From an uncultured Alistipes sp. (lineage in GTDB: Bacteria > Bacteroidota > Bacteroidia > Bacteroidales > Rikenellaceae), in contig CALUNL010000006.1 of the NCBI GenBank assembly GCA_944322005.1, positions 62,001 through 126,000 of the forward strand: a stretch of 64,000 nt of DNA. Direction: 5' to 3'. This document shows positions 1 to 64,000 of this stretch, piece after piece. The notes under the pieces are model-generated. The model saw only the letters and a program-made list of their open reading frames with translations. It had not been told where the DNA came from and made no database searches. A program made the position numbers and the translations under genes. Numbering within the stretch: the first letter of the stretch is position 1; each line of letters starts with the position of its first letter.

Positions 1-541
1 TGAACGACAGCTCCTCTATCTCGGCCTTGCCGACAGTGCGTATGCGCAGGTCGATCCGCGCAACGCTGCGGGTGAGCGTGACGGAGACCTTATCCTCGTC
101 TCCGCCGAGAGCTGCCGTTCCGGAGAGGAATCGGACCGGCTTGCCGTTGTCGGTCTCCGCCGTCATGGCCAGCCACTCCTCTTCGCCGGTACCGACCGTG
201 CACATCGACTCGAAGTCGCGTATCCTGCCGGCATTGGCAATCACATACAGCCTTCCCCCGGTACGCTCCATTATGAACGAACAGTCTCCGGAGGCCTCCA
301 CCGACGGGTGATATACCGATGTCAGTATGCCGTTCTCGAACACGCAGGCGCGGATATCGTCCATCTCCTCGGCGGAATCGTTGCCTGCCGTTCCGTCGGG
401 CGTTTCGTAATCGGCGACCTTCACCGTCACCAGGGTCTCTCTCTTTACCGCATCCGTTCCGGTATCCTCCTTCGTACATGCGGTCATGGTCAGGCCGGCT
501 ACGGCAGCAACGGCCACAAATATATGCTTGTTTATCTTCAT
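1..541 (-). CDS. FimB/Mfa2-like fimbrial anchor lipoprotein, 3' end beyond the window
   Basis: The minus-strand frame opens at ATG 541 and stays open to the left edge, so the C-terminus is missing. The N-terminus is a short lysine-bearing stretch, a hydrophobic run and a lipobox ending in Cys (LTMTAC), so an exported lipoprotein is expected. The body carries the segment TLTRSVARIDLRI, typical of FimB/Mfa2-type minor-fimbrial anchor proteins of Bacteroidales. The very similar RRSVARIDLEI occurs in the next gene upstream, so the two are paralogues. Only 25 bases separate it from that gene, so they are probably co-transcribed. About 180 residues are visible. Family assignment is fairly secure; the partner fimbrillin is not visible. 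Confidence 0.75.
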   Translation of the reverse strand, partial: MKINKHIFVAVAAVAGLTMTACTKEDTGTDAVKRETLVTVKVADYETPDGTAGNDSAEEMDDIRACVFENGILTSVYHPSVEASGDCSFIMERTGGRLYVIANAGRIRDFESMCTVGTGEEEWLAMTAETDNGKPVRFLSGTAALGGDEDKVSVTLTRSVARIDLRIRTVGKAEIEELSF

Positions 542-566
542 CGTCGTTTCTGTCTTTATTGCAAAC

Positions 567-2810
567 TCAATCGTAAATGTACTCCACCGGGCTCTTCACA
601 CACCGTATCGTGCGCGTCTTGGTGGAGTTGTTGCCGGTGTATTTGAGCCAGTTCTGTCCCGGCCGCACGCTGTTGGCGTATCCCTCCATCAGCCAGCTGT
701 TGGAGTTGCCGCTGTATGTCGCCATCAGCAGCATCTTGGTGGCTATGTTGCCGGGAGTGGTGTCCCACTGGTGGCCGAGCCCGAACAGAACCCAGCTTGC
801 GCCTCCGGCGCTGAATTCATAGATGGACACGTTGCCGTAGGACTGGCCCAGGAATGTCGCTTCGCGTTCGATGACGCGTACCGAGATCTGCTCTCCTGCC
901 ATGTTGCTGTAGGTGCGCGAGCCGATGCCGCCTATGTTATAGTTGTTGCTGCCGCTGAAAAAGGCATAATCATCGTAGTCGGGTATGCGGTATCCTTCCG
1001 GTGCCATTGCCGTCGGGTCGAGTGTGCCGAAGTTCTGTGCCGAGGACTTGATACCCTCGTAGTGGAACGATGTTCCGTTGTGGCGCAGCGGAAGCCCGTC
1101 GGTGTTGCCGGCCTGATACTGGTCGCCCATGAGACGCAGCAGTTCGTCATCGCCGCATGAGTTGAGGTAGTCGGCGAGCCCGTCTGCGTTCGCCGCAGGG
1201 TCGGCCTGAATCGAAATCTGGTCGTCGAACGACTTCACGTTCCCGCGCAGGTTGTACTTGCACCACCATGTGCCGCCCATCTCCACGACCGGCAGGCCAT
1301 GGTTGCGGCGTCGTACGGTATAGCTCTCCGCATTCGAACCGTCGGCATCGGAGATTACGATGCGCCCCTCCTGCACGCGCCCGTCCGCCTTCGGGTCGTT
1401 CGGCTTCCAGCCCCCGAGGACTCTCCATTCGCCATTCTCCTCCGTGAGCTTCATCCAGCTGTCCTCGTCTGCGTCGAACTCCGCCCTTGCAACCTTGCCC
1501 TCGGGCAGGACCAGGCGTCCGAGCTCGCCCTCGACGTATTTGCCGAAGTCGCATACCCCGTTGTCGTCGAAGCTGATTGCTCCGGAGAGCTGTGCCGGAT
1601 TCGGCTCGAATACAACTACGATCCTTCCCGAATGTATCTCTCCGCGACGTACCGTGAGATATATGTTCTCCCGCTTCTCTCCCGGAATGCGCAACGTGCT
1701 TTGTATCGATACGGCGGCTGCAGGGGCAAGTTCCCTGCCGCGGGCCTCGACCTCGGCCGTCACTCCGCGTACGGAGCCCTCTATGTCGACCGTGGAGCCG
1801 GCCTCCGCGAGCAGCGCCAGTTTGAACTGTCCCCCGAGGTGCGACACGTATGCCGAGTCGCGCGTCTCGCTTATCCTTATCCCCTCTGCCAGTACCGACG
1901 ACTCCGTGTCGATGATACCCTTGAGCGAGGGTGACGATTCGGCGGAGCCGCCCTCTTCCCAGCCTTCCGTGCCGACCGACACCGTCAGGTCGGCTCCCGC
2001 ACCGTGCACCTTCAGCGTGTAGATGCGGTTGCGCAGAATCGTCTCCGGAAGGGTGGCGGTCATCCTGTGCAGACCGCCTCCGAATGCGGCGACCACCTCG
2101 GCCGTCATGCCTCCGTTGGTCTGCTCGCAAAGGTGCAGCAGAGTGCGGCGGCCGACGGTGAATTCCGATTCGCCGTATGTTTCCGAAAAATCGAGGGTCC
2201 CGGCCGTCTCCGGTGTCGACGGCTGTATGCCCTCCGTTATGTATCCCCGGTCGAAAATCCGCCGGATGCTCACTTTGCGTATCTCCACACCGCTCTCGGC
2301 GATTTCCAGGTCGATCCTGGCAACACTGCGACGCATGCGTACCGTCATTGTCGGCACCTGCATCTCCGAAAGCTCCATTCTTCCCGTCATGAGCACCCCG
2401 GCGGAGGTCATTGACTCTATGGATGCATCTGCATCCATAAACTCCTCATATGTCGATATCTCCGGCTGCATCCATCCGAAAAGCCCCTCGCCGTCGTTGG
2501 CTATGAAGACAATCTCTCCGGATGTCCCGGTCGGACGGAACGAATAGCTGCCGTCCACTGCGCCCTGTTCCCCATGGAGGGCTTCGCGGAATATTCCGTC
2601 CGTGAAACGGTATCCTGTCACATTCCCTATGGTCGTGTCGTCAAGCGTGGACGATGCGTTCCGGCCGGATTTCATCCCTTCGGCCTCGAAGCGGACCGTG
2701 ACGACGCCCCCGCCATCGGGACCGTACCCGGGGTTCTCGTCGGCCTTGCTGCATCCGAACAGCAGCGAAGCACACGAAACGGCCGCAATCATATATTTCA
2801 GAGTATTCAT
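567..2810 (-). CDS. Large FimB/Mfa2-like surface lipoprotein with FISUMP-like C-terminal domain
   Basis: 747 residues from ATG 2810; an in-frame TTG two codons upstream is less likely. A signal sequence with lipobox LLFGC predicts an outer-membrane lipoprotein. Residues ~30-290 resemble FimB/Mfa2 anchors (SVARIDL motif, a beta-rich body ending near TVSVGTEGWEEGG). The middle has BACON-like beta segments. The last ~200 residues, with YRIPDYDDYAFF and the terminal TRTIRCVK, look like the FISUMP/major-paralogous domain found at the end of many Bacteroidetes surface proteins. Known relatives act as fimbrial tip or anchor adhesins; a surface adhesin role here is inferred. It lies 20 bases downstream of the metzincin lipoprotein gene and 25 bases upstream of its smaller paralogue. 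Confidence 0.7.
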   Translation of the reverse strand: MNTLKYMIAAVSCASLLFGCSKADENPGYGPDGGGVVTVRFEAEGMKSGRNASSTLDDTTIGNVTGYRFTDGIFREALHGEQGAVDGSYSFRPTGTSGEIVFIANDGEGLFGWMQPEISTYEEFMDADASIESMTSAGVLMTGRMELSEMQVPTMTVRMRRSVARIDLEIAESGVEIRKVSIRRIFDRGYITEGIQPSTPETAGTLDFSETYGESEFTVGRRTLLHLCEQTNGGMTAEVVAAFGGGLHRMTATLPETILRNRIYTLKVHGAGADLTVSVGTEGWEEGGSAESSPSLKGIIDTESSVLAEGIRISETRDSAYVSHLGGQFKLALLAEAGSTVDIEGSVRGVTAEVEARGRELAPAAAVSIQSTLRIPGEKRENIYLTVRRGEIHSGRIVVVFEPNPAQLSGAISFDDNGVCDFGKYVEGELGRLVLPEGKVARAEFDADEDSWMKLTEENGEWRVLGGWKPNDPKADGRVQEGRIVISDADGSNAESYTVRRRNHGLPVVEMGGTWWCKYNLRGNVKSFDDQISIQADPAANADGLADYLNSCGDDELLRLMGDQYQAGNTDGLPLRHNGTSFHYEGIKSSAQNFGTLDPTAMAPEGYRIPDYDDYAFFSGSNNYNIGGIGSRTYSNMAGEQISVRVIEREATFLGQSYGNVSIYEFSAGGASWVLFGLGHQWDTTPGNIATKMLLMATYSGNSNSWLMEGYANSVRPGQNWLKYTGNNSTKTRTIRCVKSPVEYIYD

Positions 2811-2830
2811 ATGCAATTTTTACTTTGTGG

Positions 2831-4687
2831 TTAATATTTGTTCGGGTTCTGTGAACTGTTGAGGTAAGAAGGGGAGTCTATCGGCATCTCACCTATGTGG
2901 TCGACATAGAAGCGGTTCATCAGCTCCTGTGCCCACGGACCGTATGTGAAGGAACTGCTGTGGTTGTATCCCATGACATGGCCCAGCTCGTGGAACATGA
3001 TTTCACACGAATAGGTATTGAAATAGTGCTGGAACCACGCTTGCTGATAGGCTCCGAAAGCAGTGCCTCCGCCGAGACCTATGACTCCGTTGCCGGGGTA
3101 TACAAGCCCTATCTTCAATGTGCGGGGTTGTCTCATCTGTCGCAATACGGTCTCCACGGTCACCTTGTCCTCAACACCGCCGTTGCCGTAGAGACGGTCT
3201 ACATTGGCGTGGAGAATCTCCTCGTGCTCGGGCATGTCTATCATGTAGGTGAAGTTCAGGAACAGTGCCACTGCCTCCCTGCAATGTACGGGCCTTATGC
3301 CCATCCAGTTTCCGACGGGACCGCCGTCCGGAAGGTCGGGATTGCCTCCGTAAAGGGAGAAACTGATGTTCCAGCCATGCTCTATCGCCTCGATTTTCGC
3401 CCAGAACGGGTCGTCCGACGATATGCGGTACTCGGCCGATGCGAATGCCTCCGCCGGGACAACATCTGTTTCGATTATACGCCCCGACTCGCTGCGGCAG
3501 AATGTCCTGCGAAGCGTCATCGGCAACTCTCCGTAGAAGTCGGCGAATGCCGGGATGCGGTCGAAGTATGCGAGGTCGAAGAACTCGTTGTCGACGGATG
3601 CCACACGGGCCTGTATGAGCACGTCGCTCAGCTCTCTCGGAGAGTAGAACCTCACATGTAGCCGTCCGTCCTCGGTTACCGAAACCTGAAGCGGCTCGGA
3701 CGTGTTGAACGACCGTTGCGACGCATCGGTATAGACCTCCTTCGGCTCTCCGTCCTGGAGGATGTACGACACTCCGAACTTCTCGAGTGCCGGTTCGGTC
3801 ACGAACACCGTCGAGGAGTTGTCGTCCGGGTGTGTGGCTACGGTGCTGATGCGTCCTATGCGGTTGGCTGCCACCTCTTCCAGCGAGAATCCGTAGGTGC
3901 GGCGTTCGGTATGTCCGCGGTAACTGCGTGTCGTCATCTCTATCTCTCCGCGGAGCGGCTGCGCGACGGCAGTCGGCGGAAGCAGATAGGATGAGCCTTC
4001 GTTCAGGTCGATGGTGAACGAAGTGCCGCTGCTGCGTCCCCCGAAATCTCCGTTGCCGGAGAGTGTAGTGTGGAATACCGGGGATGCGAAGGTGACGCTT
4101 ATGGTCTGCAGTGCAGTCTCGACATATGGGTTGTTGAACTCGAAATGGAAGTCTGCACGCCCGATTATGCGCCGTTGCACGACCTCTCCCTCCGCGACAA
4201 CCGCAAGCTCATTGCCGGATTCTCCGGCCTGTGTTGTTACGGAGAACGGTGTCTGCGAATAGAAATACTCCGCTTCGAGAGGCTTGCTCAGCTCCGAAGG
4301 GAATCTCAGCCATTCGTCATCTATGTGGCCGATTCTGTTTACCGATACTCCGTCCGCGCCGGCATTGCCCCTGATCCCGAGAACCAGAAGGCGGTACTCT
4401 CCTTCGCGGAGCCCCTCAATGCGTATTTCGGACGAGGCCCTGTCGTAAAGTCCCTTTATGCCGGTAACCGCATCCCCGTCGTTGTCAACCACGCAGAACT
4501 CCACACGGTCGTAATCCGTGTCGGACCCTATTGCAGAACGGGTCGTACAGTTGTCGAAATCCTCGTACATGAGGCTGAAGACCATTCCTCCTGTCGGACG
4601 GTGGTCAGGTCCCGTCGCCGGGTCGTCGGCCGTACATGCCGTCATAAGTGCCGCGCAACCCAATAAAAAATACTTCGTTTTGTCCAT
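2831..4687 (-). CDS. Lipoprotein with C-terminal metzincin-type zinc protease motif
   Basis: 618 residues from ATG 4687. The lipobox LMTAC marks a lipoprotein. The first ~300 residues are beta-rich and resemble FimB/Mfa2-like fimbrial proteins of the same operon. Near the C-terminus is HELGHVMGYNH (H566, E567, H570, H576), a complete HExxHxxGxxH metzincin zinc site; a Met in GEMPID about 24 residues later could be the Met-turn. Reading: a surface-anchored zinc protease, or a structural protein that recruited one. The domain order, adhesin-like first and protease last, is uncommon. It is the first gene of the minus-strand operon and is divergent from the Crp/Fnr regulator. The protease motif is clear; the substrate is unknown. 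Confidence 0.7.
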   Translation of the reverse strand: MDKTKYFLLGCAALMTACTADDPATGPDHRPTGGMVFSLMYEDFDNCTTRSAIGSDTDYDRVEFCVVDNDGDAVTGIKGLYDRASSEIRIEGLREGEYRLLVLGIRGNAGADGVSVNRIGHIDDEWLRFPSELSKPLEAEYFYSQTPFSVTTQAGESGNELAVVAEGEVVQRRIIGRADFHFEFNNPYVETALQTISVTFASPVFHTTLSGNGDFGGRSSGTSFTIDLNEGSSYLLPPTAVAQPLRGEIEMTTRSYRGHTERRTYGFSLEEVAANRIGRISTVATHPDDNSSTVFVTEPALEKFGVSYILQDGEPKEVYTDASQRSFNTSEPLQVSVTEDGRLHVRFYSPRELSDVLIQARVASVDNEFFDLAYFDRIPAFADFYGELPMTLRRTFCRSESGRIIETDVVPAEAFASAEYRISSDDPFWAKIEAIEHGWNISFSLYGGNPDLPDGGPVGNWMGIRPVHCREAVALFLNFTYMIDMPEHEEILHANVDRLYGNGGVEDKVTVETVLRQMRQPRTLKIGLVYPGNGVIGLGGGTAFGAYQQAWFQHYFNTYSCEIMFHELGHVMGYNHSSSFTYGPWAQELMNRFYVDHIGEMPIDSPSYLNSSQNPNKY

Positions 4688-4705
4688 TTGACTCTATTAG
4701 TTTTG

Positions 4706-4713
4706 TATATTTG
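4706..4713 (+). promoter_or_regulatory. -7 element TATATTTG upstream of the Crp/Fnr gene
   Basis: TATATTTG matches the Bacteroidetes TAnnTTTG -7 box and points toward the regulator gene at 4838. A TTTG lies upstream at 4687-4690, but the spacing of 15 is short, so the -33 box is uncertain. The implied leader is about 115 bases. Confidence 0.4.
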
Positions 4714-4790
4714 TCGGGTTATGTTTCGCTCGTGAACGACGTTGCGTCCCGATGCGGGCGCAAAAATAGAGCGCCGCCCCGTCAAATGGC

Positions 4791-4804
4791 GTAACATTTG
4801 TTAC
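4791..4804. promoter_or_regulatory. Palindromic candidate operator GTAACATTTGTTAC
   Basis: A 14-base inverted repeat (GTAAC-ATTT-GTTAC) sits 33 bases before the Crp/Fnr start, in the divergent intergenic region. Crp/Fnr dimers bind palindromes of about this size, so autoregulation is plausible, but binding is inferred only. Confidence 0.35.
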
Positions 4805-4837
4805 AAGACGTGACAACCGTTTTACGGACAAAGTGTT

Positions 4838-5449
4838 ATGGACGAAGAAATTTTTGAATTGCCGCTGTTCCGGAACTGCGACCGGAGTACGGTCGGGGGA
4901 ATACTCGGGAGGTCGTCGGGGCGTTTCGCCTCTTACCGCAAGGGCGATTTCATAGCCATGCAGAACAGTGCATGCCGTTCGCTGCTCATCCTGTGCGAGG
5001 GGAGCGTCTATGCGCGGATGACAGGCAGCGACGGGCGCGAATTCACGCTCGACACCCTCTCCGCCCCAGATGTCCTCGCCTCCGCATTCATTTTCAGTAC
5101 GGAGGGTATATACCCGGTCACCATAATCGCCAATACCGACTGCAGGTTGTGGATTGTCGGGCGGGAGTGCGTGATGGAGCTCATAGAGCGTGATTCGGCG
5201 GTTCTGCACAACTTCCTGACGGTGTTGTCCGACCATACGATATTTTTGAGCAACAAACTGAACCAGTTCGCCCTGCAGTCGCTCACGTCGCGGCTGCTGA
5301 ACTATCTCGAGACGAACGGCCCCGTACGGAACCTGCAGGAGACGGCATTCATCCTCGGAGTCACCCGCCCGTCGCTGTCGCGGGTGGTGTCCCAACTCGT
5401 GCGTCAGGGCCTGGTGCGGAGGAGCGGTGACGGATACACACTGGCCTGA
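4838..5449 (+). CDS. Crp/Fnr-family transcriptional regulator
   Basis: 203 residues from ATG 4838. Residues ~15-115 form a cyclic-nucleotide-binding-type beta-roll (YRKGDFIAMQ, LLILCEGSVYARM, with no clear cAMP-binding Arg/Glu pair). Then comes a long dimerisation helix, and a winged helix-turn-helix at ~150-200 (LQETAFILGVTRPSLSRVVSQL). This is the standard length for the family, and the architecture is unmistakable. No [Fe-S] cysteine cluster is seen, so the effector is unknown. It is divergent from the fimbrial/metzincin lipoprotein operon, which it may control, and an inverted repeat lies just upstream of its start. Confidence 0.9.
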   Translation: MDEEIFELPLFRNCDRSTVGGILGRSSGRFASYRKGDFIAMQNSACRSLLILCEGSVYARMTGSDGREFTLDTLSAPDVLASAFIFSTEGIYPVTIIANTDCRLWIVGRECVMELIERDSAVLHNFLTVLSDHTIFLSNKLNQFALQSLTSRLLNYLETNGPVRNLQETAFILGVTRPSLSRVVSQLVRQGLVRRSGDGYTLA

Positions 5450-5998
5450 TTCGACGGATATGGCATGACCCGCCATCGGACGCCTTGTCCCGGGTCGCGG
5501 TATTTGTCGGGCTGTGGGGCCTCTCCGGAAAATGTCGGAATCCGGGCTTCCCGACACTCTCCGATGTGGCCCTGAATGCTGCGTTTCCAGAAAAAATCAC
5601 AAAAATTTTACATATCGAATTACAATATATCATGTGATTGTAAAATATTTATAATCAAATGATTATGTTCGAATATGCGGCTTTTTTCGCGTATTTTTAT
5701 GGGGGGGGGTAATTTTTAATGGGAGAATTTTTGGTATTTGATATATTTTTGCATAAATTTGTGCCAATCGCATCGTTTTTTTTGCGCAAAAATGACACGA
5801 TAAATCGCCCCTTTGCGAATCGCACGACTGTGCGGAGAGGCTTGTCGGGCAGACGGAAAATCGGCATGTTGCCGGTCCGGCCTGTCGAGATATTGCGTAC
5901 TGCATCCGGTCCGCACCAAGGGCGATATGATTGAGTATTGCGAGTATTGACCATATTGTTTAACCCTGGAGCCCCGCAAACGCCGGGACTCCGAAAAA
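5450..5998. other. 549-base intergenic region with AT-rich core and a G9 tract
   Basis: No convincing gene. The first ~130 bases are GC-rich; bases ~5580-5800 are very AT-rich. Bases 5701-5709 are nine consecutive G. A well-formed Bacteroidetes promoter follows at 5730-5761, giving a ~230-base leader before the CsgG-like gene. Short frames here lack ribosome sites and family features. Confidence 0.6.
5730..5761 (+). promoter_or_regulatory. Bacteroidetes-type promoter for the 5999 gene
   Basis: TTTG at 5730-5733, 20 bases, then TAAATTTG at 5754-5761: a full match to the -33/-7 consensus. Transcription should start near 5768. The G9 tract ends 20 bases upstream of the -33 box. Confidence 0.6.
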
Positions 5999-6907
5999 AT
6001 GAAAAAGATGAAAAGACCTTTTAAATTTATGATGGCTGTTGCAGCTGCGTTGTGTGCATTTTGCGCTTATGCACAGGAGGACCCGTCCAAGGAGACAGTC
6101 ATCGTCGACCCGTTCACCAATTCTGCCGGAGCATCCGAAACGGCCCGCGACAATGTCCGTTCGGCCGTCATAAGCGGTTTCTCGCAGGTGGGGCGTTTCT
6201 TCGTGGTGGATGCCATGACGGACTCGAGACTGTCGAAACTCTATGAGAACCGAAAGATTGAGGATGTGGTGAACGACGCCAACTGGAAGGCGGAGAGCGA
6301 CGTCGCATACAAGGCTGTCGGCGCAAACAAGCTTATCCGTGGTACGGTTGACCTCCATTACGAGCACAAGAAGCCGAACAGCGACGGCAAGATGGTATAC
6401 TATACCGACATAAACTTCACGCTTCAGGTGTTCGACATTACGACCGGCGCGCTCGACGGCTCCGAGAGCTACAAGTACAGCGAGTTGAGCCTCTCTTCGT
6501 ATGCCGACTCCTTCAACAGCGTCATAAGAAAGGTGACCAAGGACATGACGCAGTTCTGCAACAAGTTTTTCAAGATGGAGTCCTACATCCTCGAGCTCGG
6601 CGAAGCCGACAAGGGCGGCAACATCAAGGACCTGTGGATTTCGGGCGGAACCGAGGTCGGAATTTCGAACGGTACCATCTTCAAGGTCCTCTCCGAGAAG
6701 AAGATAGGCCCTAAGGTTACCCGCGTCGCAATAGGCGAGGTGATTGCCAAGGAGGTGCTCGAAGGCATGACCCGTTGCGAAATCAAGAACAAGAAGGAGG
6801 GCGAGGTCATCAAGACCAAGTTCAACGACGGCGAGAAACTCTACATAGAGCTCGACCGCAAGCGCGGTGACGGAGCGAAGGAAATAGGACGTCTCTTCGG
6901 CTTCTGA
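5999..6907 (+). CDS. Exported CsgG-like protein, first gene of the zinc-ribbon/caspase-like locus
   Basis: 302 residues from ATG 5999. A signal peptide (KRPFKFMMAVAAALCAFCAYAQ) ends at a probable signal peptidase I site and is not a lipobox, so a soluble periplasmic or secreted protein is expected. The start of the mature part (TVIVDPFTNSAGASETARDN, then a helix and GRFFVVDA) resembles the nucleotide-binding-like fold of CsgG/LpoB-type proteins, which read 'action on several targets, then report an activity'. The C-terminal ~100 residues form a small beta domain (WISGGTEVGISNGTIFKVLSE) seen after CsgG-like folds in Bacteroidetes. Family match is by recognition only. It has its own promoter and a strong hairpin after its stop, so it may be transcribed apart from the following genes. 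Confidence 0.6.
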   Translation: MKKMKRPFKFMMAVAAALCAFCAYAQEDPSKETVIVDPFTNSAGASETARDNVRSAVISGFSQVGRFFVVDAMTDSRLSKLYENRKIEDVVNDANWKAESDVAYKAVGANKLIRGTVDLHYEHKKPNSDGKMVYYTDINFTLQVFDITTGALDGSESYKYSELSLSSYADSFNSVIRKVTKDMTQFCNKFFKMESYILELGEADKGGNIKDLWISGGTEVGISNGTIFKVLSEKKIGPKVTRVAIGEVIAKEVLEGMTRCEIKNKKEGEVIKTKFNDGEKLYIELDRKRGDGAKEIGRLFGF

Positions 6908-6934
6908 CGCCTGCGGGGAACGGTATGTCCGCGT

Positions 6935-6962
6935 GCGGCCGCAGCCCGATTGCTGCGGCCGC
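6935..6962 (+). terminator. GC-rich 11-bp hairpin after the CsgG-like gene
   Basis: GCGGCCGCAGC (6935-6945) and its exact complement (6952-6962) flank a 6-base loop. No T-run follows, so this may be a partial or Rho-assisted terminator or an RNA-stabilising hairpin. Confidence 0.5.
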
Positions 6963-7121
6963 GGCTGATTGTACCGGCCGCGAAAAATAGATGCATTATT
7001 GGGGCCGTGTTCGCAAGGGAACCGGCCTTTTGTTTTCAAAATGGATATAAAAGTGTGCGAAAAAGCGGTTTTTTCGCTAAAAATTCATATATTCGCAATT
7101 ATAACAAATATTCTACAGGCT

Positions 7122-8384
7122 ATGTTGAGAAAATTTCTGATTCCGCTGCTGACATTTTGCGCGATTCTGCCGTGTGCGGCGCAAGACTATACCGCTGACG
7201 CGACCCTTTTGAGGACCGAAGAGAGCTATATCGTTCTGGAGTGCTCGGGCATAGCCCGCAACAAGAAGGAGGCTGTCGAAATGGCCAAGAAGTCGGCCAT
7301 ATACACCTACCTTTACATCGGTATCAACGGGTTCGACAAGGGCAGGCCGCTGCTGGGCAGGAATCCGTCGGATGAGGCGAGAGCCTACGCCGACCGTATC
7401 CTCGGAACGTCGAGCTATGCCAACTATATCCGCAACTGCACGATTGACGACAATATCAACAAGACCGCGAAGAGAGACGTGCAGGTGCTGGCGAAGATAG
7501 AGCTATACCACGTGTCGCTCAAACGCACGCTCGAGAATGCCGGCGTGCTGAAGCGCTCGGCCGACGAGATAGAGCTCTCCGAGACGCGCGAGGCCATCGC
7601 CATGCCGACGGTAATGGTGGTGCCGTTCCGCAAGAACAACGAGTCGTACGAGGAGGCCATACGCAACAACTCCGACATGCGCATGGCAATATCGAAAGTC
7701 AACGAGGGATTCATCAACGAGGGCGTCGAGACAAAGGACCTGCTCACCTGCCTGAACAATGCGGAGACATACCGTATCCGCATGGGCGACGGCATGTCGC
7801 TCGACGACATGATTCTCGCCAACTCCGGTGCGGACGTGTCGGTGAGCGTCGATATCAACCAGGATGTCAACTCCACGGGCATGCGCGTGTCGCTGACGTT
7901 GCAGGCCACCGAGGTCGCGACCGGCAATACGCTGGCGACCAAGTCCGAGGTGTCGGGCCGCAAGCGCACGACGGCGGACGTGTTGTGCGGCGTCATGGCG
8001 AGGTCGATGGTGGGCGACTTCCTGAAGCAGATTGCCACCCGCATGGCGACGAAGATGGATACGGGCCAGAGCGTCTCCCTGCGGTTTACGATAGACCCGT
8101 CGTCGGCAATCAACATGGATACCGAAATCAACAACATAATGCCTTTGTCGGATATACTCATCTCGTGGGTGAAGCGCCATGCGGTCAACGGCCGCTACCA
8201 TACGCAGGGCCGTACCAGCACGATGCTCTCGTTCAGCGACATCTATGTGGACAACTCCGTGGAGAACGGCATGCAGTCCGACATCAACGATTTCGCGCTG
8301 GCCCTTTACCAGTACCTCAAGGGTCTCAACATCTCCGTTTCGCGCAACATAACTGGAAACTCCGTGGACATAGTCATATATTAA
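7122..8384 (+). CDS. Exported protein of unknown function
   Basis: 420 residues, counting from ATG 7122; a longer frame exists upstream, but only this start gives a proper signal peptide (MLRKFLIPLLTFCAILPCAAQ). The mature part begins with a beta-alpha unit, ECSGIARNKKEAVEMAKKSA, resembling the repeated 'turn amino acids into a helix' motif of LPP20/FlgT-N-like domains. A second half starts at PTVMVVPFRKNNESYEEA, similar to the start of CsgG-like domains. I do not recognise a named family with confidence (DUF6175-like is a possibility). No catalytic motif is visible. The gene is followed after 22 bases by the next exported protein gene. Confidence 0.6.
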   Translation: MLRKFLIPLLTFCAILPCAAQDYTADATLLRTEESYIVLECSGIARNKKEAVEMAKKSAIYTYLYIGINGFDKGRPLLGRNPSDEARAYADRILGTSSYANYIRNCTIDDNINKTAKRDVQVLAKIELYHVSLKRTLENAGVLKRSADEIELSETREAIAMPTVMVVPFRKNNESYEEAIRNNSDMRMAISKVNEGFINEGVETKDLLTCLNNAETYRIRMGDGMSLDDMILANSGADVSVSVDINQDVNSTGMRVSLTLQATEVATGNTLATKSEVSGRKRTTADVLCGVMARSMVGDFLKQIATRMATKMDTGQSVSLRFTIDPSSAINMDTEINNIMPLSDILISWVKRHAVNGRYHTQGRTSTMLSFSDIYVDNSVENGMQSDINDFALALYQYLKGLNISVSRNITGNSVDIVIY

Positions 8385-8406
8385 CCGTTAACTAAACCCG
8401 ACCTCA

Positions 8407-9357
8407 ATGAATACGTTACGCAAACTTCTGCTCTGTGCAGCCGCCCTGTCGGCGGCAGCGACGCTCCGCGCCCAGACGGTCGTCGACATGGCCGCCCGGA
8501 TAGACGAACCGACCGCGGCACAGCTTGGCGAGAGCAATACTGCCGCACTCCGCAACAAGATAAACCAGATTGTCGTACGTAACGGCATGGCCGCCGCGGA
8601 GGGGCTTTTCGCTGTCGTGCCGACCCTCACGGTCACCGACGACGGCGTGGTCGATACGGGAATGACGTCGGTGCATGTCGTGCGCGCCGACCTGACGCTT
8701 TCGGTGGTGAACACGGTCGACAACACCGTCTTCGCCAGCCAGACCGTATCCCTGCAGGCTAACGGAAAGAGCAGCGATGCGTGCCTGCGGTCTCTCGTCA
8801 ACAGGGTGAACGTGAACGATGTCCGGTTCGCCAAGATGATAAGGGACGTGCAGCAGAACATCGCCGACTACTACAGCCGCCAGATGTCAAAGATATTGGC
8901 CAACGTCAACTCGCTGATTGCGCGCGAGCAGTATGACGAGGCCCTGGCCGCGCTGTCCATGATTCCGGAGAGCGTGGACGAGTACGCCACCGTCGCCGAC
9001 CTCAAGGTGCAGGTGTACAACAAACTGCTCGAAAACGAGGTTAGGAAGTCCATTGCGGAGGCCGAGATACTTGTCCGCCGCGGCGACATCGACGGTGCGC
9101 TGGACCTCTGCCTCGCCTGCAATCCGTTGAGCCCCAACTATTCGGAGGTCATCGCCTTCATGAACCGCCTCGACGCCTCCGCTGCCGCGGCCGAAGCCGA
9201 GGCGCGCGAGGCCGAACTGCGCAAGCTCGACGCCGAGGCCATGCGCCAGCGTATAGAGACGGAGGCCAGTGCCGAAGGCAACGTGCTGAAGGCCGAAAAG
9301 GCCGAATCGAGCAGAAAGAAGGGAAAGTCGCTCGGGGAGTGGCTCTTCGGACTGTGA
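8407..9357 (+). CDS. Exported protein with C-terminal coiled coil, unknown function
   Basis: 316 residues from ATG 8407. The signal peptide ends at LRAQ. Residues ~25-160 form a beta/alpha domain (VVRNGMAAAEGLFAVVPTLTV), reminiscent of the CsgG-like and LPP20-like proteins around it. Residues ~160-260 are helical with TPR-like character (EQYDEALAALSMIPE, RRGDIDGALDLCLACNP). Residues ~258-305 are a charged Ala/Glu/Lys coiled coil, ending in SLGEWLFGL. No family is assigned. The gene is tightly placed between two same-strand genes, and co-transcription is likely. Confidence 0.6.
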   Translation: MNTLRKLLLCAAALSAAATLRAQTVVDMAARIDEPTAAQLGESNTAALRNKINQIVVRNGMAAAEGLFAVVPTLTVTDDGVVDTGMTSVHVVRADLTLSVVNTVDNTVFASQTVSLQANGKSSDACLRSLVNRVNVNDVRFAKMIRDVQQNIADYYSRQMSKILANVNSLIAREQYDEALAALSMIPESVDEYATVADLKVQVYNKLLENEVRKSIAEAEILVRRGDIDGALDLCLACNPLSPNYSEVIAFMNRLDASAAAAEAEAREAELRKLDAEAMRQRIETEASAEGNVLKAEKAESSRKKGKSLGEWLFGL

Positions 9358-9406
9358 TTCCCGATTCGGAAGTGTTGAAGTGTTAACCAGCCAATAAGGA
9401 TTGACC

Positions 9407-10345
9407 ATGAAGAGATGCCCTGTTTGCAATACCAGTATGGAGGACTCGCAGCAGTTGTGCCCCTCCTGCGGGACCGATTACCTCTCGGCCGTGATTGACG
9501 ATATATCCGCCGGGGCGGCCGCGGATACCGAGATGCTGCTGGATAACCTCGAGGACGGACTGTCGGCCATGGACCATGCGCCGCTGCCGACCGTGAGGGA
9601 GACCTTGCGGCGCATGTCGCCCGTTTTGTGCGGCATTGCGCTGGCGTTCTGCCTGCTTGCCGGCCTTGCCACCCGGGCCAACATCTTCTATCTGCTGGCC
9701 GTCGTGCCTCTGGCGGCGCTCATACCGTCGCTTGTGGCATTGGCCAGACATCGCCGCCCGTTGGGGCGTGGCGAGGTCATCGTGAATGCCGCCGCGCGCG
9801 TGTTTGCCGAGGATGCGGCCGCCGTGAAGACTAAATGTGCTGACCGCGGCGATGCCGTGGCCCGCCTCGACGCCATGCAGCGCCGCGTGGACGAGGCCCT
9901 GGCGCGCCAGCGTTCGGCGCATCTCCGTAACGGGAGGGTCGTATGGGCCGTTGCCTGTGTCGTGCTGCTGCTGGCCGGTGCCGGTGTCGGCGCCCTGGCC
10001 GTCCGCAACGGGGCCGCCCGCAAGGCAAAGGCGGAGTATGCCAAACTCCCCGAGTGGGTCAAGCTGCGTGACAGCTACCTCGCAGAGTACGGCAGCGACG
10101 AGTACGCCGACAAATCCGCGCGTACGGGTGTCGTACGGGCGATGCTCGGGGCCGATGCCGCCGCCGAGGCCGAGGAGTTCTTCTTCTCGCACTGCCAGGG
10201 GAGTGTCGGAGACATGGATTGCGCGATGCTGATAGTGGAGTACCACAGGACGCACGGCGGTTCCGACGCCATCGGCGCCTTCACGTCGAAGGTCTCGCTG
10301 CGATACGATTCCGATACGAAGAAAATACGTTCCATAAAACAATGA
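9407..10345 (+). CDS. Zinc-ribbon membrane protein, unknown function
   Basis: 312 residues from ATG 9407, with AAGGA placed about 8 bases upstream; the in-frame TTG two codons earlier is rejected. The N-terminus is a zinc ribbon, CPVCNTSMEDSQQLCPSCG (CxxC-x11-CxxC). Two hydrophobic segments follow at ~67-112 (SPVLCGIALAFCLLAG, YLLAVVPLAALIPSLVALA) and a third at ~185-205. The C-terminal ~100 residues are probably extracytoplasmic or a small soluble domain (SYLAEYGSDEYADKSARTG). The ribbon matches those on three later proteins of the locus. The stop codon overlaps the next start (ATGA), so translation is coupled. Confidence 0.65.
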   Translation: MKRCPVCNTSMEDSQQLCPSCGTDYLSAVIDDISAGAAADTEMLLDNLEDGLSAMDHAPLPTVRETLRRMSPVLCGIALAFCLLAGLATRANIFYLLAVVPLAALIPSLVALARHRRPLGRGEVIVNAAARVFAEDAAAVKTKCADRGDAVARLDAMQRRVDEALARQRSAHLRNGRVVWAVACVVLLLAGAGVGALAVRNGAARKAKAEYAKLPEWVKLRDSYLAEYGSDEYADKSARTGVVRAMLGADAAAEAEEFFFSHCQGSVGDMDCAMLIVEYHRTHGGSDAIGAFTSKVSLRYDSDTKKIRSIKQ

Positions 10346-11625
10346 CCCGGATGAAACGCCTGTTGATACTTGCCGTGTCGGCGCTGCTCTTCCTGCCGCT
10401 GACCGCTTCCGCCCAGAAGGAGAAGGTCGTGGAGCGGAGCGACAAACGCAAACCGGAATGGATAGGACGTTCCGATGCCGACGCAATCTCCGTTACGGAG
10501 GTGGGAGAGACCCTTGCCGAGGCCTCCGAAAGGTGCATGGCCTCGATTCGCCAGCAGATTGTCAATGCCGTGGCGGTGAACATCTCCTCGACGGAGAAGA
10601 TGACGTCGCGGCAGATTACACGGGACAATCTGATGACGGTCATGAACGACTACTCGTCGAACCTCATGACCGAGGCGGCCAAACTGCCTTACATCAGCGA
10701 CATCGCACTGTCGAACGCGGAGGAGGTGTATTGGGAGCGCATATACAGCCGGAAGGACAAGACCTACCGGTACGAATATTCTGTCCGCTATCCGTTTACG
10801 GAGCAGACCCGCCGGCAGCTTGTCGACGCCTTCGTCGCCATCGACGACGCGAAGGTGAGGGAGTACGAGCGGTTGCGCGACGAACTCGGGACGATAGACA
10901 ACATCGACCGCATAGGCCAGGCTGTCAATGAACTGGAGGCGTTGTACGGCTACTTCTTCGACGCCACGCGCCGGGGCGAGACCGAGGCGCTCCGCCGCAA
11001 CTATCTCGGACTTTTCAACCGTATCTCCATCGAGACGGAGTCCGAGTCGGCCGGCTCGTGCATCTATTCGCTGCGCCTCGACGGCCGCAGGGTGACGACC
11101 TCCGTGCAGCCTCGCCTGAAGAGCGACTCGGCCATGGAGATGAGTGTCAGGGCGTGCGACGACAACCGATATATTCTCACCTACAATCCGGAGTACGCAT
11201 CAGGTTCGGAGGTGAACGTCATCGAAATCCGCTATGTGTTCGGCGGCGTCGCCGTATCGAGGACCATTGTCTTCGACCCTTCGGAGAACAGGTCCGCCCT
11301 GCAGCCTGTAGGTACGATTGACCTGGAACAGACCGAGGGACGCCTTTGCGGAAAGATTCGCCTCCGCGTGCAGGGCAAGGCTGTGGATGTATCGGGTCTC
11401 GAACTTCGCAATCCGGCCGACGGCGAGACGTTCAAGGCGGCCGTTCTCGGCCCGACCCGTCTCGGGGAGGGCGAGTGCAGCATAGGATTCGAGGCCGAAG
11501 CCTCGGTTGGACACGCCGCAGGCGGACTCGACGTCATCCGTGGAACCATAACATACGCGAACCCTTCAAACGGACAGAACATGGAGAGGGAGTTCGTGCT
11601 GCCATTCAGACTAATCACCAAATAA
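10342..11625 (+). CDS. Exported LPP20-like protein
   Basis: 427 residues from ATG 10342, which overlaps the upstream stop by four bases; a second ATG at 10351 is possible. The signal peptide ends at LTASAQ. The mature N-terminus, RKPEWIGRSDADAISVTEVG with a long helix and MASIRQQIVNAVAVNI, resembles LPP20-family domains (a beta strand, then a helix rich in recurring A/R, then a TYRYEYSVRYPF strand). The C-terminal ~200 residues are beta-rich, possibly two immunoglobulin-like domains. No catalytic motif is seen. Its neighbour at 11636 is a short lipoprotein of the same general kind, so the two may interact. Confidence 0.55.
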   Translation: MTRMKRLLILAVSALLFLPLTASAQKEKVVERSDKRKPEWIGRSDADAISVTEVGETLAEASERCMASIRQQIVNAVAVNISSTEKMTSRQITRDNLMTVMNDYSSNLMTEAAKLPYISDIALSNAEEVYWERIYSRKDKTYRYEYSVRYPFTEQTRRQLVDAFVAIDDAKVREYERLRDELGTIDNIDRIGQAVNELEALYGYFFDATRRGETEALRRNYLGLFNRISIETESESAGSCIYSLRLDGRRVTTSVQPRLKSDSAMEMSVRACDDNRYILTYNPEYASGSEVNVIEIRYVFGGVAVSRTIVFDPSENRSALQPVGTIDLEQTEGRLCGKIRLRVQGKAVDVSGLELRNPADGETFKAAVLGPTRLGEGECSIGFEAEASVGHAAGGLDVIRGTITYANPSNGQNMEREFVLPFRLITK

Positions 11626-11635
11626 CCGAAAAGAT

Positions 11636-12208
11636 ATGAGAAAGAGCCTTTTCGGAGCCCTTGTGCTCCTTGTTTTAGCCGGCGCGACATCGTGCGGCGC
11701 ATCGAAGAAAGTTGTTGCAACTCCACCTGCCGACATGGTGGAGGAGAGCATTCCGTTGAGCGGCCCTCAATATCGCAGCGATGCGGATTATTACCGTGCA
11801 GTGCAGAATGCTACCAGCAAGGAACGCAGCATGGCGCAGAAGATTGCCATGCAGAACTGCCGTCAGGACCTTGCGGCAAACCTTCAGGCCGACTTGCAGC
11901 AGGTTCTGGAGAACTATGCCAAGAACCAGGAGGTGAGACTCTCCGTGGAGTACAAGTCACAGTATCAGGAGCTCTCCTATACGGTCGTGAACCAGCAGCT
12001 GCGTGACGTGCAGGTGGTGGAGGAGAAGATGTTCCGTCAGGACGACGGCCTCTACCGCTACTACGTATGTCTCCAGATGCCGAAGAAGGTCATCCTCGAT
12101 GCCGTGGAGGATGCCATTGCCAACGACGCCAAACTCAACCTGGAGTTCGACCGCGAACAGTTCAGAAAGGTCTTTCAGGAGATGATGGCGGCGAATGCAC
12201 AGAAATAA
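11636..12208 (+). CDS. LPP20-like lipoprotein
   Basis: 190 residues from ATG 11636. The lipobox LAGATSC gives a lipidated Cys at about residue 20. The body has the LPP20-like pattern: MAQKIAMQNCRQDLAANLQADL (helix), KSQYQELSYTVVNQQLRDVQVV, then YRYYVCLQMPKKVILDAV. It closes the first sub-operon: a strong T-tailed hairpin lies 27 bases beyond the stop. Envelope location is well supported by the lipobox; the function is unknown. Confidence 0.65.
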   Translation: MRKSLFGALVLLVLAGATSCGASKKVVATPPADMVEESIPLSGPQYRSDADYYRAVQNATSKERSMAQKIAMQNCRQDLAANLQADLQQVLENYAKNQEVRLSVEYKSQYQELSYTVVNQQLRDVQVVEEKMFRQDDGLYRYYVCLQMPKKVILDAVEDAIANDAKLNLEFDREQFRKVFQEMMAANAQK

Positions 12209-12234
12209 GGGGCCCGTTACGATAAAAATCTTCA

Positions 12235-12271
12235 GATGGTGCCCCTCGGAGTGAGGAGGGCACCATCTTTT
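12235..12271 (+). terminator. Intrinsic terminator after the LPP20-like lipoprotein
   Basis: GATGGTGCCC (12235-12244) pairs with GGGCACCATC (12258-12267), with a partly paired loop, and is followed by TTTT. It splits the locus into 7122-12208 and 12305-19667 transcription units. Confidence 0.75.
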
Positions 12272-12304
12272 CGCATCATAGTATAGTATACAGCCAGACC
12301 GCCG

Positions 12305-13744
12305 ATGAGACGTATCGCCGCCATATTGCTGCTGCTTTCGGTTGCAGCCCCGCTCGGGGCGCAGAACCGCCGCGAGGCCCTGCTCGAGTATCAGTCCCGA
12401 CGCAGGCAGGCCTATGCGCAGTTCCGCGACAACTATCGCGAGGCGTGCACCGAGTTCATGCGCAAACGCTGGGAGGCGTTCCGCACCGAGGCTCCCGTGC
12501 CCCTGCCCGAACGCAAGGAGCCGGACAGCCCGGTCTGCAAGCGTCCCGACGACACCTCGCTCCCGAAAGAGGTGAGGATTCCGTACGGTGACATTGTGGA
12601 TGTCCCGGCAAGGGAACCCTCGAAACCGGAGGGCCAGGAACCTGCCGCCGCTCCGAGAATCGACGCGTCGCGCCCGTGCAGGTTCACGTTTTACGGCACG
12701 GAGTGTTCGGTTACGCTGAAACCGTCCGACCGCATCCGCCTCGCCTCCCTGCAGGAGGGGAGTGTGGCCGATGCATGGGAACGCATCGCCGGAGGGCCGT
12801 ATGACGGGGCCGCAGCGGAGTGCGCCGACCTGAAGAAGCGGCTGCGGCTGAACGACTGGGGCTATTACAAACTCGTATGGACGTTGGGCGATGCCTTCTG
12901 CGGGGCCGGAACCGACGAGTCGGTGCTCGTGCAGTCGTTCCTGATGGCCGAGGCCGGATACAAGGTCCGCCTGGCGAGGGGAGACGGAAGGCTGCGTCTG
13001 CTGCTGGCACTTGACGGGCAGGTATACGAGCACCCGTATTTCCGAATCGACGGCCAGACATTCTATCTGCTCGACGGTGCCGCACGCGCCGGTTCGTACA
13101 ATATTTGCAACTTCTGCATACCGGGCGAGCGCGAACTCTCGATGTCGATGCCCGACCCTCCGTTGCTGGCATATGCCCCGGCCGCCACTGCGGTCCGGAA
13201 CGACAAGAAGGGCGGAATCAGAACGGAGGTGACGCCGAACGGCAACCTGCTCGACTTCATGGAGGATTACCCTCCGTGCTATTGGGACGTATATGCGGCG
13301 ACGAACCTCTCGGACGGCATCTGCGACCTGCTTCTTCCTCCGTTGCGCCGTGCTACGGCCGGACTGGGGGAGCGGGAGGCCGCCGATGTCCTGCTGAAAT
13401 ACATGCACCGCGCATTCCCGTACAAGACCGACAAGGCACAATTCGGCCGGGAGCGCACGCTGTTCGCCGAGGAGATGTTCAGGTTCCCGTACAGCGACTG
13501 CGAGGACCGTTCGATTCTCTTCGCACAGCTTGTGCGGCGGGTGCTGTCGTTGAAGACCGTGCTGCTCTACTATCCGAACCATATCGCTGCGGCGGTATGC
13601 TTCGGCGGGCCGGTGGCCGGCAACTACGTGGAGATAGACGGCAGACGCTACACCGTGTGCGACCCGACATACATCGGTGCCGACGTCGGCGAGGTGATGC
13701 CGGGAATGGAGGGGCTTGCCGCGAGAATCATCAGAATAGATTAA
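12305..13744 (+). CDS. Exported transglutaminase-like protein
   Basis: 479 residues from ATG 12305. A signal peptide (AAILLLLSVAAPLGAQ) is followed by a charged Arg-rich helix and a long middle region. The C-terminal ~130 residues look like a transglutaminase/cysteine-protease-like core: C399 in YSDCEDRSILFAQL, H426 in YPNHIAAAV, D453 in VCDPTYIG, a Cys-His-Asp order typical of the family. In the family, such domains hydrolyse or cross-link peptide bonds; here only the residues are visible, and the reaction is inferred. The gene begins a sub-operon with the caspase-like and SPFH-like genes, 18 bases before the former. Confidence 0.65.
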   Translation: MRRIAAILLLLSVAAPLGAQNRREALLEYQSRRRQAYAQFRDNYREACTEFMRKRWEAFRTEAPVPLPERKEPDSPVCKRPDDTSLPKEVRIPYGDIVDVPAREPSKPEGQEPAAAPRIDASRPCRFTFYGTECSVTLKPSDRIRLASLQEGSVADAWERIAGGPYDGAAAECADLKKRLRLNDWGYYKLVWTLGDAFCGAGTDESVLVQSFLMAEAGYKVRLARGDGRLRLLLALDGQVYEHPYFRIDGQTFYLLDGAARAGSYNICNFCIPGERELSMSMPDPPLLAYAPAATAVRNDKKGGIRTEVTPNGNLLDFMEDYPPCYWDVYAATNLSDGICDLLLPPLRRATAGLGEREAADVLLKYMHRAFPYKTDKAQFGRERTLFAEEMFRFPYSDCEDRSILFAQLVRRVLSLKTVLLYYPNHIAAAVCFGGPVAGNYVEIDGRRYTVCDPTYIGADVGEVMPGMEGLAARIIRID

Positions 13745-13762
13745 CCCTCAAAACAAGAGTAT

Positions 13763-15583
13763 ATGTTCTGTCCTAATTGTGGAAAGAGATGCGACGGCGG
13801 CGCCTACTGCTGTAACTGCGGGGCCAAGCTCCCCGTATCTTCCGCCGTGGCCACTGACGCGGAGCCGGAGAAGGCTCCCGTTCCCGAGGCTGCCCATGAA
13901 CCCGCTTCTGCCGCCCGGCCTCACGCCGTGGTGTCGGATGAGGGCAGCCCTGTGCCGCAGAAACCGAAGGACGCCGGTGCAGCCGTGGCCGAAGGGGCGA
14001 TATTCACGAACCTCAAGGCCCTTGCGGCCAAGCTCAATACCGATACCGGGACTCTGCGGCGACTCCTGTCAGCCTATGCCGCGGCGGCGCTTTCAAGGGG
14101 TGTCAGGTACCATCTGATTGACGCCTCGGAGTATGTGTGGATGAATCCGGGCGCAAAGCCGGGAAGCACTGCCCGACTGTCGCCTTCCGACTCATGGGTG
14201 GAGCACATAGCCCTGCTGGCTGACTACTTCCGCTACGGCCGCAGCCGGGAGAAGGAGGAGACCAACTACCTCTTCATCGTCGGGGGCGAGGATGTGATTC
14301 CGATGCCGGTCGTGCCGCACTACATGGCCGACAGGCCCGGAATAGGGGAGAAGGACATAGATACCGACATCCCGTACGCCTACATGCTCGGGGAGCGTAC
14401 ATACCCGCTGCTCAAGTCGGGGGAGCTGTTCAACTACGAGCAGTATTTCCATGTCGGCCGCCTGCCGTTCCCTACAGACGCGTCGCTGGACGACCTTACG
14501 GGTTATCTCCGCCGCGTGGCGAAGTGTTCGGGCACCGTGCTGCTGAAACGCTATTACGGGCAGGTCAACATGCCGTGGGGAGAGGATTCGCAGGTCGTTT
14601 GCGAGCCGCTGCGCAGGAGGGGCCTCCATACGACGGCGCATGACTATGAGTCCAGCTATGCCGATGTCGGCGGGGAGAGGATGTCCGTCGCCCGGAACGG
14701 TCTCTACTACTCGATTCCGGTCGTGGAGGAGAATGTCGACCAGATATTCGATGCCGACGCCGATTTCTACTACTTCAACCTTCACGGGAGCGACGCCCCG
14801 ACCACGAGCGGATTCGTGGCCGATTACCGGCAGGTCGGTTACGGGGCGATATCGCCGCGCCAGCTCGCATCGGTCAGAACGCCCAATTTCCTGGTTTCGG
14901 AGGCGTGCTACGGCGCGAAGTTCATGCAATACAGCCGTGACAGGTCTATGCTCCTGGCCGCAATCACCAGCCGGACGCTGCTCTATCTGGGTTCGTCGCG
15001 CAGCGCGTTCTGCAACAACTGCTATCCGATAGACAACTCCGACAGGCTGGCCAACATATATATCGGGGAGCTGTTCAACGGCCATACGGCCGGCGAGGCG
15101 CTCTACCTTGCCCGACGCAGCTTCTTCGAATACGACGAGGGGCGTCTTTACGACCAGCAGATGGTCTCGATAGTCGAGTTCAACATCTTCGGCGACCCGA
15201 CGCTGCGCGCGCATGGAGAAGGGACGGCGGCCAGGTCGCTGCCGGAGGGAGTCTCCGTGATGACGAAGAATCCGGTCTATACCGTTTCGGGGCAGGAGTG
15301 CCTGTACAAGTCCGACCCGGGCCGTCCGGAGTCGTTGCTGGAGGAGGTGCGCGGCCTTGTGGACCGCAACATCATGCGTATACGCGAGGTGGTGGACCGG
15401 ACGCTCTACGAGAGGCTCGGCGTGGAGCCGCGGAGCCTCAGCGCCATATTCCGCAACCGTTTCGCGGACGGAAAGATGTTCTATTCGTTCGACTATGTCG
15501 AAAACAACAGATATTTCAGCCGGGTGCATACCGTAATAACGTCCCCGGACGGAGAGGTGAAAACAATAATATCAACCAAATAA
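13763..15583 (+). CDS. Zinc-ribbon protein with C25/gingipain-like caspase-fold protease domain
   Basis: 606 residues from ATG 13763. There is no signal peptide: it starts directly with a zinc ribbon (CPNCGKRCDGGAYCCNCG), then a Pro/Ala-rich linker (~25-75). From ~80 onward comes a caspase-like alpha/beta domain: LFIVGGEDVIPMP, a conserved HVGRLPFP strand, H341 in YFNLHGSDAP and C382 in VSEACYGA. That is a His-Cys dyad about 40 residues apart, as in clan CD peptidases (gingipain C25, caspases). FNIFGDPTL near residue 480 is also characteristic of C25 domains. Known gingipains are secreted; this one appears cytoplasmic, so an intracellular regulatory protease is inferred. The ~100-residue C-terminus is unassigned. 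Confidence 0.7.
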   Translation: MFCPNCGKRCDGGAYCCNCGAKLPVSSAVATDAEPEKAPVPEAAHEPASAARPHAVVSDEGSPVPQKPKDAGAAVAEGAIFTNLKALAAKLNTDTGTLRRLLSAYAAAALSRGVRYHLIDASEYVWMNPGAKPGSTARLSPSDSWVEHIALLADYFRYGRSREKEETNYLFIVGGEDVIPMPVVPHYMADRPGIGEKDIDTDIPYAYMLGERTYPLLKSGELFNYEQYFHVGRLPFPTDASLDDLTGYLRRVAKCSGTVLLKRYYGQVNMPWGEDSQVVCEPLRRRGLHTTAHDYESSYADVGGERMSVARNGLYYSIPVVEENVDQIFDADADFYYFNLHGSDAPTTSGFVADYRQVGYGAISPRQLASVRTPNFLVSEACYGAKFMQYSRDRSMLLAAITSRTLLYLGSSRSAFCNNCYPIDNSDRLANIYIGELFNGHTAGEALYLARRSFFEYDEGRLYDQQMVSIVEFNIFGDPTLRAHGEGTAARSLPEGVSVMTKNPVYTVSGQECLYKSDPGRPESLLEEVRGLVDRNIMRIREVVDRTLYERLGVEPRSLSAIFRNRFADGKMFYSFDYVENNRYFSRVHTVITSPDGEVKTIISTK

Positions 15584-15596
15584 GCAAGATACTGCC

Positions 15597-17735
15597 ATGA
15601 AATGCAAAAACTGCAATTCCGAACTGTTGGAGGGCGCCAAGTTCTGTACCGCCTGCGGTACTCCTGTTGCGCCGGCCGCAACCGTGCCTGCATGCAAGGC
15701 CTGCGGGGCGGAACTTCTGCCGGGTGCGAAGTTCTGTACTACATGCGGAGCGCCTGTAGAGAGCGATTCTGCAAACGTACAGGCAGACCGTGAAGGGGGA
15801 GAGATGACCTCCGTCAAGAGAAAGATATTCTGGAACATCCACAAGGGAGAGATTGCCTGCAGGATAAACGAGGCGGAGTTCCTCAACTACGATGCGGCGC
15901 AGGGCCTTATCGTCAACGACGGGACGACGGCATACGTGAAGGCCAACGGCAAGGTGCTGGCCGAGATTCACGGGGGCGTCTACGACTTCGTGGACCCGGA
16001 GGAGCTGAAGAGGATTCTCGAAAGCCGTCAGGGCGGGGCCGTCGGAGCCCTCTCCTCCGGATGGAGATTCATCGTGAATGCCATTCTGGGCCGCAAGGTC
16101 AAGGACAAGCTTGACAAAAAGGAGGACCCGAAGAGGGAGAAGTCGCTCGATGCGCTGCTGGAGAGCATGAAGCGTCACGAGGCATTCTCGCTGCAACTCA
16201 AGCTGGACAAGAACTTCTCGCTGGTGTTCGGTTCGGGGACGTTCGGAGAGGACGGCGTGTTCGAACCGATGCTGGTGCGTACGAAGCTGCTCGACCTCAA
16301 GATGGGTGTGCGCGCGGTATTCCACATAGGGGATTTCCAACGCTTTGCCGAGCACTTCCTCGTCGACCGTCCGGTCGCCACCACAAGGAGCATAGCCGAG
16401 GAGCTTGCCCCTGTCGTCCGCAATGCCGTGCAGGCCGTGATGCAGGACAAGGAGATTGAGGGTACGGCCATCCCTTCGGAGATTGTCGAAGCCATATCGG
16501 CACGCATGGCCGTCTCCGACGAGCTCTACGGTATCAGTTTCGACCATATCGCCGAGGTCGTCGCCTCGAACGAGGATTTGGAGCGCCTTCGCGACCTGAG
16601 CCGCGAACTGTACCTTTCGGAGCAGGAACTCGACTATCTGCGCCGCACGAACGAGTTCCGCAACCGCCTTACCGCGGCCACGAACGCACAGACCGTGGCC
16701 GAGGCGCGCAGTGACCTGGAGCTGTTCCAGGGGTTGCAGGAGGTGAACAAGGACAAACTGCTGACCGAGGACGAACTCGACAAGTTCTATACGGTGCTTT
16801 CGCGAGAGAAGCGTATCCGCGACGCCCGCAGCGAGGATGAAGTGGAGGCCGCCATGGCCGAGATTGCCAAGACCGGGCTGTTGCGCGAGGAGGACATCGA
16901 GAACCTGCGCGCCGATATCGCCGAACGCGGCTACCGTCGCGGCCAGTCGCTGAGGCTCATGCAGCTCAAGGATGAGATAGAGTTCGAGAAGGTCCGTACG
17001 GCCGGTGAAGGTGAGATAGAGTTGGAGCGCCTACGCCGCAGCCTCGATTTGCAGGACATGGCGCTTGCGGGACAGCGCCGGGCCGACGAGTATGCCGATG
17101 AAAGGCGTGCGAAGGAGCGCGAGCACAACTATGCCGACCGCAAGGCCGAGCAGGAGCTCGACAACGCGGAGATGGATGCCCAGATTGAGCGCCTGCGCAA
17201 GCTCAAGGAGATGAAGCGCGAGGACAAGAAGCAGGACCTCGACCATGAGCGCGAGATGGAGCGCCTGCGTCAGGAGGCCCTCGACAAGAAGGCGCAGATG
17301 TCGGCCGAGCAGTTGATGGCAATTGCCGTCAGCGAGAATCTCGATTCGGCTGCGGCGGCGAAGTTCGCCGAGTCCTTCTCGGCAGGCAAGAGCGCCGAGC
17401 AGGTGCAGCAGGCTTCGGATGCACGCATTGCGGATGCGCAGCGCCATGAGGAGCAGATGATGGAGATAATACGCCAGATGCAGCAGATGGCCACGACGAT
17501 GAGCGGAAATATAGCGCAGCACAAGGACGAGCAGCGTGAAGAGTACCGCCAGCGTCTCGAAAGGCAGGAGGAGCGCCTCGACCGCACGCAGGACCGTGCG
17601 CTCGACTATACCACGCGCAGCAACAACCGTCAGGCCGCACCGCAGCAGCCTTCGGGCAAGGCGTGCCCGGATTGCGGGGCCGTGGTTCCGCAGGGCACCC
17701 GTTTCTGCCCCGGATGCGGCCATGAACTCAAATAG
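15597..17735 (+). CDS. SPFH-like coiled-coil protein with zinc ribbons at both ends
   Basis: 712 residues from ATG 15597. Two zinc ribbons open the protein (CKNCNSELLEGAKFCTACG; CKACGAELLPGAKFCTTCG) and one closes it (CPDCGAVVPQGTRFCPGCG). Residues ~80-300 resemble an SPFH/band-7-like domain of the virion-core/YdjI type (GLIVNDGTTAYVKANGKVLAEIHGG). Residues ~310-650 are a long charged coiled coil. There is no signal peptide and no clear membrane helix. SPFH proteins organise membrane microdomains and oligomerise; a scaffold holding the neighbouring zinc-ribbon proteins is an inference. It starts 13 bases after the protease gene. Confidence 0.65.
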   Translation: MKCKNCNSELLEGAKFCTACGTPVAPAATVPACKACGAELLPGAKFCTTCGAPVESDSANVQADREGGEMTSVKRKIFWNIHKGEIACRINEAEFLNYDAAQGLIVNDGTTAYVKANGKVLAEIHGGVYDFVDPEELKRILESRQGGAVGALSSGWRFIVNAILGRKVKDKLDKKEDPKREKSLDALLESMKRHEAFSLQLKLDKNFSLVFGSGTFGEDGVFEPMLVRTKLLDLKMGVRAVFHIGDFQRFAEHFLVDRPVATTRSIAEELAPVVRNAVQAVMQDKEIEGTAIPSEIVEAISARMAVSDELYGISFDHIAEVVASNEDLERLRDLSRELYLSEQELDYLRRTNEFRNRLTAATNAQTVAEARSDLELFQGLQEVNKDKLLTEDELDKFYTVLSREKRIRDARSEDEVEAAMAEIAKTGLLREEDIENLRADIAERGYRRGQSLRLMQLKDEIEFEKVRTAGEGEIELERLRRSLDLQDMALAGQRRADEYADERRAKEREHNYADRKAEQELDNAEMDAQIERLRKLKEMKREDKKQDLDHEREMERLRQEALDKKAQMSAEQLMAIAVSENLDSAAAAKFAESFSAGKSAEQVQQASDARIADAQRHEEQMMEIIRQMQQMATTMSGNIAQHKDEQREEYRQRLERQEERLDRTQDRALDYTTRSNNRQAAPQQPSGKACPDCGAVVPQGTRFCPGCGHELK

Positions 17736-17748
17736 ACAGCATCGGGCC

Positions 17749-18102
17749 ATGGATGACTATCAGGGAATACTCGGTTACCGGCTCAACCATGTCGGCACCC
17801 GCTCCGAAGGGATGTACGCCTTCCTTGTCACGGACGAGGGGCAGGAGCTGCCGTTGTGCCGGGAGGGCATCGCCCCGTTCAACGACGCCTTTTTCGAGCC
17901 GTTCGACGGACAGCGTGTAAGGATATCCGCCACGGTGGACCACGGCTGGCTCGTCGTGGACTCTGTCGAAACCGTCGGGAAGGAGCATGATGAGGAACGG
18001 GAGGAGAAGCCGGAGTCGGAGACGGCTCCGGAACCGGAGGATACGGATGAGGCTCCGGATATCGTGGCTGACTGTGAAAACGACAATACGCAACAACTAT
18101 GA
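17749..18102 (+). CDS. Small acidic protein, unknown function
   Basis: 117 residues from ATG 17749, 13 bases after the SPFH-like gene. Residues ~1-75 form a small beta domain (YRLNHVGTRSEGMYAFLVTDEGQE, VRISATVDHGWLVVDSV), perhaps OB-like. The tail (~80-117) is strongly acidic and probably disordered. The stop overlaps the next start by four bases (ATGA), so it is translationally coupled to the tail-anchored zinc-ribbon protein. No family is recognised; the tight packing supports a real gene. Confidence 0.6.
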   Translation: MDDYQGILGYRLNHVGTRSEGMYAFLVTDEGQELPLCREGIAPFNDAFFEPFDGQRVRISATVDHGWLVVDSVETVGKEHDEEREEKPESETAPEPEDTDEAPDIVADCENDNTQQL

Positions 18103-19667
18103 AGATATGTCCAAAATGCGGGGCTGAACTGGATGACGGGCTCCGTTTCTGTAAAAAATGCGGTTCGGAGTACCGCGAATCGGACCTCTACGCCCGCAAG
18201 AGGGACAAGGGGGATGCCGGGAAGTCCGATAGGGATGTCGATGACCTCATCGGCGACAAGAACCTCATAAACGAGAGTACGATTATCGGGAAGCAGGAGA
18301 AGTACGAGGCCTCCAACATCACAATCAACAACACCGTGACGGAGGACCATTCGCATACGACCGTCGTATGTTCGGTATCGGGAAAGCGCGTATATCTCGA
18401 CCACAGCGTGGTATGTCCGGAGTGCGGCAAGCCGGTGGCTCTGGAATATTATCAGGAGAGTTCCAAACGGTGTGACAACTGCGAGGAGAAGGCCCGCGAG
18501 GCCTTCCGCTCGATAGCCTCCGGGATAGCGGCGGAGGGCCCGCTCGACGCCGCGCGCAAGAGGCGGCTCGACAGCGAGGCGAAGAGGTTGCGTATAGACG
18601 ACTCCGTGCAGACGGAGATTCTGCGTACGCTGCAGCGGCGCGGACCGGCTCCCGGAGGGAAGTTGAGTACGTTGCAGAAGGCTGAACTCGAGACGGCCGT
18701 CAGGCAGCTTATGCAACTCGACGAGCCGCAGACGCAGCAGCATGCCATGGAGTCGCTATCCGTGCTGCACGAACTTACCGGAAACTACATTGCCGACTGC
18801 TGGTATTTTCTCGGTCTGGCCGTCACGGCTCCGGAGGAGTCGGTGCGCAGGTACGAGGAGGAGGTTACGGACATCTACTGGCAGCGTTACTGGGGGTATC
18901 TGGCCTATTGCGCCGTCGGGTCTCCGAAGGGAGGTGCGGCTGTGGAGCGGTTGAGGGCCTCGTTCGGGGAGCATGAGGATGATATCCGTCTGGCCGAGAC
19001 GGCCTACTGCATGGCCCGCGGCTTTGCCTCATTCGACCGTTCGATGATGAAGCATGCCGGCGAGATGGCGGAGCAGATACGTCCCGAATACCTTTCGCAG
19101 CCTCTTGCGGCGGTGTATTCGCTGATGAAGAGGGTGCTTGCGGAGGATATACGTCTGGACGGCGACTATACCGCGGAGGAGGTATTCTTCATCGTCGCCG
19201 TTCTCCGTGCCGGCCGTTATGTGGAGCGTTTGCAGGCCGAAGCGCAGGAGCTTGCCCGCAGGCAGCGGGAGGAGCAGGAGAGGCGCGAGCGAGAGGCCCG
19301 CGAGGAGCGTGAGCGCCGTGAACGCGAGGTGCGCGAGGCACTGGAGAGGCGTGAACGCGAGGCGCGAGAGACCCGCGAGCGTCAGGAGCGTGAACGTGCC
19401 GCGGCAGAGGAGGCGAAGCGCAGGAAACAGGCCGAACTTGCGGCCGAGCGCACCCGCCGCATGGAGCAGGAGATGGCCCGTCTGGGCGGCAACAAACCTC
19501 GCAGGGACGACTCTTCCGACAAGGCGAAGGCCTTTGCCGGATACGAGACGACCGTTCCGGGAAAGAAGAAGGGCGGATGGAAACGTACGCTGCTTATTGT
19601 GGTCATAGTGCTGATTCTCATACTTGTTGCACTGTTCCTCATTCCTGCGCCGGAGTCGCTGCAGTAG
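18099..19667 (+). CDS. Zinc-ribbon, coiled-coil, tail-anchored membrane protein
   Basis: 522 residues from ATG 18099, overlapping the previous stop by four bases. The N-terminus has a zinc ribbon (CPKCGAELDDGLRFCKKCG). A second treble-clef-like Cys set (VVCPECGKPVALEYY, RCDNCEE) lies at ~105-130. A helical region of ~130-370 follows, then a highly charged Arg/Glu coiled coil (~385-465). One hydrophobic segment at the very C-terminus (TLLIVVIVLILILVALFLIP) predicts a tail anchor. The protein body would face the cytoplasm, like the SPFH-like neighbour. Last gene of the sub-operon; a 12-bp hairpin follows. Confidence 0.65.
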   Translation: MKICPKCGAELDDGLRFCKKCGSEYRESDLYARKRDKGDAGKSDRDVDDLIGDKNLINESTIIGKQEKYEASNITINNTVTEDHSHTTVVCSVSGKRVYLDHSVVCPECGKPVALEYYQESSKRCDNCEEKAREAFRSIASGIAAEGPLDAARKRRLDSEAKRLRIDDSVQTEILRTLQRRGPAPGGKLSTLQKAELETAVRQLMQLDEPQTQQHAMESLSVLHELTGNYIADCWYFLGLAVTAPEESVRRYEEEVTDIYWQRYWGYLAYCAVGSPKGGAAVERLRASFGEHEDDIRLAETAYCMARGFASFDRSMMKHAGEMAEQIRPEYLSQPLAAVYSLMKRVLAEDIRLDGDYTAEEVFFIVAVLRAGRYVERLQAEAQELARRQREEQERREREAREERERREREVREALERREREARETRERQERERAAAEEAKRRKQAELAAERTRRMEQEMARLGGNKPRRDDSSDKAKAFAGYETTVPGKKKGGWKRTLLIVVIVLILILVALFLIPAPESLQ

Positions 19668-19698
19668 AGGGATACGGCAAGGCAAAGATATTCATGTC

Positions 19699-19728
19699 GG
19701 AAGGACCGGGCCAAAGCCCGGTCCTTCC
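19699..19728 (+). terminator. 12-bp perfect hairpin after the tail-anchored protein gene
   Basis: GGAAGGACCGGG (19699-19710) pairs exactly with CCCGGTCCTTCC (19717-19728) across a 6-base loop. No U-run follows, so termination may be partial. Confidence 0.6.
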
Positions 19729-19810
19729 GTGCGTTCAGGGCATGACGGGCACGGTTGCGTGCATTGCTGGTGCGGGCCATGGCTCCGGAGAGCATAAATG
19801 ACAGCCGTAT

Positions 19811-19842
19811 TTTGCGGATTTGACCGTTATGTGCTATTTTTG
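19811..19842 (+). promoter_or_regulatory. Bacteroidetes-type promoter for the 19871 gene
   Basis: TTTG (19811-19814), 20 bases, TATTTTTG (19835-19842). The spacing and both boxes fit the consensus; the leader would be about 22 bases. Confidence 0.65.
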
Positions 19843-19870
19843 TGACAGTGCTGATTTTCCACGATACATT

Positions 19871-20857
19871 ATGAAGAGAGTCGTATTTCTGTTGTTTGCG
19901 GGACTGCTTCTCGCGCTCCTTGCGCCGACCGTGCAGACGGCATACGGAGCCGATGACGTCAAAAAGGGGAGAAAGACCTATACGGTGAATGAGGAGCATA
20001 TCCGGCGCCAGGAGGCCGAAAAGGCCGCACCGTCGGATTTCACCGTGTATGTCAGGAGCCACCTGACCGACAGGACGCTGATGCACAAGATCTATTTCCT
20101 GCTCTATCTGGTCATGCCTTTCGCCATACTCGGCGTATGCCTTGTGATGGAGTTTACGGGAGGATGGGACAACAGACGGTTGATGTTACTGCTCGGACTC
20201 TCCGAGCTTCTCTTCGCAACCGGCAATGCCGGCATCGGCCAAAACATGTTCCCGTGGTTCTGCGACTATGACATCGTAGGGTGGATCGTGGCCATCATAT
20301 GCTTCTGCTACATGATCCGAATGCTCCTGAAGCAGGCGCCGGCGTTCGTCGGCTTCGTCAATTATTACAGCAGCGGCTACAGCCTGTTGAGGACGGTATT
20401 GCTGTACGGGATATATGTGGCGCTCGGAGTTACGGTTACCATGCTTCTCTCGGGGAACAAGTATTTCTGGACGGCCCCGATAGCCATCGCCGCCGCCTGG
20501 TACTATTTCTACAGGTCGGAGGAGATGAGTGCGTCGGAGGCAGCCCGGACGGTGCTCGTCTCAGGGGTGATATTCGGCGGTTTCATCGTATTCCTGATGC
20601 AGGTGCTGGGAATGATCATAATTGTTGCCATGGTGATGTTCTTCCTCAATGGCTTTGCAAGCATAAAGTCATCGCCGGTCGTTGACGACGGTTCGTCGAA
20701 CCACAATGACGGCATGCTTGAACGTGCGGCCGACGGAACACCGTTCGTCCGCCACTCGGACGGTTCCTCCACCCAGTTGCGAGACCTTGGCGACGGCAAC
20801 TTCGAGGGTTTCGACGGCTCTCCGTGGCGCAGCAACGGCGACCATATGTCACGATGA
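19871..20857 (+). CDS. Multi-pass membrane protein with signal peptide, unknown function
   Basis: 328 residues from ATG 19871; a longer upstream frame has no ribosome site. A cleavable signal peptide (VVFLLFAGLLLALLAPTVQTAYG) leads to a ~55-residue extracytoplasmic segment. About five or six membrane helices follow between residues ~75 and 265 (for example YLVMPFAILGVCLVMEF, VIFGGFIVFLMQVLGMIIIVAMVMFF). The C-terminal ~60 residues are polar, with GTPFVRHSDGSSTQLRD. No family is recognised. It has its own promoter and terminator but follows the zinc-ribbon locus on the same strand, so a link is possible. Confidence 0.6.
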   Translation: MKRVVFLLFAGLLLALLAPTVQTAYGADDVKKGRKTYTVNEEHIRRQEAEKAAPSDFTVYVRSHLTDRTLMHKIYFLLYLVMPFAILGVCLVMEFTGGWDNRRLMLLLGLSELLFATGNAGIGQNMFPWFCDYDIVGWIVAIICFCYMIRMLLKQAPAFVGFVNYYSSGYSLLRTVLLYGIYVALGVTVTMLLSGNKYFWTAPIAIAAAWYYFYRSEEMSASEAARTVLVSGVIFGGFIVFLMQVLGMIIIVAMVMFFLNGFASIKSSPVVDDGSSNHNDGMLERAADGTPFVRHSDGSSTQLRDLGDGNFEGFDGSPWRSNGDHMSR

Positions 20858-20914
20858 CGTGCATGGGGTTCGGAACCGTACATATTAATTCTATGTAACA
20901 TACTTTTTGAAAAT

Positions 20915-20937
20915 GAGGGCCGGATGTACCGGCCCTC
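20915..20937 (+). terminator. 9-bp hairpin after the multi-pass membrane protein gene
   Basis: GAGGGCCGG and CCGGCCCTC flank a 5-base loop (ATGTA). The T-run is weak (GTT). Confidence 0.6.
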
Positions 20938-21101
20938 GTTGCATCCGGTACGTCCGCCACAAACGTGGCATGCGGACCGATATTGGGGAATCCGTCTCCG
21001 AAACGGATGCGTGAAACCGATTTTGACATGAATCCGTTGCGGAAATGGCAAAAAAACGTCCTATGTTGTCAGTAGAGCAGAGGTTATGAAAGAATAATCG
21101 T

Positions 21102-21109
21102 TATATTTG
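21102..21109 (+). promoter_or_regulatory. -7 element TATATTTG upstream of the FAD/symporter operon
   Basis: An exact TAnnTTTG box with no clear TTTG at the expected -33 position, which suggests an activator-dependent or alternative promoter. The leader is ~140 bases. Confidence 0.45.
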
Positions 21110-21253
21110 TAAGGTTTAGAGACCTGGAGAGTTGTTCCGGCAGCCGGCTGGGTGCGATATGCGGAGACCGGTCCGCATACCGGACGGGTGCCGTTGACGC
21201 TTGCAGGCTCTATGCCGTTTGCCGGTGCATGCCGCGCCGGCTTCAAAATGTGA

Positions 21254-22579
21254 ATGCATATGGATGAAGCGACTCGAAGCATTGAGGTGACGAAGCGGGC
21301 CAGGATCGCAGGCGATTACGATGTCGTTGTCTGCGGAGGGGGCGCTGCCGGTTTCATATCGGCGATTGCTGCGGCACGCAGCGGAGCGAAGACGGCAATC
21401 GTGGAGCAGTACGGTTTTTTTGGCGGAATGGCCACGATAGGCCTGGTTACACCGTTGAGCGTGTTCACCTACAATCGTGAACAGGTGATAGGGGGCATTC
21501 CGTGGGAGTTTGTCGAACGGCTCCGGAAAATGGGAGGCTGTATCGTCGAGGAGCCGCTCGGAAATGTCGCCTTCGATCCGGAACTTTACAAGCTCCTGTG
21601 CCAGCAGATGATGCTGGAGGCGGGCGTGGAGATGTACATGCACTCCTACCTGAGCGGGTGCCGGGTCGAGAACGGCAGGATATCCGCTGTCTTCTTTGAG
21701 AACAAGAACGGCACGGAGGCCATATGCGGCGACATGTATGTCGATTGTACGGGAGACGGTGATCTGGCGGCCATGGCCGGTGTCCCGATGCAGACGGATG
21801 AATACCCGCCGATGCAGCCGATGTCGACCTATTTTATCCTGGGCGGCGTGGATACGGACTCTCCGATGATTGCCGATGCCATGCACCATAACAAGCAGGG
21901 CCGGAATTGCCATTGCATTCCTGTCCGCGAGAAGCTTCTTGCGATGAAGGAGTCGCTGGGCATTCCGGAGTTCGGAGGCCCGTGGTTCTGTACGACGCTC
22001 CGTCCGGGCGAGGTGGCGGTTAACATGACCCGTACGATGGGCAATGCCATAGACAACAGGGATTTCACTGCTGCGGAATGCCGTTTGCGGGAGGATGTGT
22101 TCAAGGTCGCAAGGATTCTCAGGGAGAATTTCGAGGAGTTCCGCAACAGCTACGTGACAACCGTAGCCGTGCATGCGGGTATCAGGGAGTCCCGCCGCAT
22201 CAAGGGTGTGCATACCATTACCGGAGACGAGTATGTGAATGCCTGCAGGTATCCTGACAGCATATCCCGCGGCGCGCATCCCGTGGATGTGCATATCGGA
22301 GCCGGTGCGGAGCAGAGCCTGACGTTCCTTAAACAGGCGGCGTACGTCCCTTATCGCGCACTTATCGCAGAGGGATTTCCTAACCTGCTCGTCGCCGGCC
22401 GCTGCATAAGCGCCGACAAGACGGCATTTGCGTCGCTCCGCGTCCAGGCGAGCTGCATGGGAACGGGTCAGGCCGCAGGAGTCGCGGCAGCCCGGTGCGC
22501 GAAGGCGGGGGTGAGCGTGCAGGATGCAGATACGGACGGCCTCATAAGGGAGTTGAGAAATCTCGGAGCTATCATATAG
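21254..22579 (+). CDS. FAD-dependent oxidoreductase (FAD_oxidored family)
   Basis: 441 residues from ATG 21254. An N-terminal Rossmann FAD site, DVVVCGGGAAGFISAIAAARSG, is followed by the family motif VEQYGFFGGMATIGLV. Other hallmarks are YVDCTGDGDLAAMAGV (~160) and the C-terminal VAGRCISADKTAFASLRVQ. It is cytoplasmic, with no signal peptide. Relatives in this family oxidise sugar-, cyclitol- or acid-type substrates, but the substrate cannot be read here. A paralogue lies at 25796 in the same operon. The gene ends 4 bases before the symporter gene. Confidence 0.8.
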   Translation: MHMDEATRSIEVTKRARIAGDYDVVVCGGGAAGFISAIAAARSGAKTAIVEQYGFFGGMATIGLVTPLSVFTYNREQVIGGIPWEFVERLRKMGGCIVEEPLGNVAFDPELYKLLCQQMMLEAGVEMYMHSYLSGCRVENGRISAVFFENKNGTEAICGDMYVDCTGDGDLAAMAGVPMQTDEYPPMQPMSTYFILGGVDTDSPMIADAMHHNKQGRNCHCIPVREKLLAMKESLGIPEFGGPWFCTTLRPGEVAVNMTRTMGNAIDNRDFTAAECRLREDVFKVARILRENFEEFRNSYVTTVAVHAGIRESRRIKGVHTITGDEYVNACRYPDSISRGAHPVDVHIGAGAEQSLTFLKQAAYVPYRALIAEGFPNLLVAGRCISADKTAFASLRVQASCMGTGQAAGVAAARCAKAGVSVQDADTDGLIRELRNLGAII

Positions 22580-22583
22580 AGTT

Positions 22584-24386
22584 ATGGAACTGCTTGACTA
22601 TATCGTTATTTTCATCTACTTCCTGGGCCTGATCGCCGTGAGTGTCGTGATGTCCCGGAAAATCAAGAATTCAGAGGACATGTTCATTGCCGGAAGGAAC
22701 TCTTCGTGGTGGCTCTCCGGCGTCTCCTCTTACATGACCATCTTCTCGGCCAGCACCTTCGTCGTCTGGGGAGGTGTCGCATACAAGTCGGGGCTTGTCG
22801 CGGTGGTTGTCGCGCTTTGCCTCGGAGTGGCATCGTTCATTGTGGGAAGATGGATCTCCGTCAAATGGCGCGGATTGCGTATCAAATCGCCGGGAGAGTA
22901 TCTGACGGTGCGCTTCGGCTACGGCACGGTGCGGTTTTATACCATATCCGGAATTGTGGCGCGGGCGGTGCATACGGCCGTGTCGCTGTATGCGGTCGCC
23001 GTTGTGATGTGTGCGCTGATCAAGGTTGATGACGGCAGCATACTGGCAAGTACCGGCATGGCGGGCGACTCTCCGGCGGGTTACCTGAGCATCTGGTGGG
23101 CCCTTCTTATCCTCGGCGTCATAGTTCTCGGATATACCGTTGCCGGAGGATTCCTTGCGGTGCTGATGACCGACGTGATCCAGTTCGGAGTGCTCCTGTC
23201 GGTGGTCGTATTCATGATACCTCTCTCGCTGGAGGCTGTCGGAGGGGTCGGCGAGTTTGTTGAGAGGGCCAATGAAATTCCGGGATTCTTCTCCGGAACC
23301 TCTCCGACCTATACGTGGGTGTGGCTTTTGCTGTGGACCTTCCTCAATGTCGCAATGATAGGCGGCGACTGGCCGTTCGTGCAGCGGTACATAAGCGTCC
23401 CTACCAGAAAGGATGCCAGGAGAAGCACCTATCTTATAGGTCTGCTTTACATCCTAACCCCTCTGATCTGGTATCTCCCGACCATGATATACCGTGTGAT
23501 GGAGCCCGGCCTTGCACTCGGACTGGACGAGAGCACCATGACGTTCAACGGTGAACATGCCTATGTGAACATGAGCAAACTGGTGCTCATGAAGGGTATG
23601 GTCGGAATGATGCTGGCCGCCATGCTTTCGGCCACGTTGAGCAATGTTTCGGGCATTCTGAATGTGTATGCTAACGTCTACACGTACGACATATGGGGCC
23701 ACAGGGAGAAAAACAGGCATGCCGATGAGAAAAAGCGCATAAGGGTGGGACGCACCTTCACATTCGTATTCGGAATGGTGATAATTGTCCTGGCAATGCT
23801 CATCCCGTTTGCCGGAGGGGCCGAGAAGGTCGTGGTGACCCTTCTTACCATGGTGCTCTGCCCTTTGTACATCCCGTCGATATGGGGCCTGTTCTCAAGG
23901 CGGCTGACGGGCAACCAGCTTGTCGTTGCGATGGTCCTCACGTGGATTGTCGGCATTGCCGCCCGGATCATGATCCCGGCTTCCGTCATCAGCCCGAGCA
24001 TCATAGAGTCTGTTTCCGGCTGTCTGCTTCCGGTCCTCATACTTGCGGTGATGGAGGCGTATGCGGCATTCGGGAGAGGCGAGGCCGAAGGTTATCGTGC
24101 TATTTGCGAATACAGCGATCCCGATGCCGACAGGGAGCTCTCCCCGAAGGACAAAAAGGCCGTGCTGAACTACTCGCACATGGCCATCAACTGCTTCTGC
24201 ATCACGATCGGGGCCGTTGCGCTCCTGCTTGCCGGACTGCTGGTTGCGGGCGATCCGAAGACCCTTGCGGTCAAGGAGATCGTAGCCGGAAGCATCGGAC
24301 TGATAGCCGCAATGATACTTGCATATGTGATATACAGGATCATATGCGCAAGGCGGATGAAACCGTCGAAGACTCCGGAATACTAA
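22584..24386 (+). CDS. Sodium:solute symporter (SSS family)
   Basis: 600 residues from ATG 22584. About 13 membrane helices are spread along the length; the first ends in IAVSVVMSRKIKNSEDMFIAGRNSSWW, a typical SSS/SSF opening. WGGVAYKSGL and GYTVAGGFLAVLMTDVIQF are also characteristic of the family. It imports a small organic solute with Na+; the substrate is unknown. Its place between two FAD oxidoreductase genes suggests import and oxidation of the same compound, perhaps released by the exported phosphatase at the operon's end. Confidence 0.85.
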   Translation: MELLDYIVIFIYFLGLIAVSVVMSRKIKNSEDMFIAGRNSSWWLSGVSSYMTIFSASTFVVWGGVAYKSGLVAVVVALCLGVASFIVGRWISVKWRGLRIKSPGEYLTVRFGYGTVRFYTISGIVARAVHTAVSLYAVAVVMCALIKVDDGSILASTGMAGDSPAGYLSIWWALLILGVIVLGYTVAGGFLAVLMTDVIQFGVLLSVVVFMIPLSLEAVGGVGEFVERANEIPGFFSGTSPTYTWVWLLLWTFLNVAMIGGDWPFVQRYISVPTRKDARRSTYLIGLLYILTPLIWYLPTMIYRVMEPGLALGLDESTMTFNGEHAYVNMSKLVLMKGMVGMMLAAMLSATLSNVSGILNVYANVYTYDIWGHREKNRHADEKKRIRVGRTFTFVFGMVIIVLAMLIPFAGGAEKVVVTLLTMVLCPLYIPSIWGLFSRRLTGNQLVVAMVLTWIVGIAARIMIPASVISPSIIESVSGCLLPVLILAVMEAYAAFGRGEAEGYRAICEYSDPDADRELSPKDKKAVLNYSHMAINCFCITIGAVALLLAGLLVAGDPKTLAVKEIVAGSIGLIAAMILAYVIYRIICARRMKPSKTPEY

Positions 24387-24392
24387 CTTCTA

Positions 24393-25358
24393 ATGAATGA
24401 CAATATGAGTATCGATGAGATTTTGTTGCACAGCCGCTACCAGCCGCTGAAAAGGGTGCTGTGCTATGATGTCTTCAACACCGGCTTTAACGGCTGGATG
24501 ACTTTGATGCCGAATTTTACGGAATATCCCGATTTCGATGTTCCCAAGACACTGGTGAACAAGGATCAATGGCCGCCGGTCATGCTGAGTTCGGCTACGT
24601 TCCGTTATCCGGGCACCCACGGGGCCATGTCCGGCACCTACTCCCTCAAGCTCTCGACAAGGCCCGTTGCGGCTCCCTATACGGAGATTCCGGCCGAAGG
24701 ATGCCTGGGACACGCCATCAAACGGCTCTCGTTTTACAGGCCGGGCAGCAGATACCTCCAGATAGAGTGCTGGTTCACCTACACGGCGGAGCAGGATGTG
24801 GTGGACGGGGGAGACCGTCCGCAGCCGGGTCTGCATGAGAGTTCGATCCGCGATTTCGGCATGGGTTTCGACGTGCAGGAGGGAGGAAAGCGCTACCATG
24901 TCGGAATGCGCTACCTGAATGCCGTGGACGGCAGGATGGTGCAGAAGTGGCAGTACGAGCACTCGAATGAGAATATCTCGGACCGCGACTGGGCCTATGG
25001 CATGGACGGTGACTGGTGCAAGCGCGGTGTCGATCCGTGGTGGTTCGGGCGACGGTATCCCAATGGCGACCATGACGGGTTCAAGGACCTGGAGGACGGC
25101 CATCAGAAACTCATATACAATGAGACCGACTGCAAGCTCAACTGGCAGTACATGCGTCTGAAACTGGATACGCAGCTCCGTGAATATGTTGAGTTCCAGT
25201 GCCAGGACCGGATTTGGGACATGCGGGGCATCGCGGCCGACGCCATTGACGGCTACAACCGTATAGACAATCTGATCAACCCTCTTTTCTGGGTCGGGAC
25301 CGATACCGATCGACGGGTATTTCTCTATATCGATTCAGTTGTTGTTTCACAAGAGTAA
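24393..25358 (+). CDS. Conserved protein of unknown function in the FAD/symporter operon
   Basis: 321 residues from ATG 24393. There is no signal peptide or membrane helix. Aromatic-rich segments (YQPLKRVLCYDVFNTGFNGW, GSRYLQIECWFTYTAEQD, DRDWAYGMDGDWCKRG) suggest a beta-sandwich, carbohydrate-binding-like fold. Possibly a DUF6772-type protein; this is from memory and is weak. Its position, 6 bases after the symporter and 15 before a second small protein, supports a role in the same pathway. Confidence 0.6.
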   Translation: MNDNMSIDEILLHSRYQPLKRVLCYDVFNTGFNGWMTLMPNFTEYPDFDVPKTLVNKDQWPPVMLSSATFRYPGTHGAMSGTYSLKLSTRPVAAPYTEIPAEGCLGHAIKRLSFYRPGSRYLQIECWFTYTAEQDVVDGGDRPQPGLHESSIRDFGMGFDVQEGGKRYHVGMRYLNAVDGRMVQKWQYEHSNENISDRDWAYGMDGDWCKRGVDPWWFGRRYPNGDHDGFKDLEDGHQKLIYNETDCKLNWQYMRLKLDTQLREYVEFQCQDRIWDMRGIAADAIDGYNRIDNLINPLFWVGTDTDRRVFLYIDSVVVSQE

Positions 25359-25373
25359 CAGGAGGCGCAGCAT

Positions 25374-25703
25374 ATGAAAATGTTTAATGATTCCCACCTT
25401 GAGGTGAAGAAATTCTTCCACGGTTCATTCTTTACCCATCCCTATGAGGTAGGGTGGGCCGATGAGGCCATATTCTTTGTCATGGTCGAGAAGGTTACGG
25501 GCGATCCCGTCTTCGAAGGACGCGTGCAGCTGTCGCAGGACGGCGTACACTGGGCGGACGACGGAAGCAAGCCTGCGGTGTTCAGGGGCCAGGGCCTGCA
25601 CATCATAAAGGTCGAACCCAATTTCGGCAACTATATACGTCTTGCCGTCAATATCGAGGGCGGGGAGATGTTCCTGAACCTTCATATCGCATGCAAGGGG
25701 TGA
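25374..25703 (+). CDS. Small beta-rich protein of unknown function
   Basis: 109 residues from ATG 25374, with AGGAGG about 9 bases before the start. Beta-rich sequence (FVMVEKVTGDPVFEGRVQLS, YIRLAVNIEGGEMFLNLHI), a single compact domain with no signal peptide. No family is recognised. Encoded between the unknown 321-residue protein and the second FAD oxidoreductase; the two small proteins may form one unit. Confidence 0.6.
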   Translation: MKMFNDSHLEVKKFFHGSFFTHPYEVGWADEAIFFVMVEKVTGDPVFEGRVQLSQDGVHWADDGSKPAVFRGQGLHIIKVEPNFGNYIRLAVNIEGGEMFLNLHIACKG

Positions 25704-25795
25704 CGGCTGCCAACATTTAGCGGAACTTAACCGTTTACGGCATCCCCGGCCCGGACAGCAGGGGAGATTACACAAGCACAATACACAAAACACAT

Positions 25796-27070
25796 ATGCA
25801 TACCAGAAAATTTGATGTAGTAGTGGCAGGAGCCGGTCCTGCCGGTATATGTGCGGCTGTGGCCGCGGCAAGACAGGGGGCGCATGTCGCCCTGATCGAA
25901 AGGTACGGCGTCGTGGGAGGCAATCTCACGGCGGGATACGTAGGACCCATCCTCGGCAGCGTCTGTGAGAACACCATACGCGACGAGGTGTGCGACCTGC
26001 TCGGTGTCAGGGACAACGACTGGATCGGGGAGCACGGGAACGCCCACGATTTCGAAGCGGCGAAACTCACCCTGGCGGAGTTTATAGCCAGGGAGCGCAA
26101 CATCGAAGTCTTCTTACAGTGCTGCGTCTCGGACGTCATCCGCGAGGGGAACGAGGTGAAGGGCATAAAGTGTGCTAGCAACGAGGGCCCGCTCTGTTTC
26201 GAGGCGCCGGTTACGATTGACTGTACGGGAGATGCCATTGTCGCTTTCCTGGCCGGAGCGGATGTCGAGAAGGGCCGCTCCGACGGCCTTATGCAGCCGG
26301 TGACACTCGAATATACCATCGACGGCGTTGATGAGTCGAGGGGAATCATTTGCATCGGGGATGTTGACGATGTGCAGCTCGACGGAGAGAGGTTCCTCGA
26401 CTGGTGCAAAAAGAGGGCCGATGAGGGGAAACTTCCGCAACTGCTGGCCGCCGTGCGCCTGCATCCGTCGGTACGGCCGGGTTGCCGCCAGGTAAATACG
26501 ACGCAGGTCAATGGCGTGGACATCACTTCGGCTGCTTCCATCTTTGCCGCAGACCTTGAACTCCGGCGTCAGATCAACCTCCTGACGCAGTTCCTGCGTG
26601 AGAATGTCCCCGGATATGAGAACTGCAGGGTGATCGGAAGCGGTACGACAACCGGTGTGCGTGAAAGCCGCAGGGTCATGGGCGACTATGTGATCGATGC
26701 CGACGAGATGGCCGAAGGATGCCGGTTCCCGGATGTGGTGGTGCACAAGGCGTTGTTCATAGTCGACATACACAATCCGGAGGGGGCCGGGCAGGCCGAG
26801 CCGTCCATCCAGTACTGCAAACCGTATGACCTTCCGTATCGCTGCTTCCTCCCACGTGGCCTTGAAGGCCTCTTTGTTGCGGGACGCTGCATATCTGGAA
26901 CCCACCGTGCGCATGCCTCCTATCGTGTCATGAGCATTTGCATGGCCATGGGAGAGGCCGTCGGCATAGCCGCCGCCCTGAGCGCCTCGATGAAGTGCAC
27001 TCCGCGTGCACTCGATGTCAGACTCGTGCAGGAACGGCTTGAGGCACTGGGTATTGCGCTGTTCGATTAA
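25796..27070 (+). CDS. FAD-dependent oxidoreductase (FAD_oxidored family), second paralogue
   Basis: 424 residues from ATG 25796. An N-terminal dinucleotide site (DVVVAGAGPAGICAAVAAARQG) and the family signature IERYGVVGGNLTAGYV are present. Later motifs VTIDCTGDAIVAFLAGADV, GVRESRRVMGDYVIDADEMA and VAGRCISGTHRAHASYRV parallel those of the gene at 21254, so the two are clear paralogues, diverged enough to have different substrates or to work as consecutive steps. Cytoplasmic. Confidence 0.8.
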   Translation: MHTRKFDVVVAGAGPAGICAAVAAARQGAHVALIERYGVVGGNLTAGYVGPILGSVCENTIRDEVCDLLGVRDNDWIGEHGNAHDFEAAKLTLAEFIARERNIEVFLQCCVSDVIREGNEVKGIKCASNEGPLCFEAPVTIDCTGDAIVAFLAGADVEKGRSDGLMQPVTLEYTIDGVDESRGIICIGDVDDVQLDGERFLDWCKKRADEGKLPQLLAAVRLHPSVRPGCRQVNTTQVNGVDITSAASIFAADLELRRQINLLTQFLRENVPGYENCRVIGSGTTTGVRESRRVMGDYVIDADEMAEGCRFPDVVVHKALFIVDIHNPEGAGQAEPSIQYCKPYDLPYRCFLPRGLEGLFVAGRCISGTHRAHASYRVMSICMAMGEAVGIAAALSASMKCTPRALDVRLVQERLEALGIALFD

Positions 27071-27102
27071 TACTGGCCGTAACGGTTTTCTGTTTGTAAG
27101 GC

Positions 27103-29346
27103 ATGTTTATAAGAAAGATATATTTGACGGCCGTATGCGCGTTGTTCTCGCTACCGCTCGCCGCACAGCTCTATGTGGAGCCGGAGCGGGATGTGGAGTG
27201 TTCCGTATTTCTGGTGAAAGAGGGTCGCGGCCGGGCCCAGCAGGGACTCGAGATATGGGATGACTGCATATTCTCGTGTGAGGATGGAGGACATGTGAAC
27301 GTATATGACTTCAAGACCGCCGGCTCACGCCCCATAGCCGGCTTCGAGCTGGCATCATCCCACCCGGACAACCATGTGAACAACGTCTGCTTCGGCACGG
27401 AGACCAAACGCGGGGCGTCATTCCCTTTGTTGTACATAACAAACGGAAAGGTGGGCAGCGAGATGGAGTGGCTCTGCTTTGTGGAGAGCATAACCCGGCG
27501 CGGCAAGCGTTTCAGCAGCGAACTCGTCCAGACGATCGAACTCGATGCGTCGGGATGGGAGGAGATGGGATATGTCTCCATCTTCGGGGCTCCGAGCTGG
27601 CTGGTCGACCGGGAACAGGGATTCCTGTGGGTCTTCTCCGCCCGCAAGCGTACGGTAGCCGCCGTGACGAGGAATGCGTGGGAGAACCAGTATGTCGCCA
27701 CCAAATTCCGGATACCGTCGCTGGACGAGGGCGCCAGGGTGCGGCTCGACGGGCACGATATTCTCGACCAGGTGGTGTTCCCGTATGACGTGTGGTTCAC
27801 GCAGGCCGGATGCATGCACGACGGCAAGATATATTATTGCTTCGGCGTAGGCAGGCAGGACGACAGCCGGCCATCATGCATCCGCGTGTATGATACGCAG
27901 ACCCGGAAGATGACCGCCCGATACAATGTCCAGGACCAGGTCATATACGAGCCGGAGGATATCGTTGTCAGGGACGGGTTCATGTATGTCAACACCAATA
28001 CGAACGCCAGGAAGACATCCGATCTGCCGTGCATATTCAAGCTCTCGCTTCCGAAGGCGAAGCCCGAGCCCGAGAGTGCGCTCGACGAAATACGGATTGA
28101 CCCGGAGCGTGCCGGCGGAGTCTATTATGTGACCGATCTTTCCAATCCGGTCACACCGGCGCCCGAAGGATACAGACCTTTCTATATCAACGGCTATTTC
28201 CGTCACGGCGCACGCCATATAGACGATCCGCAAACATATCCAACCATATACGGCGCCCTGGAAACGGCGCATGCGTCGGATAACCTGACCGATTTCGGCA
28301 AGGCCATATACGGGCGCCTGGAGCCGTTCAAAAAGAACGTATTCTACAAGGAGGGCGATCTGACGCGGATCGGATACCGCCAGACCAGGGATATAGGCCG
28401 GAGGATGGTTATGAACTATCCGGAGGTATTCGAAGGAGAGCCGTATCTGAAAACCAACGCGACGAACGTCCTTCGTGTCGTGGCGACCATGCACTCCGTA
28501 AATTCGGGCATCCAGTCGCTCCGACCCGACCTCGAATGGAGCGAAGTCGACAACTCGCGCTCTTTCCTTCCATCCATCAACCCTTACGGCACCGTATGTC
28601 CCGACCGCAGCCTGCTCGATGCACATATACTGGGAAAGGAAAACGGATGGTATGAAAAGTACCGTTCGTACATGGATGAAAAGCTGGATATCGACGCTTT
28701 CATGGCGCGTCTGTTCGCCGACCCTTCCAAAGTAGAGGAGGAGTATGACAAATACGATCTGGCATACCGCTTTTGGCTGATGGCGTCGCTGATGCAGGGA
28801 CTCGACAGACAGGTCCCATTGTGGGACCTCTTCACGGCGGATGAGATATTGGCCTGGGCGGAGATCGAGAACTACAAGTATTTTGCGCAGAAGGGGCCGG
28901 AACCGGTTAGCCGCGGCCGTGGCTGGGGGCTTGGCTCACGGACGCTGCGCTACATGCTGGAGGAGTCGGCCGAAGACTTGTCCCGCAACAGACACGGCAT
29001 CAATCTCAGTTTCGGCCATGACGGTGTCCTCATGGCACTGCTGACAAACCTGCAGGTCGGGACCTGGGCGCGGCCGGCAAGTGATTCCGGGGATGCCCTG
29101 CGAAGCTGGCAATACTGGGATATCCCGATGGGCTCGAACCTCCAGATGGTCTTCTATAAATCGGATGACAACCCGGATATTCTGGTCAAGTTAATGCTCA
29201 ACGAAAAGGACCTGCAACTGCCGTTGAAAGCCGTCGAAGCCTCGTATTACAAATGGGACGAGGTCTATGACTTCTATATGGAGCATTGCGACAGGGTGGA
29301 GGCGCAGCTTGCCGAAACCGCGAAGCTGACATGTGAGGAGTTTTGA
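27103..29346 (+). CDS. Exported beta-propeller / histidine acid phosphatase fusion
   Basis: 747 residues from ATG 27103. A signal peptide (YLTAVCALFSLPLAAQ) precedes ~330 residues of repeated beta segments (SCEDGGHVNVYDFKT, YVSIFGAPSWLVDREQGFLWVFSAR, GKIYYCFGVGRQDD), best read as a beta-propeller. A histidine-acid-phosphatase domain follows: R367-H368-G-A-R371 (RHGARH) and the partner H639-D640 in LSFGHDGVLMALL, the two halves of the active site. Known Bacteroidetes relatives include inositol-polyphosphate phosphatases (MINPP-like). The fusion is unusual. It is the last gene of the operon and would release a product for the symporter; that link is inferred. Confidence 0.75.
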   Translation: MFIRKIYLTAVCALFSLPLAAQLYVEPERDVECSVFLVKEGRGRAQQGLEIWDDCIFSCEDGGHVNVYDFKTAGSRPIAGFELASSHPDNHVNNVCFGTETKRGASFPLLYITNGKVGSEMEWLCFVESITRRGKRFSSELVQTIELDASGWEEMGYVSIFGAPSWLVDREQGFLWVFSARKRTVAAVTRNAWENQYVATKFRIPSLDEGARVRLDGHDILDQVVFPYDVWFTQAGCMHDGKIYYCFGVGRQDDSRPSCIRVYDTQTRKMTARYNVQDQVIYEPEDIVVRDGFMYVNTNTNARKTSDLPCIFKLSLPKAKPEPESALDEIRIDPERAGGVYYVTDLSNPVTPAPEGYRPFYINGYFRHGARHIDDPQTYPTIYGALETAHASDNLTDFGKAIYGRLEPFKKNVFYKEGDLTRIGYRQTRDIGRRMVMNYPEVFEGEPYLKTNATNVLRVVATMHSVNSGIQSLRPDLEWSEVDNSRSFLPSINPYGTVCPDRSLLDAHILGKENGWYEKYRSYMDEKLDIDAFMARLFADPSKVEEEYDKYDLAYRFWLMASLMQGLDRQVPLWDLFTADEILAWAEIENYKYFAQKGPEPVSRGRGWGLGSRTLRYMLEESAEDLSRNRHGINLSFGHDGVLMALLTNLQVGTWARPASDSGDALRSWQYWDIPMGSNLQMVFYKSDDNPDILVKLMLNEKDLQLPLKAVEASYYKWDEVYDFYMEHCDRVEAQLAETAKLTCEEF

Positions 29347-29400
29347 CCATGGCCCGTTCGGAGGATAGCTTTCTTCGTCCTCGCGACAACCCGCAGTCTC

Positions 29401-29448
29401 CATGCAAATATCCAGACCCGGCCATGGCCGGGTCTGGATATTTGCATG
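29401..29448. terminator. 48-nt perfect palindrome between convergent genes
   Basis: Bases 29401-29424 are the exact reverse complement of 29425-29448 (arm begins CATGCAAATATCCAGACC, centre CCATGG). It sits between the phosphatase gene (+) and a minus-strand gene. It would fold the same way on both RNAs, with 23 pairs around a 2-base centre, so it most likely acts as a bidirectional terminator, although no T-run is present. Confidence 0.7.
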
Positions 29449-29488
29449 AGCTACCTGTTCGGTTTTCGGAGTGTGCTTCGTGCGGCAA

Positions 29489-30226
29489 TTACCTGTTGCC
29501 TGATTCGCGTTCAGCCTGCCCGGCAGCTTCCGGTGATTCCCGCTGTGCCAGATAGGCGTCGTACATGTCGAGTATCCACGCCTCGCTTTCCTTGGCCTCC
29601 TTCTTGTGCACCTTGCCCTCCGGCCCCTTGAACCATTTCTTGCAGAACTCCTTCAGGCCAGGCTGTACCTTGTCCATCAATACGGAGTTCACCAATGCAT
29701 AGGTATAGACGACACCGTCCGGGTCGTTGTGGAAGCGGACGCCATAGTAGGTTTCCAGACTGCGGCCGGAAAAGTTCGGTCCCGATGCCACCCAGACTTT
29801 CCACCAATATATCGTTGCATTTTTCCCGACCTTATCCACGCAAAACAGCCGTTGTATGGTGTTGTAACGACTTGCAAAGTTAGGTTTTGCGAGCGGGTGC
29901 GACTCCCATCGGATTCCGTCCGGGTCGTTTTCGGTAACCTCGGTATATTCGATGCTCTCCACATCTTCGGCCTTGTATACAATAGGCTCCTCTTTGCTGT
30001 CGGGATTCCTTACTATCTTGAAAGAGTAGTTTTCCGCCTTGAAGACGGAACTTTCGGCATGCCAGCCGCGGTGGATGTATCCGTCGACCTTCTCTCCGGA
30101 TTTGAGGGTTACAATCACATGCCGCGACTCCTGTTTCTCGGGATTCTTGGCCATGGCCGTAAGGTTGGTGCAGAGTGCTGCCGCAACAACTGAAGCGCAG
30201 ATGAGAAATCGTTTCATGGTATTCAT
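29489..30226 (-). CDS. Small exported protein of unknown function
   Basis: 245 residues from ATG 30226 (a second ATG at 30217 is possible). The signal peptide (LICASVVAAALCTNLTAMAK) is followed by SRHVIVTLKSGEKVDGYIHRGW, a small beta motif that recurs in the neighbour at 30242 (VKGRIHLKNGSVIECG). The two are probably related, or belong to the same 'gene-product of RNA-like small beta' class. Lys/Glu-rich C-terminus. No family is recognised. It starts 15 bases after the neighbour's stop, so one operon is likely. Confidence 0.6.
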   Translation of the reverse strand: MNTMKRFLICASVVAAALCTNLTAMAKNPEKQESRHVIVTLKSGEKVDGYIHRGWHAESSVFKAENYSFKIVRNPDSKEEPIVYKAEDVESIEYTEVTENDPDGIRWESHPLAKPNFASRYNTIQRLFCVDKVGKNATIYWWKVWVASGPNFSGRSLETYYGVRFHNDPDGVVYTYALVNSVLMDKVQPGLKEFCKKWFKGPEGKVHKKEAKESEAWILDMYDAYLAQRESPEAAGQAERESGNR

Positions 30227-30241
30227 TTGTTTGATTGTGGA

Positions 30242-30877
30242 TTAGTTCCCTTGTGGCATGTAGTCGTTCAGCATGAGTATTGTCCTGTTACGGCCGGATT
30301 CCGAATGTAGTATGCGATCCGCGAGTGCGGCGTCATCGGCGATGTATTCCGCGATGCGCTTGAGAAAAACCTTCTTGGAGTTGCGGTTTGCCGAACCGAC
30401 GACATGAAACTCCTTATCTCCGCTTTTCCGAAGGTAATAGGCCGTACGCGACTGGCTGAAAAGGCCTATGCGCTGCCATATCTCGATACCCCCGTTGGAT
30501 GATATGCCGTAACCTTTTTTTGAATATATGCATACGCATATGTACGGGGTGTCGAAATAGACCCACAACAACCCGGCCTCCTCCGAAGGGACAAACTTAC
30601 GTGTATATTCGGGAGCCATCTTATGCCAGCAGACTATGGAGTCCACATCCTTTTGAGGAAAAACCTCCTTGCTCTTGTTTTTGTAGAATGCGTTGCGGAA
30701 TAGCTTTATGTCGCCATGCCGTTTGGGTATCTTTATTCTGTCTTTTTCTCCGCATTCGATTACTGATCCGTTCTTGAGATGGATGCGTCCCTTGACAAGG
30801 GAGTCCGCATTCGCCGTATAGACGGCAGACGAGCACAGCAGAGACAGAATTGCTGTCATGATTATCCTGTTTCCCAT
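30242..30877 (-). CDS. Small exported protein of unknown function
   Basis: 211 residues from ATG 30877. A longer frame extends upstream across the tRNA, but only this start gives a signal peptide (IIMTAILSLLCSSAVYTANA). SLVKGRIHLKNGSVIECG echoes a segment of the downstream gene. The middle part has Lys- and aromatic-rich strands (YFDTPYICVCIYSKKGYG). No family is recognised. The pair probably acts in the envelope. Confidence 0.6.
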   Translation of the reverse strand: MGNRIIMTAILSLLCSSAVYTANADSLVKGRIHLKNGSVIECGEKDRIKIPKRHGDIKLFRNAFYKNKSKEVFPQKDVDSIVCWHKMAPEYTRKFVPSEEAGLLWVYFDTPYICVCIYSKKGYGISSNGGIEIWQRIGLFSQSRTAYYLRKSGDKEFHVVGSANRNSKKVFLKRIAEYIADDAALADRILHSESGRNRTILMLNDYMPQGN

Positions 30878-31078
30878 TCCAGCCCCTTTATTTGCATCAA
30901 TTTCCGTAAAGATAGGCAATATAGGATAAAAATTAAAATAAAATCGGATAAAATCAGGTTCGCTGACGTTAGCTGTCTGGCGAGATGTGTGGAATTCGAT
31001 CCGTCTGTTGAGGCGTTGTCCCGGATCTGATTCGGGGTTGCACATCGGATAGCCGTTATAGGCGTATGTACATAATGG

Positions 31079-31109
31079 AATCAGGAGAGCCTTTTTGACT
31101 CTCCTGATT
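31079..31109 (-). terminator. Terminator-like hairpin downstream of tRNA-Gly
   Basis: AATCAGGAGAG and CTCTCCTGATT (11-bp stem) flank a 9-base loop, 7 bases beyond the tRNA end on the minus strand. Fits termination of the tRNA transcript. Confidence 0.65.
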
Positions 31110-31116
31110 GTCGTTG

Positions 31117-31189
31117 AGCGGAAAACGGGACTCGGACCCGCGACCTCAACCTTGGCAAGGTTGCGCTCTACCAACTGAGCTATTTCCGC
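31117..31189 (-). tRNA. tRNA-Gly (GCC anticodon)
   Basis: The minus strand folds as a full 73-base cloverleaf: acceptor GCGGAAA/TTTCCGC, D-arm GCTC-AGTTGGTA-GAGC, anticodon arm CAACC-TTGCCAA-GGTTG (anticodon GCC), T-arm GCGGG-TCCGAGT-CCCGT (one G-U pair). CCA is not encoded, as usual in this group. It has its own promoter 12 bases upstream and a terminator hairpin. Confidence 0.95.
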
Positions 31190-31200
31190 AATTGCGTGTG

Positions 31201-31231
31201 CAAATATAGGACAAAAATCTTTCGGTGCAAA
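31201..31231 (-). promoter_or_regulatory. Promoter of tRNA-Gly
   Basis: On the minus strand: TTTG (31231-31228), 19 bases, TATATTTG (31208-31201), then 11 bases to the tRNA 5' end. A perfect Bacteroidetes consensus. Confidence 0.8.
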
Positions 31232-31356
31232 ATTTTACGGCAAAAAAATGAAAATTATTGTCGCAATATGCCGGCCGTGAAAATGCGCTGCAGACGTTTG
31301 ATGTTGGTTATTAGCGCGTTGCGATTCATGTGCGAAAATGTCTGTTAGGATGATAT

Positions 31357-31387
31357 TTTGGAATATCGCGTTTTTTTAATATATTTG
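31357..31387 (+). promoter_or_regulatory. Promoter of the metY-metX-hom operon
   Basis: TTTG (31357-31360), 19 bases, TATATTTG (31380-31387). Transcription would start near 31394, giving a ~205-base leader. Confidence 0.75.
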
Positions 31388-31481
31388 CAGCGACAAAAGC
31401 AACGGGATTGATGTTTTGCATATCAAATATCGCTGTTATGATGGCTTGCCGGGCGGCAATGTCGGCAATCTCCATGCGAAT

Positions 31482-31540
31482 GTGCCGCTAAGGCACTCCA
31501 TATCTTTCGGGAACGAAAGCGTTCCCCCGTGCACGGGCAC
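31482..31540 (+). promoter_or_regulatory. Structured leader upstream of metY with alternative hairpins
   Basis: Hairpins: GTGCC-GCTAA-GGCAC (31482-31496); CTTTCG-GGAA-CGAAAG (31504-31519), mutually exclusive with GGGAACG-AAAG-CGTTCCC (31509-31526); and CCCGTGCACGGG (31526-31537). Mutually exclusive pairs are typical of attenuators or riboswitch platforms. It does not match the SAM-I or SAM-II consensus I know, so only a candidate. Confidence 0.4.
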
Positions 31541-31598
31541 GAAACCACAATCCAGTCGACAACATTTTCAAACAAATAAATAAATTTACGGAACAATC

Positions 31599-32882
31599 AT
31601 GTCCGAGAACAAACCATTGCATTTCGAGACCCTCCAGGTTCACGGAGGGTACCATGTAGACCATACGGGCTCGCGCGGTGTTGCAATATATCCGACGGCG
31701 GCCTACCACTTCAAGACCTGCGAATACGCTGCGAACCTCTTCGAGCTGAGCGAACCGGGAAACATCTATACCAGACTCCACAATCCGACCACGGCCGCAT
31801 ACGAGGAGCGTGTGGCGGCATTGTACGGAGGCGTGGGCGCACTGGCCCTTTCGTCAGGAATGGCGGCCATCCTCATAGCGGTGACATCGCTGGCTTCGGC
31901 CGGTCAGAACATAGTCGCCTCGCCTTATCTGTACGGCGGAACCTTCAACCAGTTCACCATTTCGCTGCGCAACCTCGGCATAGAGTGCCGTATGGCGGGA
32001 AGCGACCGTGCGGAGGACTTGGAAAAACTCATAGATTCCAATACCCGGGCCCTGTTCGTCGAGTCGATGAGCAATCCGGGATGCAGCGTGTCGGATCTGG
32101 AGGCTCTGGCGGCCGTTGCGCATTCGCATGGCATCCCGTTCGTCGTCGACAACACATTCGGAGCCTGCGGATACCTCTGCAATCCGTTCCGCTGGGGTGC
32201 GGACATAGTCGTTGATTCGGCCACGAAGTGGACCAACGGTCACGGTACTGCCATGGGTGGCATAATCGTCGACGGCGGTACGTTCGACTGGGGCAACGGC
32301 AAGTACCCGGCCATAGACGGTCCGTCGGAGGGATACCACGGGCTGAACCTCCACAAGACGTTCGGCCGTTCGGCATTCATCGTGAAGTGCCGTGTGGACG
32401 GCCTGCGCGATTTCGGCTGCTGCCCGTCCCCGTTCGACTCCTACCTGATGATGCTCGGTCTGGAGACCCTCTCGCTGCGCGTACGCCAGGAGACGGAGTC
32501 GACCCGGCGTCTGGCGGAGTTTTTCCGCTCGCATCCGAAGGTCAAGCACGTAAGCTATGTCGGTTTCGAGGATGACCCGAGCTATGCGAATGCGCAGAAA
32601 TATTTCAGGTTCGGTGCCGGCGGCGTTGTCTCTATTGAGCTGGAGGGTACGCTGGAGAGTACGGTGCGTTTCGTGGAGGCGCTGCACCTTGTGGCGCACA
32701 TGACCATGATCGGCGACTCGATAAGCGTCGTGACGCACCCGGCGTCGACCACCCACAAGCAGTTGAGCGAGGCCGACCAGCGTGCCGTGGGCATCACGCC
32801 GACGCTGCTGCGCGTGTCCGCAGGCCTGGAGTGCGTGGACGACATAATCGACGATTTCGAACAGGCATTCGCCCATATCTGA
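31599..32882 (+). CDS. metY: O-acetylhomoserine sulfhydrylase (MetY)
   Basis: 427 residues from ATG 31599. A PLP-dependent Cys/Met-metabolism enzyme: it exchanges the acetyl of O-acetylhomoserine for sulfide to give homocysteine. HFETLQVHGGY, YPTAAYHFKTCEYAANLFEL and the PLP lysine K210 in VDSATKWTNGHGTAMGG are all typical of MetY. Length is normal. It is followed after 7 bases by metX, whose product is its substrate, then hom. Cytoplasmic. A structured leader suggests control by methionine or a derivative. Confidence 0.92.
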   Translation: MSENKPLHFETLQVHGGYHVDHTGSRGVAIYPTAAYHFKTCEYAANLFELSEPGNIYTRLHNPTTAAYEERVAALYGGVGALALSSGMAAILIAVTSLASAGQNIVASPYLYGGTFNQFTISLRNLGIECRMAGSDRAEDLEKLIDSNTRALFVESMSNPGCSVSDLEALAAVAHSHGIPFVVDNTFGACGYLCNPFRWGADIVVDSATKWTNGHGTAMGGIIVDGGTFDWGNGKYPAIDGPSEGYHGLNLHKTFGRSAFIVKCRVDGLRDFGCCPSPFDSYLMMLGLETLSLRVRQETESTRRLAEFFRSHPKVKHVSYVGFEDDPSYANAQKYFRFGAGGVVSIELEGTLESTVRFVEALHLVAHMTMIGDSISVVTHPASTTHKQLSEADQRAVGITPTLLRVSAGLECVDDIIDDFEQAFAHI

Positions 32883-32889
32883 TCGCCTC

Positions 32890-33903
32890 ATGACGCAATA
32901 CTTTCACAGCAGCGAGCCGCTTCTGCTCGAACAGGGAGGCAGGATTGACGGGCTCACGATAGCCTACGACACCTTCGGGCGCAGGAGCGAGGCCGACGAC
33001 AACATAATATGGGTGTGCCACGCCCTGACAGCCAACTCCGACGTCGCCTCGTGGTGGGAACATACGGTCGAGCGGGGCAAGTTCCTTGACCCGGAGCGCT
33101 ATTTTGTCGTGTGTGCCAACTTCCTCGGCTCGCACTACGGTACGACCGGCCCCTTGAGCGTGAATCCGGCAACGGGTGAGCCGTGGTACGGCGACTTCCC
33201 GAAGTTCACAGTCCGCGATATGGTGGAGTGCCACCGGCGACTGGCTGCGCATCTGGGCATAAAACATGTACGTATGCTTGTCGGCAGCTCCATAGGAGGG
33301 TTCCAGTGCATGGAGTGGGCCGTGGCCGACCCCGACTTTGCGGAGCGGCTGGTGCTCATTGCGACATCCGTGCGGACGATGCCGTGGGCGCAGGCGTTCA
33401 ACGAATCGCAGCGCATGGCCATAGAGCTCGACCCGACCTTCGGACTCCGCCGCGACGATGCCGGTGCGGACGGCATGGCGCTGGCCCGCAGCATAGCTCT
33501 GTTGAGCTACCGCGGAGGCGCGGCCTACAACCGTACGCAGGATGATGCGGGGGCCGCAGGCGCGTGCTTCGACCACAGGGCGCACTCATACCAGCGTTAC
33601 CAGGGCGAAAAGCTCAAGCGCCGGTTCAATGCCTACTCCTATTACCGGCTTTCGCAGGCGGTGGATTCGCACGATCTCGCCCGCGGACGCGGTCCGGTGG
33701 AGGAGGTCCTGCGCGGGATAAGGTCGCGTACGCTTGTGGTGGCCATCACGAGCGACATACTCTTCCCGCCGGAGGAGCATCGCGTGATATACGGGAACAT
33801 TCCGGGCGCCGAGTTCCGGCTGATGGATTCGGAGTTCGGCCACGACGGCTTTCTGGTCGAGCACGAGCAGCTCGATGCCATAATACAGGAGTTCAATTCG
33901 TAA
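32890..33903 (+). CDS. metX: Homoserine O-acetyltransferase (MetX)
   Basis: 337 residues from ATG 32890. It transfers acetyl from acetyl-CoA to homoserine. An alpha/beta-hydrolase fold with conserved YDTFGRRSEADDNIIWVCHALTANSD, the nucleophile elbow LVGSSIGGFQCMEWA (Ser134) and the terminal catalytic His-Asp pair in EFGHDGFLVEH. Substrate (acetyl rather than succinyl) is inferred from the MetX fold. It lies between metY and hom, in pathway order reversed. Confidence 0.92.
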   Translation: MTQYFHSSEPLLLEQGGRIDGLTIAYDTFGRRSEADDNIIWVCHALTANSDVASWWEHTVERGKFLDPERYFVVCANFLGSHYGTTGPLSVNPATGEPWYGDFPKFTVRDMVECHRRLAAHLGIKHVRMLVGSSIGGFQCMEWAVADPDFAERLVLIATSVRTMPWAQAFNESQRMAIELDPTFGLRRDDAGADGMALARSIALLSYRGGAAYNRTQDDAGAAGACFDHRAHSYQRYQGEKLKRRFNAYSYYRLSQAVDSHDLARGRGPVEEVLRGIRSRTLVVAITSDILFPPEEHRVIYGNIPGAEFRLMDSEFGHDGFLVEHEQLDAIIQEFNS

Positions 33904-33928
33904 AACAACATAAAACAACGACCATACC

Positions 33929-35116
33929 ATGTCAAAACAACTTGCAGTAGGACTGTTCGGTTTCGGAAACGTCGGCCGCGGCCTTTTCGACGTACTGAAC
34001 AAGATCGAATCGCGTGACGCATACATAAAACGCATATGCGTGCGCGACATAAACAAGCCTCGCGGGGTGGAGGCCGACTTTACGGACAATCCCGACGATA
34101 TCTTCAACGATCCGGAGATCAATCTCATCGTGGAACTTATCGACGATGCGGAGGCGGCATACCACATCATCAAGCGCGCACTGACGAACGGCATCCCGGC
34201 CGTGTCGGGCAACAAGAAGATGCTTGCCTACCACATAGGGGAGCTTATAGAGCTGCAGCGCAAGACCTCGACGCCGCTGCTGTACGATGCTTCGGCATGC
34301 GGCAGCATCCCGGTCATAAGGAACCTCGAGGAGTACTATGACAATGACCTGCTCATTTCGGTGAAGGGAATCCTGAACGGCTCGTCGAACTTCATCCTTT
34401 CGAAGATCTTCAACGAGAAGATGTCCTATGACAAGGCCCTGCGCATGGCACAGGATCTGGGCTTCGCCGAGAGCAACCCGTCGCTCGACATCGACGGTTA
34501 CGATTCGCTCTTCAAGCTCATCATCATCACCGTGCACGCCTTCGGCTGCTATGTCGAGCCGGAGCGGATATTCACCTACGGCATCTCGTCGATGAACGAT
34601 GCCGACATACGGTTCGCCAACGAGAAGGGGCGCCGCATAAAGCTCGTGGCGCATGTGGAGAAGATTGCCGACGGCAAAATCATGATGAGCGTAATGCCGC
34701 AGCTCATATCGCGCGAGAAGTACATATACAGCGTCGAGGATGAGTTCAACGGTGTCGTCATTAAGGGCGAGTTCTACGACAAGCAGTTCATGTTCGGCCG
34801 CGGTGCCGGAGGCCATCCAACGGGCTCGGCCGTGTTGAGCGACATGACGGCATGTCTATACGACTACAGGTACGAGTACAAGCGCCTGTTCGGACACTCG
34901 AAGGTGGAGTACACGACCGATGTCACTTTCCGCATATATCTGCGCTACTCGACCGATGCCGACCTTGCGCTGTTCCGTTTCGAACGCATACACGAGCGCT
35001 ACGACAGCGACGACAACCGTTATGTCGTAGGCGACATATCGCTCGAATCGCTGCGTGCCGTGAACGAGGAGATTCGCCACCGTCATGTCTTCCTTGCGGC
35101 ATATCCGAAGGACTGA
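33929..35116 (+). CDS. hom: Homoserine dehydrogenase
   Basis: 395 residues from ATG 33929. It reduces aspartate semialdehyde to homoserine, the substrate of MetX. The N-terminal NAD(P) site is GLFGFGNVGRGLFDVL, and NGIPAVSGNKKML and KGILNGSSNFILSKI carry the conserved catalytic region. It ends without a recognisable ACT domain, so feedback inhibition by threonine is not evident; the last ~70 residues (LALFRFERIHERYDSDDNRYV) may play a similar role. No aspartate kinase is fused, unlike ThrA. Third gene of the met operon. Confidence 0.9.
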   Translation: MSKQLAVGLFGFGNVGRGLFDVLNKIESRDAYIKRICVRDINKPRGVEADFTDNPDDIFNDPEINLIVELIDDAEAAYHIIKRALTNGIPAVSGNKKMLAYHIGELIELQRKTSTPLLYDASACGSIPVIRNLEEYYDNDLLISVKGILNGSSNFILSKIFNEKMSYDKALRMAQDLGFAESNPSLDIDGYDSLFKLIIITVHAFGCYVEPERIFTYGISSMNDADIRFANEKGRRIKLVAHVEKIADGKIMMSVMPQLISREKYIYSVEDEFNGVVIKGEFYDKQFMFGRGAGGHPTGSAVLSDMTACLYDYRYEYKRLFGHSKVEYTTDVTFRIYLRYSTDADLALFRFERIHERYDSDDNRYVVGDISLESLRAVNEEIRHRHVFLAAYPKD

Positions 35117-35153
35117 TCCGTATCGGAGCCATTCCGGCGGATGACGGATGGAC

Positions 35154-35195
35154 AAAACGAATGGCGGAACCTTTTGGGGTTCCGCCATTCGTTTT
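35154..35195. terminator. Bidirectional terminator between hom and ompH
   Basis: An 18-bp stem (35154-35171 with 35178-35195), A-rich at the left and T-rich at the right end, with a 6-base loop. It works on both strands between convergent genes. Confidence 0.85.
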
Positions 35196-35237
35196 CTATT
35201 TATGCGGCTGTGGCCGCCTTCTTTTGTCCTTCAGCAT

Positions 35238-35813
35238 TTAGTTCGCTGCAGGGGCCGGAGTCTCGGCTGCTGCTGCCTGCTCTGCCGGATTCACATCCTC
35301 GGTGATTCCGAGCTCGGTCCTAACCAAAGGGTAGATGTCCGTGAGCTGGCTCTCGCTGAAGTATGCGAGGCTCTGCGACGAGGTGTCGAATATGGCAGTG
35401 TAGCTGCCGGCCTTGGCGATCTTGTCTACAGCCTCAAGCGCCTTCTTCTGTATAGGGGCGAAGAGCTCGTTCCACTTGTTCTGGTAGTCGGTCTGTGCCA
35501 CGCGCTGGAACTCGTAGTAACGGGTCTGAAGCTGCTCGAGCTCCTGCTGCTTGAGCTGCTTTACCGAAGCGGCCATCGTGGCCTGGTTCTTCTGGAACTC
35601 GGCCGTCTTGTTGTTTATTTCGACCATGATCTGCTCCAACTGCTCGTTCAGCTCCTTTCCGAATGATTCGAGGTTGGTCTGCATCTCTTTGGATTCAGGC
35701 ATCGATGCCAGCACCATCTGCATGTTGATGCGTCCGAACTTCTGTGCGTACAGAGTGGTGGTGGAGAGCATCGCCATCGAAATCACGAGGGTCAATCTGA
35801 TAAGTTTTTTCAT
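35238..35813 (-). CDS. ompH: OmpH/Skp-family periplasmic chaperone
   Basis: 191 residues from ATG 35813. A signal peptide (MAMLSTTTLYAQ) and a mature part opening KFGRINMQMVLASMPE, then a long charged helical hairpin (~40-110), the Skp fold. It holds unfolded outer-membrane proteins in the periplasm. The Ala/Pro/Glu-rich tail is likely disordered. A second copy lies upstream (35874), and bamA follows, so it is an OMP-assembly cluster. Its own promoter is at 35857-35886. Confidence 0.88.
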   Translation of the reverse strand: MKKLIRLTLVISMAMLSTTTLYAQKFGRINMQMVLASMPESKEMQTNLESFGKELNEQLEQIMVEINNKTAEFQKNQATMAASVKQLKQQELEQLQTRYYEFQRVAQTDYQNKWNELFAPIQKKALEAVDKIAKAGSYTAIFDTSSQSLAYFSESQLTDIYPLVRTELGITEDVNPAEQAAAAETPAPAAN

Positions 35814-35856
35814 GAGAATATTGTTTTTGAGTCTTTAAAGTCGTCTTTACGAACTA

Positions 35857-35886
35857 CAAATATAATAAAAAAATCAGTTCTTCAAA
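35857..35886 (-). promoter_or_regulatory. Promoter of the downstream ompH
   Basis: Minus strand: TTTG (35886-35883), 18 bases, TATATTTG (35864-35857). It overlaps the end of the upstream ompH gene, so the second copy can be expressed separately. Confidence 0.65.
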
Positions 35887-36386
35887 AGATTTATTATGGC
35901 CTCGCTGTGGTCGAGCGAATCGGCGCTGTAGAGGACGTTCGGGTTCGACGCTATGTCGAGTACCATTTCATAGCCGTTGTCCTTCGCATACTTCTCGATG
36001 GCCGAGAATACGCGGCTCTGTATCGGCTGGATTAGCTCGATGCGTTTCTTCATGATGACTCCGTCGGCACCGAAAAGCGACTCCTGATACTCGGTGGCGG
36101 CCTTCTCCTGTGTCAGAATCTGGTTCTCCAACTGCGTGCGCAACTGTGCCGAAAGCGACTCCTTCTGCGCCATATAGCTGTTGTAGAGGCTCTCTATCTG
36201 CTCGAACTTTGCGTCGACCTCCTTCTGGTACTGTTTCGACATCTCGTCGAGCGAGGTTATGGCATTGTTGTATTCGTCGATGGACTTGAATATCTTTTCA
36301 CTGTTGACGACAACGTATTTCTGTGCAAAGGCCATCCCGGCCGATGCCATGACCATTGCTGCGGTCAGAATTATAAAACGCTTCAT
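35874..36386 (-). CDS. ompH: OmpH/Skp-family periplasmic chaperone, second copy
   Basis: 170 residues from ATG 36386. Signal peptide ASAGMAFAQ; the mature protein begins KYVVVNSEKIFKSIDEYN, with a long coiled hairpin (EVDAKFEQIESLYNSYMAQKESL). Same fold as the gene at 35238 but clearly diverged. It follows bamA by ~97 bases and is co-oriented. Double OmpH next to BamA is common in Bacteroidetes. Confidence 0.88.
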   Translation of the reverse strand: MKRFIILTAAMVMASAGMAFAQKYVVVNSEKIFKSIDEYNNAITSLDEMSKQYQKEVDAKFEQIESLYNSYMAQKESLSAQLRTQLENQILTQEKAATEYQESLFGADGVIMKKRIELIQPIQSRVFSAIEKYAKDNGYEMVLDIASNPNVLYSADSLDHSEAIINLLKN

Positions 36387-36482
36387 AGTTCCGTGCTTTT
36401 AAGGTTTTACTTATAACGTATCGTTTCTCAAATATATTGCCAAAAGTCCCTCTTATTAACCGTTGGATGCCGCTTTTCCGCA

Positions 36483-39170
36483 TCAGAAACTCTGTCCGAT
36501 GACGAAGTGGAACTGGCTTCCGCTGCGCTCGGTGCTTCCGGCCGGAGCGTCGAATCCCCAACCCCAGTCGATACCGAGCATTCCGACGATAGGCAGGTAA
36601 AGCCTTACGCCGACACCGGCCGACCTCTTGATCTTGAACGGCGAGAACTCCTTCCATGACGAGAATCCGTTACCTCCCTCGAGGAAGCCGAGTACGTATA
36701 TCTGCGACGACGGCTTGAGGATGATAGGGTAGCGCAACTCGAGCGTGTACTTGTTGTAGGCGATGGAGTATTTGCTGTTCGTAGGGTCGAGATCGCCGTC
36801 TTCGTAACCGCGCAGCGATATGATGTCGACTCCGTAGATGTCGTATCCCGTCATTCCGTCACCTCCGACCTGGAATCGTTCGAACGGCGACACCTTGTTC
36901 TTGTTGAAGTGTCCGACGAATCCCATCTCGGCCTTGGCCATCAGCACCAGTTTGTCGTTAGGTGTCAGCGCCTGGAACCACTGTGCCTTGAACCTCCACT
37001 TGTGGAACTCTATCCAGCGGTAGCGGTCCTGGTCGCTCATGTTGGGATCGGAGTAGTCCTTTTTGTCCCATGCCGAGAACGGCGGCGTTATCTGCAGCGA
37101 CAGCGAGATGTTGGATCCGCGGCGAGGGTATATCGGCTGGTCCGTCGAGTTTCTCTCGAGCACGAACCGCAGCGAGAGCATGTTGGCGTTACCGTCGGAC
37201 ATGATGAACGACGTATATCCCTTCAGACCGTAGCGCTGATATGCCAGCTCGGTGTAGAGCGAGAAATAAGGGTCCGGCCACGACAGACGCTTTCCGATTC
37301 CGACTGCCAGTCCGTATGAACGGAAGTATATGGTTGGCTTTTGCCAGAGGTAGTATGCGTCGTTCGTCTCGGAGATATGTCCCGATATGGTGAGCGAGTT
37401 AGGCTTGCGGCCTCCGAGCCAAGGGTCGGAGAAACTCAGCGCAAGGGCCTTGTAGTATGTACCGTTGGTCTGTCCCGAGATTTGGAGCCTCTGGTTCTGT
37501 CCCATTGGGTACGGTCTCCATGCGTTCTTCTTGAAGAAGTTGCGGATGGAGAGGTTGTTGAGCGTGATGCCCACCGAACCGACGAACGTTCCAGAGCCCC
37601 ATCCGGCCGCAATGTTGAACTGGTCGGATGCCTTCTCCTCAAGAGGCCAGTTGATGTCTACAAGTTCGTTCGACACCGGCTTGATGTCCGGCATGATGGC
37701 CTCCTCGTTGAAGTGCTGCATGGCTGCCAGCGTACGGATGGTCTGCATTATCAGCGCGCGGTTGTAGAGCTCGCCAGGACGGGTGTAGAGCTCGCGGCGG
37801 ATGACCTCGTCGTCGAGACGGTTGTTTCCCGATATGCCTACCTCGTTGATGGTGAACTGCTTGCCTTCGAATATCTTGATTTCGAGGTCGAGGGAGTCCT
37901 TGCCGATGATGATCTCGCTCGGCTCGATTTGCGACATGAGGTATCCGTCATTCTGGTAGAGCGACGATACGGAGAGATCATCCGGATTCTGCTCCTTGCC
38001 GATTCCGAGACGCTTGTGTATGGACTTCTTGTCGTAGACGTCACCCTTGTTGAGTGAAAGCATGCGCTGCAGGTCCTTGGTGTCGAAACGCGAGTTGCCG
38101 ACCCACGAGACGTTGCGGATATAGTACTTGTTGCCCTCCTCGAGGTTCACATGCACGCCGAGACGCTTCTCGTTGATGGTGTATACGGAGTCAGAAACGA
38201 CGTTGGCGTTGCGGTAGCCCTTCGAGTTGTAGAAGTCGATCAGAAGCTCCTTGTCGTTTTCGAAATCCTCCTCGTTGAACTTCGTGTTCTGCCAGAACAT
38301 GATGCTCGTCTTGTGTATCTTCTTGAAGGTGCGGCTCAACCGTTTGTCCGAAAAGTTGTTGTTTCCGGAGAATGTTATCTCGCCGACCCTGACACGCGCG
38401 TTCTTCTTGACGTTGAACGTCACGTTGACACCATAGGATATCATGGAGTCGTTCTCGATCTTCACGTCCACCTCGCAGTTGCGGAATCCCTTGTCGCCGA
38501 AGTGCTTCTTCAGGAGCTTGATATTCTTGTCGATGATATAGTCCGAAAGCTCGACTCGTCCGCGCTGCAGCTTGAACTCTTCAAGCAGATCCTTGGCCTT
38601 GCTCTTCGGTACGCCGGTTATGGCCCAGTTTACCACTCTCGGACGCTCCTTGAGCATTACTTCGAGGTCTACGCTGTCGCCCTCCATTGTGGCGCCGATC
38701 TTTATGTCGGCAAAATAGCGCTGTGACCAGAGTCGTGTCATTGCGTTCTGCACGAACGAACTCGGCAGGTATACGGAGTCGCCCGGGACGAGGCCCGATG
38801 CCGACCGCAATATGTCGTGGTTGAAATGTTCGGCCCCGTGGATGTTCACGCGGCGCAGGTAGTACATTTTGCTGCTCTTTGCGTCGATGAACTCGGCGTG
38901 TTCAGGCATGACGAACGTGTCTATCGCCTTTTTGTCCTGTTGCAGAGAATCGGTCCGCTCTTCATCCCCCGCCGGCATTCCCGGAATACCGGCCGCCGGT
39001 GCCGTTCCGGGAGCCTTTCCCGGATGGTGCCTTTCAGCCCTGCGACTCTCCTTGCCGATGCTCGGCTTGTCCTTGTGCTTGTCAGGACCCGTTCCGCTCG
39101 ACTGTGCGTATGCCTCGAGTGACAACATTGCCGCTGCAGCGAACAGGAATACCGTCAATAAATGTCTCAT
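36483..39170 (-). CDS. bamA: Outer-membrane protein assembly factor BamA
   Basis: 895 residues from ATG 39170. A signal peptide (MLSLEAYAQ), a Pro/Lys-rich linker (~25-85), then five POTRA-like repeats (~95-480; for example RVGEITFSGNNNFSDKRLSRT, YIRNVSWVGNSRFDTKDLQRM), and a C-terminal Omp85 beta-barrel (~490-895) ending GSQFHFVIGQSF with a terminal aromatic residue, the outer-membrane signature. It inserts beta-barrels into the outer membrane. Length is normal for Bacteroidetes. Immediately before uppS and after two ompH copies on the minus strand. Confidence 0.95.
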   Translation of the reverse strand: MRHLLTVFLFAAAAMLSLEAYAQSSGTGPDKHKDKPSIGKESRRAERHHPGKAPGTAPAAGIPGMPAGDEERTDSLQQDKKAIDTFVMPEHAEFIDAKSSKMYYLRRVNIHGAEHFNHDILRSASGLVPGDSVYLPSSFVQNAMTRLWSQRYFADIKIGATMEGDSVDLEVMLKERPRVVNWAITGVPKSKAKDLLEEFKLQRGRVELSDYIIDKNIKLLKKHFGDKGFRNCEVDVKIENDSMISYGVNVTFNVKKNARVRVGEITFSGNNNFSDKRLSRTFKKIHKTSIMFWQNTKFNEEDFENDKELLIDFYNSKGYRNANVVSDSVYTINEKRLGVHVNLEEGNKYYIRNVSWVGNSRFDTKDLQRMLSLNKGDVYDKKSIHKRLGIGKEQNPDDLSVSSLYQNDGYLMSQIEPSEIIIGKDSLDLEIKIFEGKQFTINEVGISGNNRLDDEVIRRELYTRPGELYNRALIMQTIRTLAAMQHFNEEAIMPDIKPVSNELVDINWPLEEKASDQFNIAAGWGSGTFVGSVGITLNNLSIRNFFKKNAWRPYPMGQNQRLQISGQTNGTYYKALALSFSDPWLGGRKPNSLTISGHISETNDAYYLWQKPTIYFRSYGLAVGIGKRLSWPDPYFSLYTELAYQRYGLKGYTSFIMSDGNANMLSLRFVLERNSTDQPIYPRRGSNISLSLQITPPFSAWDKKDYSDPNMSDQDRYRWIEFHKWRFKAQWFQALTPNDKLVLMAKAEMGFVGHFNKNKVSPFERFQVGGDGMTGYDIYGVDIISLRGYEDGDLDPTNSKYSIAYNKYTLELRYPIILKPSSQIYVLGFLEGGNGFSSWKEFSPFKIKRSAGVGVRLYLPIVGMLGIDWGWGFDAPAGSTERSGSQFHFVIGQSF

Positions 39171-39197
39171 CGAAATCGAAAATCTCTTCTTTTATTA

Positions 39198-39908
39198 TTA
39201 CAATCGGCCGTATCGGCGCTCTCTTCCCGCATACTCTTCCAGTGCCTTGTCGAACTCTTCCTGCCCGAAATCAGGCCACAGTACCTGTGGGAAATACATC
39301 TCTGCATATGATGCCTGCCAAAGCAGGAAGTTGCTCAAACGGCACTCGCCGCTGGTACGGATGATGAAGTCCGGGTCCGGTATGCCTGCCGTGTACAGTG
39401 AGTCGGACACCGCTTTCTCGGAGATATCTTCCGGCCGGATCTCTCCGGCTGCGGCCCTCTCCGCCAGCACTCTGGCTGCACGGGCAATCTCCTCGCGCGA
39501 CGAATAGTCGAATGCGAGTATCAGTGTCAGCCTGTCTCCGCCGGCAGTTTCGCGTTCGATCCTCTCCAGATGCGCGTTCACCTGTTCCGAGAAGCGGTCG
39601 CGGCGGCCTATCAGCCTCACCCTTACGCGCTCCTCAATCAGTTCCGGTGTCTGCTCGGTAACGCACTGACAGAAAAGACCCATGAGGGCATCGACCTCTT
39701 CGGCCGGACGTCCCCAGTTCTCTCCCGAGAATGCGTACAGCGTAAGATACCGCACGCCGTTGCGGGCCGCGGCCTTTATGCAGGCCTTGACCGACTTCAC
39801 CCCTTCGATGTGACCCTCGTAGCGCGGCTTCCCGTGCTTCTCGGCCCATCGTCCGTTGCCGTCCATTATGATGGCGACATGGGCGGGTATGCGTTTGGAT
39901 TCGTTCAT
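39198..39908 (-). CDS. uppS: Undecaprenyl diphosphate synthase (UppS)
   Basis: 236 residues from ATG 39908. It adds eight isopentenyl units to farnesyl-PP for the cell-wall lipid carrier. The N-terminal HVAIIMDGNGRWAEKHG carries catalytic Asp16; YLTLYAFSGENWGRPAEEV and DFIIRTSGECRLSNFLLWQASYAEMYF are the other conserved blocks. It starts 28 bases before bamA. The cytoplasmic enzyme is essential. A TATATTTG box just upstream serves it. Confidence 0.95.
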   Translation of the reverse strand: MNESKRIPAHVAIIMDGNGRWAEKHGKPRYEGHIEGVKSVKACIKAAARNGVRYLTLYAFSGENWGRPAEEVDALMGLFCQCVTEQTPELIEERVRVRLIGRRDRFSEQVNAHLERIERETAGGDRLTLILAFDYSSREEIARAARVLAERAAAGEIRPEDISEKAVSDSLYTAGIPDPDFIIRTSGECRLSNFLLWQASYAEMYFPQVLWPDFGQEEFDKALEEYAGRERRYGRL

Positions 39909-39916
39909 ATAACTCG

Positions 39917-39924
39917 CAAATATA
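39917..39924 (-). promoter_or_regulatory. -7 element before uppS
   Basis: The minus strand reads TATATTTG (39924-39917), 9 bases before the ATG, so the message would be nearly leaderless. A TTG at 39948-39946 lies 21 bases further upstream as a possible -33 box. Confidence 0.55.
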
Positions 39925-39956
39925 TCACTTTTTTTTGAATACGCACAATTTGCGGA

Positions 39957-40832
39957 TTACCGAACGTCGATCCCCCACATCATCTTATCCCGTAACGTTC
40001 CGTAGAATGATATATTGTGCGGAACGGCCAAAGAAATAACCCTTTCGGCCAGTTTTATGACAAATGACGCCCCGTCAGGTATCTTCATCGTGCGGTTGTC
40101 TATGGATATGGAAGCGGTGTTGCCCCTGGTGCGTATGCGAAGCGATATGACGCTGCCGTCGGACATCACTATCGGACGCATCGTCAGGTTGTGCGGCGAC
40201 ATGGGCGTGAGGACCACTGCGCGGCACGAAGGCGATATTATCGGACCTCCGGCGCTGAGCGAGTATGCCGTCGATCCGGTCGGCGTGGATACTATGATTC
40301 CGTCGCCGTTGTAGGTAGACACCCTCTCGCCGTCGACCGAGACCTCGATGGCTATCATTGTGGCTCCGAGTCTCTGTACGGAGACCTCGTTGAGTGCGAA
40401 CATCGACCCCTGCACGCCATCGAACATGCCGTCGGCCTGCAGCATGGTACGCTTCTCTATGTGCAGGTTCCCATCGGCTATCGACCGGAAGACGTTTGCG
40501 ATCTCCGTGCGCGGCGCCATGGCCAGAAAGCCGAGGTGGCCGGCATTGATTCCCACTACGGGAACATCCTCGCCGTTGAGGCGGTGTATGCCTTCAAGCA
40601 GGGTCCCGTCGCCTCCGTAGCACACCATGACGGTGTCGCGGTCCTGTTCCCCGACGTGCTCCCCGTACTGCCTGTCGGCCGGAATCTCACGGCCGGTGAG
40701 ATTGTGGACGAGCTCCGCAAATTCACGGTTTACGGCATAGTCGAATCCGTAACGTTCGATCTCGGAGAATATTTCCGCTATGTCCTCGTTGCGCCGGTCG
40801 GCCTTCGGTCGAGAAAAAAGGAGGATTTTCAT
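39957..40832 (-). CDS. nadK: NAD kinase
   Basis: 291 residues from ATG 40832. It phosphorylates NAD to NADP. Signature VMVCYGGDGTLLEGIHRL (GGDG nucleotide-binding site) and VVGINAGHLGFLAM, with the C-terminal beta domain STPTGSTAYSLSAGGPIISP. Length is normal. It lies between uppS and the divergent pdxJ, a conserved order in Bacteroidales. Confidence 0.95.
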   Translation of the reverse strand: MKILLFSRPKADRRNEDIAEIFSEIERYGFDYAVNREFAELVHNLTGREIPADRQYGEHVGEQDRDTVMVCYGGDGTLLEGIHRLNGEDVPVVGINAGHLGFLAMAPRTEIANVFRSIADGNLHIEKRTMLQADGMFDGVQGSMFALNEVSVQRLGATMIAIEVSVDGERVSTYNGDGIIVSTPTGSTAYSLSAGGPIISPSCRAVVLTPMSPHNLTMRPIVMSDGSVISLRIRTRGNTASISIDNRTMKIPDGASFVIKLAERVISLAVPHNISFYGTLRDKMMWGIDVR

Positions 40833-40866
40833 CTTGCGTATTCCGAAAAATATTAACTTTACACCA

Positions 40867-40874
40867 CAAATATA
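40867..40874 (-). promoter_or_regulatory. -7 element before nadK
   Basis: TATATTTG on the minus strand (40874-40867), 35 bases before the nadK ATG. Confidence 0.55.
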
Positions 40875-40943
40875 ACTATTTTTGGGTTATCCCGAACTCC
40901 TGCGGACGGTTTGTGCCGCGGGGTCCGTTCAAGTTTCGGAAAT

Positions 40944-41663
40944 ATGACCAGACTCAGTGTGAACATAAACAAGATTGCCGTCATCCGCAACTCGCGCGGC
41001 GGCAACTTGCCCGATGTGGAGCGTGCGGCGCTCGACATCGAGCGTTTCGGTGCCGAAGGCATCACGGTGCATCCGCGTCCGGATGCGCGCCACATACGTT
41101 ACGACGACGTGCGCGCCCTCAAGAGGTCGCTTTCGGTCGAGCTCAATGTCGAGGGCAATCCCATCGACAGTTTCGTCTCGCTTGTCGAGGAGGTGCGTCC
41201 GGCACAGGTGACCCTCGTGCCCGATGCGGCCGACGCCATAACCTCGAATGCCGGTTGGGACACGGTCGCCAACCGCGCCTTCCTGACCGACATGTGCGAC
41301 CGCTTCCGCGAGGCGGGGATAAGGGTTTCGATATTTGTCGACCCGGTTCCGGAGATGGTCGAGGGGGCCCGCGAGTGCGGTGCCGACCGTGTCGAACTCT
41401 ATACAGAGTCATATGCGGCCCTCTATCCGTCGGGTGCCGAAAAGGCCATAGCCCGGTATGTGGCTGCGGCGGAGACGGCGCGCGACTGCGGCCTCGGCCT
41501 CAATGCCGGTCATGACCTCTCGCTCGTAAACCTTCACTATTTCATAGAGCGCATACCGTGGTGCGACGAGGTGTCGATCGGCCACGCGCTCATAAGCGAC
41601 GCCCTGTACTACGGCCTCGAGAATACGGTCCAGATGTACATGCGCGAACTGAAAATCCGTTGA
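40944..41663 (+). CDS. pdxJ: Pyridoxine 5'-phosphate synthase (PdxJ)
   Basis: 239 residues from ATG 40944; a longer frame from 40911 is rejected because the MTRLSVNINKIAVIRNSRGG start is canonical. It condenses 1-deoxyxylulose 5-phosphate with 3-amino-2-oxopropyl phosphate. Conserved GAEGITVHPRPDARHIRYDDV, VELYTESYA and GLNAGHDLSLVNL (TIM barrel). Divergent from nadK and 3 bases before cca. Confidence 0.95.
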   Translation: MTRLSVNINKIAVIRNSRGGNLPDVERAALDIERFGAEGITVHPRPDARHIRYDDVRALKRSLSVELNVEGNPIDSFVSLVEEVRPAQVTLVPDAADAITSNAGWDTVANRAFLTDMCDRFREAGIRVSIFVDPVPEMVEGARECGADRVELYTESYAALYPSGAEKAIARYVAAAETARDCGLGLNAGHDLSLVNLHYFIERIPWCDEVSIGHALISDALYYGLENTVQMYMRELKIR

Positions 41664-41666
41664 CGC

Positions 41667-43076
41667 ATGGCATCCGACCCGTTGTCGCTCCCAGTATTCC
41701 GCCGCATATCGCGCATTGCGGACCGCCGCGGCGTGCAGGCCTTCGTCATAGGCGGCTATGTGCGTGACCACTATCTCGGCCGCGAGTGTTCGGACATCGA
41801 TGTAGTTGTTGTCGGCAGCGGCATAGAGGTGGCCTCGGAGCTCGGGAAGGAGCTTCACGCGAAGGTCTCGGTGTTCAAGACCTTCGGTACGGCGATGCTG
41901 CGCTCGGAGGGGCTGTGCATCGAGTTCGTGGGGGCGAGGAAGGAGTCCTACTCTCCCGATTCGCGCAAGCCGCATGTCGAGGACGGTACGGTCGAGGACG
42001 ACCAGCGCCGGCGCGACTTCACGGTCAACGCCATGGCATGGTCGCTCAATGCCGATACGTTCGGCGAGCTTGTCGACCCGTTCGACGGCATGAAGGACCT
42101 GCATGACGGCATCATACGCACCCCGTGCGACCCCGACATAACCTTCTCGGACGACCCGCTGCGCATGATGCGCGGCATAAGGTTCGCCACGCAACTCGGG
42201 TTCAGCATAGACGACGCCACATTCGATGCCATAGGCCGCAACCGCGAGCGCATCTCCATCGTCTCGCGCGAGCGGATAATAACCGAGCTCAACAAGATTG
42301 TCGCCTCGCCCGTCCCTTCGGTCGGCTTCATGCTGCTGGAGCGTTCGGGCCTGCTGCAACTGATATTCCCGGAGATGCATGCGTTGTGCGGCGTCGAGCG
42401 CCGCGGGAACCATGCCCACAAGGACAACTTCCTGCATACGCTCAAGGTTCTGGACAATGTGGCGCGCCGCAGCGACGATCTGTGGCTGCGCTGGGCCGCC
42501 GTGCTGCACGACATCGCCAAGCCGCAGACCAAGTCCTACGACCCGCAGGCCGGATGGTCGTTCCACGGCCACGAGGTCCTCGGTTCGAAGATGGTCCCGG
42601 TGATATTCCGCCGCCTGAAGCTGCCGATGAACGAGCACATGAAGTTCGTGCAGAAGATGGTCTTCCTCCACCTGCGCCCGATAATCCTCTCGGAGGATAT
42701 GGTCACCGACTCCGCCGTGCGGCGCCTGCTGTTCGAGGCTGGCGACGACATCGAGTCGCTCATGACCCTGTGCGAGGCCGACATAACCTCCGGAATAGAT
42801 GCCAAGGTCAAGCGCTACATGGCCAACTTCGAGCTGGTGCGCCGCAAGATGAAGGACCTTGAGGAGCGCGACCGCATCCGCAACTTCCAGCCTCCGATTA
42901 CGGGCGACGTCATCATGCGCGAATACGATATCGAGCCTTGCAACACCATCGGCGAGATCAAGGAGATAATCAAGAACGCGATACTCGACGGCGAGATTCC
43001 GAACGAGTACGATGCGGCCCATGCCATGCTCGAACGGCTTGCGGCCGAACGGGGCCTCGTCAGGCGCGGACAATAG
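41667..43076 (+). CDS. cca: CCA tRNA nucleotidyltransferase with HD domain
   Basis: 469 residues from ATG 41667. The class II nucleotidyltransferase head (FVIGGYVRDHYLGRECSDIDVVVVG, catalytic DxD) adds CCA to tRNA 3' ends; RRRDFTVNAMAWSL and DPLRMMRGIRFATQLGF follow. An HD hydrolase domain lies at ~245-360 (HKDNFLHTLKVLDNV, WAAVLHDIAKP). It is needed here because tRNA-Gly in this window lacks an encoded CCA. Directly after pdxJ. Confidence 0.93.
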   Translation: MASDPLSLPVFRRISRIADRRGVQAFVIGGYVRDHYLGRECSDIDVVVVGSGIEVASELGKELHAKVSVFKTFGTAMLRSEGLCIEFVGARKESYSPDSRKPHVEDGTVEDDQRRRDFTVNAMAWSLNADTFGELVDPFDGMKDLHDGIIRTPCDPDITFSDDPLRMMRGIRFATQLGFSIDDATFDAIGRNRERISIVSRERIITELNKIVASPVPSVGFMLLERSGLLQLIFPEMHALCGVERRGNHAHKDNFLHTLKVLDNVARRSDDLWLRWAAVLHDIAKPQTKSYDPQAGWSFHGHEVLGSKMVPVIFRRLKLPMNEHMKFVQKMVFLHLRPIILSEDMVTDSAVRRLLFEAGDDIESLMTLCEADITSGIDAKVKRYMANFELVRRKMKDLEERDRIRNFQPPITGDVIMREYDIEPCNTIGEIKEIIKNAILDGEIPNEYDAAHAMLERLAAERGLVRRGQ

Positions 43077-43121
43077 CATCCCGATGCGTTTCGGCGCGAT
43101 AATTGCCGCCGAAGCCGGATT

Positions 43122-44081
43122 GTGGGCAAATTCCGTTACAATCTGGCGCTTGTGGTCGCGAACATCCTGTTCGGGGCCAACTTCTCGTTCTATGTCTCGC
43201 TGACGCGGCACTACCTGAACTTCGGGCAGGTATTCATGCTCCAGATTCTCGCTGCCGCGGCGTTCTTCATTCCGTCGGCGCTTTTTTCCAGACGTTCGTA
43301 CAGAATTCCGGTCGAGGATTTCGGCAACATATTCATCGTCGCGCTGATGGTGATATACGGCTGGATGTACCTGCTGGTGTGGGGCGCCTCGTGCACCAAC
43401 CCTATCGACGCATCGACGATAGCCACGCTCGGACCGGTCTTCACGCTCTTTGTGGCGCACATCGTCGACACGCGCCGCATAACATGGGTGCGGGCGCTCG
43501 GGGCGGCCGTCGCTCTGGCGGGTGCGGGGGTGCTGCTGGTCGACAAGGGCTCATCGCTCGTGAGCGACGGGGCCGAAGGTTTCGGCAATGCACTCGTGCT
43601 GTGCGCAGTCATGGCCATAGCCGCCAATACGGTCATCATAAAGCCTCAGCTCAAGCGCTACGGCGTTGCGGTGGTCGTGGGATGGTTCTACATCATAGGC
43701 TTTGCGCTGACCGCGCCGTTCTTCTGGGATGAGATACGCGGACTCGACCCGCTTTCTCTTCCGCCCGGGGCGCAGGCCGAACTGCTCTACATAATGGTTC
43801 CGGGAACCGTATTGCCGCTCTATCTGCTGTATCTCGGCACGGAGCACCTTACGTCGGTGCACACGGCTCTGTACCGCTACATACAGCCCGTCGTGGCCAC
43901 CGTGCTGTCGCTCCTGCGCGGGCAGAGCACGATAGACCGTGCCAATATCGTCGGGGCCTCGCTGATATTCGTCGGGATAATCTTCGTCGTGGCAGGGTTC
44001 AGCCGCAGGCGCAGGCCTCCGCACCTGCCTCCGCCGCTGTCCGGCACGGATTCGCACGCAACCGTGCCGCACCGCCCCTGA
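43122..44081 (+). CDS. EamA/DMT-family membrane transporter
   Basis: 319 residues with a GTG start at 43122 (GTGGGC); no in-frame ATG lies nearby, so the start is somewhat uncertain. Ten hydrophobic helices in two EamA repeats: the first opens RYNLALVVANILFGANFSFY, the second GNALVLCAVMAIAANTVIIK. Drug/metabolite exporter family; the substrate is unknown. The tail is basic and Pro-rich (SRRRRPPHLPPPLSG). 45 bases after cca. Confidence 0.85.
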   Translation: MGKFRYNLALVVANILFGANFSFYVSLTRHYLNFGQVFMLQILAAAAFFIPSALFSRRSYRIPVEDFGNIFIVALMVIYGWMYLLVWGASCTNPIDASTIATLGPVFTLFVAHIVDTRRITWVRALGAAVALAGAGVLLVDKGSSLVSDGAEGFGNALVLCAVMAIAANTVIIKPQLKRYGVAVVVGWFYIIGFALTAPFFWDEIRGLDPLSLPPGAQAELLYIMVPGTVLPLYLLYLGTEHLTSVHTALYRYIQPVVATVLSLLRGQSTIDRANIVGASLIFVGIIFVVAGFSRRRRPPHLPPPLSGTDSHATVPHRP

Positions 44082-44156
44082 AAGGTACGGACGGAGGAGA
44101 GTGCATGACGCGCTCCGGACGCCGATATGGTTTAACGATACGTGATAAAGATTTTC

Positions 44157-44188
44157 TTTGCTTGATAAACAATAATTTTGTATATTTG
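44157..44188 (+). promoter_or_regulatory. Promoter of the 44215 lipoprotein
   Basis: TTTG (44157-44160), 20 bases, TATATTTG (44181-44188). Confidence 0.7.
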
Positions 44189-44214
44189 TTTACCAGACCA
44201 AATCTCCGGAGACC

Positions 44215-44646
44215 ATGAACAGATTTCTTTCCCTGTTATTGCCAGTGATGTCACTGGCATTTGCAGGCTGCAGTGGCGTGGACGTATACTACTCCTCGCG
44301 TTCCGAAATGGTGGTCGTGAACGGCAGTTCGCATACGGTTGCCGTCAGCAACGCCGATACGGGACTCGACTTTACGATAGCTCCCGGAGATGAGTATGTG
44401 TACGCCTCCGACAGGGGCGTCGACATGTGGTGGTTCCTTGAATTGACCGGAGAGCGGTGCCAGGTCGTCTTCGACAATACCGTATGCGTTTGGCATACCC
44501 CGGGAGGCGAACACAGCATCTGCGACGGGGAGTCTTTCGTGAAGGAGATAGAGAACGAGTTCATGTACAACGAATCGAGCGTATATACATATACGTTTAC
44601 CGACGCCGACTACGAGCGGGCGCTTTTGCAGGGTACGGCGGATTAA
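44215..44646 (+). CDS. Small lipoprotein of unknown function
   Basis: 143 residues from ATG 44215. The lipobox LAFAGC gives an N-terminal lipidated Cys. A small beta-rich domain (VVVNGSSHTVAVSNADTGLDFTIAPG) follows, with C-terminal strands. No family is recognised. It has its own promoter and a bidirectional terminator; a stand-alone unit. Confidence 0.65.
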   Translation: MNRFLSLLLPVMSLAFAGCSGVDVYYSSRSEMVVVNGSSHTVAVSNADTGLDFTIAPGDEYVYASDRGVDMWWFLELTGERCQVVFDNTVCVWHTPGGEHSICDGESFVKEIENEFMYNESSVYTYTFTDADYERALLQGTAD

Positions 44647-44668
44647 CCCCTTCGCAGGGACGGTCATG

Positions 44669-44702
44669 AAAAATCCGCACATCGGAGGATGTGCGGATTT
44701 TT
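44669..44702. terminator. Bidirectional terminator between the lipoprotein and thioesterase genes
   Basis: A 15-bp stem (44669-44683 with 44688-44702) and a 4-base loop, A-run on the left and T-run on the right. Confidence 0.85.
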
Positions 44703-44719
44703 CGTGTGCATACGCCCGG

Positions 44720-45124
44720 CTATCCGAGCAGTTTCGTGCGCCACTCGTCGGGCAGCGGGGCCGATGCCTGCTTTGCGAAGTCGAAGACAGCCATCACCGT
44801 AAGGCTGTCGCTCACGGTCGCGCCGTCGCGGCGGTCTACCATGCTTTGGAAGAGCGTGACGCTCTTGTCGCCGGTCTTGCGGACCGAGGTGTGCACCTCT
44901 ATGTCGTCCGTGTAGCGTATCTGGCGGAAGAAGTTGTTGGTGGTCGCCACCGTGACCAGCGAGAGCCCTCCGAACGGGCCGGAGAGCGACAGCACCTGCC
45001 GCATGAAGTCGGTCTTTCCGAGGTCGAAATACATCTGCTGGCTGGCGTTGTTCACGTGGCCGAACATGTCGACATCCGAGAACCTTATCTGAATCGGGGT
45101 TACGACGGTGCGCGGCATGGTCAT
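44720..45124 (-). CDS. Acyl-CoA thioesterase (4-hydroxybenzoyl-CoA thioesterase family)
   Basis: 134 residues from ATG 45124. A single hotdog fold: QIRFSDVDMFGHVNNASQQMYFD carries the conserved Asp (DVDMFGHVNN), the family catalytic signature. It cleaves acyl-CoA thioesters; the chain length is unknown. Its start overlaps the tsaC stop by four bases, so they are co-translated. Confidence 0.85.
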   Translation of the reverse strand: MTMPRTVVTPIQIRFSDVDMFGHVNNASQQMYFDLGKTDFMRQVLSLSGPFGGLSLVTVATTNNFFRQIRYTDDIEVHTSVRKTGDKSVTLFQSMVDRRDGATVSDSLTVMAVFDFAKQASAPLPDEWRTKLLG

Positions 45125-45702
45125 TCGCGTATTATCTTCACCTCGCCTCCTTCGCCGAAGGCTATGATCGAACTCGGTTTGCCGGTCGGACGTCCCGCCA
45201 CGCGCGGGCTTACGACAAGGTCGACGCCCTCCGTAATCTCCTTCGAGATGTCGTCGAAACCCTTCGGCGACGGCTCTCCCGAGATGTTGGCCGAGGTCGA
45301 TACTATCGGTCGTCCGAAGCGGCGCAGCAGCTGCCGGCAGAACTCATGGTCGGGAACCCTTACGCCGAGCGTCCCCTCGTCCGGAATGAGGTTCGGTGCA
45401 AGTCCCGCAGCCCCCGGCAGGATGAGCGTAAGAGGCTTCGTCGCCATCTCCATAACCTCGAAGGCTATGGCCGGCGCCTTGTTCACGTAACGCACCACCA
45501 TGTCGGCATCGCGGCACAGCACAAGCATCGAGTGCTTGTTCACACTGCGTTTGAGGGTGTATATCCGCTCCACGGCTTCGGCATTCGTGGCGTCGCAGCC
45601 GAGTCCCCACACCGTGTCGGTGGGGTATAGTATGATGCCTCCGTCGCGCAATACGGCGGTCGCTGCATCGACCTGTTTTTCAAGTTCCTTTATACGGTCC
45701 AT
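45121..45702 (-). CDS. tsaC: L-threonylcarbamoyladenylate synthase (TsaC/Sua5)
   Basis: 193 residues from ATG 45702. It makes the threonylcarbamoyl-AMP used to modify A37 of ANN-decoding tRNAs. Conserved IILYPTDTVWGLGCDATN, YTLKRSVNKHSMLVL and TSANISGEPSP. The short form, without the Sua5 C-terminal domain. Last four bases overlap the thioesterase start. Confidence 0.92.
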   Translation of the reverse strand: MDRIKELEKQVDAATAVLRDGGIILYPTDTVWGLGCDATNAEAVERIYTLKRSVNKHSMLVLCRDADMVVRYVNKAPAIAFEVMEMATKPLTLILPGAAGLAPNLIPDEGTLGVRVPDHEFCRQLLRRFGRPIVSTSANISGEPSPKGFDDISKEITEGVDLVVSPRVAGRPTGKPSSIIAFGEGGEVKIIRE

Positions 45703-45708
45703 ATCGCT

Positions 45709-46092
45709 CTATCTCTTTTCGGGAAGTATCTCTATCCAGTAGTCGTCGGGGTCGTTGATGAAGTAGAGCCCCATGTCGTGGTTCTCGTAGCATATGCACC
45801 CCATCTGGCGGTGGTATTCGCGCACGGCATCGTAGTCGCCGGCCACGCGCAGGCAGAGGTGGCTCTCGTTCTCGCCCAGGTCGAACGGCGTCGCGGCATG
45901 GTCGCGCAGCCATGTCAGTTCGAGCAGGAACTGCCCGCTCCCGTCGCCGAGATATACCAGTTTGAAGGAGCCGTCGGAGGCCTCCTTGGTCTTCACTACC
46001 TTGAGCCCGAGCGCCTTGTCATAGAACTCGATGCTGCGTTCGAGATCGGTGACGTCGATGTTGAAGTGGTCGAATCTTCCCTTGATTTCCAT
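45709..46092 (-). CDS. VOC-family (glyoxalase I-like) protein
   Basis: 127 residues from ATG 46092; a longer upstream frame lacks support. Opens FDHFNIDVTDLERSIEFYDKALGLKVVK and ends MGLYFINDPDDYWIEILPE: the paired beta-alpha-beta-beta-beta modules of lactoylglutathione lyase-like proteins. Metal ligands His8 and Glu in WIEIL are in place. Possible methylglyoxal detoxification; the substrate is not certain. 6 bases before tsaC. Confidence 0.85.
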   Translation of the reverse strand: MEIKGRFDHFNIDVTDLERSIEFYDKALGLKVVKTKEASDGSFKLVYLGDGSGQFLLELTWLRDHAATPFDLGENESHLCLRVAGDYDAVREYHRQMGCICYENHDMGLYFINDPDDYWIEILPEKR

Positions 46093-46114
46093 TGTGTACG
46101 GTTTTTGTCCGGCA

Positions 46115-46122
46115 CAAAGGTA
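46115..46122 (-). promoter_or_regulatory. -7 element before the VOC-tsaC-thioesterase operon
   Basis: The minus strand reads TACCTTTG (46122-46115), fitting TAnnTTTG, 23 bases before the ATG. Confidence 0.45.
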
Positions 46123-46257
46123 GCAAATTTTACGGCAAGTTGTCCCTCCCGGCCACTGCAGCGTCTCTGAAACCAAGGCGATTCGGCATATTCGGCACAT
46201 ATTGCGGACGGCGGACGGAATATTGCAACGTTTTTTCGGAATTTCGACAGAATTTTA

Positions 46258-46265
46258 TAATTTTG
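46258..46265 (+). promoter_or_regulatory. -7 element before yebC
   Basis: TAATTTTG (46258-46265) fits TAnnTTTG, 43 bases before the yebC ATG. The T-rich stretch near 46231 is the only -33 candidate. Confidence 0.5.
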
Positions 46266-46308
46266 CGGAGCTTAACGTCAGAAAAGCAGAATAAAACATA
46301 CAAATATC

Positions 46309-47037
46309 ATGGGAAGAGCATTCGAATACCGCAAGGCGCGCAAACTCAAGCGTTGGGGAAACATGGCGCGCACATTCACGAAAATCGGAAAGGAGATTGA
46401 AATCGCAGTCAAGGCCGGCGGCCCTGACCCTTCCGGAAACACGCGTCTGCGAGTGCTTATCCAGAACGCCAAGGCGGAGAACATGCCGAAGGAGAATGTC
46501 GAGCGTGCAATCAAGCGTGCCATCTCCAAGGATACGGCCGACTACAAGGAGGTCATCTACGAGGGATACGGCCCTCACGGCATAGCCTTCCTCGTCGAGA
46601 CAGCGACCGACAACACCAACCGTACGGTGGCCAACGTCCGCATGTACTTCAACAAGTGCGGCGGTACGCTCGGAAACTCCGGCAGCGTGGGCTTCATGTT
46701 CGAGCACAAGTGCGTGTTCAAGTTCACGGTTCCGGCCGGAACGGATGCCGAGGAGCTCGAACTCGAGATGATCGACCTCGGAGTGGACGAATTCTACGCG
46801 GAGAGCGACGGCATTACGGTATATGCCCCTTACGAGTCGTTCGGAGCGATACAGAAGTGGCTCGACGACCACAAGTACGAAATCGTGTCCGGCGAGTCCG
46901 TGCGTATCCCGACCGATACCAAGGAGCTCGATACCGAGGGCCGCGAGTCCGTCGAGAAGCTCGTGGAGCGTCTGGAGGAGGACGACGACGTGGTGAACGT
47001 CTATCACAACATGGCCGAACCTGCCGAAGAGGAGTAG
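46309..47037 (+). CDS. yebC: YebC/PmpR-family regulator
   Basis: 242 residues from ATG 46309. The family start is MGRAFEYRKARKLKRWGNMARTF; the standard three domains follow (NTNRTVANVRMYFNKCGGTLGNSGSVGFMF, then VIDLG-like and ESVEKLVERLEEDDDV). YebC-type proteins act in translation relief or transcription control. Length is normal. A clean terminator follows. Cytoplasmic. Confidence 0.93.
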   Translation: MGRAFEYRKARKLKRWGNMARTFTKIGKEIEIAVKAGGPDPSGNTRLRVLIQNAKAENMPKENVERAIKRAISKDTADYKEVIYEGYGPHGIAFLVETATDNTNRTVANVRMYFNKCGGTLGNSGSVGFMFEHKCVFKFTVPAGTDAEELELEMIDLGVDEFYAESDGITVYAPYESFGAIQKWLDDHKYEIVSGESVRIPTDTKELDTEGRESVEKLVERLEEDDDVVNVYHNMAEPAEEE

Positions 47038-47056
47038 GCGGTCCGGTAAGGAAAAG

Positions 47057-47087
47057 GGCGGTGCGGATCTTTCGCACCGCCTTTTTT
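47057..47087 (+). terminator. Intrinsic terminator of yebC
   Basis: Stem GGCGGTGCG (47057-47065) with CGCACCGCC (47073-47081), then TTTTTT. Confidence 0.9.
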
Positions 47088-47127
47088 GTGCGTTGTGGGG
47101 ACGAGGCGGATCGATGACGCGTGACTC

Positions 47128-47159
47128 TTGCCGGATTCGGAAATAATTGCATATATTTG
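47128..47159 (+). promoter_or_regulatory. Promoter of crcB
   Basis: TTG (47128-47130), 21 bases, TATATTTG (47152-47159); the riboswitch begins about 14 bases later. Confidence 0.65.
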
Positions 47160-47172
47160 CAGCCGGAATACA

Positions 47173-47233
47173 ACGGCAATGGCATCTGCCTTAAACCGCC
47201 GCCCGTTCGGGACGTGCTGATGATGCCTGCGGA
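47173..47233 (+). promoter_or_regulatory. Fluoride riboswitch (crcB motif)
   Basis: GGCAATGGCATCTGCC, then TTAAACCGCC, an inner hairpin CCCGTTCGGG and GCTGATGATGCCTGC, in this order, matching the crcB-motif consensus (GGCGAUGG...GCC-AAAC-CGC...GCUGAUGxxGCCUxC). It lies in the leader of a CrcB-type fluoride exporter. The downstream stem CGGACGG/CCGTCCG (47303-47326) may be the expression platform. Confidence 0.85.
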
Positions 47234-47349
47234 AGGGACGGCTATTTGCCGCCCGCATGGCACATGGCGGTAACAGACATATACATAATCGTAAAATATT
47301 CGCGGACGGGTGCAGGTATCCGTCCGGAACCTTTAATCCCCGGTAAACC

Positions 47350-47724
47350 ATGCTGAAAACTGTTTTATGTATCGGCGCAGGGAGCTTTGTCGGCGGCGTG
47401 TCCCGATATCTTCTCTCGCGGTTCATCCACCTTCTGATACCGGTGTCGTTCCCGCTGGGGACGATGGCGGTGAATGTCGCGGGGTGCTTCGTCATAGGCC
47501 TGCTGTCGGGCCTTGCGGAGCGCGGCGGCCTTGCCGACGGTGACCTCAAGATGTTCCTCACGGTGGGTTTCTGCGGCGGATTCACCACATTTTCGACATT
47601 CGTGCAGGAGAACTATGCGATGTTCGGCCGCGGCGACTTCACCGCGTTCGTGCTCTACTCCGTCTCCAGCTTCGGACTCGGCCTGCTTGCCGCCCATTTC
47701 GGACGGGCCATAACGGTCGGATAG
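47350..47724 (+). CDS. crcB: Fluoride ion channel/exporter CrcB (Fluc)
   Basis: 124 residues from ATG 47350. A small four-helix membrane protein with GAGSFVGGVSRYLLSRF, NVAGCFVIGLLSG and the family signature GFCGGFTTFSTFVQENY. It releases toxic fluoride. A fluoride riboswitch upstream controls it. Length is normal. Its terminator is shared with the convergent head-GIN gene. Confidence 0.93.
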   Translation: MLKTVLCIGAGSFVGGVSRYLLSRFIHLLIPVSFPLGTMAVNVAGCFVIGLLSGLAERGGLADGDLKMFLTVGFCGGFTTFSTFVQENYAMFGRGDFTAFVLYSVSSFGLGLLAAHFGRAITVG

Positions 47725-47731
47725 ATATGGA

Positions 47732-47756
47732 AAAAGCCCGTCATGGACGGGCTTTT
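47732..47756. terminator. Bidirectional terminator between crcB and the head-GIN lipoprotein gene
   Basis: AAAAGCCCGTC and GACGGGCTTTT (11-bp stem) across a 3-base loop, between convergent genes. Confidence 0.85.
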
Positions 47757-47774
47757 GTGACGAACGGACGGCAA

Positions 47775-48191
47775 TCAGTTGCGCGGCGTTGTCTGCGAAC
47801 CGCCGGTATTGTTGACGTTCAGAATCGCAGGCGAACCGTCGTACGATATCGCCGAACCGCCGGATGCCGTGAAGTCGTCGTACTGTCCGAGGGATGCCGA
47901 TACGGTTACCTCGAGATCCTTGAAACGGTGTGCGTCCACGGTGAATATTACTTCGTCGCCGCGGATTTCAGCCTTTATGTATGGCTGTACGTTGCCGTGG
48001 GTGCGGATGACGGCCTTCCCGGCCGGAACGTCATCCGAAAGGATGAGCGTCATGCCGTCGCCTATCTCTATCTCGTTGATACTCTGCGGAATCTCTATCT
48101 CACGTTCCACAACTTCTCCTTCCGGCGTCAGGTAGTCGGTGCAGGAGGCTAAAGAGAGGGCCGCAATGGCAATGAACATTGATGCTTTCAT
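47775..48191 (-). CDS. Head-GIN domain lipoprotein (DUF2807-like), short form
   Basis: 138 residues from ATG 48191; a longer frame is rejected, since this start gives the lipobox ALSLASC. The body (SINEIEIGDGMTLILSDD, VQPYIKAEIRGDEVIFTV, VTVSASLGQYDDFTASGGSAI) is the right-handed beta solenoid start of head-GIN/DUF2807 putative autotransporter-adhesin-like proteins. About half the usual length, so shorter than most relatives. Confidence 0.7.
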   Translation of the reverse strand: MKASMFIAIAALSLASCTDYLTPEGEVVEREIEIPQSINEIEIGDGMTLILSDDVPAGKAVIRTHGNVQPYIKAEIRGDEVIFTVDAHRFKDLEVTVSASLGQYDDFTASGGSAISYDGSPAILNVNNTGGSQTTPRN

Positions 48192-48223
48192 GATTATTTC
48201 GGTATTTGTGTTTTTTCCGGCGG

Positions 48224-48231
48224 CAAAGGTA
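48224..48231 (-). promoter_or_regulatory. -7 element before the head-GIN gene
   Basis: The minus strand reads TACCTTTG (48231-48224), 32 bases before the ATG. Confidence 0.45.
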
Positions 48232-48241
48232 AAAAAATATA

Positions 48242-48249
48242 TATATTTG
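48242..48249 (+). promoter_or_regulatory. -7 element before rpiB
   Basis: TATATTTG (48242-48249), 103 bases before the rpiB ATG; no clear -33 TTTG. Confidence 0.45.
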
Positions 48250-48352
48250 TATCGGAAACGTGATTCGGCAGCTTGCGATATTTTTGCCGGGCCGTGCGTC
48301 ACTCTTGATTGACCCATAAACAAAAACCATAATATCTAAAACTATTAGTATC

Positions 48353-48811
48353 ATGAGAATCTGTATCGATTGCGATGATGCCGCGGTCAGGTTGAAGAAG
48401 ATCATTTTCGACCACCTCAAGGGCAAGAACATCGACATTACCGACCTGAACTACTCCGAGGGACGTGAGAACGCCCTGTATCCGGAGATCGGCTACAACC
48501 TTGCGAAGAAGATCCAGTCGGGCGAATACGACAGGGGAATCTGCATATGCGGAACGGGACTCGGCATGGCCATGATCGTGAACAAGGTGGAGGGCGTGTA
48601 TGCCGGTACATGCCACGACGTGTTCTCGGCCCAGAGACTCGTAAAGAGCAACAATGCGCAGGTGATAACGATGGGCGAGAGGGTCATAGGACCGGAACTT
48701 GCCAAAACCGTCATAGATGCATGGCTCGAATCGGAGTTTGCGGGCGGCGGTTCAGCACCGAAGGTAGCCCAGATGCATGAGTTGGAGAAGGAGTCGTTCC
48801 ACGGCAGATAG
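48353..48811 (+). CDS. rpiB: RpiB/LacAB-family sugar-phosphate isomerase
   Basis: 152 residues from ATG 48353. Family start MRICIDCDDAAVRLKKIIF; the active-site Cys loop GICICGTGLGMAMIVNKVEGVYAG, the His-region TCHDVFSAQRLVKSNNAQVITMGERVIG. It interconverts ribose 5-phosphate and ribulose 5-phosphate, or a related aldose/ketose pair; the exact sugar cannot be told. A single gene with its own terminator. Confidence 0.9.
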   Translation: MRICIDCDDAAVRLKKIIFDHLKGKNIDITDLNYSEGRENALYPEIGYNLAKKIQSGEYDRGICICGTGLGMAMIVNKVEGVYAGTCHDVFSAQRLVKSNNAQVITMGERVIGPELAKTVIDAWLESEFAGGGSAPKVAQMHELEKESFHGR

Positions 48812-48839
48812 CGACCGCTGCGGAACTTTGTAATGCATG

Positions 48840-48883
48840 CCGGCCGTGCGACATTCTGGTTATCGCACGGCCGGTGCTTTTTT
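48840..48883 (+). terminator. Intrinsic terminator of rpiB
   Basis: CCGGCCGTGCGA (48840-48851) pairs with TCGCACGGCCGG (48863-48874); TGC and TTTTTT follow. Confidence 0.88.
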
Positions 48884-48953
48884 GCCTATAAGGAGGTGTG
48901 CGCTTGCGCAATGCGTGCCGGCGCCGGCGGACTGTCTGCATCCGCCCATTCTC

Positions 48954-49922
48954 CTACAGTATGAGGTTGAACAGGTATCCGGAGAAGATGATGAAGAGCG
49001 TCACGGTGCCGAAGAATATGCCTATGAGCCTCCATGTCATTACCTTCTTGAGCATTGTCGCCTCCGGCAGCGACAGCCCGACTACGCCCATCATGAAGGC
49101 TATGGCCGTACCGAGCGGTATGCCCTTCGCCACGAATACCTGAACCACCGGCACTATGCCTGCGGCGTTGGCATACATCGGAACGGCGCATACGACGGCC
49201 ATGGGCACTGCCAAAGGGTTCTCCTTGGACATGTACTTCTCGAAAAATCCCTCCGGTACGAAGCCGTGCATGGCGGCTCCGACCCCTATTCCTATGAGTA
49301 CGTAGATTGCGACGCCGCGTACGATGCCTGCGGCATCACGCAGAATCGACGGCAGCCGTTCGGCAAATGTCATGCCTCCGCTGTTCCATCTCTCCGACTG
49401 CATCTCGGACGAAGCCTGCAGCTCCCTCACCCATGGGGAGAGATAGCGCTCCAGCCGGAACTGCCCGAGGACGGCACCTCCGATGGTGCCGAGAAGTATG
49501 CCGCTGACCACGTATACGGCCGTGGCGCGAACTCCGAACGTACCGAGGAACATGGCCACGGCAACCTCGTTCACGAGCGGCGATGTGATGAGAAATGCGA
49601 AGGTGACGCCGAGCGGTATCCCGCCCTTGACGAAGCCGATGAACAGCGGTATCGACGAGCAGGAGCAGAACGGTGTTACGGCTCCGAAAACGGATGCGAG
49701 CAGGTACTGCAGCCCGAAGAAGCGGTGCGAGGTGAGCCATTGGCGCAACCTTTCGACCGGGAAATAGGCGTTTATGACCCCCATTACGGCACTGATGGCG
49801 AACAGCAGGATGAATATCTTAAGGCTGTCGTAGACGAAAAAGTTGAGTGCGCTGCCGAAGCGCGTTCCGGCGTCAATGCCGAGCGTGTCGTACACAAGCC
49901 AGTCGGCAAATCTCTGAATCAT
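48954..49922 (-). CDS. ArsP-like permease
   Basis: 322 residues from ATG 49922, which overlaps the ArsG-like stop by four bases; a longer upstream frame is rejected. About eight membrane helices in two halves. VTPFCSCSSIPLFIGFVKGGIPLGVTFAFL carries the conserved Cys motif of ArsP/YraQ permeases, and ANAAGIVPVVQVFVAKGIPLGTAIAFMMG is the second half. Known ArsP proteins export trivalent organoarsenicals; the substrate here is inferred from the ArsG and ArsF neighbours. Confidence 0.8.
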   Translation of the reverse strand: MIQRFADWLVYDTLGIDAGTRFGSALNFFVYDSLKIFILLFAISAVMGVINAYFPVERLRQWLTSHRFFGLQYLLASVFGAVTPFCSCSSIPLFIGFVKGGIPLGVTFAFLITSPLVNEVAVAMFLGTFGVRATAVYVVSGILLGTIGGAVLGQFRLERYLSPWVRELQASSEMQSERWNSGGMTFAERLPSILRDAAGIVRGVAIYVLIGIGVGAAMHGFVPEGFFEKYMSKENPLAVPMAVVCAVPMYANAAGIVPVVQVFVAKGIPLGTAIAFMMGVVGLSLPEATMLKKVMTWRLIGIFFGTVTLFIIFSGYLFNLIL

Positions 49923-50632
49923 GCGTTTAAAATATATATGGTTGCGTAATAGATTCCTGTGGCGATGAACAGCAGCGCAACGATGCGGTTGAGCCATAAC
50001 TGCACCGTCCTGACGTGGCCGTAGAATCTGCCTATGCCGGCGGCGCTGTAGGACAGAATCCATGCGACGGCTGCAACCGGAAGGCCGGTGGCCGTGGCAA
50101 AGAGTACGGGCAGCAGGTAGCCTCCGCTTTCGGCGGCGGACATCGGAATCAGCATTCCGAAGTAGAATATCCCGCTTGTCGGGCAAAAGGCCATTGCGAA
50201 CATGGCGCCCAGCAGCAGCGGTTTCCACCGTCCGCGCAGGGAGGAGCCTGCGTTGCCGGCGTCGAACCCGAAACCGGGCAGGTTGAGCCTGTGCCCGAAG
50301 AGCATGAACAGGCCGATGATTATCATGGCCGGCGCAATGATGACATCACCCCAGCGGCCGAATACCTTCTCTACGGAGAATATGCTCGCTCCCTGTCGCA
50401 GCAGGGCTATCAGAACGGCCCCGAGCAACGTATATGCGACTATGCGCCCCAGCGTGTAGAGCAGCCCGTCAATGAAGATCCTGCGCCGGTCGGTTATCTC
50501 TTTCGAAAGGTAGCCGATGGCGGCGATGTTGGTGGCCAGGGGACACGGGCTGATGGCAGTCAGCAGCCCCAGCAGAAAGGCCGTAACTGCGGGAACCGAC
50601 GAATTGTCGAGCAGTGTCTGCAGGTATTCCAT
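49919..50632 (-). CDS. ArsG-like permease (CcdA/DsbD fold)
   Basis: 237 residues from ATG 50632. Six membrane helices; FLLGLLTAISPCPLATNIAAIGYLS and FAMAFCPTSGIFYFGMLIPMS hold the paired Cys-Pro motifs of CcdA/DsbD-type thiol-electron transporters. Matches the ArsG family found beside ArsF and ArsP in Bacteroidetes arsenical clusters. Overlaps the ArsP start. The arsF gene just upstream is only a remnant. Confidence 0.75.
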   Translation of the reverse strand: MEYLQTLLDNSSVPAVTAFLLGLLTAISPCPLATNIAAIGYLSKEITDRRRIFIDGLLYTLGRIVAYTLLGAVLIALLRQGASIFSVEKVFGRWGDVIIAPAMIIIGLFMLFGHRLNLPGFGFDAGNAGSSLRGRWKPLLLGAMFAMAFCPTSGIFYFGMLIPMSAAESGGYLLPVLFATATGLPVAAVAWILSYSAAGIGRFYGHVRTVQLWLNRIVALLFIATGIYYATIYILNA

Positions 50633-50634
50633 CT

Positions 50635-51617
50635 CTATTCGGCAAGAAATTTCTCGATTTCGGCCTTCAGTCCGGCCTTGAACTTTTCGGGGTTCGTGCG
50701 GGCGTTGGCGAATGCGAACTGCGTGAGGTCGTTCACACTCTCCTGCCCGTCATCGTGACGGTTGACAAGAAGCGATGACCATGTGACCTCATACCGGTCG
50801 GCCAGCTCCCCGTTGTCGGTGATATCGACAATGCGCAGCACCAGTGTGCTGTCGGCCAGCTGTGCCGCAAACTCCGACTCGATGACCTCTCCGATGATTG
50901 ACGGATCGGTGCAGGACTTTTCTATGTCGACAGTCAGCGTGTTGCGGTCAATGTCGGGAAGGTTGCGGATGTTTTTGATATGGATATTGCCGACTGGCTC
51001 CAGCCATACGGTCTGCCAGATTCCGCTGACTGGGGTATACCAGATGCCCTTAGGCTTCGTAACCTGTTTTCCACGTGATTGGAATCCCTTGTCGGTAGGG
51101 TCCAGAACCCGTACGACTATTGTGTTCTTGCCGTTGGTGTTTACGGCAGCTGTTATATCGAAAAAGAATGGGGTGAATCCGCCTTTGTGGGTGCCGACCT
51201 TGATGTTGTTTACCCATACGTCCGCCTGCCAGTCAACAGCGCCGAAATGCAGTATTATGTTTTGGTTCTTCCATTGCGATGGTATCTTGAAATCTCGCCT
51301 ATACCACAAGGCTTTATCCTTTCCGAGCCGTTTCTCGACTCCGGACAGTTGCGATTTCACCGCAAATGGAACAAGGATTGTCCCATCGAATTCCGTCGGC
51401 CGGGGTTGCGCGGACTCTGTTATTGCATACTCCCAATGTCCGTTCAGATTCGACCATTTGTCGCGTTCCATCATCGGTCGAGGGTACTCCTGCCAGGTTT
51501 TACCGCTTGTGAATACCTTCTCACCCCAGGTGGTTACGAGACTGTTTTTGCGTCAGCCGAAACAGGGGAGACGAGACAGATGACAAGATAAAGGCAAATA
51601 AATGATAACCGTTTCAT
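50635..51617 (-). pseudogene. Chimeric remnant: GH2 glycosidase 5' part (frameshifted) joined to arsF 3' part
   Basis: On the minus strand, ATG 51617 begins a signal peptide (RLSFICLYLVICLVSPVSADAK) that runs into a stop after 27 residues. One extra A in the run of five at 51549-51545 would restore a frame reading KNSLVTTWGEKVF straight into the open frame at 51474. That frame encodes a GH2 beta-sandwich (LWYRRDFKIPSQWKNQNIILHFGAVDWQADVWVNN; GIWQTVWLEPVGNI). Between ~50890 and 50925 it passes, in frame, into an ArsF-like C-terminus (FAAQLADSTLVLRIVDIT; EVTWSSLLVNR; TQFAFANARTNPEKFKAGL). The GH2 catalytic part and the arsF 5' part are missing. A rearrangement product; the 279-residue open frame may still be made. 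Confidence 0.75.
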
Positions 51618-52051
51618 AATTATATTGATGTTGGGTTGGTTTGTGCTACACCTGGTTTCTCGAAAGACCTTATTTGATTTTGGGACTGGGTAATCTGATT
51701 CGGACTGTTGGCAGGGGATCGGCATGGTGATCTTGTGATCAAATCCGTGTCTTGTAGATACCTTTTTATTTGTTATGTGACAAAATATGTGATACTTTTC
51801 TTTGAGAGAAAAGAAACGTTACGAAAAAAAGTTAATAAAACTTTGACATTGAAAAAACATAATCTGGCATAAATATGCCGGATTCGTGCCGCTGCAAGCA
51901 GAAGTTATGGCAATTTATATGTCTTGCCGGAGCGGTTGTTGGAGATGCCGGTCTTTGGGACCGTGCGGATCGGGGCCCGTTTTGCGACTTTCAATGGAGT
52001 TTTATGCATGGACCGGGTTGGTGACGATGACAAGGTATATACCCTATCTTC
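51618..52051. other. 434-base AT-rich region between the GH2 remnant and cfxA
   Basis: No gene is seen. It carries the terminator hairpin of cfxA (51851-51884) and otherwise low-complexity AT-rich sequence. Confidence 0.6.
51851..51884 (-). terminator. Likely terminator of cfxA
   Basis: AATCTGGCAT (51861-51870) pairs with ATGCCGGATT (51875-51884), one wobble pair; on the minus strand it is followed by ATG and TTTTTT. Confidence 0.65.
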
Positions 52052-53032
52052 TCAAGGCAAGCGCTGATCGGGAATGTCTCTGGACCCGGTCAATATAGAA
52101 TACACGACCGCCGATATATGTGCTACAAGTTGTGAGGACTGTGACTCGTTGCCCTTGAAGTCCTTGACAAACACAGCCAGTGTGTAGCGAGTGCCATTGG
52201 GCAGGCATATATAGGCTACATCATTGTGGGCCGCAAGAACACCGTTCTCATTTGTATAGCCCGAACCTGTTTTGTGGGCGATGGTGACCCCGTTCTTTCC
52301 GAGCAGCGGCGCAGATATTCTGTCCGTGCCTGTCATGCACTCTCGCAGGGCGTTCATGATGAAATCTTGTTTTTCGCCGCTGATAAGAGCGTCGACAAAC
52401 AGGCGGTTCATCAGTATTGCCGCACCAAGAGGTGACGTGTAGTTGGAGTATGCTTTATCGTGGTCGGCCGACATCTCTTCTTCCGTATAGGCTATGCGGA
52501 AACTTGAACGTGGGATGATTGTGGCAATGAAACTGTCGGTTTGAGCTGTGCCGACCATATTCCTGAACATGAAATTGCTGGCGTTGTTGTCGCTCTGAAT
52601 GAGGCTGTAGCGTAACAGATCCCTGACGGTCAATGATATGACCGGCTCCGTGTGATCTTTCATCATGGGACTCCAGGTGTCGGGATCGAGCCGGTCTCTG
52701 TCTATCGCTATCAGGGTGTCGAGAGAGGTCCCTTTGCCGTCGAATTCATTGCATAGTGCCAATGCCTGATGAACCTTAAATACGCTCATCATGGGATAGA
52801 CGCTCTTGTCGTTCACCTTTACGGTGTCGGTGTTGTTGATGATTACGGCAACGCCGATCTCGCCAGGAGATGAACTTGCTATTTTATATATGCTGTCAGT
52901 CAGAATTTTGGCCAATGGCACGCCTGTGTCCTCTTTTTTTGCCGATTCGGGAAAAGATAAGAAAGTTATGGCCGTGATGCAGGCCAGGACCGCACACGCG
53001 GCCGCCGTTTTCCAAACTCTGATCTTTGCCAT
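52052..53032 (-). CDS. cfxA: Class A beta-lactamase, CfxA family
   Basis: 326 residues from ATG 53032. N-terminal hydrophobic export segment. All class A motifs are present: S83-V-F-K86, S147-D-N149 and K254-T-G256. VNDKSVYPMMSVFKVHQALALCNEF, YTEEEMSADHDKAYSNYTSPLGA and VLAAHNDVAYICLPNGT are essentially as in CfxA, compared from memory, with scattered substitutions, so a diverged family member. Known CfxA enzymes hydrolyse cephalosporins and penicillins in the periplasm. Base composition is lower in GC than neighbours, and the locus is gene-poor, suggesting transfer. Confidence 0.92.
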   Translation of the reverse strand: MAKIRVWKTAAACAVLACITAITFLSFPESAKKEDTGVPLAKILTDSIYKIASSSPGEIGVAVIINNTDTVKVNDKSVYPMMSVFKVHQALALCNEFDGKGTSLDTLIAIDRDRLDPDTWSPMMKDHTEPVISLTVRDLLRYSLIQSDNNASNFMFRNMVGTAQTDSFIATIIPRSSFRIAYTEEEMSADHDKAYSNYTSPLGAAILMNRLFVDALISGEKQDFIMNALRECMTGTDRISAPLLGKNGVTIAHKTGSGYTNENGVLAAHNDVAYICLPNGTRYTLAVFVKDFKGNESQSSQLVAHISAVVYSILTGSRDIPDQRLP

Positions 53033-54002
53033 TTTGTGTAAAGCTAATATTTGGTATGTTGCTCTTGCTACGGACGGAATATGGCCGTTGCCGTTTGCAA
53101 AGGTAGGAGATTTATTCGGGAATCCCGCTATTATGTCATCCGTGACGTTATGGCAGGGCTATACGGATGTGGTATTTGTGCCGCGGATGCAGATTGGTCT
53201 TCGCCCGGGCATGCGGATGACGGCAGGATCCGGATAAAATAAGGGAGTCAGGTATTTAAATTTAACACATGCTCTTCGTATTCGGAACCGGGACTGAAAA
53301 TATGAATATCAGTGAAAGCGTAAACGAGGTATTGCAATATTCAATGGGATAAACGGGTACCATGAAGATGACTGCACTCATATGGAGAAATGCCTATAAG
53401 GGCGGTGCGGATACTAAGGCTGCAATCTATTCCGTGTTTGGCGGAAGGGATGATGCCAAAGTTGGCCAGCTCGTGCGGTATGCCATTTGCCGTTTATGCG
53501 ATCAGTGAAAATACTGTCCGAACGAATGCTTCAGGAGCGGAGTATGGCCAGAACAGGGTATTTTGCTTGTGATGCAGAGCAGAAAAACGGAATGGACTAG
53601 CAGAAATGCGGTATCTGCAGGAGTGCAGCGATAAATTTATGAACGCCTCCTCGGCTTCTTTTATGCCGCCGATGAAGGGGGCTGTTCTGCGAACGCCATA
53701 AACGCCGTATTGTGTCCTTACGGCAGAGTCATATTATACGTTCCGGGGGAGATAATCCTTCATGCTGCTGCCACATCGGATAAACGGAGCATATCATAAT
53801 GGAGAAACATCTGTTTACGAATGCTCCATAAAATTTGATTTGCGACCCGGTGCGATAGTATGGACATCGATAATGAGGAAGTCTGCAATCTGGGCACCTT
53901 GCCTCCTGAGCATCAAGCCCTGATCACCTCGAGACAAATTTTACCTGCCTTTATTGGCGGGCACGGGCTAAATGCTCTGAACGGAAACTGCTTGTTCCGA
54001 GT
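53033..54002. other. 970-base region without recognisable genes
   Basis: Only short open frames (60 residues or fewer after a sensible start) with no family features or ribosome sites. Mixed composition; looks like decayed sequence or rearranged junk between cfxA and the Kdp kinase genes. The start region holds the putative cfxA promoter. Confidence 0.55.
53098..53105 (-). promoter_or_regulatory. -7 element before cfxA
   Basis: The minus strand reads TACCTTTG (53105-53098), 65 bases before the ATG. Confidence 0.45.
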
Positions 54003-55724
54003 CTAAACTGGAAGCGATACCGTAAATCGGCATCCTTTTCCAATCTCGCTTTCGATCGAAATCGTGCCGCCGTGTGCCTCCACGAATTCTTTTGATATGG
54101 CCAGCCCCAAGCCGCTTCCCTGAACTTTGGTGCCAGGAACGCGGAAGTAGCGTTCGAAGATGCTTTTATGGTAACGAGGATCTATGCCATGGCCGAAATC
54201 CTGTACGTATATATCTACATGGCTGTCGTGTTGTGCTGCTCCGATAATGATGCGAGAGTTTTCCGGAGAGTGATGTATCGCGTTTGACAGCAGATTGGTG
54301 ATAACCCAAGCTATTTTTTCGTTGTCCACAAATAGCTTTGATATCTTTTCGGGATACTCCACCTCTACAAAACAAAGGAACCGCTCTGCAGGTACTTGTG
54401 TGGCCTTTATGGCATATTCTATTAACTCAATAGGTTTGACGATTTTGGGCTTGATCGTGAGCTTGCCCGATTCCACCTGTGTGAGATTCAGCAGTTCGCC
54501 GGTGATATTCAACAACCGGTCACTGCTTTCACGGATGCTGCCCAATAATTGGGTTTGCTCCTCGTTGAGTGATCCGAGGCGTGAATCGCCGAGCAGTTGC
54601 AGGCTCATCAGTATTGACGAAATCGGGGTTTTCATCTCGTGCGATACGGTGGCAATGAAATTCGTTTTGGCCGAATCAAGCTCTTTGTACTTGGTGATGT
54701 TGTTCAGGACAATGAGATTACCGACGAACTGTTGTCGGCTTTCTCCTACGGGATTTATGTATAGCGGAATATTGTCCATCTGGAAATAGCTTTCCTTGTT
54801 GTCTGCATAGATTTTCAATGGCTCATGTTCATGGCTGTCGCCGTTTTCCGCATATACTTCCCGAATAAGCCGTCTTAACAGATCATTGTTCAGCGCTATT
54901 TCGGCTGCATTGCGCCCAATGATATTGTCTCGTTTGAGGTTTAAGATCGAAAATGCCTCATCATTCATAAAAAGAATATTTCGCTCCGAATCCAGGCCTA
55001 TTATCGGTTCGTGCAGACTGTTTACGATGGCTTCGATTCGTTTCTTCTCCGTCATAAGCTGGTCGAGAGAGCTGCGCCGGTATTCCGACAGCTTGCAGGC
55101 CATATCATTGAATGAAGCGGCAACGGCGCGGAACTCCTTGTTGTTGCCGAAATCGAGGCGCTCTTCATAATTGTGATTTGCAATCTGGGTGATTCCCTGT
55201 TTCAATTTGTCAATCGGCCGCAAAATAACAGCCGGAAAGCGAATCAGGAAAACCGCAGCCAACAAGATGCACAATATGGACAATATTGTAAGCCATTGGA
55301 CAGCGTCCTCTGCGTTTGATTCCATGCCCGAACTTTTGGATCGTATCGAGTTCATGTTCAACTCCATGATATGATATAGGTCTTCACGAATCGCCTGTAT
55401 CTGGATGATGGAGACCGAATCCGTCAGTGCATCGATTTTTTTGGTTAAGGCAGAGGTTACCTCTTTCTCATTTACTTCGGTAATATTTTGCTGCTGAAGT
55501 TCCAGACTATTTATCAAAATACCCCGCGATGTGGAGTCTTGCGAGAAACGATCCAGCGATCGGAGCATCTCTTCTACATAATGTACAGAGTTGTAGTTAT
55601 CCTTCAATATGTCCTTCGATGCAACGGAAAGTTGTCGGACCGACCGAACCGACTGGAATCCCAGCAAAAGGATCAGTATGAAGAGTACACCTATTCCTAA
55701 TGTCAGTCTGTTACGAATATTCAT
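54003..55724 (-). CDS. Sensor histidine kinase of the Kdp locus
   Basis: 573 residues from ATG 55724. One membrane helix at the N-terminus (LTLGIGVLFILILLLGF), a ~130-residue sensor region, a second helix (~150-170), HAMP, a PAS domain (~245-350), the H-box FIATVSHEMKTPISSIL (H362), and an ATP-binding domain ending GSGLGLAISKEFVEAHGG. Its start overlaps the KdpD-N stop by one base (TAATG), so it supplies the kinase function missing from that protein. Its likely partner is the NtrC-type regulator at 61972. Confidence 0.88.
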   Translation of the reverse strand: MNIRNRLTLGIGVLFILILLLGFQSVRSVRQLSVASKDILKDNYNSVHYVEEMLRSLDRFSQDSTSRGILINSLELQQQNITEVNEKEVTSALTKKIDALTDSVSIIQIQAIREDLYHIMELNMNSIRSKSSGMESNAEDAVQWLTILSILCILLAAVFLIRFPAVILRPIDKLKQGITQIANHNYEERLDFGNNKEFRAVAASFNDMACKLSEYRRSSLDQLMTEKKRIEAIVNSLHEPIIGLDSERNILFMNDEAFSILNLKRDNIIGRNAAEIALNNDLLRRLIREVYAENGDSHEHEPLKIYADNKESYFQMDNIPLYINPVGESRQQFVGNLIVLNNITKYKELDSAKTNFIATVSHEMKTPISSILMSLQLLGDSRLGSLNEEQTQLLGSIRESSDRLLNITGELLNLTQVESGKLTIKPKIVKPIELIEYAIKATQVPAERFLCFVEVEYPEKISKLFVDNEKIAWVITNLLSNAIHHSPENSRIIIGAAQHDSHVDIYVQDFGHGIDPRYHKSIFERYFRVPGTKVQGSGLGLAISKEFVEAHGGTISIESEIGKGCRFTVSLPV

Positions 55725-56851
55725 TACGATAAAATAATTAAATCCACATTGAGTTTGGCCAGTCGATTCAACAGATGTCGGAATCTGAGAGCCGTTACAA
55801 GCAACGAATATAGTGAAAATCGCGGGCCGCTGATACAGACGGTACTGATTTTACGTTCCTGGCATACATCCACTATCGTCTCAATATAACGGTTGGAATG
55901 TATCCGTACAACTTCTCCGCCCAGTTCCGATGCAAGATTGAAATTATTGATCAGATAACGTTGGTTTGCCAACGGTATGCGATCCATGTCTTCTTTGTCT
56001 GACTGGACATACAATACGATGAATGCCGCATTCATGTGCGTTGCCAGGCGTGCCGTTTTCCGGATTACCCGGCGGGCCCGCTTTTCGGAGGAGTCGATCA
56101 CGGCCATCAGGTATTCGTGATAGAGCTTGCCTTCGGCAACGACCTGGGTCTCTACTTTCTTTTCTACCCGCATGGCTACTTCCTTTAGGGCCAGTTCTCT
56201 GAGTTGCAGAAGGTTGTCTTGGGTGAAGAAGTTCCCCAACGCCGCCGCAATCTTGTCAGACCGGTAAATCTTACCGGCTTTTAACCGTTCTATGAGGTCA
56301 TCGGCCGTCAGGTCGATGTTGACTACCTCGTCGGCCATGGCCAGCACGCTGTCCGGAATACGTTCCCTGATTTCGACTCCGGTAATAGTCTGTACCTGCT
56401 CATTGATGCCTTCCAGATGCTGTATATTGACGGCGGAAATTACGCTGATACCTGCATCCAGTATCTGCATGACATCTTGCCAGCGTTTGGGGTTTGTACT
56501 CCCTTCGATATTGGTATGTGCCAGCTCATCTACGATGACGATCTCCGGATGTTGATTGATAATCGCCTGTGTATCCATCTCCTCGAGTTCCTTCCCTTTA
56601 TAGAAAAGTTTCCTTCGGGGAATCAATGTGAGACCGTCGACCAAAGCCTCTGTCTCCATCCGTCCGTGAGTCTCAACATATCCGATCCTAATGTCGATTC
56701 CGGCGTCGGACAGTTGATGAGCCTCTTGCAACATACGGTAAGTTTTGCCTACACCGGCACTCATGCCGATGTAGACCTTGAACTTACCTCGATGAGATTG
56801 TTTAATCAGATCGAGAAAATGTTGTGCGCTTTGTCGCGTGTCGCTGTTCAT
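55724..56851 (-). CDS. kdpD: Truncated KdpD: sensor domain and USP domain only
   Basis: 375 residues from ATG 56851. The KdpD N-terminal domain KFKVYIGMSAGVGKTYRMLQEA (Walker A, K36) and GYVETHGRMETEAL, then DELAHTNIEGSTNPKRW and VNIQHLEGINEQVQTITG; a universal-stress-like domain lies at ~245-370. It stops where full KdpD would enter its four membrane helices and kinase. The kinase is a separate protein just downstream. Senses K+ limitation and turgor in the family. A split KdpD is usual in Bacteroidetes. Confidence 0.9.
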   Translation of the reverse strand: MNSDTRQSAQHFLDLIKQSHRGKFKVYIGMSAGVGKTYRMLQEAHQLSDAGIDIRIGYVETHGRMETEALVDGLTLIPRRKLFYKGKELEEMDTQAIINQHPEIVIVDELAHTNIEGSTNPKRWQDVMQILDAGISVISAVNIQHLEGINEQVQTITGVEIRERIPDSVLAMADEVVNIDLTADDLIERLKAGKIYRSDKIAAALGNFFTQDNLLQLRELALKEVAMRVEKKVETQVVAEGKLYHEYLMAVIDSSEKRARRVIRKTARLATHMNAAFIVLYVQSDKEDMDRIPLANQRYLINNFNLASELGGEVVRIHSNRYIETIVDVCQERKISTVCISGPRFSLYSLLVTALRFRHLLNRLAKLNVDLIILS

Positions 56852-57090
56852 CTTTTTCTGTCACACTCTGAATGAATTGCCATCCGCAAATTAACATAAT
56901 CCATCACTGGATTCCAAATCGGATGGGCATATATTCCGATATTCATGTCGGTTCCCTCTGTACCGGCCTTCATTCCGGCCTCTTGTCTATGGAGCGGCCG
57001 GGAGATGCCGAAACGGGAGCTGCAGGACATTTTGCCACCTTCATCTGGATTTGACCGTGCCGAAAGGAGGCGTCTGCCCGGCAACCCCGC

Positions 57091-57672
57091 TTATTCCAAC
57101 AATTGTCTGTTTTGGGCCTTGTCGAGAGCTACGTTGAGCTGCAGGACATTTACCTTGTGGGTCCCGAAAAGTCCCAGCCATGGGCCCCGGACCGTTTCCT
57201 CCACGATTTCACGCACCTGCTCTTCCGTCATGCCGCGGGCTTCGGCCACACGGCGAATCTGGACTTCGGCCCCACGCGGCGAGATGTCCGGGTCCAGCCC
57301 CGACCCGCTTGCCGTAACCATTTCCGCCGGCACGTCCTTGCGCTCAAGATACGGGTGGGCATTCAGGAAGGCATCGATACGCTCCTCGACAACGGCCAGA
57401 TATTCCGGATTGTTGGTTCCCTTGTTGCTCCCGCCCGAAGCTCCGCCATTGTAATCTACGGCAGACGGGCGTCCCCAAAAGTAGATGTTGCCGGTAAATT
57501 TCTGCCCGACATTGGCGGCGCCGACGACTTTCCCGTTCAGCTCGACCACAGGGGCCTCTCCGTCATTCGGAGAAGCGACCGCAGCCGCCAGACGCAGGAC
57601 CAGCACATACCCGATGGTGAGTACCACACACATCACAAGGGTAAACTTAAGCGATATCCATAAATTTTTCAT
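57091..57672 (-). CDS. kdpC: Potassium-transporting ATPase subunit C (KdpC)
   Basis: 193 residues from ATG 57672. One N-terminal membrane helix (FTLVMCVVLTIGYVLVL) and a periplasmic part with FWGRPSAVDYNGGASGGSNKG and VTASGSGLDPDISPRGAEVQ, the KdpC signature. It stabilises the ATP-binding of KdpB. 13 bases after kdpB. Downstream, ~240 bases without a gene separate it from kdpD. Confidence 0.95.
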   Translation of the reverse strand: MKNLWISLKFTLVMCVVLTIGYVLVLRLAAAVASPNDGEAPVVELNGKVVGAANVGQKFTGNIYFWGRPSAVDYNGGASGGSNKGTNNPEYLAVVEERIDAFLNAHPYLERKDVPAEMVTASGSGLDPDISPRGAEVQIRRVAEARGMTEEQVREIVEETVRGPWLGLFGTHKVNVLQLNVALDKAQNRQLLE

Positions 57673-57685
57673 GATTGTCCTTCAA

Positions 57686-59743
57686 TTAAAAAAATACACT
57701 TATTAAAATATCTATCAGCTTGATTCCCGCGAACGGGGCGACAATGCCTCCCAACCCATAAATAAACAGGTTCCGGCGCAACAGGGCGGATGCCCCGATC
57801 GGTTTGTAGGTCACGCCTCGCAGCGCCAGAGGAATCAACAGCGGGATGATGATCGCATTGAAGATTACAGCCGACATAATGGCACTCTCTGGGGAGTGAA
57901 GGTGCATGATGTTAAGGGCCTGTAACGAGGGTATGGAGGAGATAAACAATGCCGGTACAATGGCAAAGTATTTGGCCACATCATTGGCGATAGAGAAGGT
58001 CGTCAACGTTCCTCGGGTCATGAGCAGCTGCTTGCCGATCTCTACGATCTCGATCAATTTAGTCGGGTCATTGTCCAGGTCAACCATGTTGCCTGCCTCT
58101 TTGGCTGCCTGAGTTCCGCTGTTCATGGCCACACCGACATCGGCCTGGGCAAGAGCCGGTGCATCGTTCGTGCCGTCACCCATCATGGCGACAAGTTTTC
58201 CTGCCTGTTGTTCCCGTTTGATGTATTCCATCTTGTCTTCAGGTTTTGCTTCGGCGATAAAGTCGTCAACACCCGCTTTTTCAGCAATATATTTTGCGGT
58301 AAGCGGGTTGTCTCCTGTTACCATTACTGTTTTTACTCCCATCTTACGCAGCCGCTCAAAACGTTCCCGAATACCGGTCTTGATAATATCCTGCAATTCG
58401 ATTACTCCCTGTACCTGTTCGTTGGAGCAAACAACCAGAGGCGTTCCTCCGTTGGCCGATATTTTATGGACGATTTCATCAATCTCCCGTGCAAAAGTGT
58501 ACCCGGCATCGGTAACAATCTTTCGGATAGCTTCGGTTGCACCTTTGCGGATGCGTGTGCTGTCCGGCATGTTTACACCGGAGCAGCGGGTTTCGGCCGT
58601 AAATTGGACCATCCGCATGCCTACCATCTCCCTGGGCTCTATTTTGATGCCGTGTCTCGAGCCTAGCTCCACGATGGATTTGCCTTCCGGAGTCTGGTCT
58701 GCAACCGATGAAAGAACACACATACGTACAAATGATTTGAGGTCTTTGCCTTGCACAGGGTAAAATCTGGTCGCTTTACGGTTCCCAATGGTAATGGTCC
58801 CTGTTTTATCCAGCAGCAAGGTATCGATGTCGCCAGCCGTTTCTACAGCTTTCCCTGATTTTGTGATTACGTTGGCCCGCAGGGCACGATCCATTCCGGC
58901 AATGCCGATGGCCGACAGCAAACCTCCAATGGTCGTCGGAATCAGACAGACGAAAAGCGAGATGAAAGCGGCAATCGTGATGTTGGCTCCGATGTAGTCT
59001 GCAAATGGTTTTAGTGTGGCGCACACAATCACAAAAACAAGGGTAAAACCTGCCAACAGAATCGTCAATGCAATCTCGTTAGGGGTCTTTTGGCGTGAGG
59101 AACCTTCTACCAGAGCGATCATCTTGTCTAGGAAGCTTTCTCCAGGTTGGGCAGTAACTTTGACCAGTATGCGATCGGAAAGGACCTTTGTCCCACCAGT
59201 TACCGAACTCTTGTCGCCACCCGCTTCGCGGATGACGGGTGCAGATTCTCCTGTGATGGCACTTTCGTCAATCGAGGCAAGACCTTCGATGATCTCACCG
59301 TCGGCAGGAATCGTATCGCCGGTCACACACTCGAAAACATCTCCACGCTTTAATTCCGAACTGCTTACAATCTTGGTTTTCTTATTGTCGGAGACCAGCT
59401 TTGCAGGTGTTTCCTCTCTTGTCTTACGGAGAGAATCTGCCTGAGCCTTGCCTCTGGCCTCGGCAATTGCTTCCGCAAAATTGGCGAATAGAACAGTCAG
59501 CAATAGAACTGCAAAGACAACCATATTATACCCAAATGAACCTTGCGAATCGTCTCCAGAGACAGCAATATAGATAAGCATCAGCAATATGACGGCAGTT
59601 ACTATTTCCACCGTGAACATGATCGGATTCTTGATCATCTTCCGTGGATCGAGTTTTCGGAAGGAATCCACAAAACTCGTTTTCATAAGCTGTTTGTCAA
59701 ACAGCGTATTGTTTATTTGTTTTTTCATCTTATTATTCAGCAT
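57686..59743 (-). CDS. kdpB: Potassium-transporting P-type ATPase subunit B (KdpB)
   Basis: 685 residues from ATG 59743, directly abutting the kdpA stop; a later ATG (59728) is an alternative. It holds the phosphorylation site [12 protein letters not shown] (D312), the TGES loop [13 protein letters not shown] and [20 protein letters not shown]. The catalytic subunit of the KdpFABC pump. Length and motifs are normal. Confidence 0.96.
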
Positions 59744-61435
59744 TTAGAGACTTAAATAGTCGGCAATCGGTCCCAATGCCAGGGCCGGGAAGAACGATAA
59801 AGCCGCTACAATAATGATCACAACAAAAGTCATCAGCGAGAATGTAAACGTGTCTGTTTTCAGCGTGCCGGCACTCTCCGGAATATATTTCTTCGAGGCA
59901 AGCAGGCCGGCAATGGCAACCTGTCCTATGATCGGGAAATAACGCCCCGTAATCAGTACAATCCCTGTTGAAATATTCCAAAATGGCGTATTGTCAGCCA
60001 ACCCTTCGAATCCTGATCCGTTGTTGGCGGCCGAAGAGGTGTATTCATAGAGCATCTCGCTTAATCCATGGAACGAAGGGTTGTTGAGCCACCCGATTCC
60101 CGGATTGATGGCCGCAATGGCCGATGCGATGCCAGTCCCGACCAGGATCAGGAGCGGGTGCATGAGCACAACCATTGTCGCAATTTTCATTTCTCTGGCT
60201 TCCACCTTCTTCCCGAGAAATTCGGGTGTTCTTCCGACCATCAGACCGCTTATGAATACTGCGATAATCAGAAAGGCAAAATAGTTCATCCAACCTACAC
60301 CTACACCTCCGAACCAGCAGTTGATCTGCATGTTGAGCATTTGGAGCATTCCGCTGAGCGGGGTCTGACTGTCATGCATCGAATTCACGGATCCGTTTGA
60401 CGTTGCAGTAGTCGCCATGCCCCACATGGCCGAAGCTCCAGAGCCGATACGGATCTCCTTGCCTTCCATTGATCCGAGATCCTGCGCAATACCCATTTCA
60501 TCAATCTGGGGATTGCCGCCCATTTCCTGGGAGACTGACACGCATATGCCAATCGTAAAGGCAAAAAGCATAACTCCATAAATCCACGCAGCCAATTTCC
60601 TACGACAGATATAAAATCCGACGGCCCACACCATGGCCATCGGCAGAATAAGGATGGACCAACATTCCAATATATTAGTGAATGCATTGGGGTTTTCAAG
60701 CGGGTGCGAGGAGTTTGTACCATAATATCCGCCACCATTCGTTCCGAGTTGCTTAATGGGAACGATTGCAGCCGTCGGACCCTGACTGATTACCTGTTCG
60801 TTGCCTTCGAGCGTTTCAATCGTTTGTTTGCCGTCGAAAGACATCGGGGTGCCGTTGACAACCAGCAGAATGCCCACCAGTAAAGAAAGCGGCATCAGGA
60901 TTCGGGTTACACTCTTTGTCATGAAAACCCAAAAGTTTCCGATGGTCTTTGTGGTTTTGGCGGCGAGTGCCTTCATGATGCCGGCGAGTGCCGCCATGCC
61001 GCAGGCTGCTGTGACAAACTGGAAAAGCATGATGACGAACAGCTGCGTAAAGTATGTAAGGCCCGATTCTCCGCTATAATGCTGTAGGTTGCAGTTCACC
61101 ATAAAGCTTATCGTCGTATTGAACGCCAAATCGGGGGACTGGCCTCCGTTCCCATCTGGATTCAGCGGAAGCCAGCCCTGGCAGACCAGCAGAACCATTC
61201 CCCAAACAAACCAGAATACATTGACGGTGAGCAATGCTTTCAGGAACTGTTTCCAATCCATCTCCTCGTCGGGACGGATTCCGCACGCCTTGTAAATCCA
61301 TCGCTCAACAGGGGACATGAAGTCGAGCCAGGTGCGTTCTCCTTTATATACTTTGGCAATGTAGCGTCCCAGAGGGTAACTTAACGCCACTAAAGCGACC
61401 CATTGCAGAATTACTCCTAAAATTTCGGTATTCAT
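59744..61435 (-). CDS. kdpA: Potassium-transporting ATPase subunit A (KdpA)
   Basis: 563 residues from ATG 61435. Ten membrane helices, with the four selectivity-loop regions (FNTTISFMVNCNLQHYSGE, LGTNGGGYYGTNSSHPLENP, ATTATSNGSVNSMHDS, AANNGSGFEGL) clearly visible. It binds and translocates K+. Normal length. 31 bases after kdpF. Confidence 0.96.
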   Translation of the reverse strand: MNTEILGVILQWVALVALSYPLGRYIAKVYKGERTWLDFMSPVERWIYKACGIRPDEEMDWKQFLKALLTVNVFWFVWGMVLLVCQGWLPLNPDGNGGQSPDLAFNTTISFMVNCNLQHYSGESGLTYFTQLFVIMLFQFVTAACGMAALAGIMKALAAKTTKTIGNFWVFMTKSVTRILMPLSLLVGILLVVNGTPMSFDGKQTIETLEGNEQVISQGPTAAIVPIKQLGTNGGGYYGTNSSHPLENPNAFTNILECWSILILPMAMVWAVGFYICRRKLAAWIYGVMLFAFTIGICVSVSQEMGGNPQIDEMGIAQDLGSMEGKEIRIGSGASAMWGMATTATSNGSVNSMHDSQTPLSGMLQMLNMQINCWFGGVGVGWMNYFAFLIIAVFISGLMVGRTPEFLGKKVEAREMKIATMVVLMHPLLILVGTGIASAIAAINPGIGWLNNPSFHGLSEMLYEYTSSAANNGSGFEGLADNTPFWNISTGIVLITGRYFPIIGQVAIAGLLASKKYIPESAGTLKTDTFTFSLMTFVVIIIVAALSFFPALALGPIADYLSL

Positions 61436-61466
61436 TTATTCGCGTTTTTGTAAAATGTTTTCACAC

Positions 61467-61547
61467 TTAGAATTTCTCGGGTTTAATGAGCACATACATC
61501 AAGTAGATGAATACAAGTAAGCTCAATATTAGAAGTCCTGTGAACAT
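61467..61547 (-). CDS. kdpF: KdpF, 26-residue subunit of the Kdp pump
   Basis: From ATG 61547: MFTGLLILSLLVFIYLMYVL, then IKPEKF and stop. One hydrophobic helix with the terminal KPEKF matches KdpF, a lipid-like stabiliser of KdpABC. It is immediately upstream of kdpA, as in other Kdp operons. Confidence 0.85.
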   Translation of the reverse strand: MFTGLLILSLLVFIYLMYVLIKPEKF

Positions 61548-61561
61548 AGTAATTTTGCGTT

Positions 61562-61657
61562 TTAGATTTTTTCGAACCAATCAACACATTTGTAGTAAAA
61601 CCAGTAGCACAATGCCCCTATGGCTATCATGGCTAAGTACATTAAAATTCCATTCAT
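61562..61657 (-). CDS. Small membrane protein (31 residues) of the Kdp operon
   Basis: From ATG 61657: opens MNGILMYLAMIAIGALCYWF and ends YKCVDWFEKI. One membrane helix, positively charged end. Lies 14 bases before kdpF. A similar opening (MNG) and helix is found in the next upstream frame, so the two look like a small family. No named family is known to me. Real by position and hydrophobic pattern. Confidence 0.6.
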   Translation of the reverse strand: MNGILMYLAMIAIGALCYWFYYKCVDWFEKI

Positions 61658-61674
61658 CTTTTTTTATTTTGGAG

Positions 61675-61800
61675 TTACCATTTGATTCTGGCTCTTTTGC
61701 AGTCGTTTGGCCTTTTTACAAAACAATCTGCCATATGTACAAACAGATACAATACAAATCCGGCTAGAATCATGACAAATGCTGTTTCCCATCCATTCAT
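61675..61800 (-). CDS. Small membrane protein (41 residues), first gene of the Kdp operon
   Basis: From ATG 61800: opens MNGWETAFVMILAGFVLYLF, then a basic tail VHMADCFVKRPNDCKRARIKW. One membrane helix. 23 bases after the predicted sigma-54 start site and 17 bases before the second small gene. Similar to the latter in its opening and helix-then-Cys-Val-Asp/Lys pattern. Unassigned. Confidence 0.6.
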   Translation of the reverse strand: MNGWETAFVMILAGFVLYLFVHMADCFVKRPNDCKRARIKW

Positions 61801-61832
61801 TGTTTTTGTATTTTACGATTTGTGCCATAGTA

Positions 61833-61851
61833 TGGCGAAGAGAATGCCAAA
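61833..61851 (-). promoter_or_regulatory. Sigma-54 promoter of the kdp operon
   Basis: On the minus strand TTGGCATTCTCTTCGCCA: GG at -24 (61848-61847), ten bases, GC at -12 (61836-61835). It fits TGGCACG-N4-TTGC with three mismatches. Transcription would start near 61823. The neighbouring regulator is a sigma-54 activator, which supports the call. Confidence 0.7.
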
Positions 61852-61908
61852 ATCTATAAAATATGATTATTTGGTTGGTTTGCAATGCGTTATGAATACG
61901 GCCCGATG

Positions 61909-61951
61909 AAAAAAAAGATAGGGAGCTTATCAATATGATAAGCTCCCTATC
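61909..61951 (-). terminator. Terminator of the NtrC-type regulator
   Basis: A 15-bp stem (61917-61931 with 61937-61951), 5-base loop, then a run of T on the minus strand. It separates the regulator gene from the kdp operon, so the latter depends on its own promoter. Confidence 0.9.
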
Positions 61952-61971
61952 TCAAAATGATAGAGCGGCGG

Positions 61972-63306
61972 CTACTTTATACCGTAATTTTCCAGTTTGC
62001 GGTATAATGTTGCAATGCCGATTCCCAGCAAACGTGCTGCTTCGGCCTTGTTTCCCCGTGTATATTCCATAACCTTCAGTATATGCTTGCGCTCAATATC
62101 TTCCAGAACGAGCGAATCGGATACGTCAACCTGTTGAGTTGTCTTGAAGTCGGGGGTCAAGGCGTCAATGGTAATCGCATTTCCGTCGGTCATGATCAAA
62201 CTGCGTTCGACGACATTTCTGAGTTCCCGTACATTGCCATGCCATATGTGCCGTTTCATCGCGGTAATGTATTCCTTGTCTATATGGTCGATCCGTTTTC
62301 CCATTTTCCGGGAAAATTGTTCAATGAAGAAATGAATATATTCTTCGATGTCTTCCTGCCTCTCATTTAATGCCGGGAGGTGTATGTGGAAAACCGACAG
62401 GCGGAAGTAGAGGTCCTCACGGAAGTCACCTTGTGCAATTTCTTTTTCAAGATCACGGTTCGTGGCGGCAATTACTCGCAAATTGACACGTTCGGGGCGT
62501 GTGTCTCCGATTTTCAGAAATTCTCCGTTTTCGAGTACCCGTAACAATTTTGCCTGGAGATCCATCGGCATTTCTCCGATTTCATCGAGAAATAATGTGC
62601 CTCCATCTGCTTCTTCCAATAATCCTTTTTTGTCTTTGGTTGCCCCTGTAAAACTACCTGCCTTGTGCCCGAACAGTTCGCTTTCAAGTAGTTCCTTTGA
62701 GAATGCAGAGCAGTTTATGGCGACAAAGGCCTCTTTTGCCCTGGGACTTGCATGGTGGATGGCATTGGCAAAGACCTCCTTCCCGGTTCCTGTCTCACCG
62801 GTTAGGAGGACAAACGTATCGCTTGCGGCCACTTTCCGTGCTAACTCTACGGCTTGTCGCATTGCGGGGGAGGATCCGATGATGCGGTCAAAAGAGTACT
62901 CGGCCGATGATTTTGTCTCATATCTGGCCAATCGTTTATGGAGTTCGGATTTTTCGACTGCTCGACTCAAAAGCGGCAAAATCTTATTGTTGTCGTCACC
63001 TTTTGTGATATAATCGAAAGCTCCGTTTTTAATGGCCTGTACGCCATCTGGAATATTGCCATAGGCCGTGAGCAGGATTACCTCGGTTAACGGGGATGCT
63101 TCCTTGATTTTGCTTACCTGCTCAACTCCATTGCCATCGGGTAGCTTTACATCGCACAATACGACCTCGAAGTCATATTGCGATAGCATTTTCATGCCAT
63201 GGGAGTAATCCTCCGCTTCGAGTACTTCATAACCTTCAAGACTTATGATGCGAGCCAGTAATTTGCGCAATTGTCTCTCATCATCTATAATCAGAATTCT
63301 TGACAT
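61972..63306 (-). CDS. NtrC-family sigma-54-dependent response regulator of the Kdp locus
   Basis: 444 residues from ATG 63306 (MSRILIIDDE); an upstream frame is rejected. A receiver domain has D52 in VVLCDVKLPDGNG as the phospho-acceptor. The AAA+ domain has LLTGETGTGKEVFANAIHH (Walker A), GHKAGSFTGATKDKKG (a GAFTGA loop in the GSFTGA form) and GGTLFLDEIGEMP (Walker B). A Fis-type helix-turn-helix ends the protein (GNKAEAARLLGIGIATLYRKL). In E. coli the Kdp regulator is the OmpR-type KdpE; here an NtrC type replaces it. Confidence 0.93.
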   Translation of the reverse strand: MSRILIIDDERQLRKLLARIISLEGYEVLEAEDYSHGMKMLSQYDFEVVLCDVKLPDGNGVEQVSKIKEASPLTEVILLTAYGNIPDGVQAIKNGAFDYITKGDDNNKILPLLSRAVEKSELHKRLARYETKSSAEYSFDRIIGSSPAMRQAVELARKVAASDTFVLLTGETGTGKEVFANAIHHASPRAKEAFVAINCSAFSKELLESELFGHKAGSFTGATKDKKGLLEEADGGTLFLDEIGEMPMDLQAKLLRVLENGEFLKIGDTRPERVNLRVIAATNRDLEKEIAQGDFREDLYFRLSVFHIHLPALNERQEDIEEYIHFFIEQFSRKMGKRIDHIDKEYITAMKRHIWHGNVRELRNVVERSLIMTDGNAITIDALTPDFKTTQQVDVSDSLVLEDIERKHILKVMEYTRGNKAEAARLLGIGIATLYRKLENYGIK

Positions 63307-63339
63307 ATACGGGCAGGAAAACGAAGTGTACAACGGGTG

Positions 63340-63658
63340 GATGGTGGAATAAAGGCGTAAATGCTTGAATGTGTGTGCGATGTGAGGGTGTTGGTGGCTT
63401 GACCTGTTCAAAACGAAACGGACAAAAGGTTTAATTTGGTTTAGTTTCCCTTTAATTTCACGGGTGCAGGTGTTTAATGCGTGTTTAATCGTGGCTTAGT
63501 ATAGGCTTAATCCGGTTATATTTCGAGCGGTCAGATGGCTTGTTTTTGGGCTGTCTGGCCGCTTCTTTTGTGGCGGCGCATAACTGCCCAAGAAAGGGCT
63601 GAAAGCGGCTTGTGACGGCGTTTCTGCGGCTATCTGTTGGCCTGTTGATGGTGGAATA
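63340..63658. repeat. Direct repeat GATGGTGGAATA
   Basis: Two exact 12-base copies at 63340-63351 and 63647-63658. A related form, GGTGGAGTAGGGGAG (63773-63787), differs at one base from GGTGGAATAGGGGAG at 63650-63664. Confidence 0.55.
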
Positions 63659-63818
63659 GGGGAGAGGTCGGGCGGAATGTCCTTTGAATGTCGTTTGAGA
63701 GGTGTTTAATGGGTGTTTAAGCAGCCGTTAAATGGCATTTACGGTGTTGCCTGAAAGTGGGTGTTTGGATAGGGTGGAGTAGGGGAGTGATTGTGTCCGT
63801 TTCGTAGCAAAAAACGGT

Positions 63819-63853
63819 GTTGGGGTTACAGTTGGGGTTACAGTTGGGGTTAC
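63819..63853. repeat. Tandem repeat GTTGGGGTTACA x 2.9
   Basis: Two full 12-base units (63819-63830, 63831-63842) and 11 bases of a third (63843-63853), without mismatch. Confidence 0.8.
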
Positions 63854-63968
63854 TTTTGACTATACGAATAGACCCCCATAAAGGAAAAAAACGGCATCAA
63901 AAAGCCGCTTTTTCGTGAAAATCTACCCCTTTAATGTCTGAATGAATATAGGAAAAATAACCTTTAAT

Positions 63969-64000
63969 CAGTATTTAAGTTGTTGAATTTCAGTATTTAA
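63969..64000. repeat. Direct repeat CAGTATTTAA at the right edge
   Basis: Two exact 10-base copies, 63969-63978 and 63991-64000, 22 bases apart; the second may continue beyond the window. Confidence 0.5.

What the first reader, a model, noticed from the sequence alone, without database searches (positions are those of the whole stretch)
5999..20857. Long locus joining exported CsgG/LPP20-like proteins with intracellular zinc-ribbon, caspase-like, transglutaminase-like and SPFH-like proteins
Twelve same-strand genes with coupled starts, most without a recognisable named family, include two putative cysteine-enzyme folds, an SPFH-like scaffold, and four zinc-ribbon proteins. Exported and cytoplasmic members alternate. 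This resembles a trans-envelope sensing or response device more than a metabolic pathway. Clustering and overlaps are seen in the sequence; the function is inference.
Basis: partly seen in the sequence, partly recalled or inferred. Interest (0 to 1): 0.78.

Follow-up and report, generated by a model that had tools for sequence, protein, structure and literature searches.

The report
Envelope-spanning operon with caspase-fold protease
Some gut Bacteroidales carry a rare, conserved gene block that joins a cytoplasmic caspase-fold protease and its membrane-linked zinc-ribbon partners to exported outer-membrane and cell-wall proteins, which looks like an undescribed device that links the state of the cell envelope to proteolysis.

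Summary
The cluster is real and co-inherited. With the SPFH-like gene alone as bait I drew 50 loci; with the window, 51. A peptidase C25 gene (gingipain family, caspase clan) is in 50 of 51, same strand in 50 of 50, His/Cys dyad in 50 of 50. DUF6175 is in 43 of 43 Bacteroidales loci not cut soon after g9, five of them by weak matches. Inner half: zinc-ribbon C25 peptidase, zinc-ribbon SPFH-like protein, OB-fold protein, zinc-ribbon protein with one membrane span. Outer half, exported: FlgT/LpoB/CsgG-like, DUF6175 and LPP20 proteins, and often an MltC-like lytic transglycosylase or a transglutaminase-like enzyme. Gene order is permuted between lineages, linkage is kept. The block is sporadic: 3 of 295 order genomes, 4 of 101 genus genomes. 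My searches found no description of it. The proposed function, envelope-coupled proteolysis on an SPFH-like platform, is inference; the SPFH assignment is only moderately supported.

The parts
5730..5761 (+). Bacteroidetes-type promoter motif TTTG-N20-TAnnTTTG, 237 nt upstream of g1
   Evidence: 9 exact matches in the window, 0.46 expected; none on the + strand between here and 19811 (the consensus itself is recalled)
5999..6907 (+). g1: exported FlgT/LpoB/CsgG-like protein
   Evidence: 38 of 51 loci carry it (lowest scores 20-35 bits); members match LpoB 18/38, FlgT_C 13/38, CsgG 5/38
7122..8384 (+). g2: exported DUF6175 protein
   Evidence: PF19672 E 4.9e-50; 43 of 51 loci, five of them at 22-34 bits
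8407..9357 (+). g3: exported protein with TPR-like C-terminal half; part of the DUF6175 cluster elsewhere
   Evidence: 12 of 51 loci; g3-like gene beside DUF6175 in 14 of 16 loci without the inner module
9407..10345 (+). g4: N-terminal zinc ribbon, two or three membrane spans, C-terminal part beyond the last span; Rikenellaceae only
   Evidence: 7 of 51 loci; hydropathy
10342..11625 (+). g5: exported protein in the LPP20b position
   Evidence: g5 family in 9, LPP20b in 28 of 51 loci; LPP20 domain in 28 of 29, not in the window protein
11636..12208 (+). g6: LPP20 lipoprotein
   Evidence: PF02169 E 7.9e-4, below cut-off; LPP20 family in 35 of 51 loci
12305..13744 (+). g7: exported transglutaminase-like enzyme; slot taken by an MltC-like lytic transglycosylase in 24 loci
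   Evidence: Cys399/His426/Asp453 invariant in 8/8; SLT and Mltc_N in 24/24 of the alternative
13763..15583 (+). g8: zinc ribbon + Peptidase C25, no signal peptide
   Evidence: PF01364 42.9 bits; His341/Cys382 in 50/50
15597..17735 (+). g9: double zinc ribbon - SPFH-like domain - coiled coil - zinc ribbon
17749..18102 (+). g10: small OB-fold protein (alternative start 17722)
18099..19667 (+). g11: zinc ribbon(s), one membrane span; tail-anchored here, with about 120-150 residues after the span in most relatives, often Sel1 repeats
   Evidence: 49 of 51 loci; span in 46 of 53 ORFs; Sel1 in 27/49

Best explanation
g1-g11 encode one trans-envelope proteolytic device made of two modules. Inner module (cytoplasm and inner membrane): the SPFH-like g9 forms a scaffold at the inner membrane; the C25 peptidase g8 docks on it through matching zinc ribbons; g10 (OB fold) is an adaptor; g11 carries a cytoplasmic zinc ribbon through one membrane span to the periplasm, where many versions have Sel1 repeats (in the Rikenellaceae version g4 may take that role). 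Outer module (periplasm and outer membrane): FlgT/LpoB-like g1, DUF6175 g2 and the LPP20 proteins g5/g6 form an outer-membrane or peptidoglycan-facing assembly, with a cell-wall enzyme (lytic transglycosylase or transglutaminase-like) acting on the wall. Most likely working: a change in the outer membrane or peptidoglycan is passed through g11/g4 to the scaffold, releases or activates the C25 peptidase, and cleaves a cytoplasmic or membrane target to trigger an envelope response. Shown here: gene content, conserved catalytic residues, predicted locations, co-inheritance. Inferred: complex formation, direction of signalling, substrate and outcome.
For: With one bait gene, C25, g11, g10, DUF6175 and the FlgT-like gene are recovered in 50, 49, 44, 43 and 38 of 51 loci; C25 and SPFH-like are on the same strand in 50 of 50, 44 of them with the SPFH-like gene starting at most 60 nt after the C25 gene. 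Dyad 50/50, so the peptidase appears to be under selection to stay active. By a crude rule no signal peptide in C25 (0/50), SPFH-like (0/51) and g11 (0/54); one span in 46 of 53 g11 ORFs; Sel1 in 27/49. Most outer proteins have an export-type N-terminus by the same rule. Linkage survives reordering: outer genes lie before the inner genes in Rikenellaceae, L025, L028 and L049, after them in most others. Distance matrices correlate within the inner module (0.91, 0.80, 0.75) and the outer module (0.81) and, less strongly, across (0.50-0.75), reached by 0 of 500 permutations each. One exact promoter motif before g1 and none inside on that strand. SPFH scaffolds paired with a protease are a documented theme: FtsH-HflKC and ClpP/NfeD-SPFH1b (PMC2636767, passages read); an SPFH protein works with membrane partners in B. 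subtilis envelope stress (PMC8581546, abstract read).
Against: SPFH identity is moderate: the window protein has no Pfam SPFH hit, hhalign gives a probability of only 39-43%, and the structure job for g9 was never accepted. The outer module occurs without the inner one nearby (all 16 fetched DUF6175 loci) and the inner without the outer (L027, L064, L067, and L060 in another layout), so neither needs the other everywhere. One locus (L044) has no C25 gene. None of the recurring families is a regulator, so a transcriptional response is not shown. 19 of 51 loci show neither cell-wall enzyme (some are cut by contig ends). Five DUF6175 assignments are weak (22-34 bits). Cross-module correlations are lower than within-module ones and no species tree was used as a control.
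Confidence: 0.4

Rival explanations
1. An export or surface-assembly machine: FlgT/LPP20-like proteins form an outer-membrane ring, the lytic transglycosylase opens the wall, and the zinc-ribbon C25/SPFH module processes or gates a cytoplasmic cargo.
For: FlgO, FlgP and FlgT form the H-ring around the flagellar L-ring in Vibrio (PMC6375700, passages read); g1 family matches FlgT_C 13/38 and CsgG 5/38; LPP20 domain in 28/29 of the g5-position set; wall-opening enzyme SLT+Mltc_N 24/24.
Against: No recurring cargo gene and no Pfam ATPase or transporter match over cut-off in the window's block proteins. The FlgT match to solved structures is weak (E 0.02). DUF6175 occurs widely without the inner module.
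Confidence: 0.2
2. An altruistic cell-death or anti-phage system: the caspase-fold peptidase is triggered by infection or envelope breach and activates a wall-degrading enzyme.
For: Sporadic distribution: 3 of 295 order genomes, 4 of 101 genus genomes, own genome only among 395 in the phylum draw. Caspase-clan peptidase with intact dyad. SPFH tree mixes families. Among 115 flanking proteins a few match PADLOC models, among them one type I specificity subunit.
Against: No PADLOC model fits nine of the eleven block proteins or g12 beyond GajA on g3 at E 0.002 (g6 and g10 not scanned). Flanking genes are varied: no Pfam family at E 1e-10 in more than 2 of 115 flanking proteins, and no PADLOC model in more than 2, most of the 25 models shown (of 48) being candidate 'PDC' models; no control set was scanned. 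No hits on plasmids (g8), phages (g9) or viral contigs (g8 alignment).
Confidence: 0.15
3. Two unrelated modules that happen to be transferred together; the inner proteolytic module and the DUF6175/LPP20 outer cluster do not work with each other.
For: Each occurs alone; cross-module correlation is lower than within-module.
Against: The 43 Bacteroidales loci not cut soon after g9 all keep both, in several gene orders (five DUF6175 matches weak); no exact promoter motif separates them in the window.
Confidence: 0.15

Closest known systems
SPFH-protease pairs (FtsH-HflKC; ClpP/NfeD-SPFH1b such as PH1510-PH1511)
   Same: A protease encoded with, or acting with, an SPFH-type scaffold at the membrane (PMC2636767, passages; PMC13086221, passages).
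   Different: The protease here is a clan CD cysteine peptidase with a zinc ribbon, not FtsH or ClpP; no NfeD match among the window's block proteins; the SPFH match is remote; an outer-membrane module is attached.
Bacillus subtilis YdjFGHI (PspA-SPFH envelope-stress complex)
   Same: An SPFH-domain protein working with integral membrane partners at the membrane under envelope stress (PMC8581546, abstract); Band_7_1 rings in B. subtilis (control).
   Different: No PspA among the window's block proteins in Pfam scans; a peptidase and exported outer-membrane proteins are added.
Gingipains and other C25 peptidases
   Same: Peptidase_C25 domain over cut-off, His/Cys dyad intact.
   Different: No signal peptide in 50 of 50 by a crude rule; N-terminal zinc ribbon in most; placed in an operon with a scaffold-like protein. 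Gingipains are secreted (recalled).
FlgO/FlgP/FlgT H-ring of Vibrio flagella and MltC-type lytic transglycosylases
   Same: FlgT-like, LPP20 (FlgP-type, recalled) and MltC-like proteins encoded together.
   Different: Apart from the FlgT-type matches no flagellar family was seen in the block; sequence similarity is remote.
DUF6175 / LPP20 cluster of Bacteroidales
   Same: The outer module (DUF6175, g3, g5, LPP20) is the same set.
   Different: It occurs without the inner module in the 16 neighbourhoods fetched for this; 36 of 149 order genomes have DUF6175. Here it is joined to the inner proteolytic module.

Membership tests
Peptidase family C25 | Pfam PF01364 over its gathering score | tested here: met
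   42.9 bits against 23
Peptidase family C25 | Clan CD His/Cys catalytic dyad | tested here: met
   His341 and Cys382 in 50 of 50
Peptidase family C25 | Secretion signal as in gingipains | tested here: not met
   crude rule finds none in 50 of 50; this bears on gingipain-like secretion, not on the peptidase family
Peptidase family C25 | Peptidase activity | not testable with these tools
   needs an enzyme assay
SPFH / Band 7 | SPFH domain by profile | tested here: inconclusive
   Band_7 1/51, Band_7_1 1/51 at E 0.05; hhalign P 3.2e-4 with 38.7% probability, five control families P 0.09 or worse; domain only P 2.5e-4, 20 shuffles P 0.027 or worse
SPFH / Band 7 | SPFH fold and ring oligomer | not tested
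LPP20 lipoproteins | PF02169 domain | tested here: inconclusive
   window g6 E 7.9e-4, below cut-off; 28 of 29 in the g5-position set; window g5 none
FlgT / LpoB / CsgG-like exported proteins | PF16538, PF13036 or PF03783 match | tested here: inconclusive
   window g1 none; of 38 members 13, 18 and 5 at E 0.05
Transglutaminase-like | Cys-His-Asp triad in order (motif recalled) | tested here: met
   8 of 8
Transglutaminase-like | Pfam match | tested here: not met
   0 families for g7 at E 1; so it is called transglutaminase-like, not a member
MltC-type lytic transglycosylase (alternative in the g7 slot) | SLT and Mltc_N domains | tested here: met
   24 of 24 each
Known anti-phage systems (PADLOC) | PADLOC model for block proteins | tested here: not met
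   9 of 11 block proteins and g12 scanned, one weak match (GajA on g3, E 0.002); g6 and g10 not scanned
PspA-SPFH (YdjFGHI) complex | PspA gene in the locus | tested here: not met
   no PspA match among g1-g12

The most novel reading that the evidence does not exclude
An undescribed class of envelope-spanning proteolytic switch: a gingipain/caspase-fold peptidase held on an SPFH-like platform at the inner membrane and gated, through a zinc-ribbon transmembrane connector, by an outer-membrane and peptidoglycan-facing assembly. It would be a bacterial counterpart in logic to scaffold-activated caspases, spread by horizontal transfer among gut Bacteroidales, with the inner half reaching Spirochaetota and Neomarinimicrobiota.
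Probability: 0.3. Interest if true: 0.88.

Novelty: new variant of a known kind. Interest (0 to 1): 0.72.

Why it matters
Clan CD peptidases in bacteria are known mainly as secreted enzymes or toxin parts (recalled). A cytoplasmic, zinc-ribbon-bearing C25 peptidase in a fixed operon with an SPFH-like protein and exported outer-membrane and cell-wall proteins would extend the SPFH-protease theme to the caspase clan and give a tractable question: what does the peptidase cut, and what in the envelope triggers it. Records titled with named strains carry the whole or inner block (Butyricimonas synergistica, Mediterranea massiliensis; inner part plus lytic transglycosylase before the contig end in Bacteroides caecigallinarum; inner part only in Flavobacterium aciduliphilum). 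The DUF6175 cluster, present in 36 of 149 sampled genomes of the order, gains a functional lead.

Tried and rejected
Rejected: g12 (19871-20857) as a member; it is found in 1 of 51 loci, the window, is absent from the two congeners whose contigs reach past g11 (the third, G346, ends inside g11), and follows a promoter-like motif at 19811-19842. Rejected: effector-associated domain (EAD11, E 3e-4) and GajA (E 0.002) on g3 as chance. Not supported: a defence-island setting (no control set scanned). Not found: relatives on plasmids (g8), phages (g9) or viral contigs (g8 alignment). Rejected as evidence: the hydropathy peak in 15 of 51 SPFH-like proteins, which lies over a conserved stretch with charged or polar residues inside the domain.

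Counts and drops: of 77 loci returned (80 kept of 95 confirmed) I used L019-L068 and dropped L069-L095, whose listed match lies within residues 1-84, the zinc ribbons. g10 alignment used 40 of 44 ORFs; g11 alignment 49 of 53; the PF13421 comparison used 15 of 25 loci because my script read one strand only; the flank scan used 114 of the 137 listed flank ORFs plus one added from L027, to stay under the residue limit. Signal-peptide and membrane-span calls are my own crude rules; by them 4 of 44 g10 ORFs, as called with long starts, look signal-like. Weak matches kept in the counts: DUF6175 in L053, L056, L057, L058, L059 (22-34 bits) and the lowest FlgT-like scores 20-35 bits. Of the papers listed I opened passages of PMC10936438 and PMC4357240 only; the others I saw as listings.


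Full report
What is there. The window lies in a 1.84 Mb genome in 7 contigs; the nearest relatives of its g9 are from Alistipes and other Rikenellaceae. From 5999 to 19667 eleven genes run on the + strand. Gaps from g2 onwards are -4 to 96 nt with my choice of starts; g1 and g2 are 214 nt apart; g11 and g12 are 203 nt apart. The Bacteroidetes promoter pattern TTTG-N17-24-TAnnTTTG (recalled) occurs 9 times in the window against 0.46 expected; the + strand has one exact match 237 nt before g1, none inside the block, and the next just before g12. A match on the - strand at 19683-19715 is unexplained. The sigma-70 scan was uninformative.

Domains. g8: Peptidase_C25, 42.9 bits against a cut-off of 23, with CxxC-CxxC at the N-terminus. 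g9: zinc ribbons at both ends around a domain I call SPFH-like. g11: zinc ribbon and a C-terminal membrane span. g4: zinc ribbon, below cut-off, and two or three spans. g2: DUF6175. g6: LPP20, below cut-off. g3: a TPR-type match just below cut-off. g1, g5, g7 and g10 have no Pfam match of value on their own. The C25 match is the only one in the genome.

Conservation as a block. The C25 protein is found in 3 of 295 genomes of the order at E 1e-10 or better, own included, and in the own genome alone among 395 drawn from the phylum at E 1e-30 with the alignment. The g9 protein is found in 4 of 101 genomes of the genus, own included. In the three congeners besides the window, g1-g11 is syntenic at 35-66% identity; g12 is missing from the two whose contigs go on (G346 ends inside g11). 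In the two distant Bacteroidales the C25, SPFH-like, g11-like, FlgT-like, DUF6175 and LPP20 genes lie together, and the g7 position holds a lytic transglycosylase.

A scan of 84,980 species genomes with the g9 alignment returned 77 loci. I used the 50 with long matches, L019-L068; the other 27 (L069-L095), whose listed match is confined to the zinc ribbons, were dropped. With the window that is 51. Families present: C25 50, g11 49, g10 44, DUF6175 43, FlgT-like 38, LPP20 35, LPP20b 28, lytic transglycosylase 24, g3 12, g5 9, transglutaminase-like 8, g4 7. Lowest scores: C25 93 bits, SPFH-like 120 bits; DUF6175 is at 88 bits or more in 38 loci and at 22-34 bits in five. The lytic transglycosylase and the transglutaminase-like gene never occur together; 19 loci show neither. 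The eight loci without DUF6175 are four cut within 2 kb after g9 (L029, L033, L043, L047) and four outside Bacteroidales by their titles (L027 Flavobacterium, L060 Pseudoflavonifractor, L064 Treponema, L067 Neomarinimicrobiota). In the genomes of L027, L060 and L064 no DUF6175 was found; in that of L067 one weak match (E 3.8e-8) lies outside the stretch held as the locus. L044 lacks the C25 gene. L060 has a C25 gene without zinc ribbon, a different order and a very long branch. The g12 protein was found in none of the 50 loci.

Enzymes are kept active. His341 and Cys382 of the C25 domain are present in 50 of 50. The transglutaminase-like Cys399, His426 and Asp453 are in 8 of 8. All 24 lytic transglycosylases match SLT and Mltc_N.

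Two modules. The crude rules find no signal peptide in any C25 (50), SPFH-like (51) or g11 (54) ORF, none in 40 of 44 g10 ORFs, and export-type N-termini in most outer proteins. g11 has one span in 46 of 53 ORFs, usually with about 120-150 residues after it, and Sel1 repeats in 27 of 49. In Rikenellaceae only 6-7 residues follow the span, and an extra zinc-ribbon membrane protein (g4) appears; that g4 took over the periplasmic part is inference. Gene order differs: outer then inner in Rikenellaceae, L025, L028 and L049; inner then outer in most others. Distance matrices correlate at 0.91 (C25-SPFH), 0.80 and 0.75 with g10, 0.81 (DUF6175-FlgT-like), and 0.50-0.75 across the modules, each reached by 0 of 500 permutations; no species-tree control was made. 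DUF6175 occurs in 36 of 149 genomes of the order. In 16 neighbourhoods fetched from 15 genomes (one of them, G111, also has the whole block on another contig), none holding C25 or SPFH-like genes, it sits with at least one of the g3-like, g5-like, FlgT-like or LPP20 genes. So the block joins a common outer cluster to a rare inner one.

SPFH question. Pfam finds Band_7 or Band_7_1 in one member each of 51. Profile comparison with 15 Band_7_1 proteins gives P 3.2e-4 (probability 38.7%) over 114 columns, against 0.09 or worse for five other block families; restricted to the domain P is 2.5e-4 (probability 42.7%) against 0.027 or worse in 20 column shuffles. I treat SPFH-like as likely but not proven; the structure job for g9 was never accepted. 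g10 was modelled at pLDDT 81, a five-strand barrel with one helix, closest to OB folds at middling Z.

History. The SPFH tree groups the seven Rikenellaceae rows (100/100) and elsewhere mixes families: Candidatus Cryptobacteroides with Butyricimonas (100/99), Mediterranea massiliensis among Bacteroides (100/100) and apart from the other Mediterranea. This fits horizontal transfer, not formally tested. Flanking genes differ from locus to locus; a few match PADLOC models, mostly candidate ones, and no control set was scanned. Block G+C is 60% against 55% for the window.

Literature. Full-text searches for DUF6175 (none), for C25 with SPFH or zinc ribbon (7 listed), for LPP20, CsgG, Bacteroid, caspase, SPFH and lytic transglycosylase, four of six terms (none), for caspase, gingipain, zinc ribbon, prokaryot and C25, four of five (4 listed) and for the Pfam names (5 listed) gave no paper that by title and abstract start describes this block; I opened passages of two of those listed. 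The library holds open-licence papers only. SPFH-protease pairing is documented in PMC2636767 (passages), in whose text the words caspase and cysteine protease do not occur.

Working model. Inner scaffold and peptidase, membrane connector, outer assembly and wall enzyme form one device in which envelope state controls proteolysis. Gene content, catalytic residues, predicted locations and co-inheritance are shown; contacts, signal direction, substrate and outcome are inferred.

Noticed in passing
L126-L134, L138-L141: A free-standing Bacteroidales cluster of DUF6175 and g3-like, and often g5-like and LPP20 genes; in L126, L127, L128 and L132 it begins with an unassigned protein of 434-586 residues. 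Function unknown.
   Followed up: partly
L134:398-3025: An 875-residue transglutaminase-like ORF (343 bits to the g7 profile) beside an outer-only DUF6175 cluster, so the transglutaminase-like enzyme may belong to the outer module.
   Followed up: no
L044:8435-12262: A block with lytic transglycosylase and SPFH-like genes about 105 nt apart, no C25 gene between them, and no g10 found: a possible natural loss of the peptidase or an assembly fault.
   Followed up: no
L060:9794-17236: A contig titled Pseudoflavonifractor carries a diverged version with a C25 gene lacking the zinc ribbon; to my eye its neighbours look like Bacteroidales, so the label may be wrong.
   Followed up: no
window 19683-19715, - strand: Exact Bacteroidetes-type promoter match pointing into the 3' end of g11, antisense.
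   Followed up: no
L027:5572-18227: Flavobacterium aciduliphilum has two g11-like genes (480 and 953 residues) and a 762-residue protein with an export-like start next to the inner module, and no DUF6175 in its genome.
   Followed up: partly
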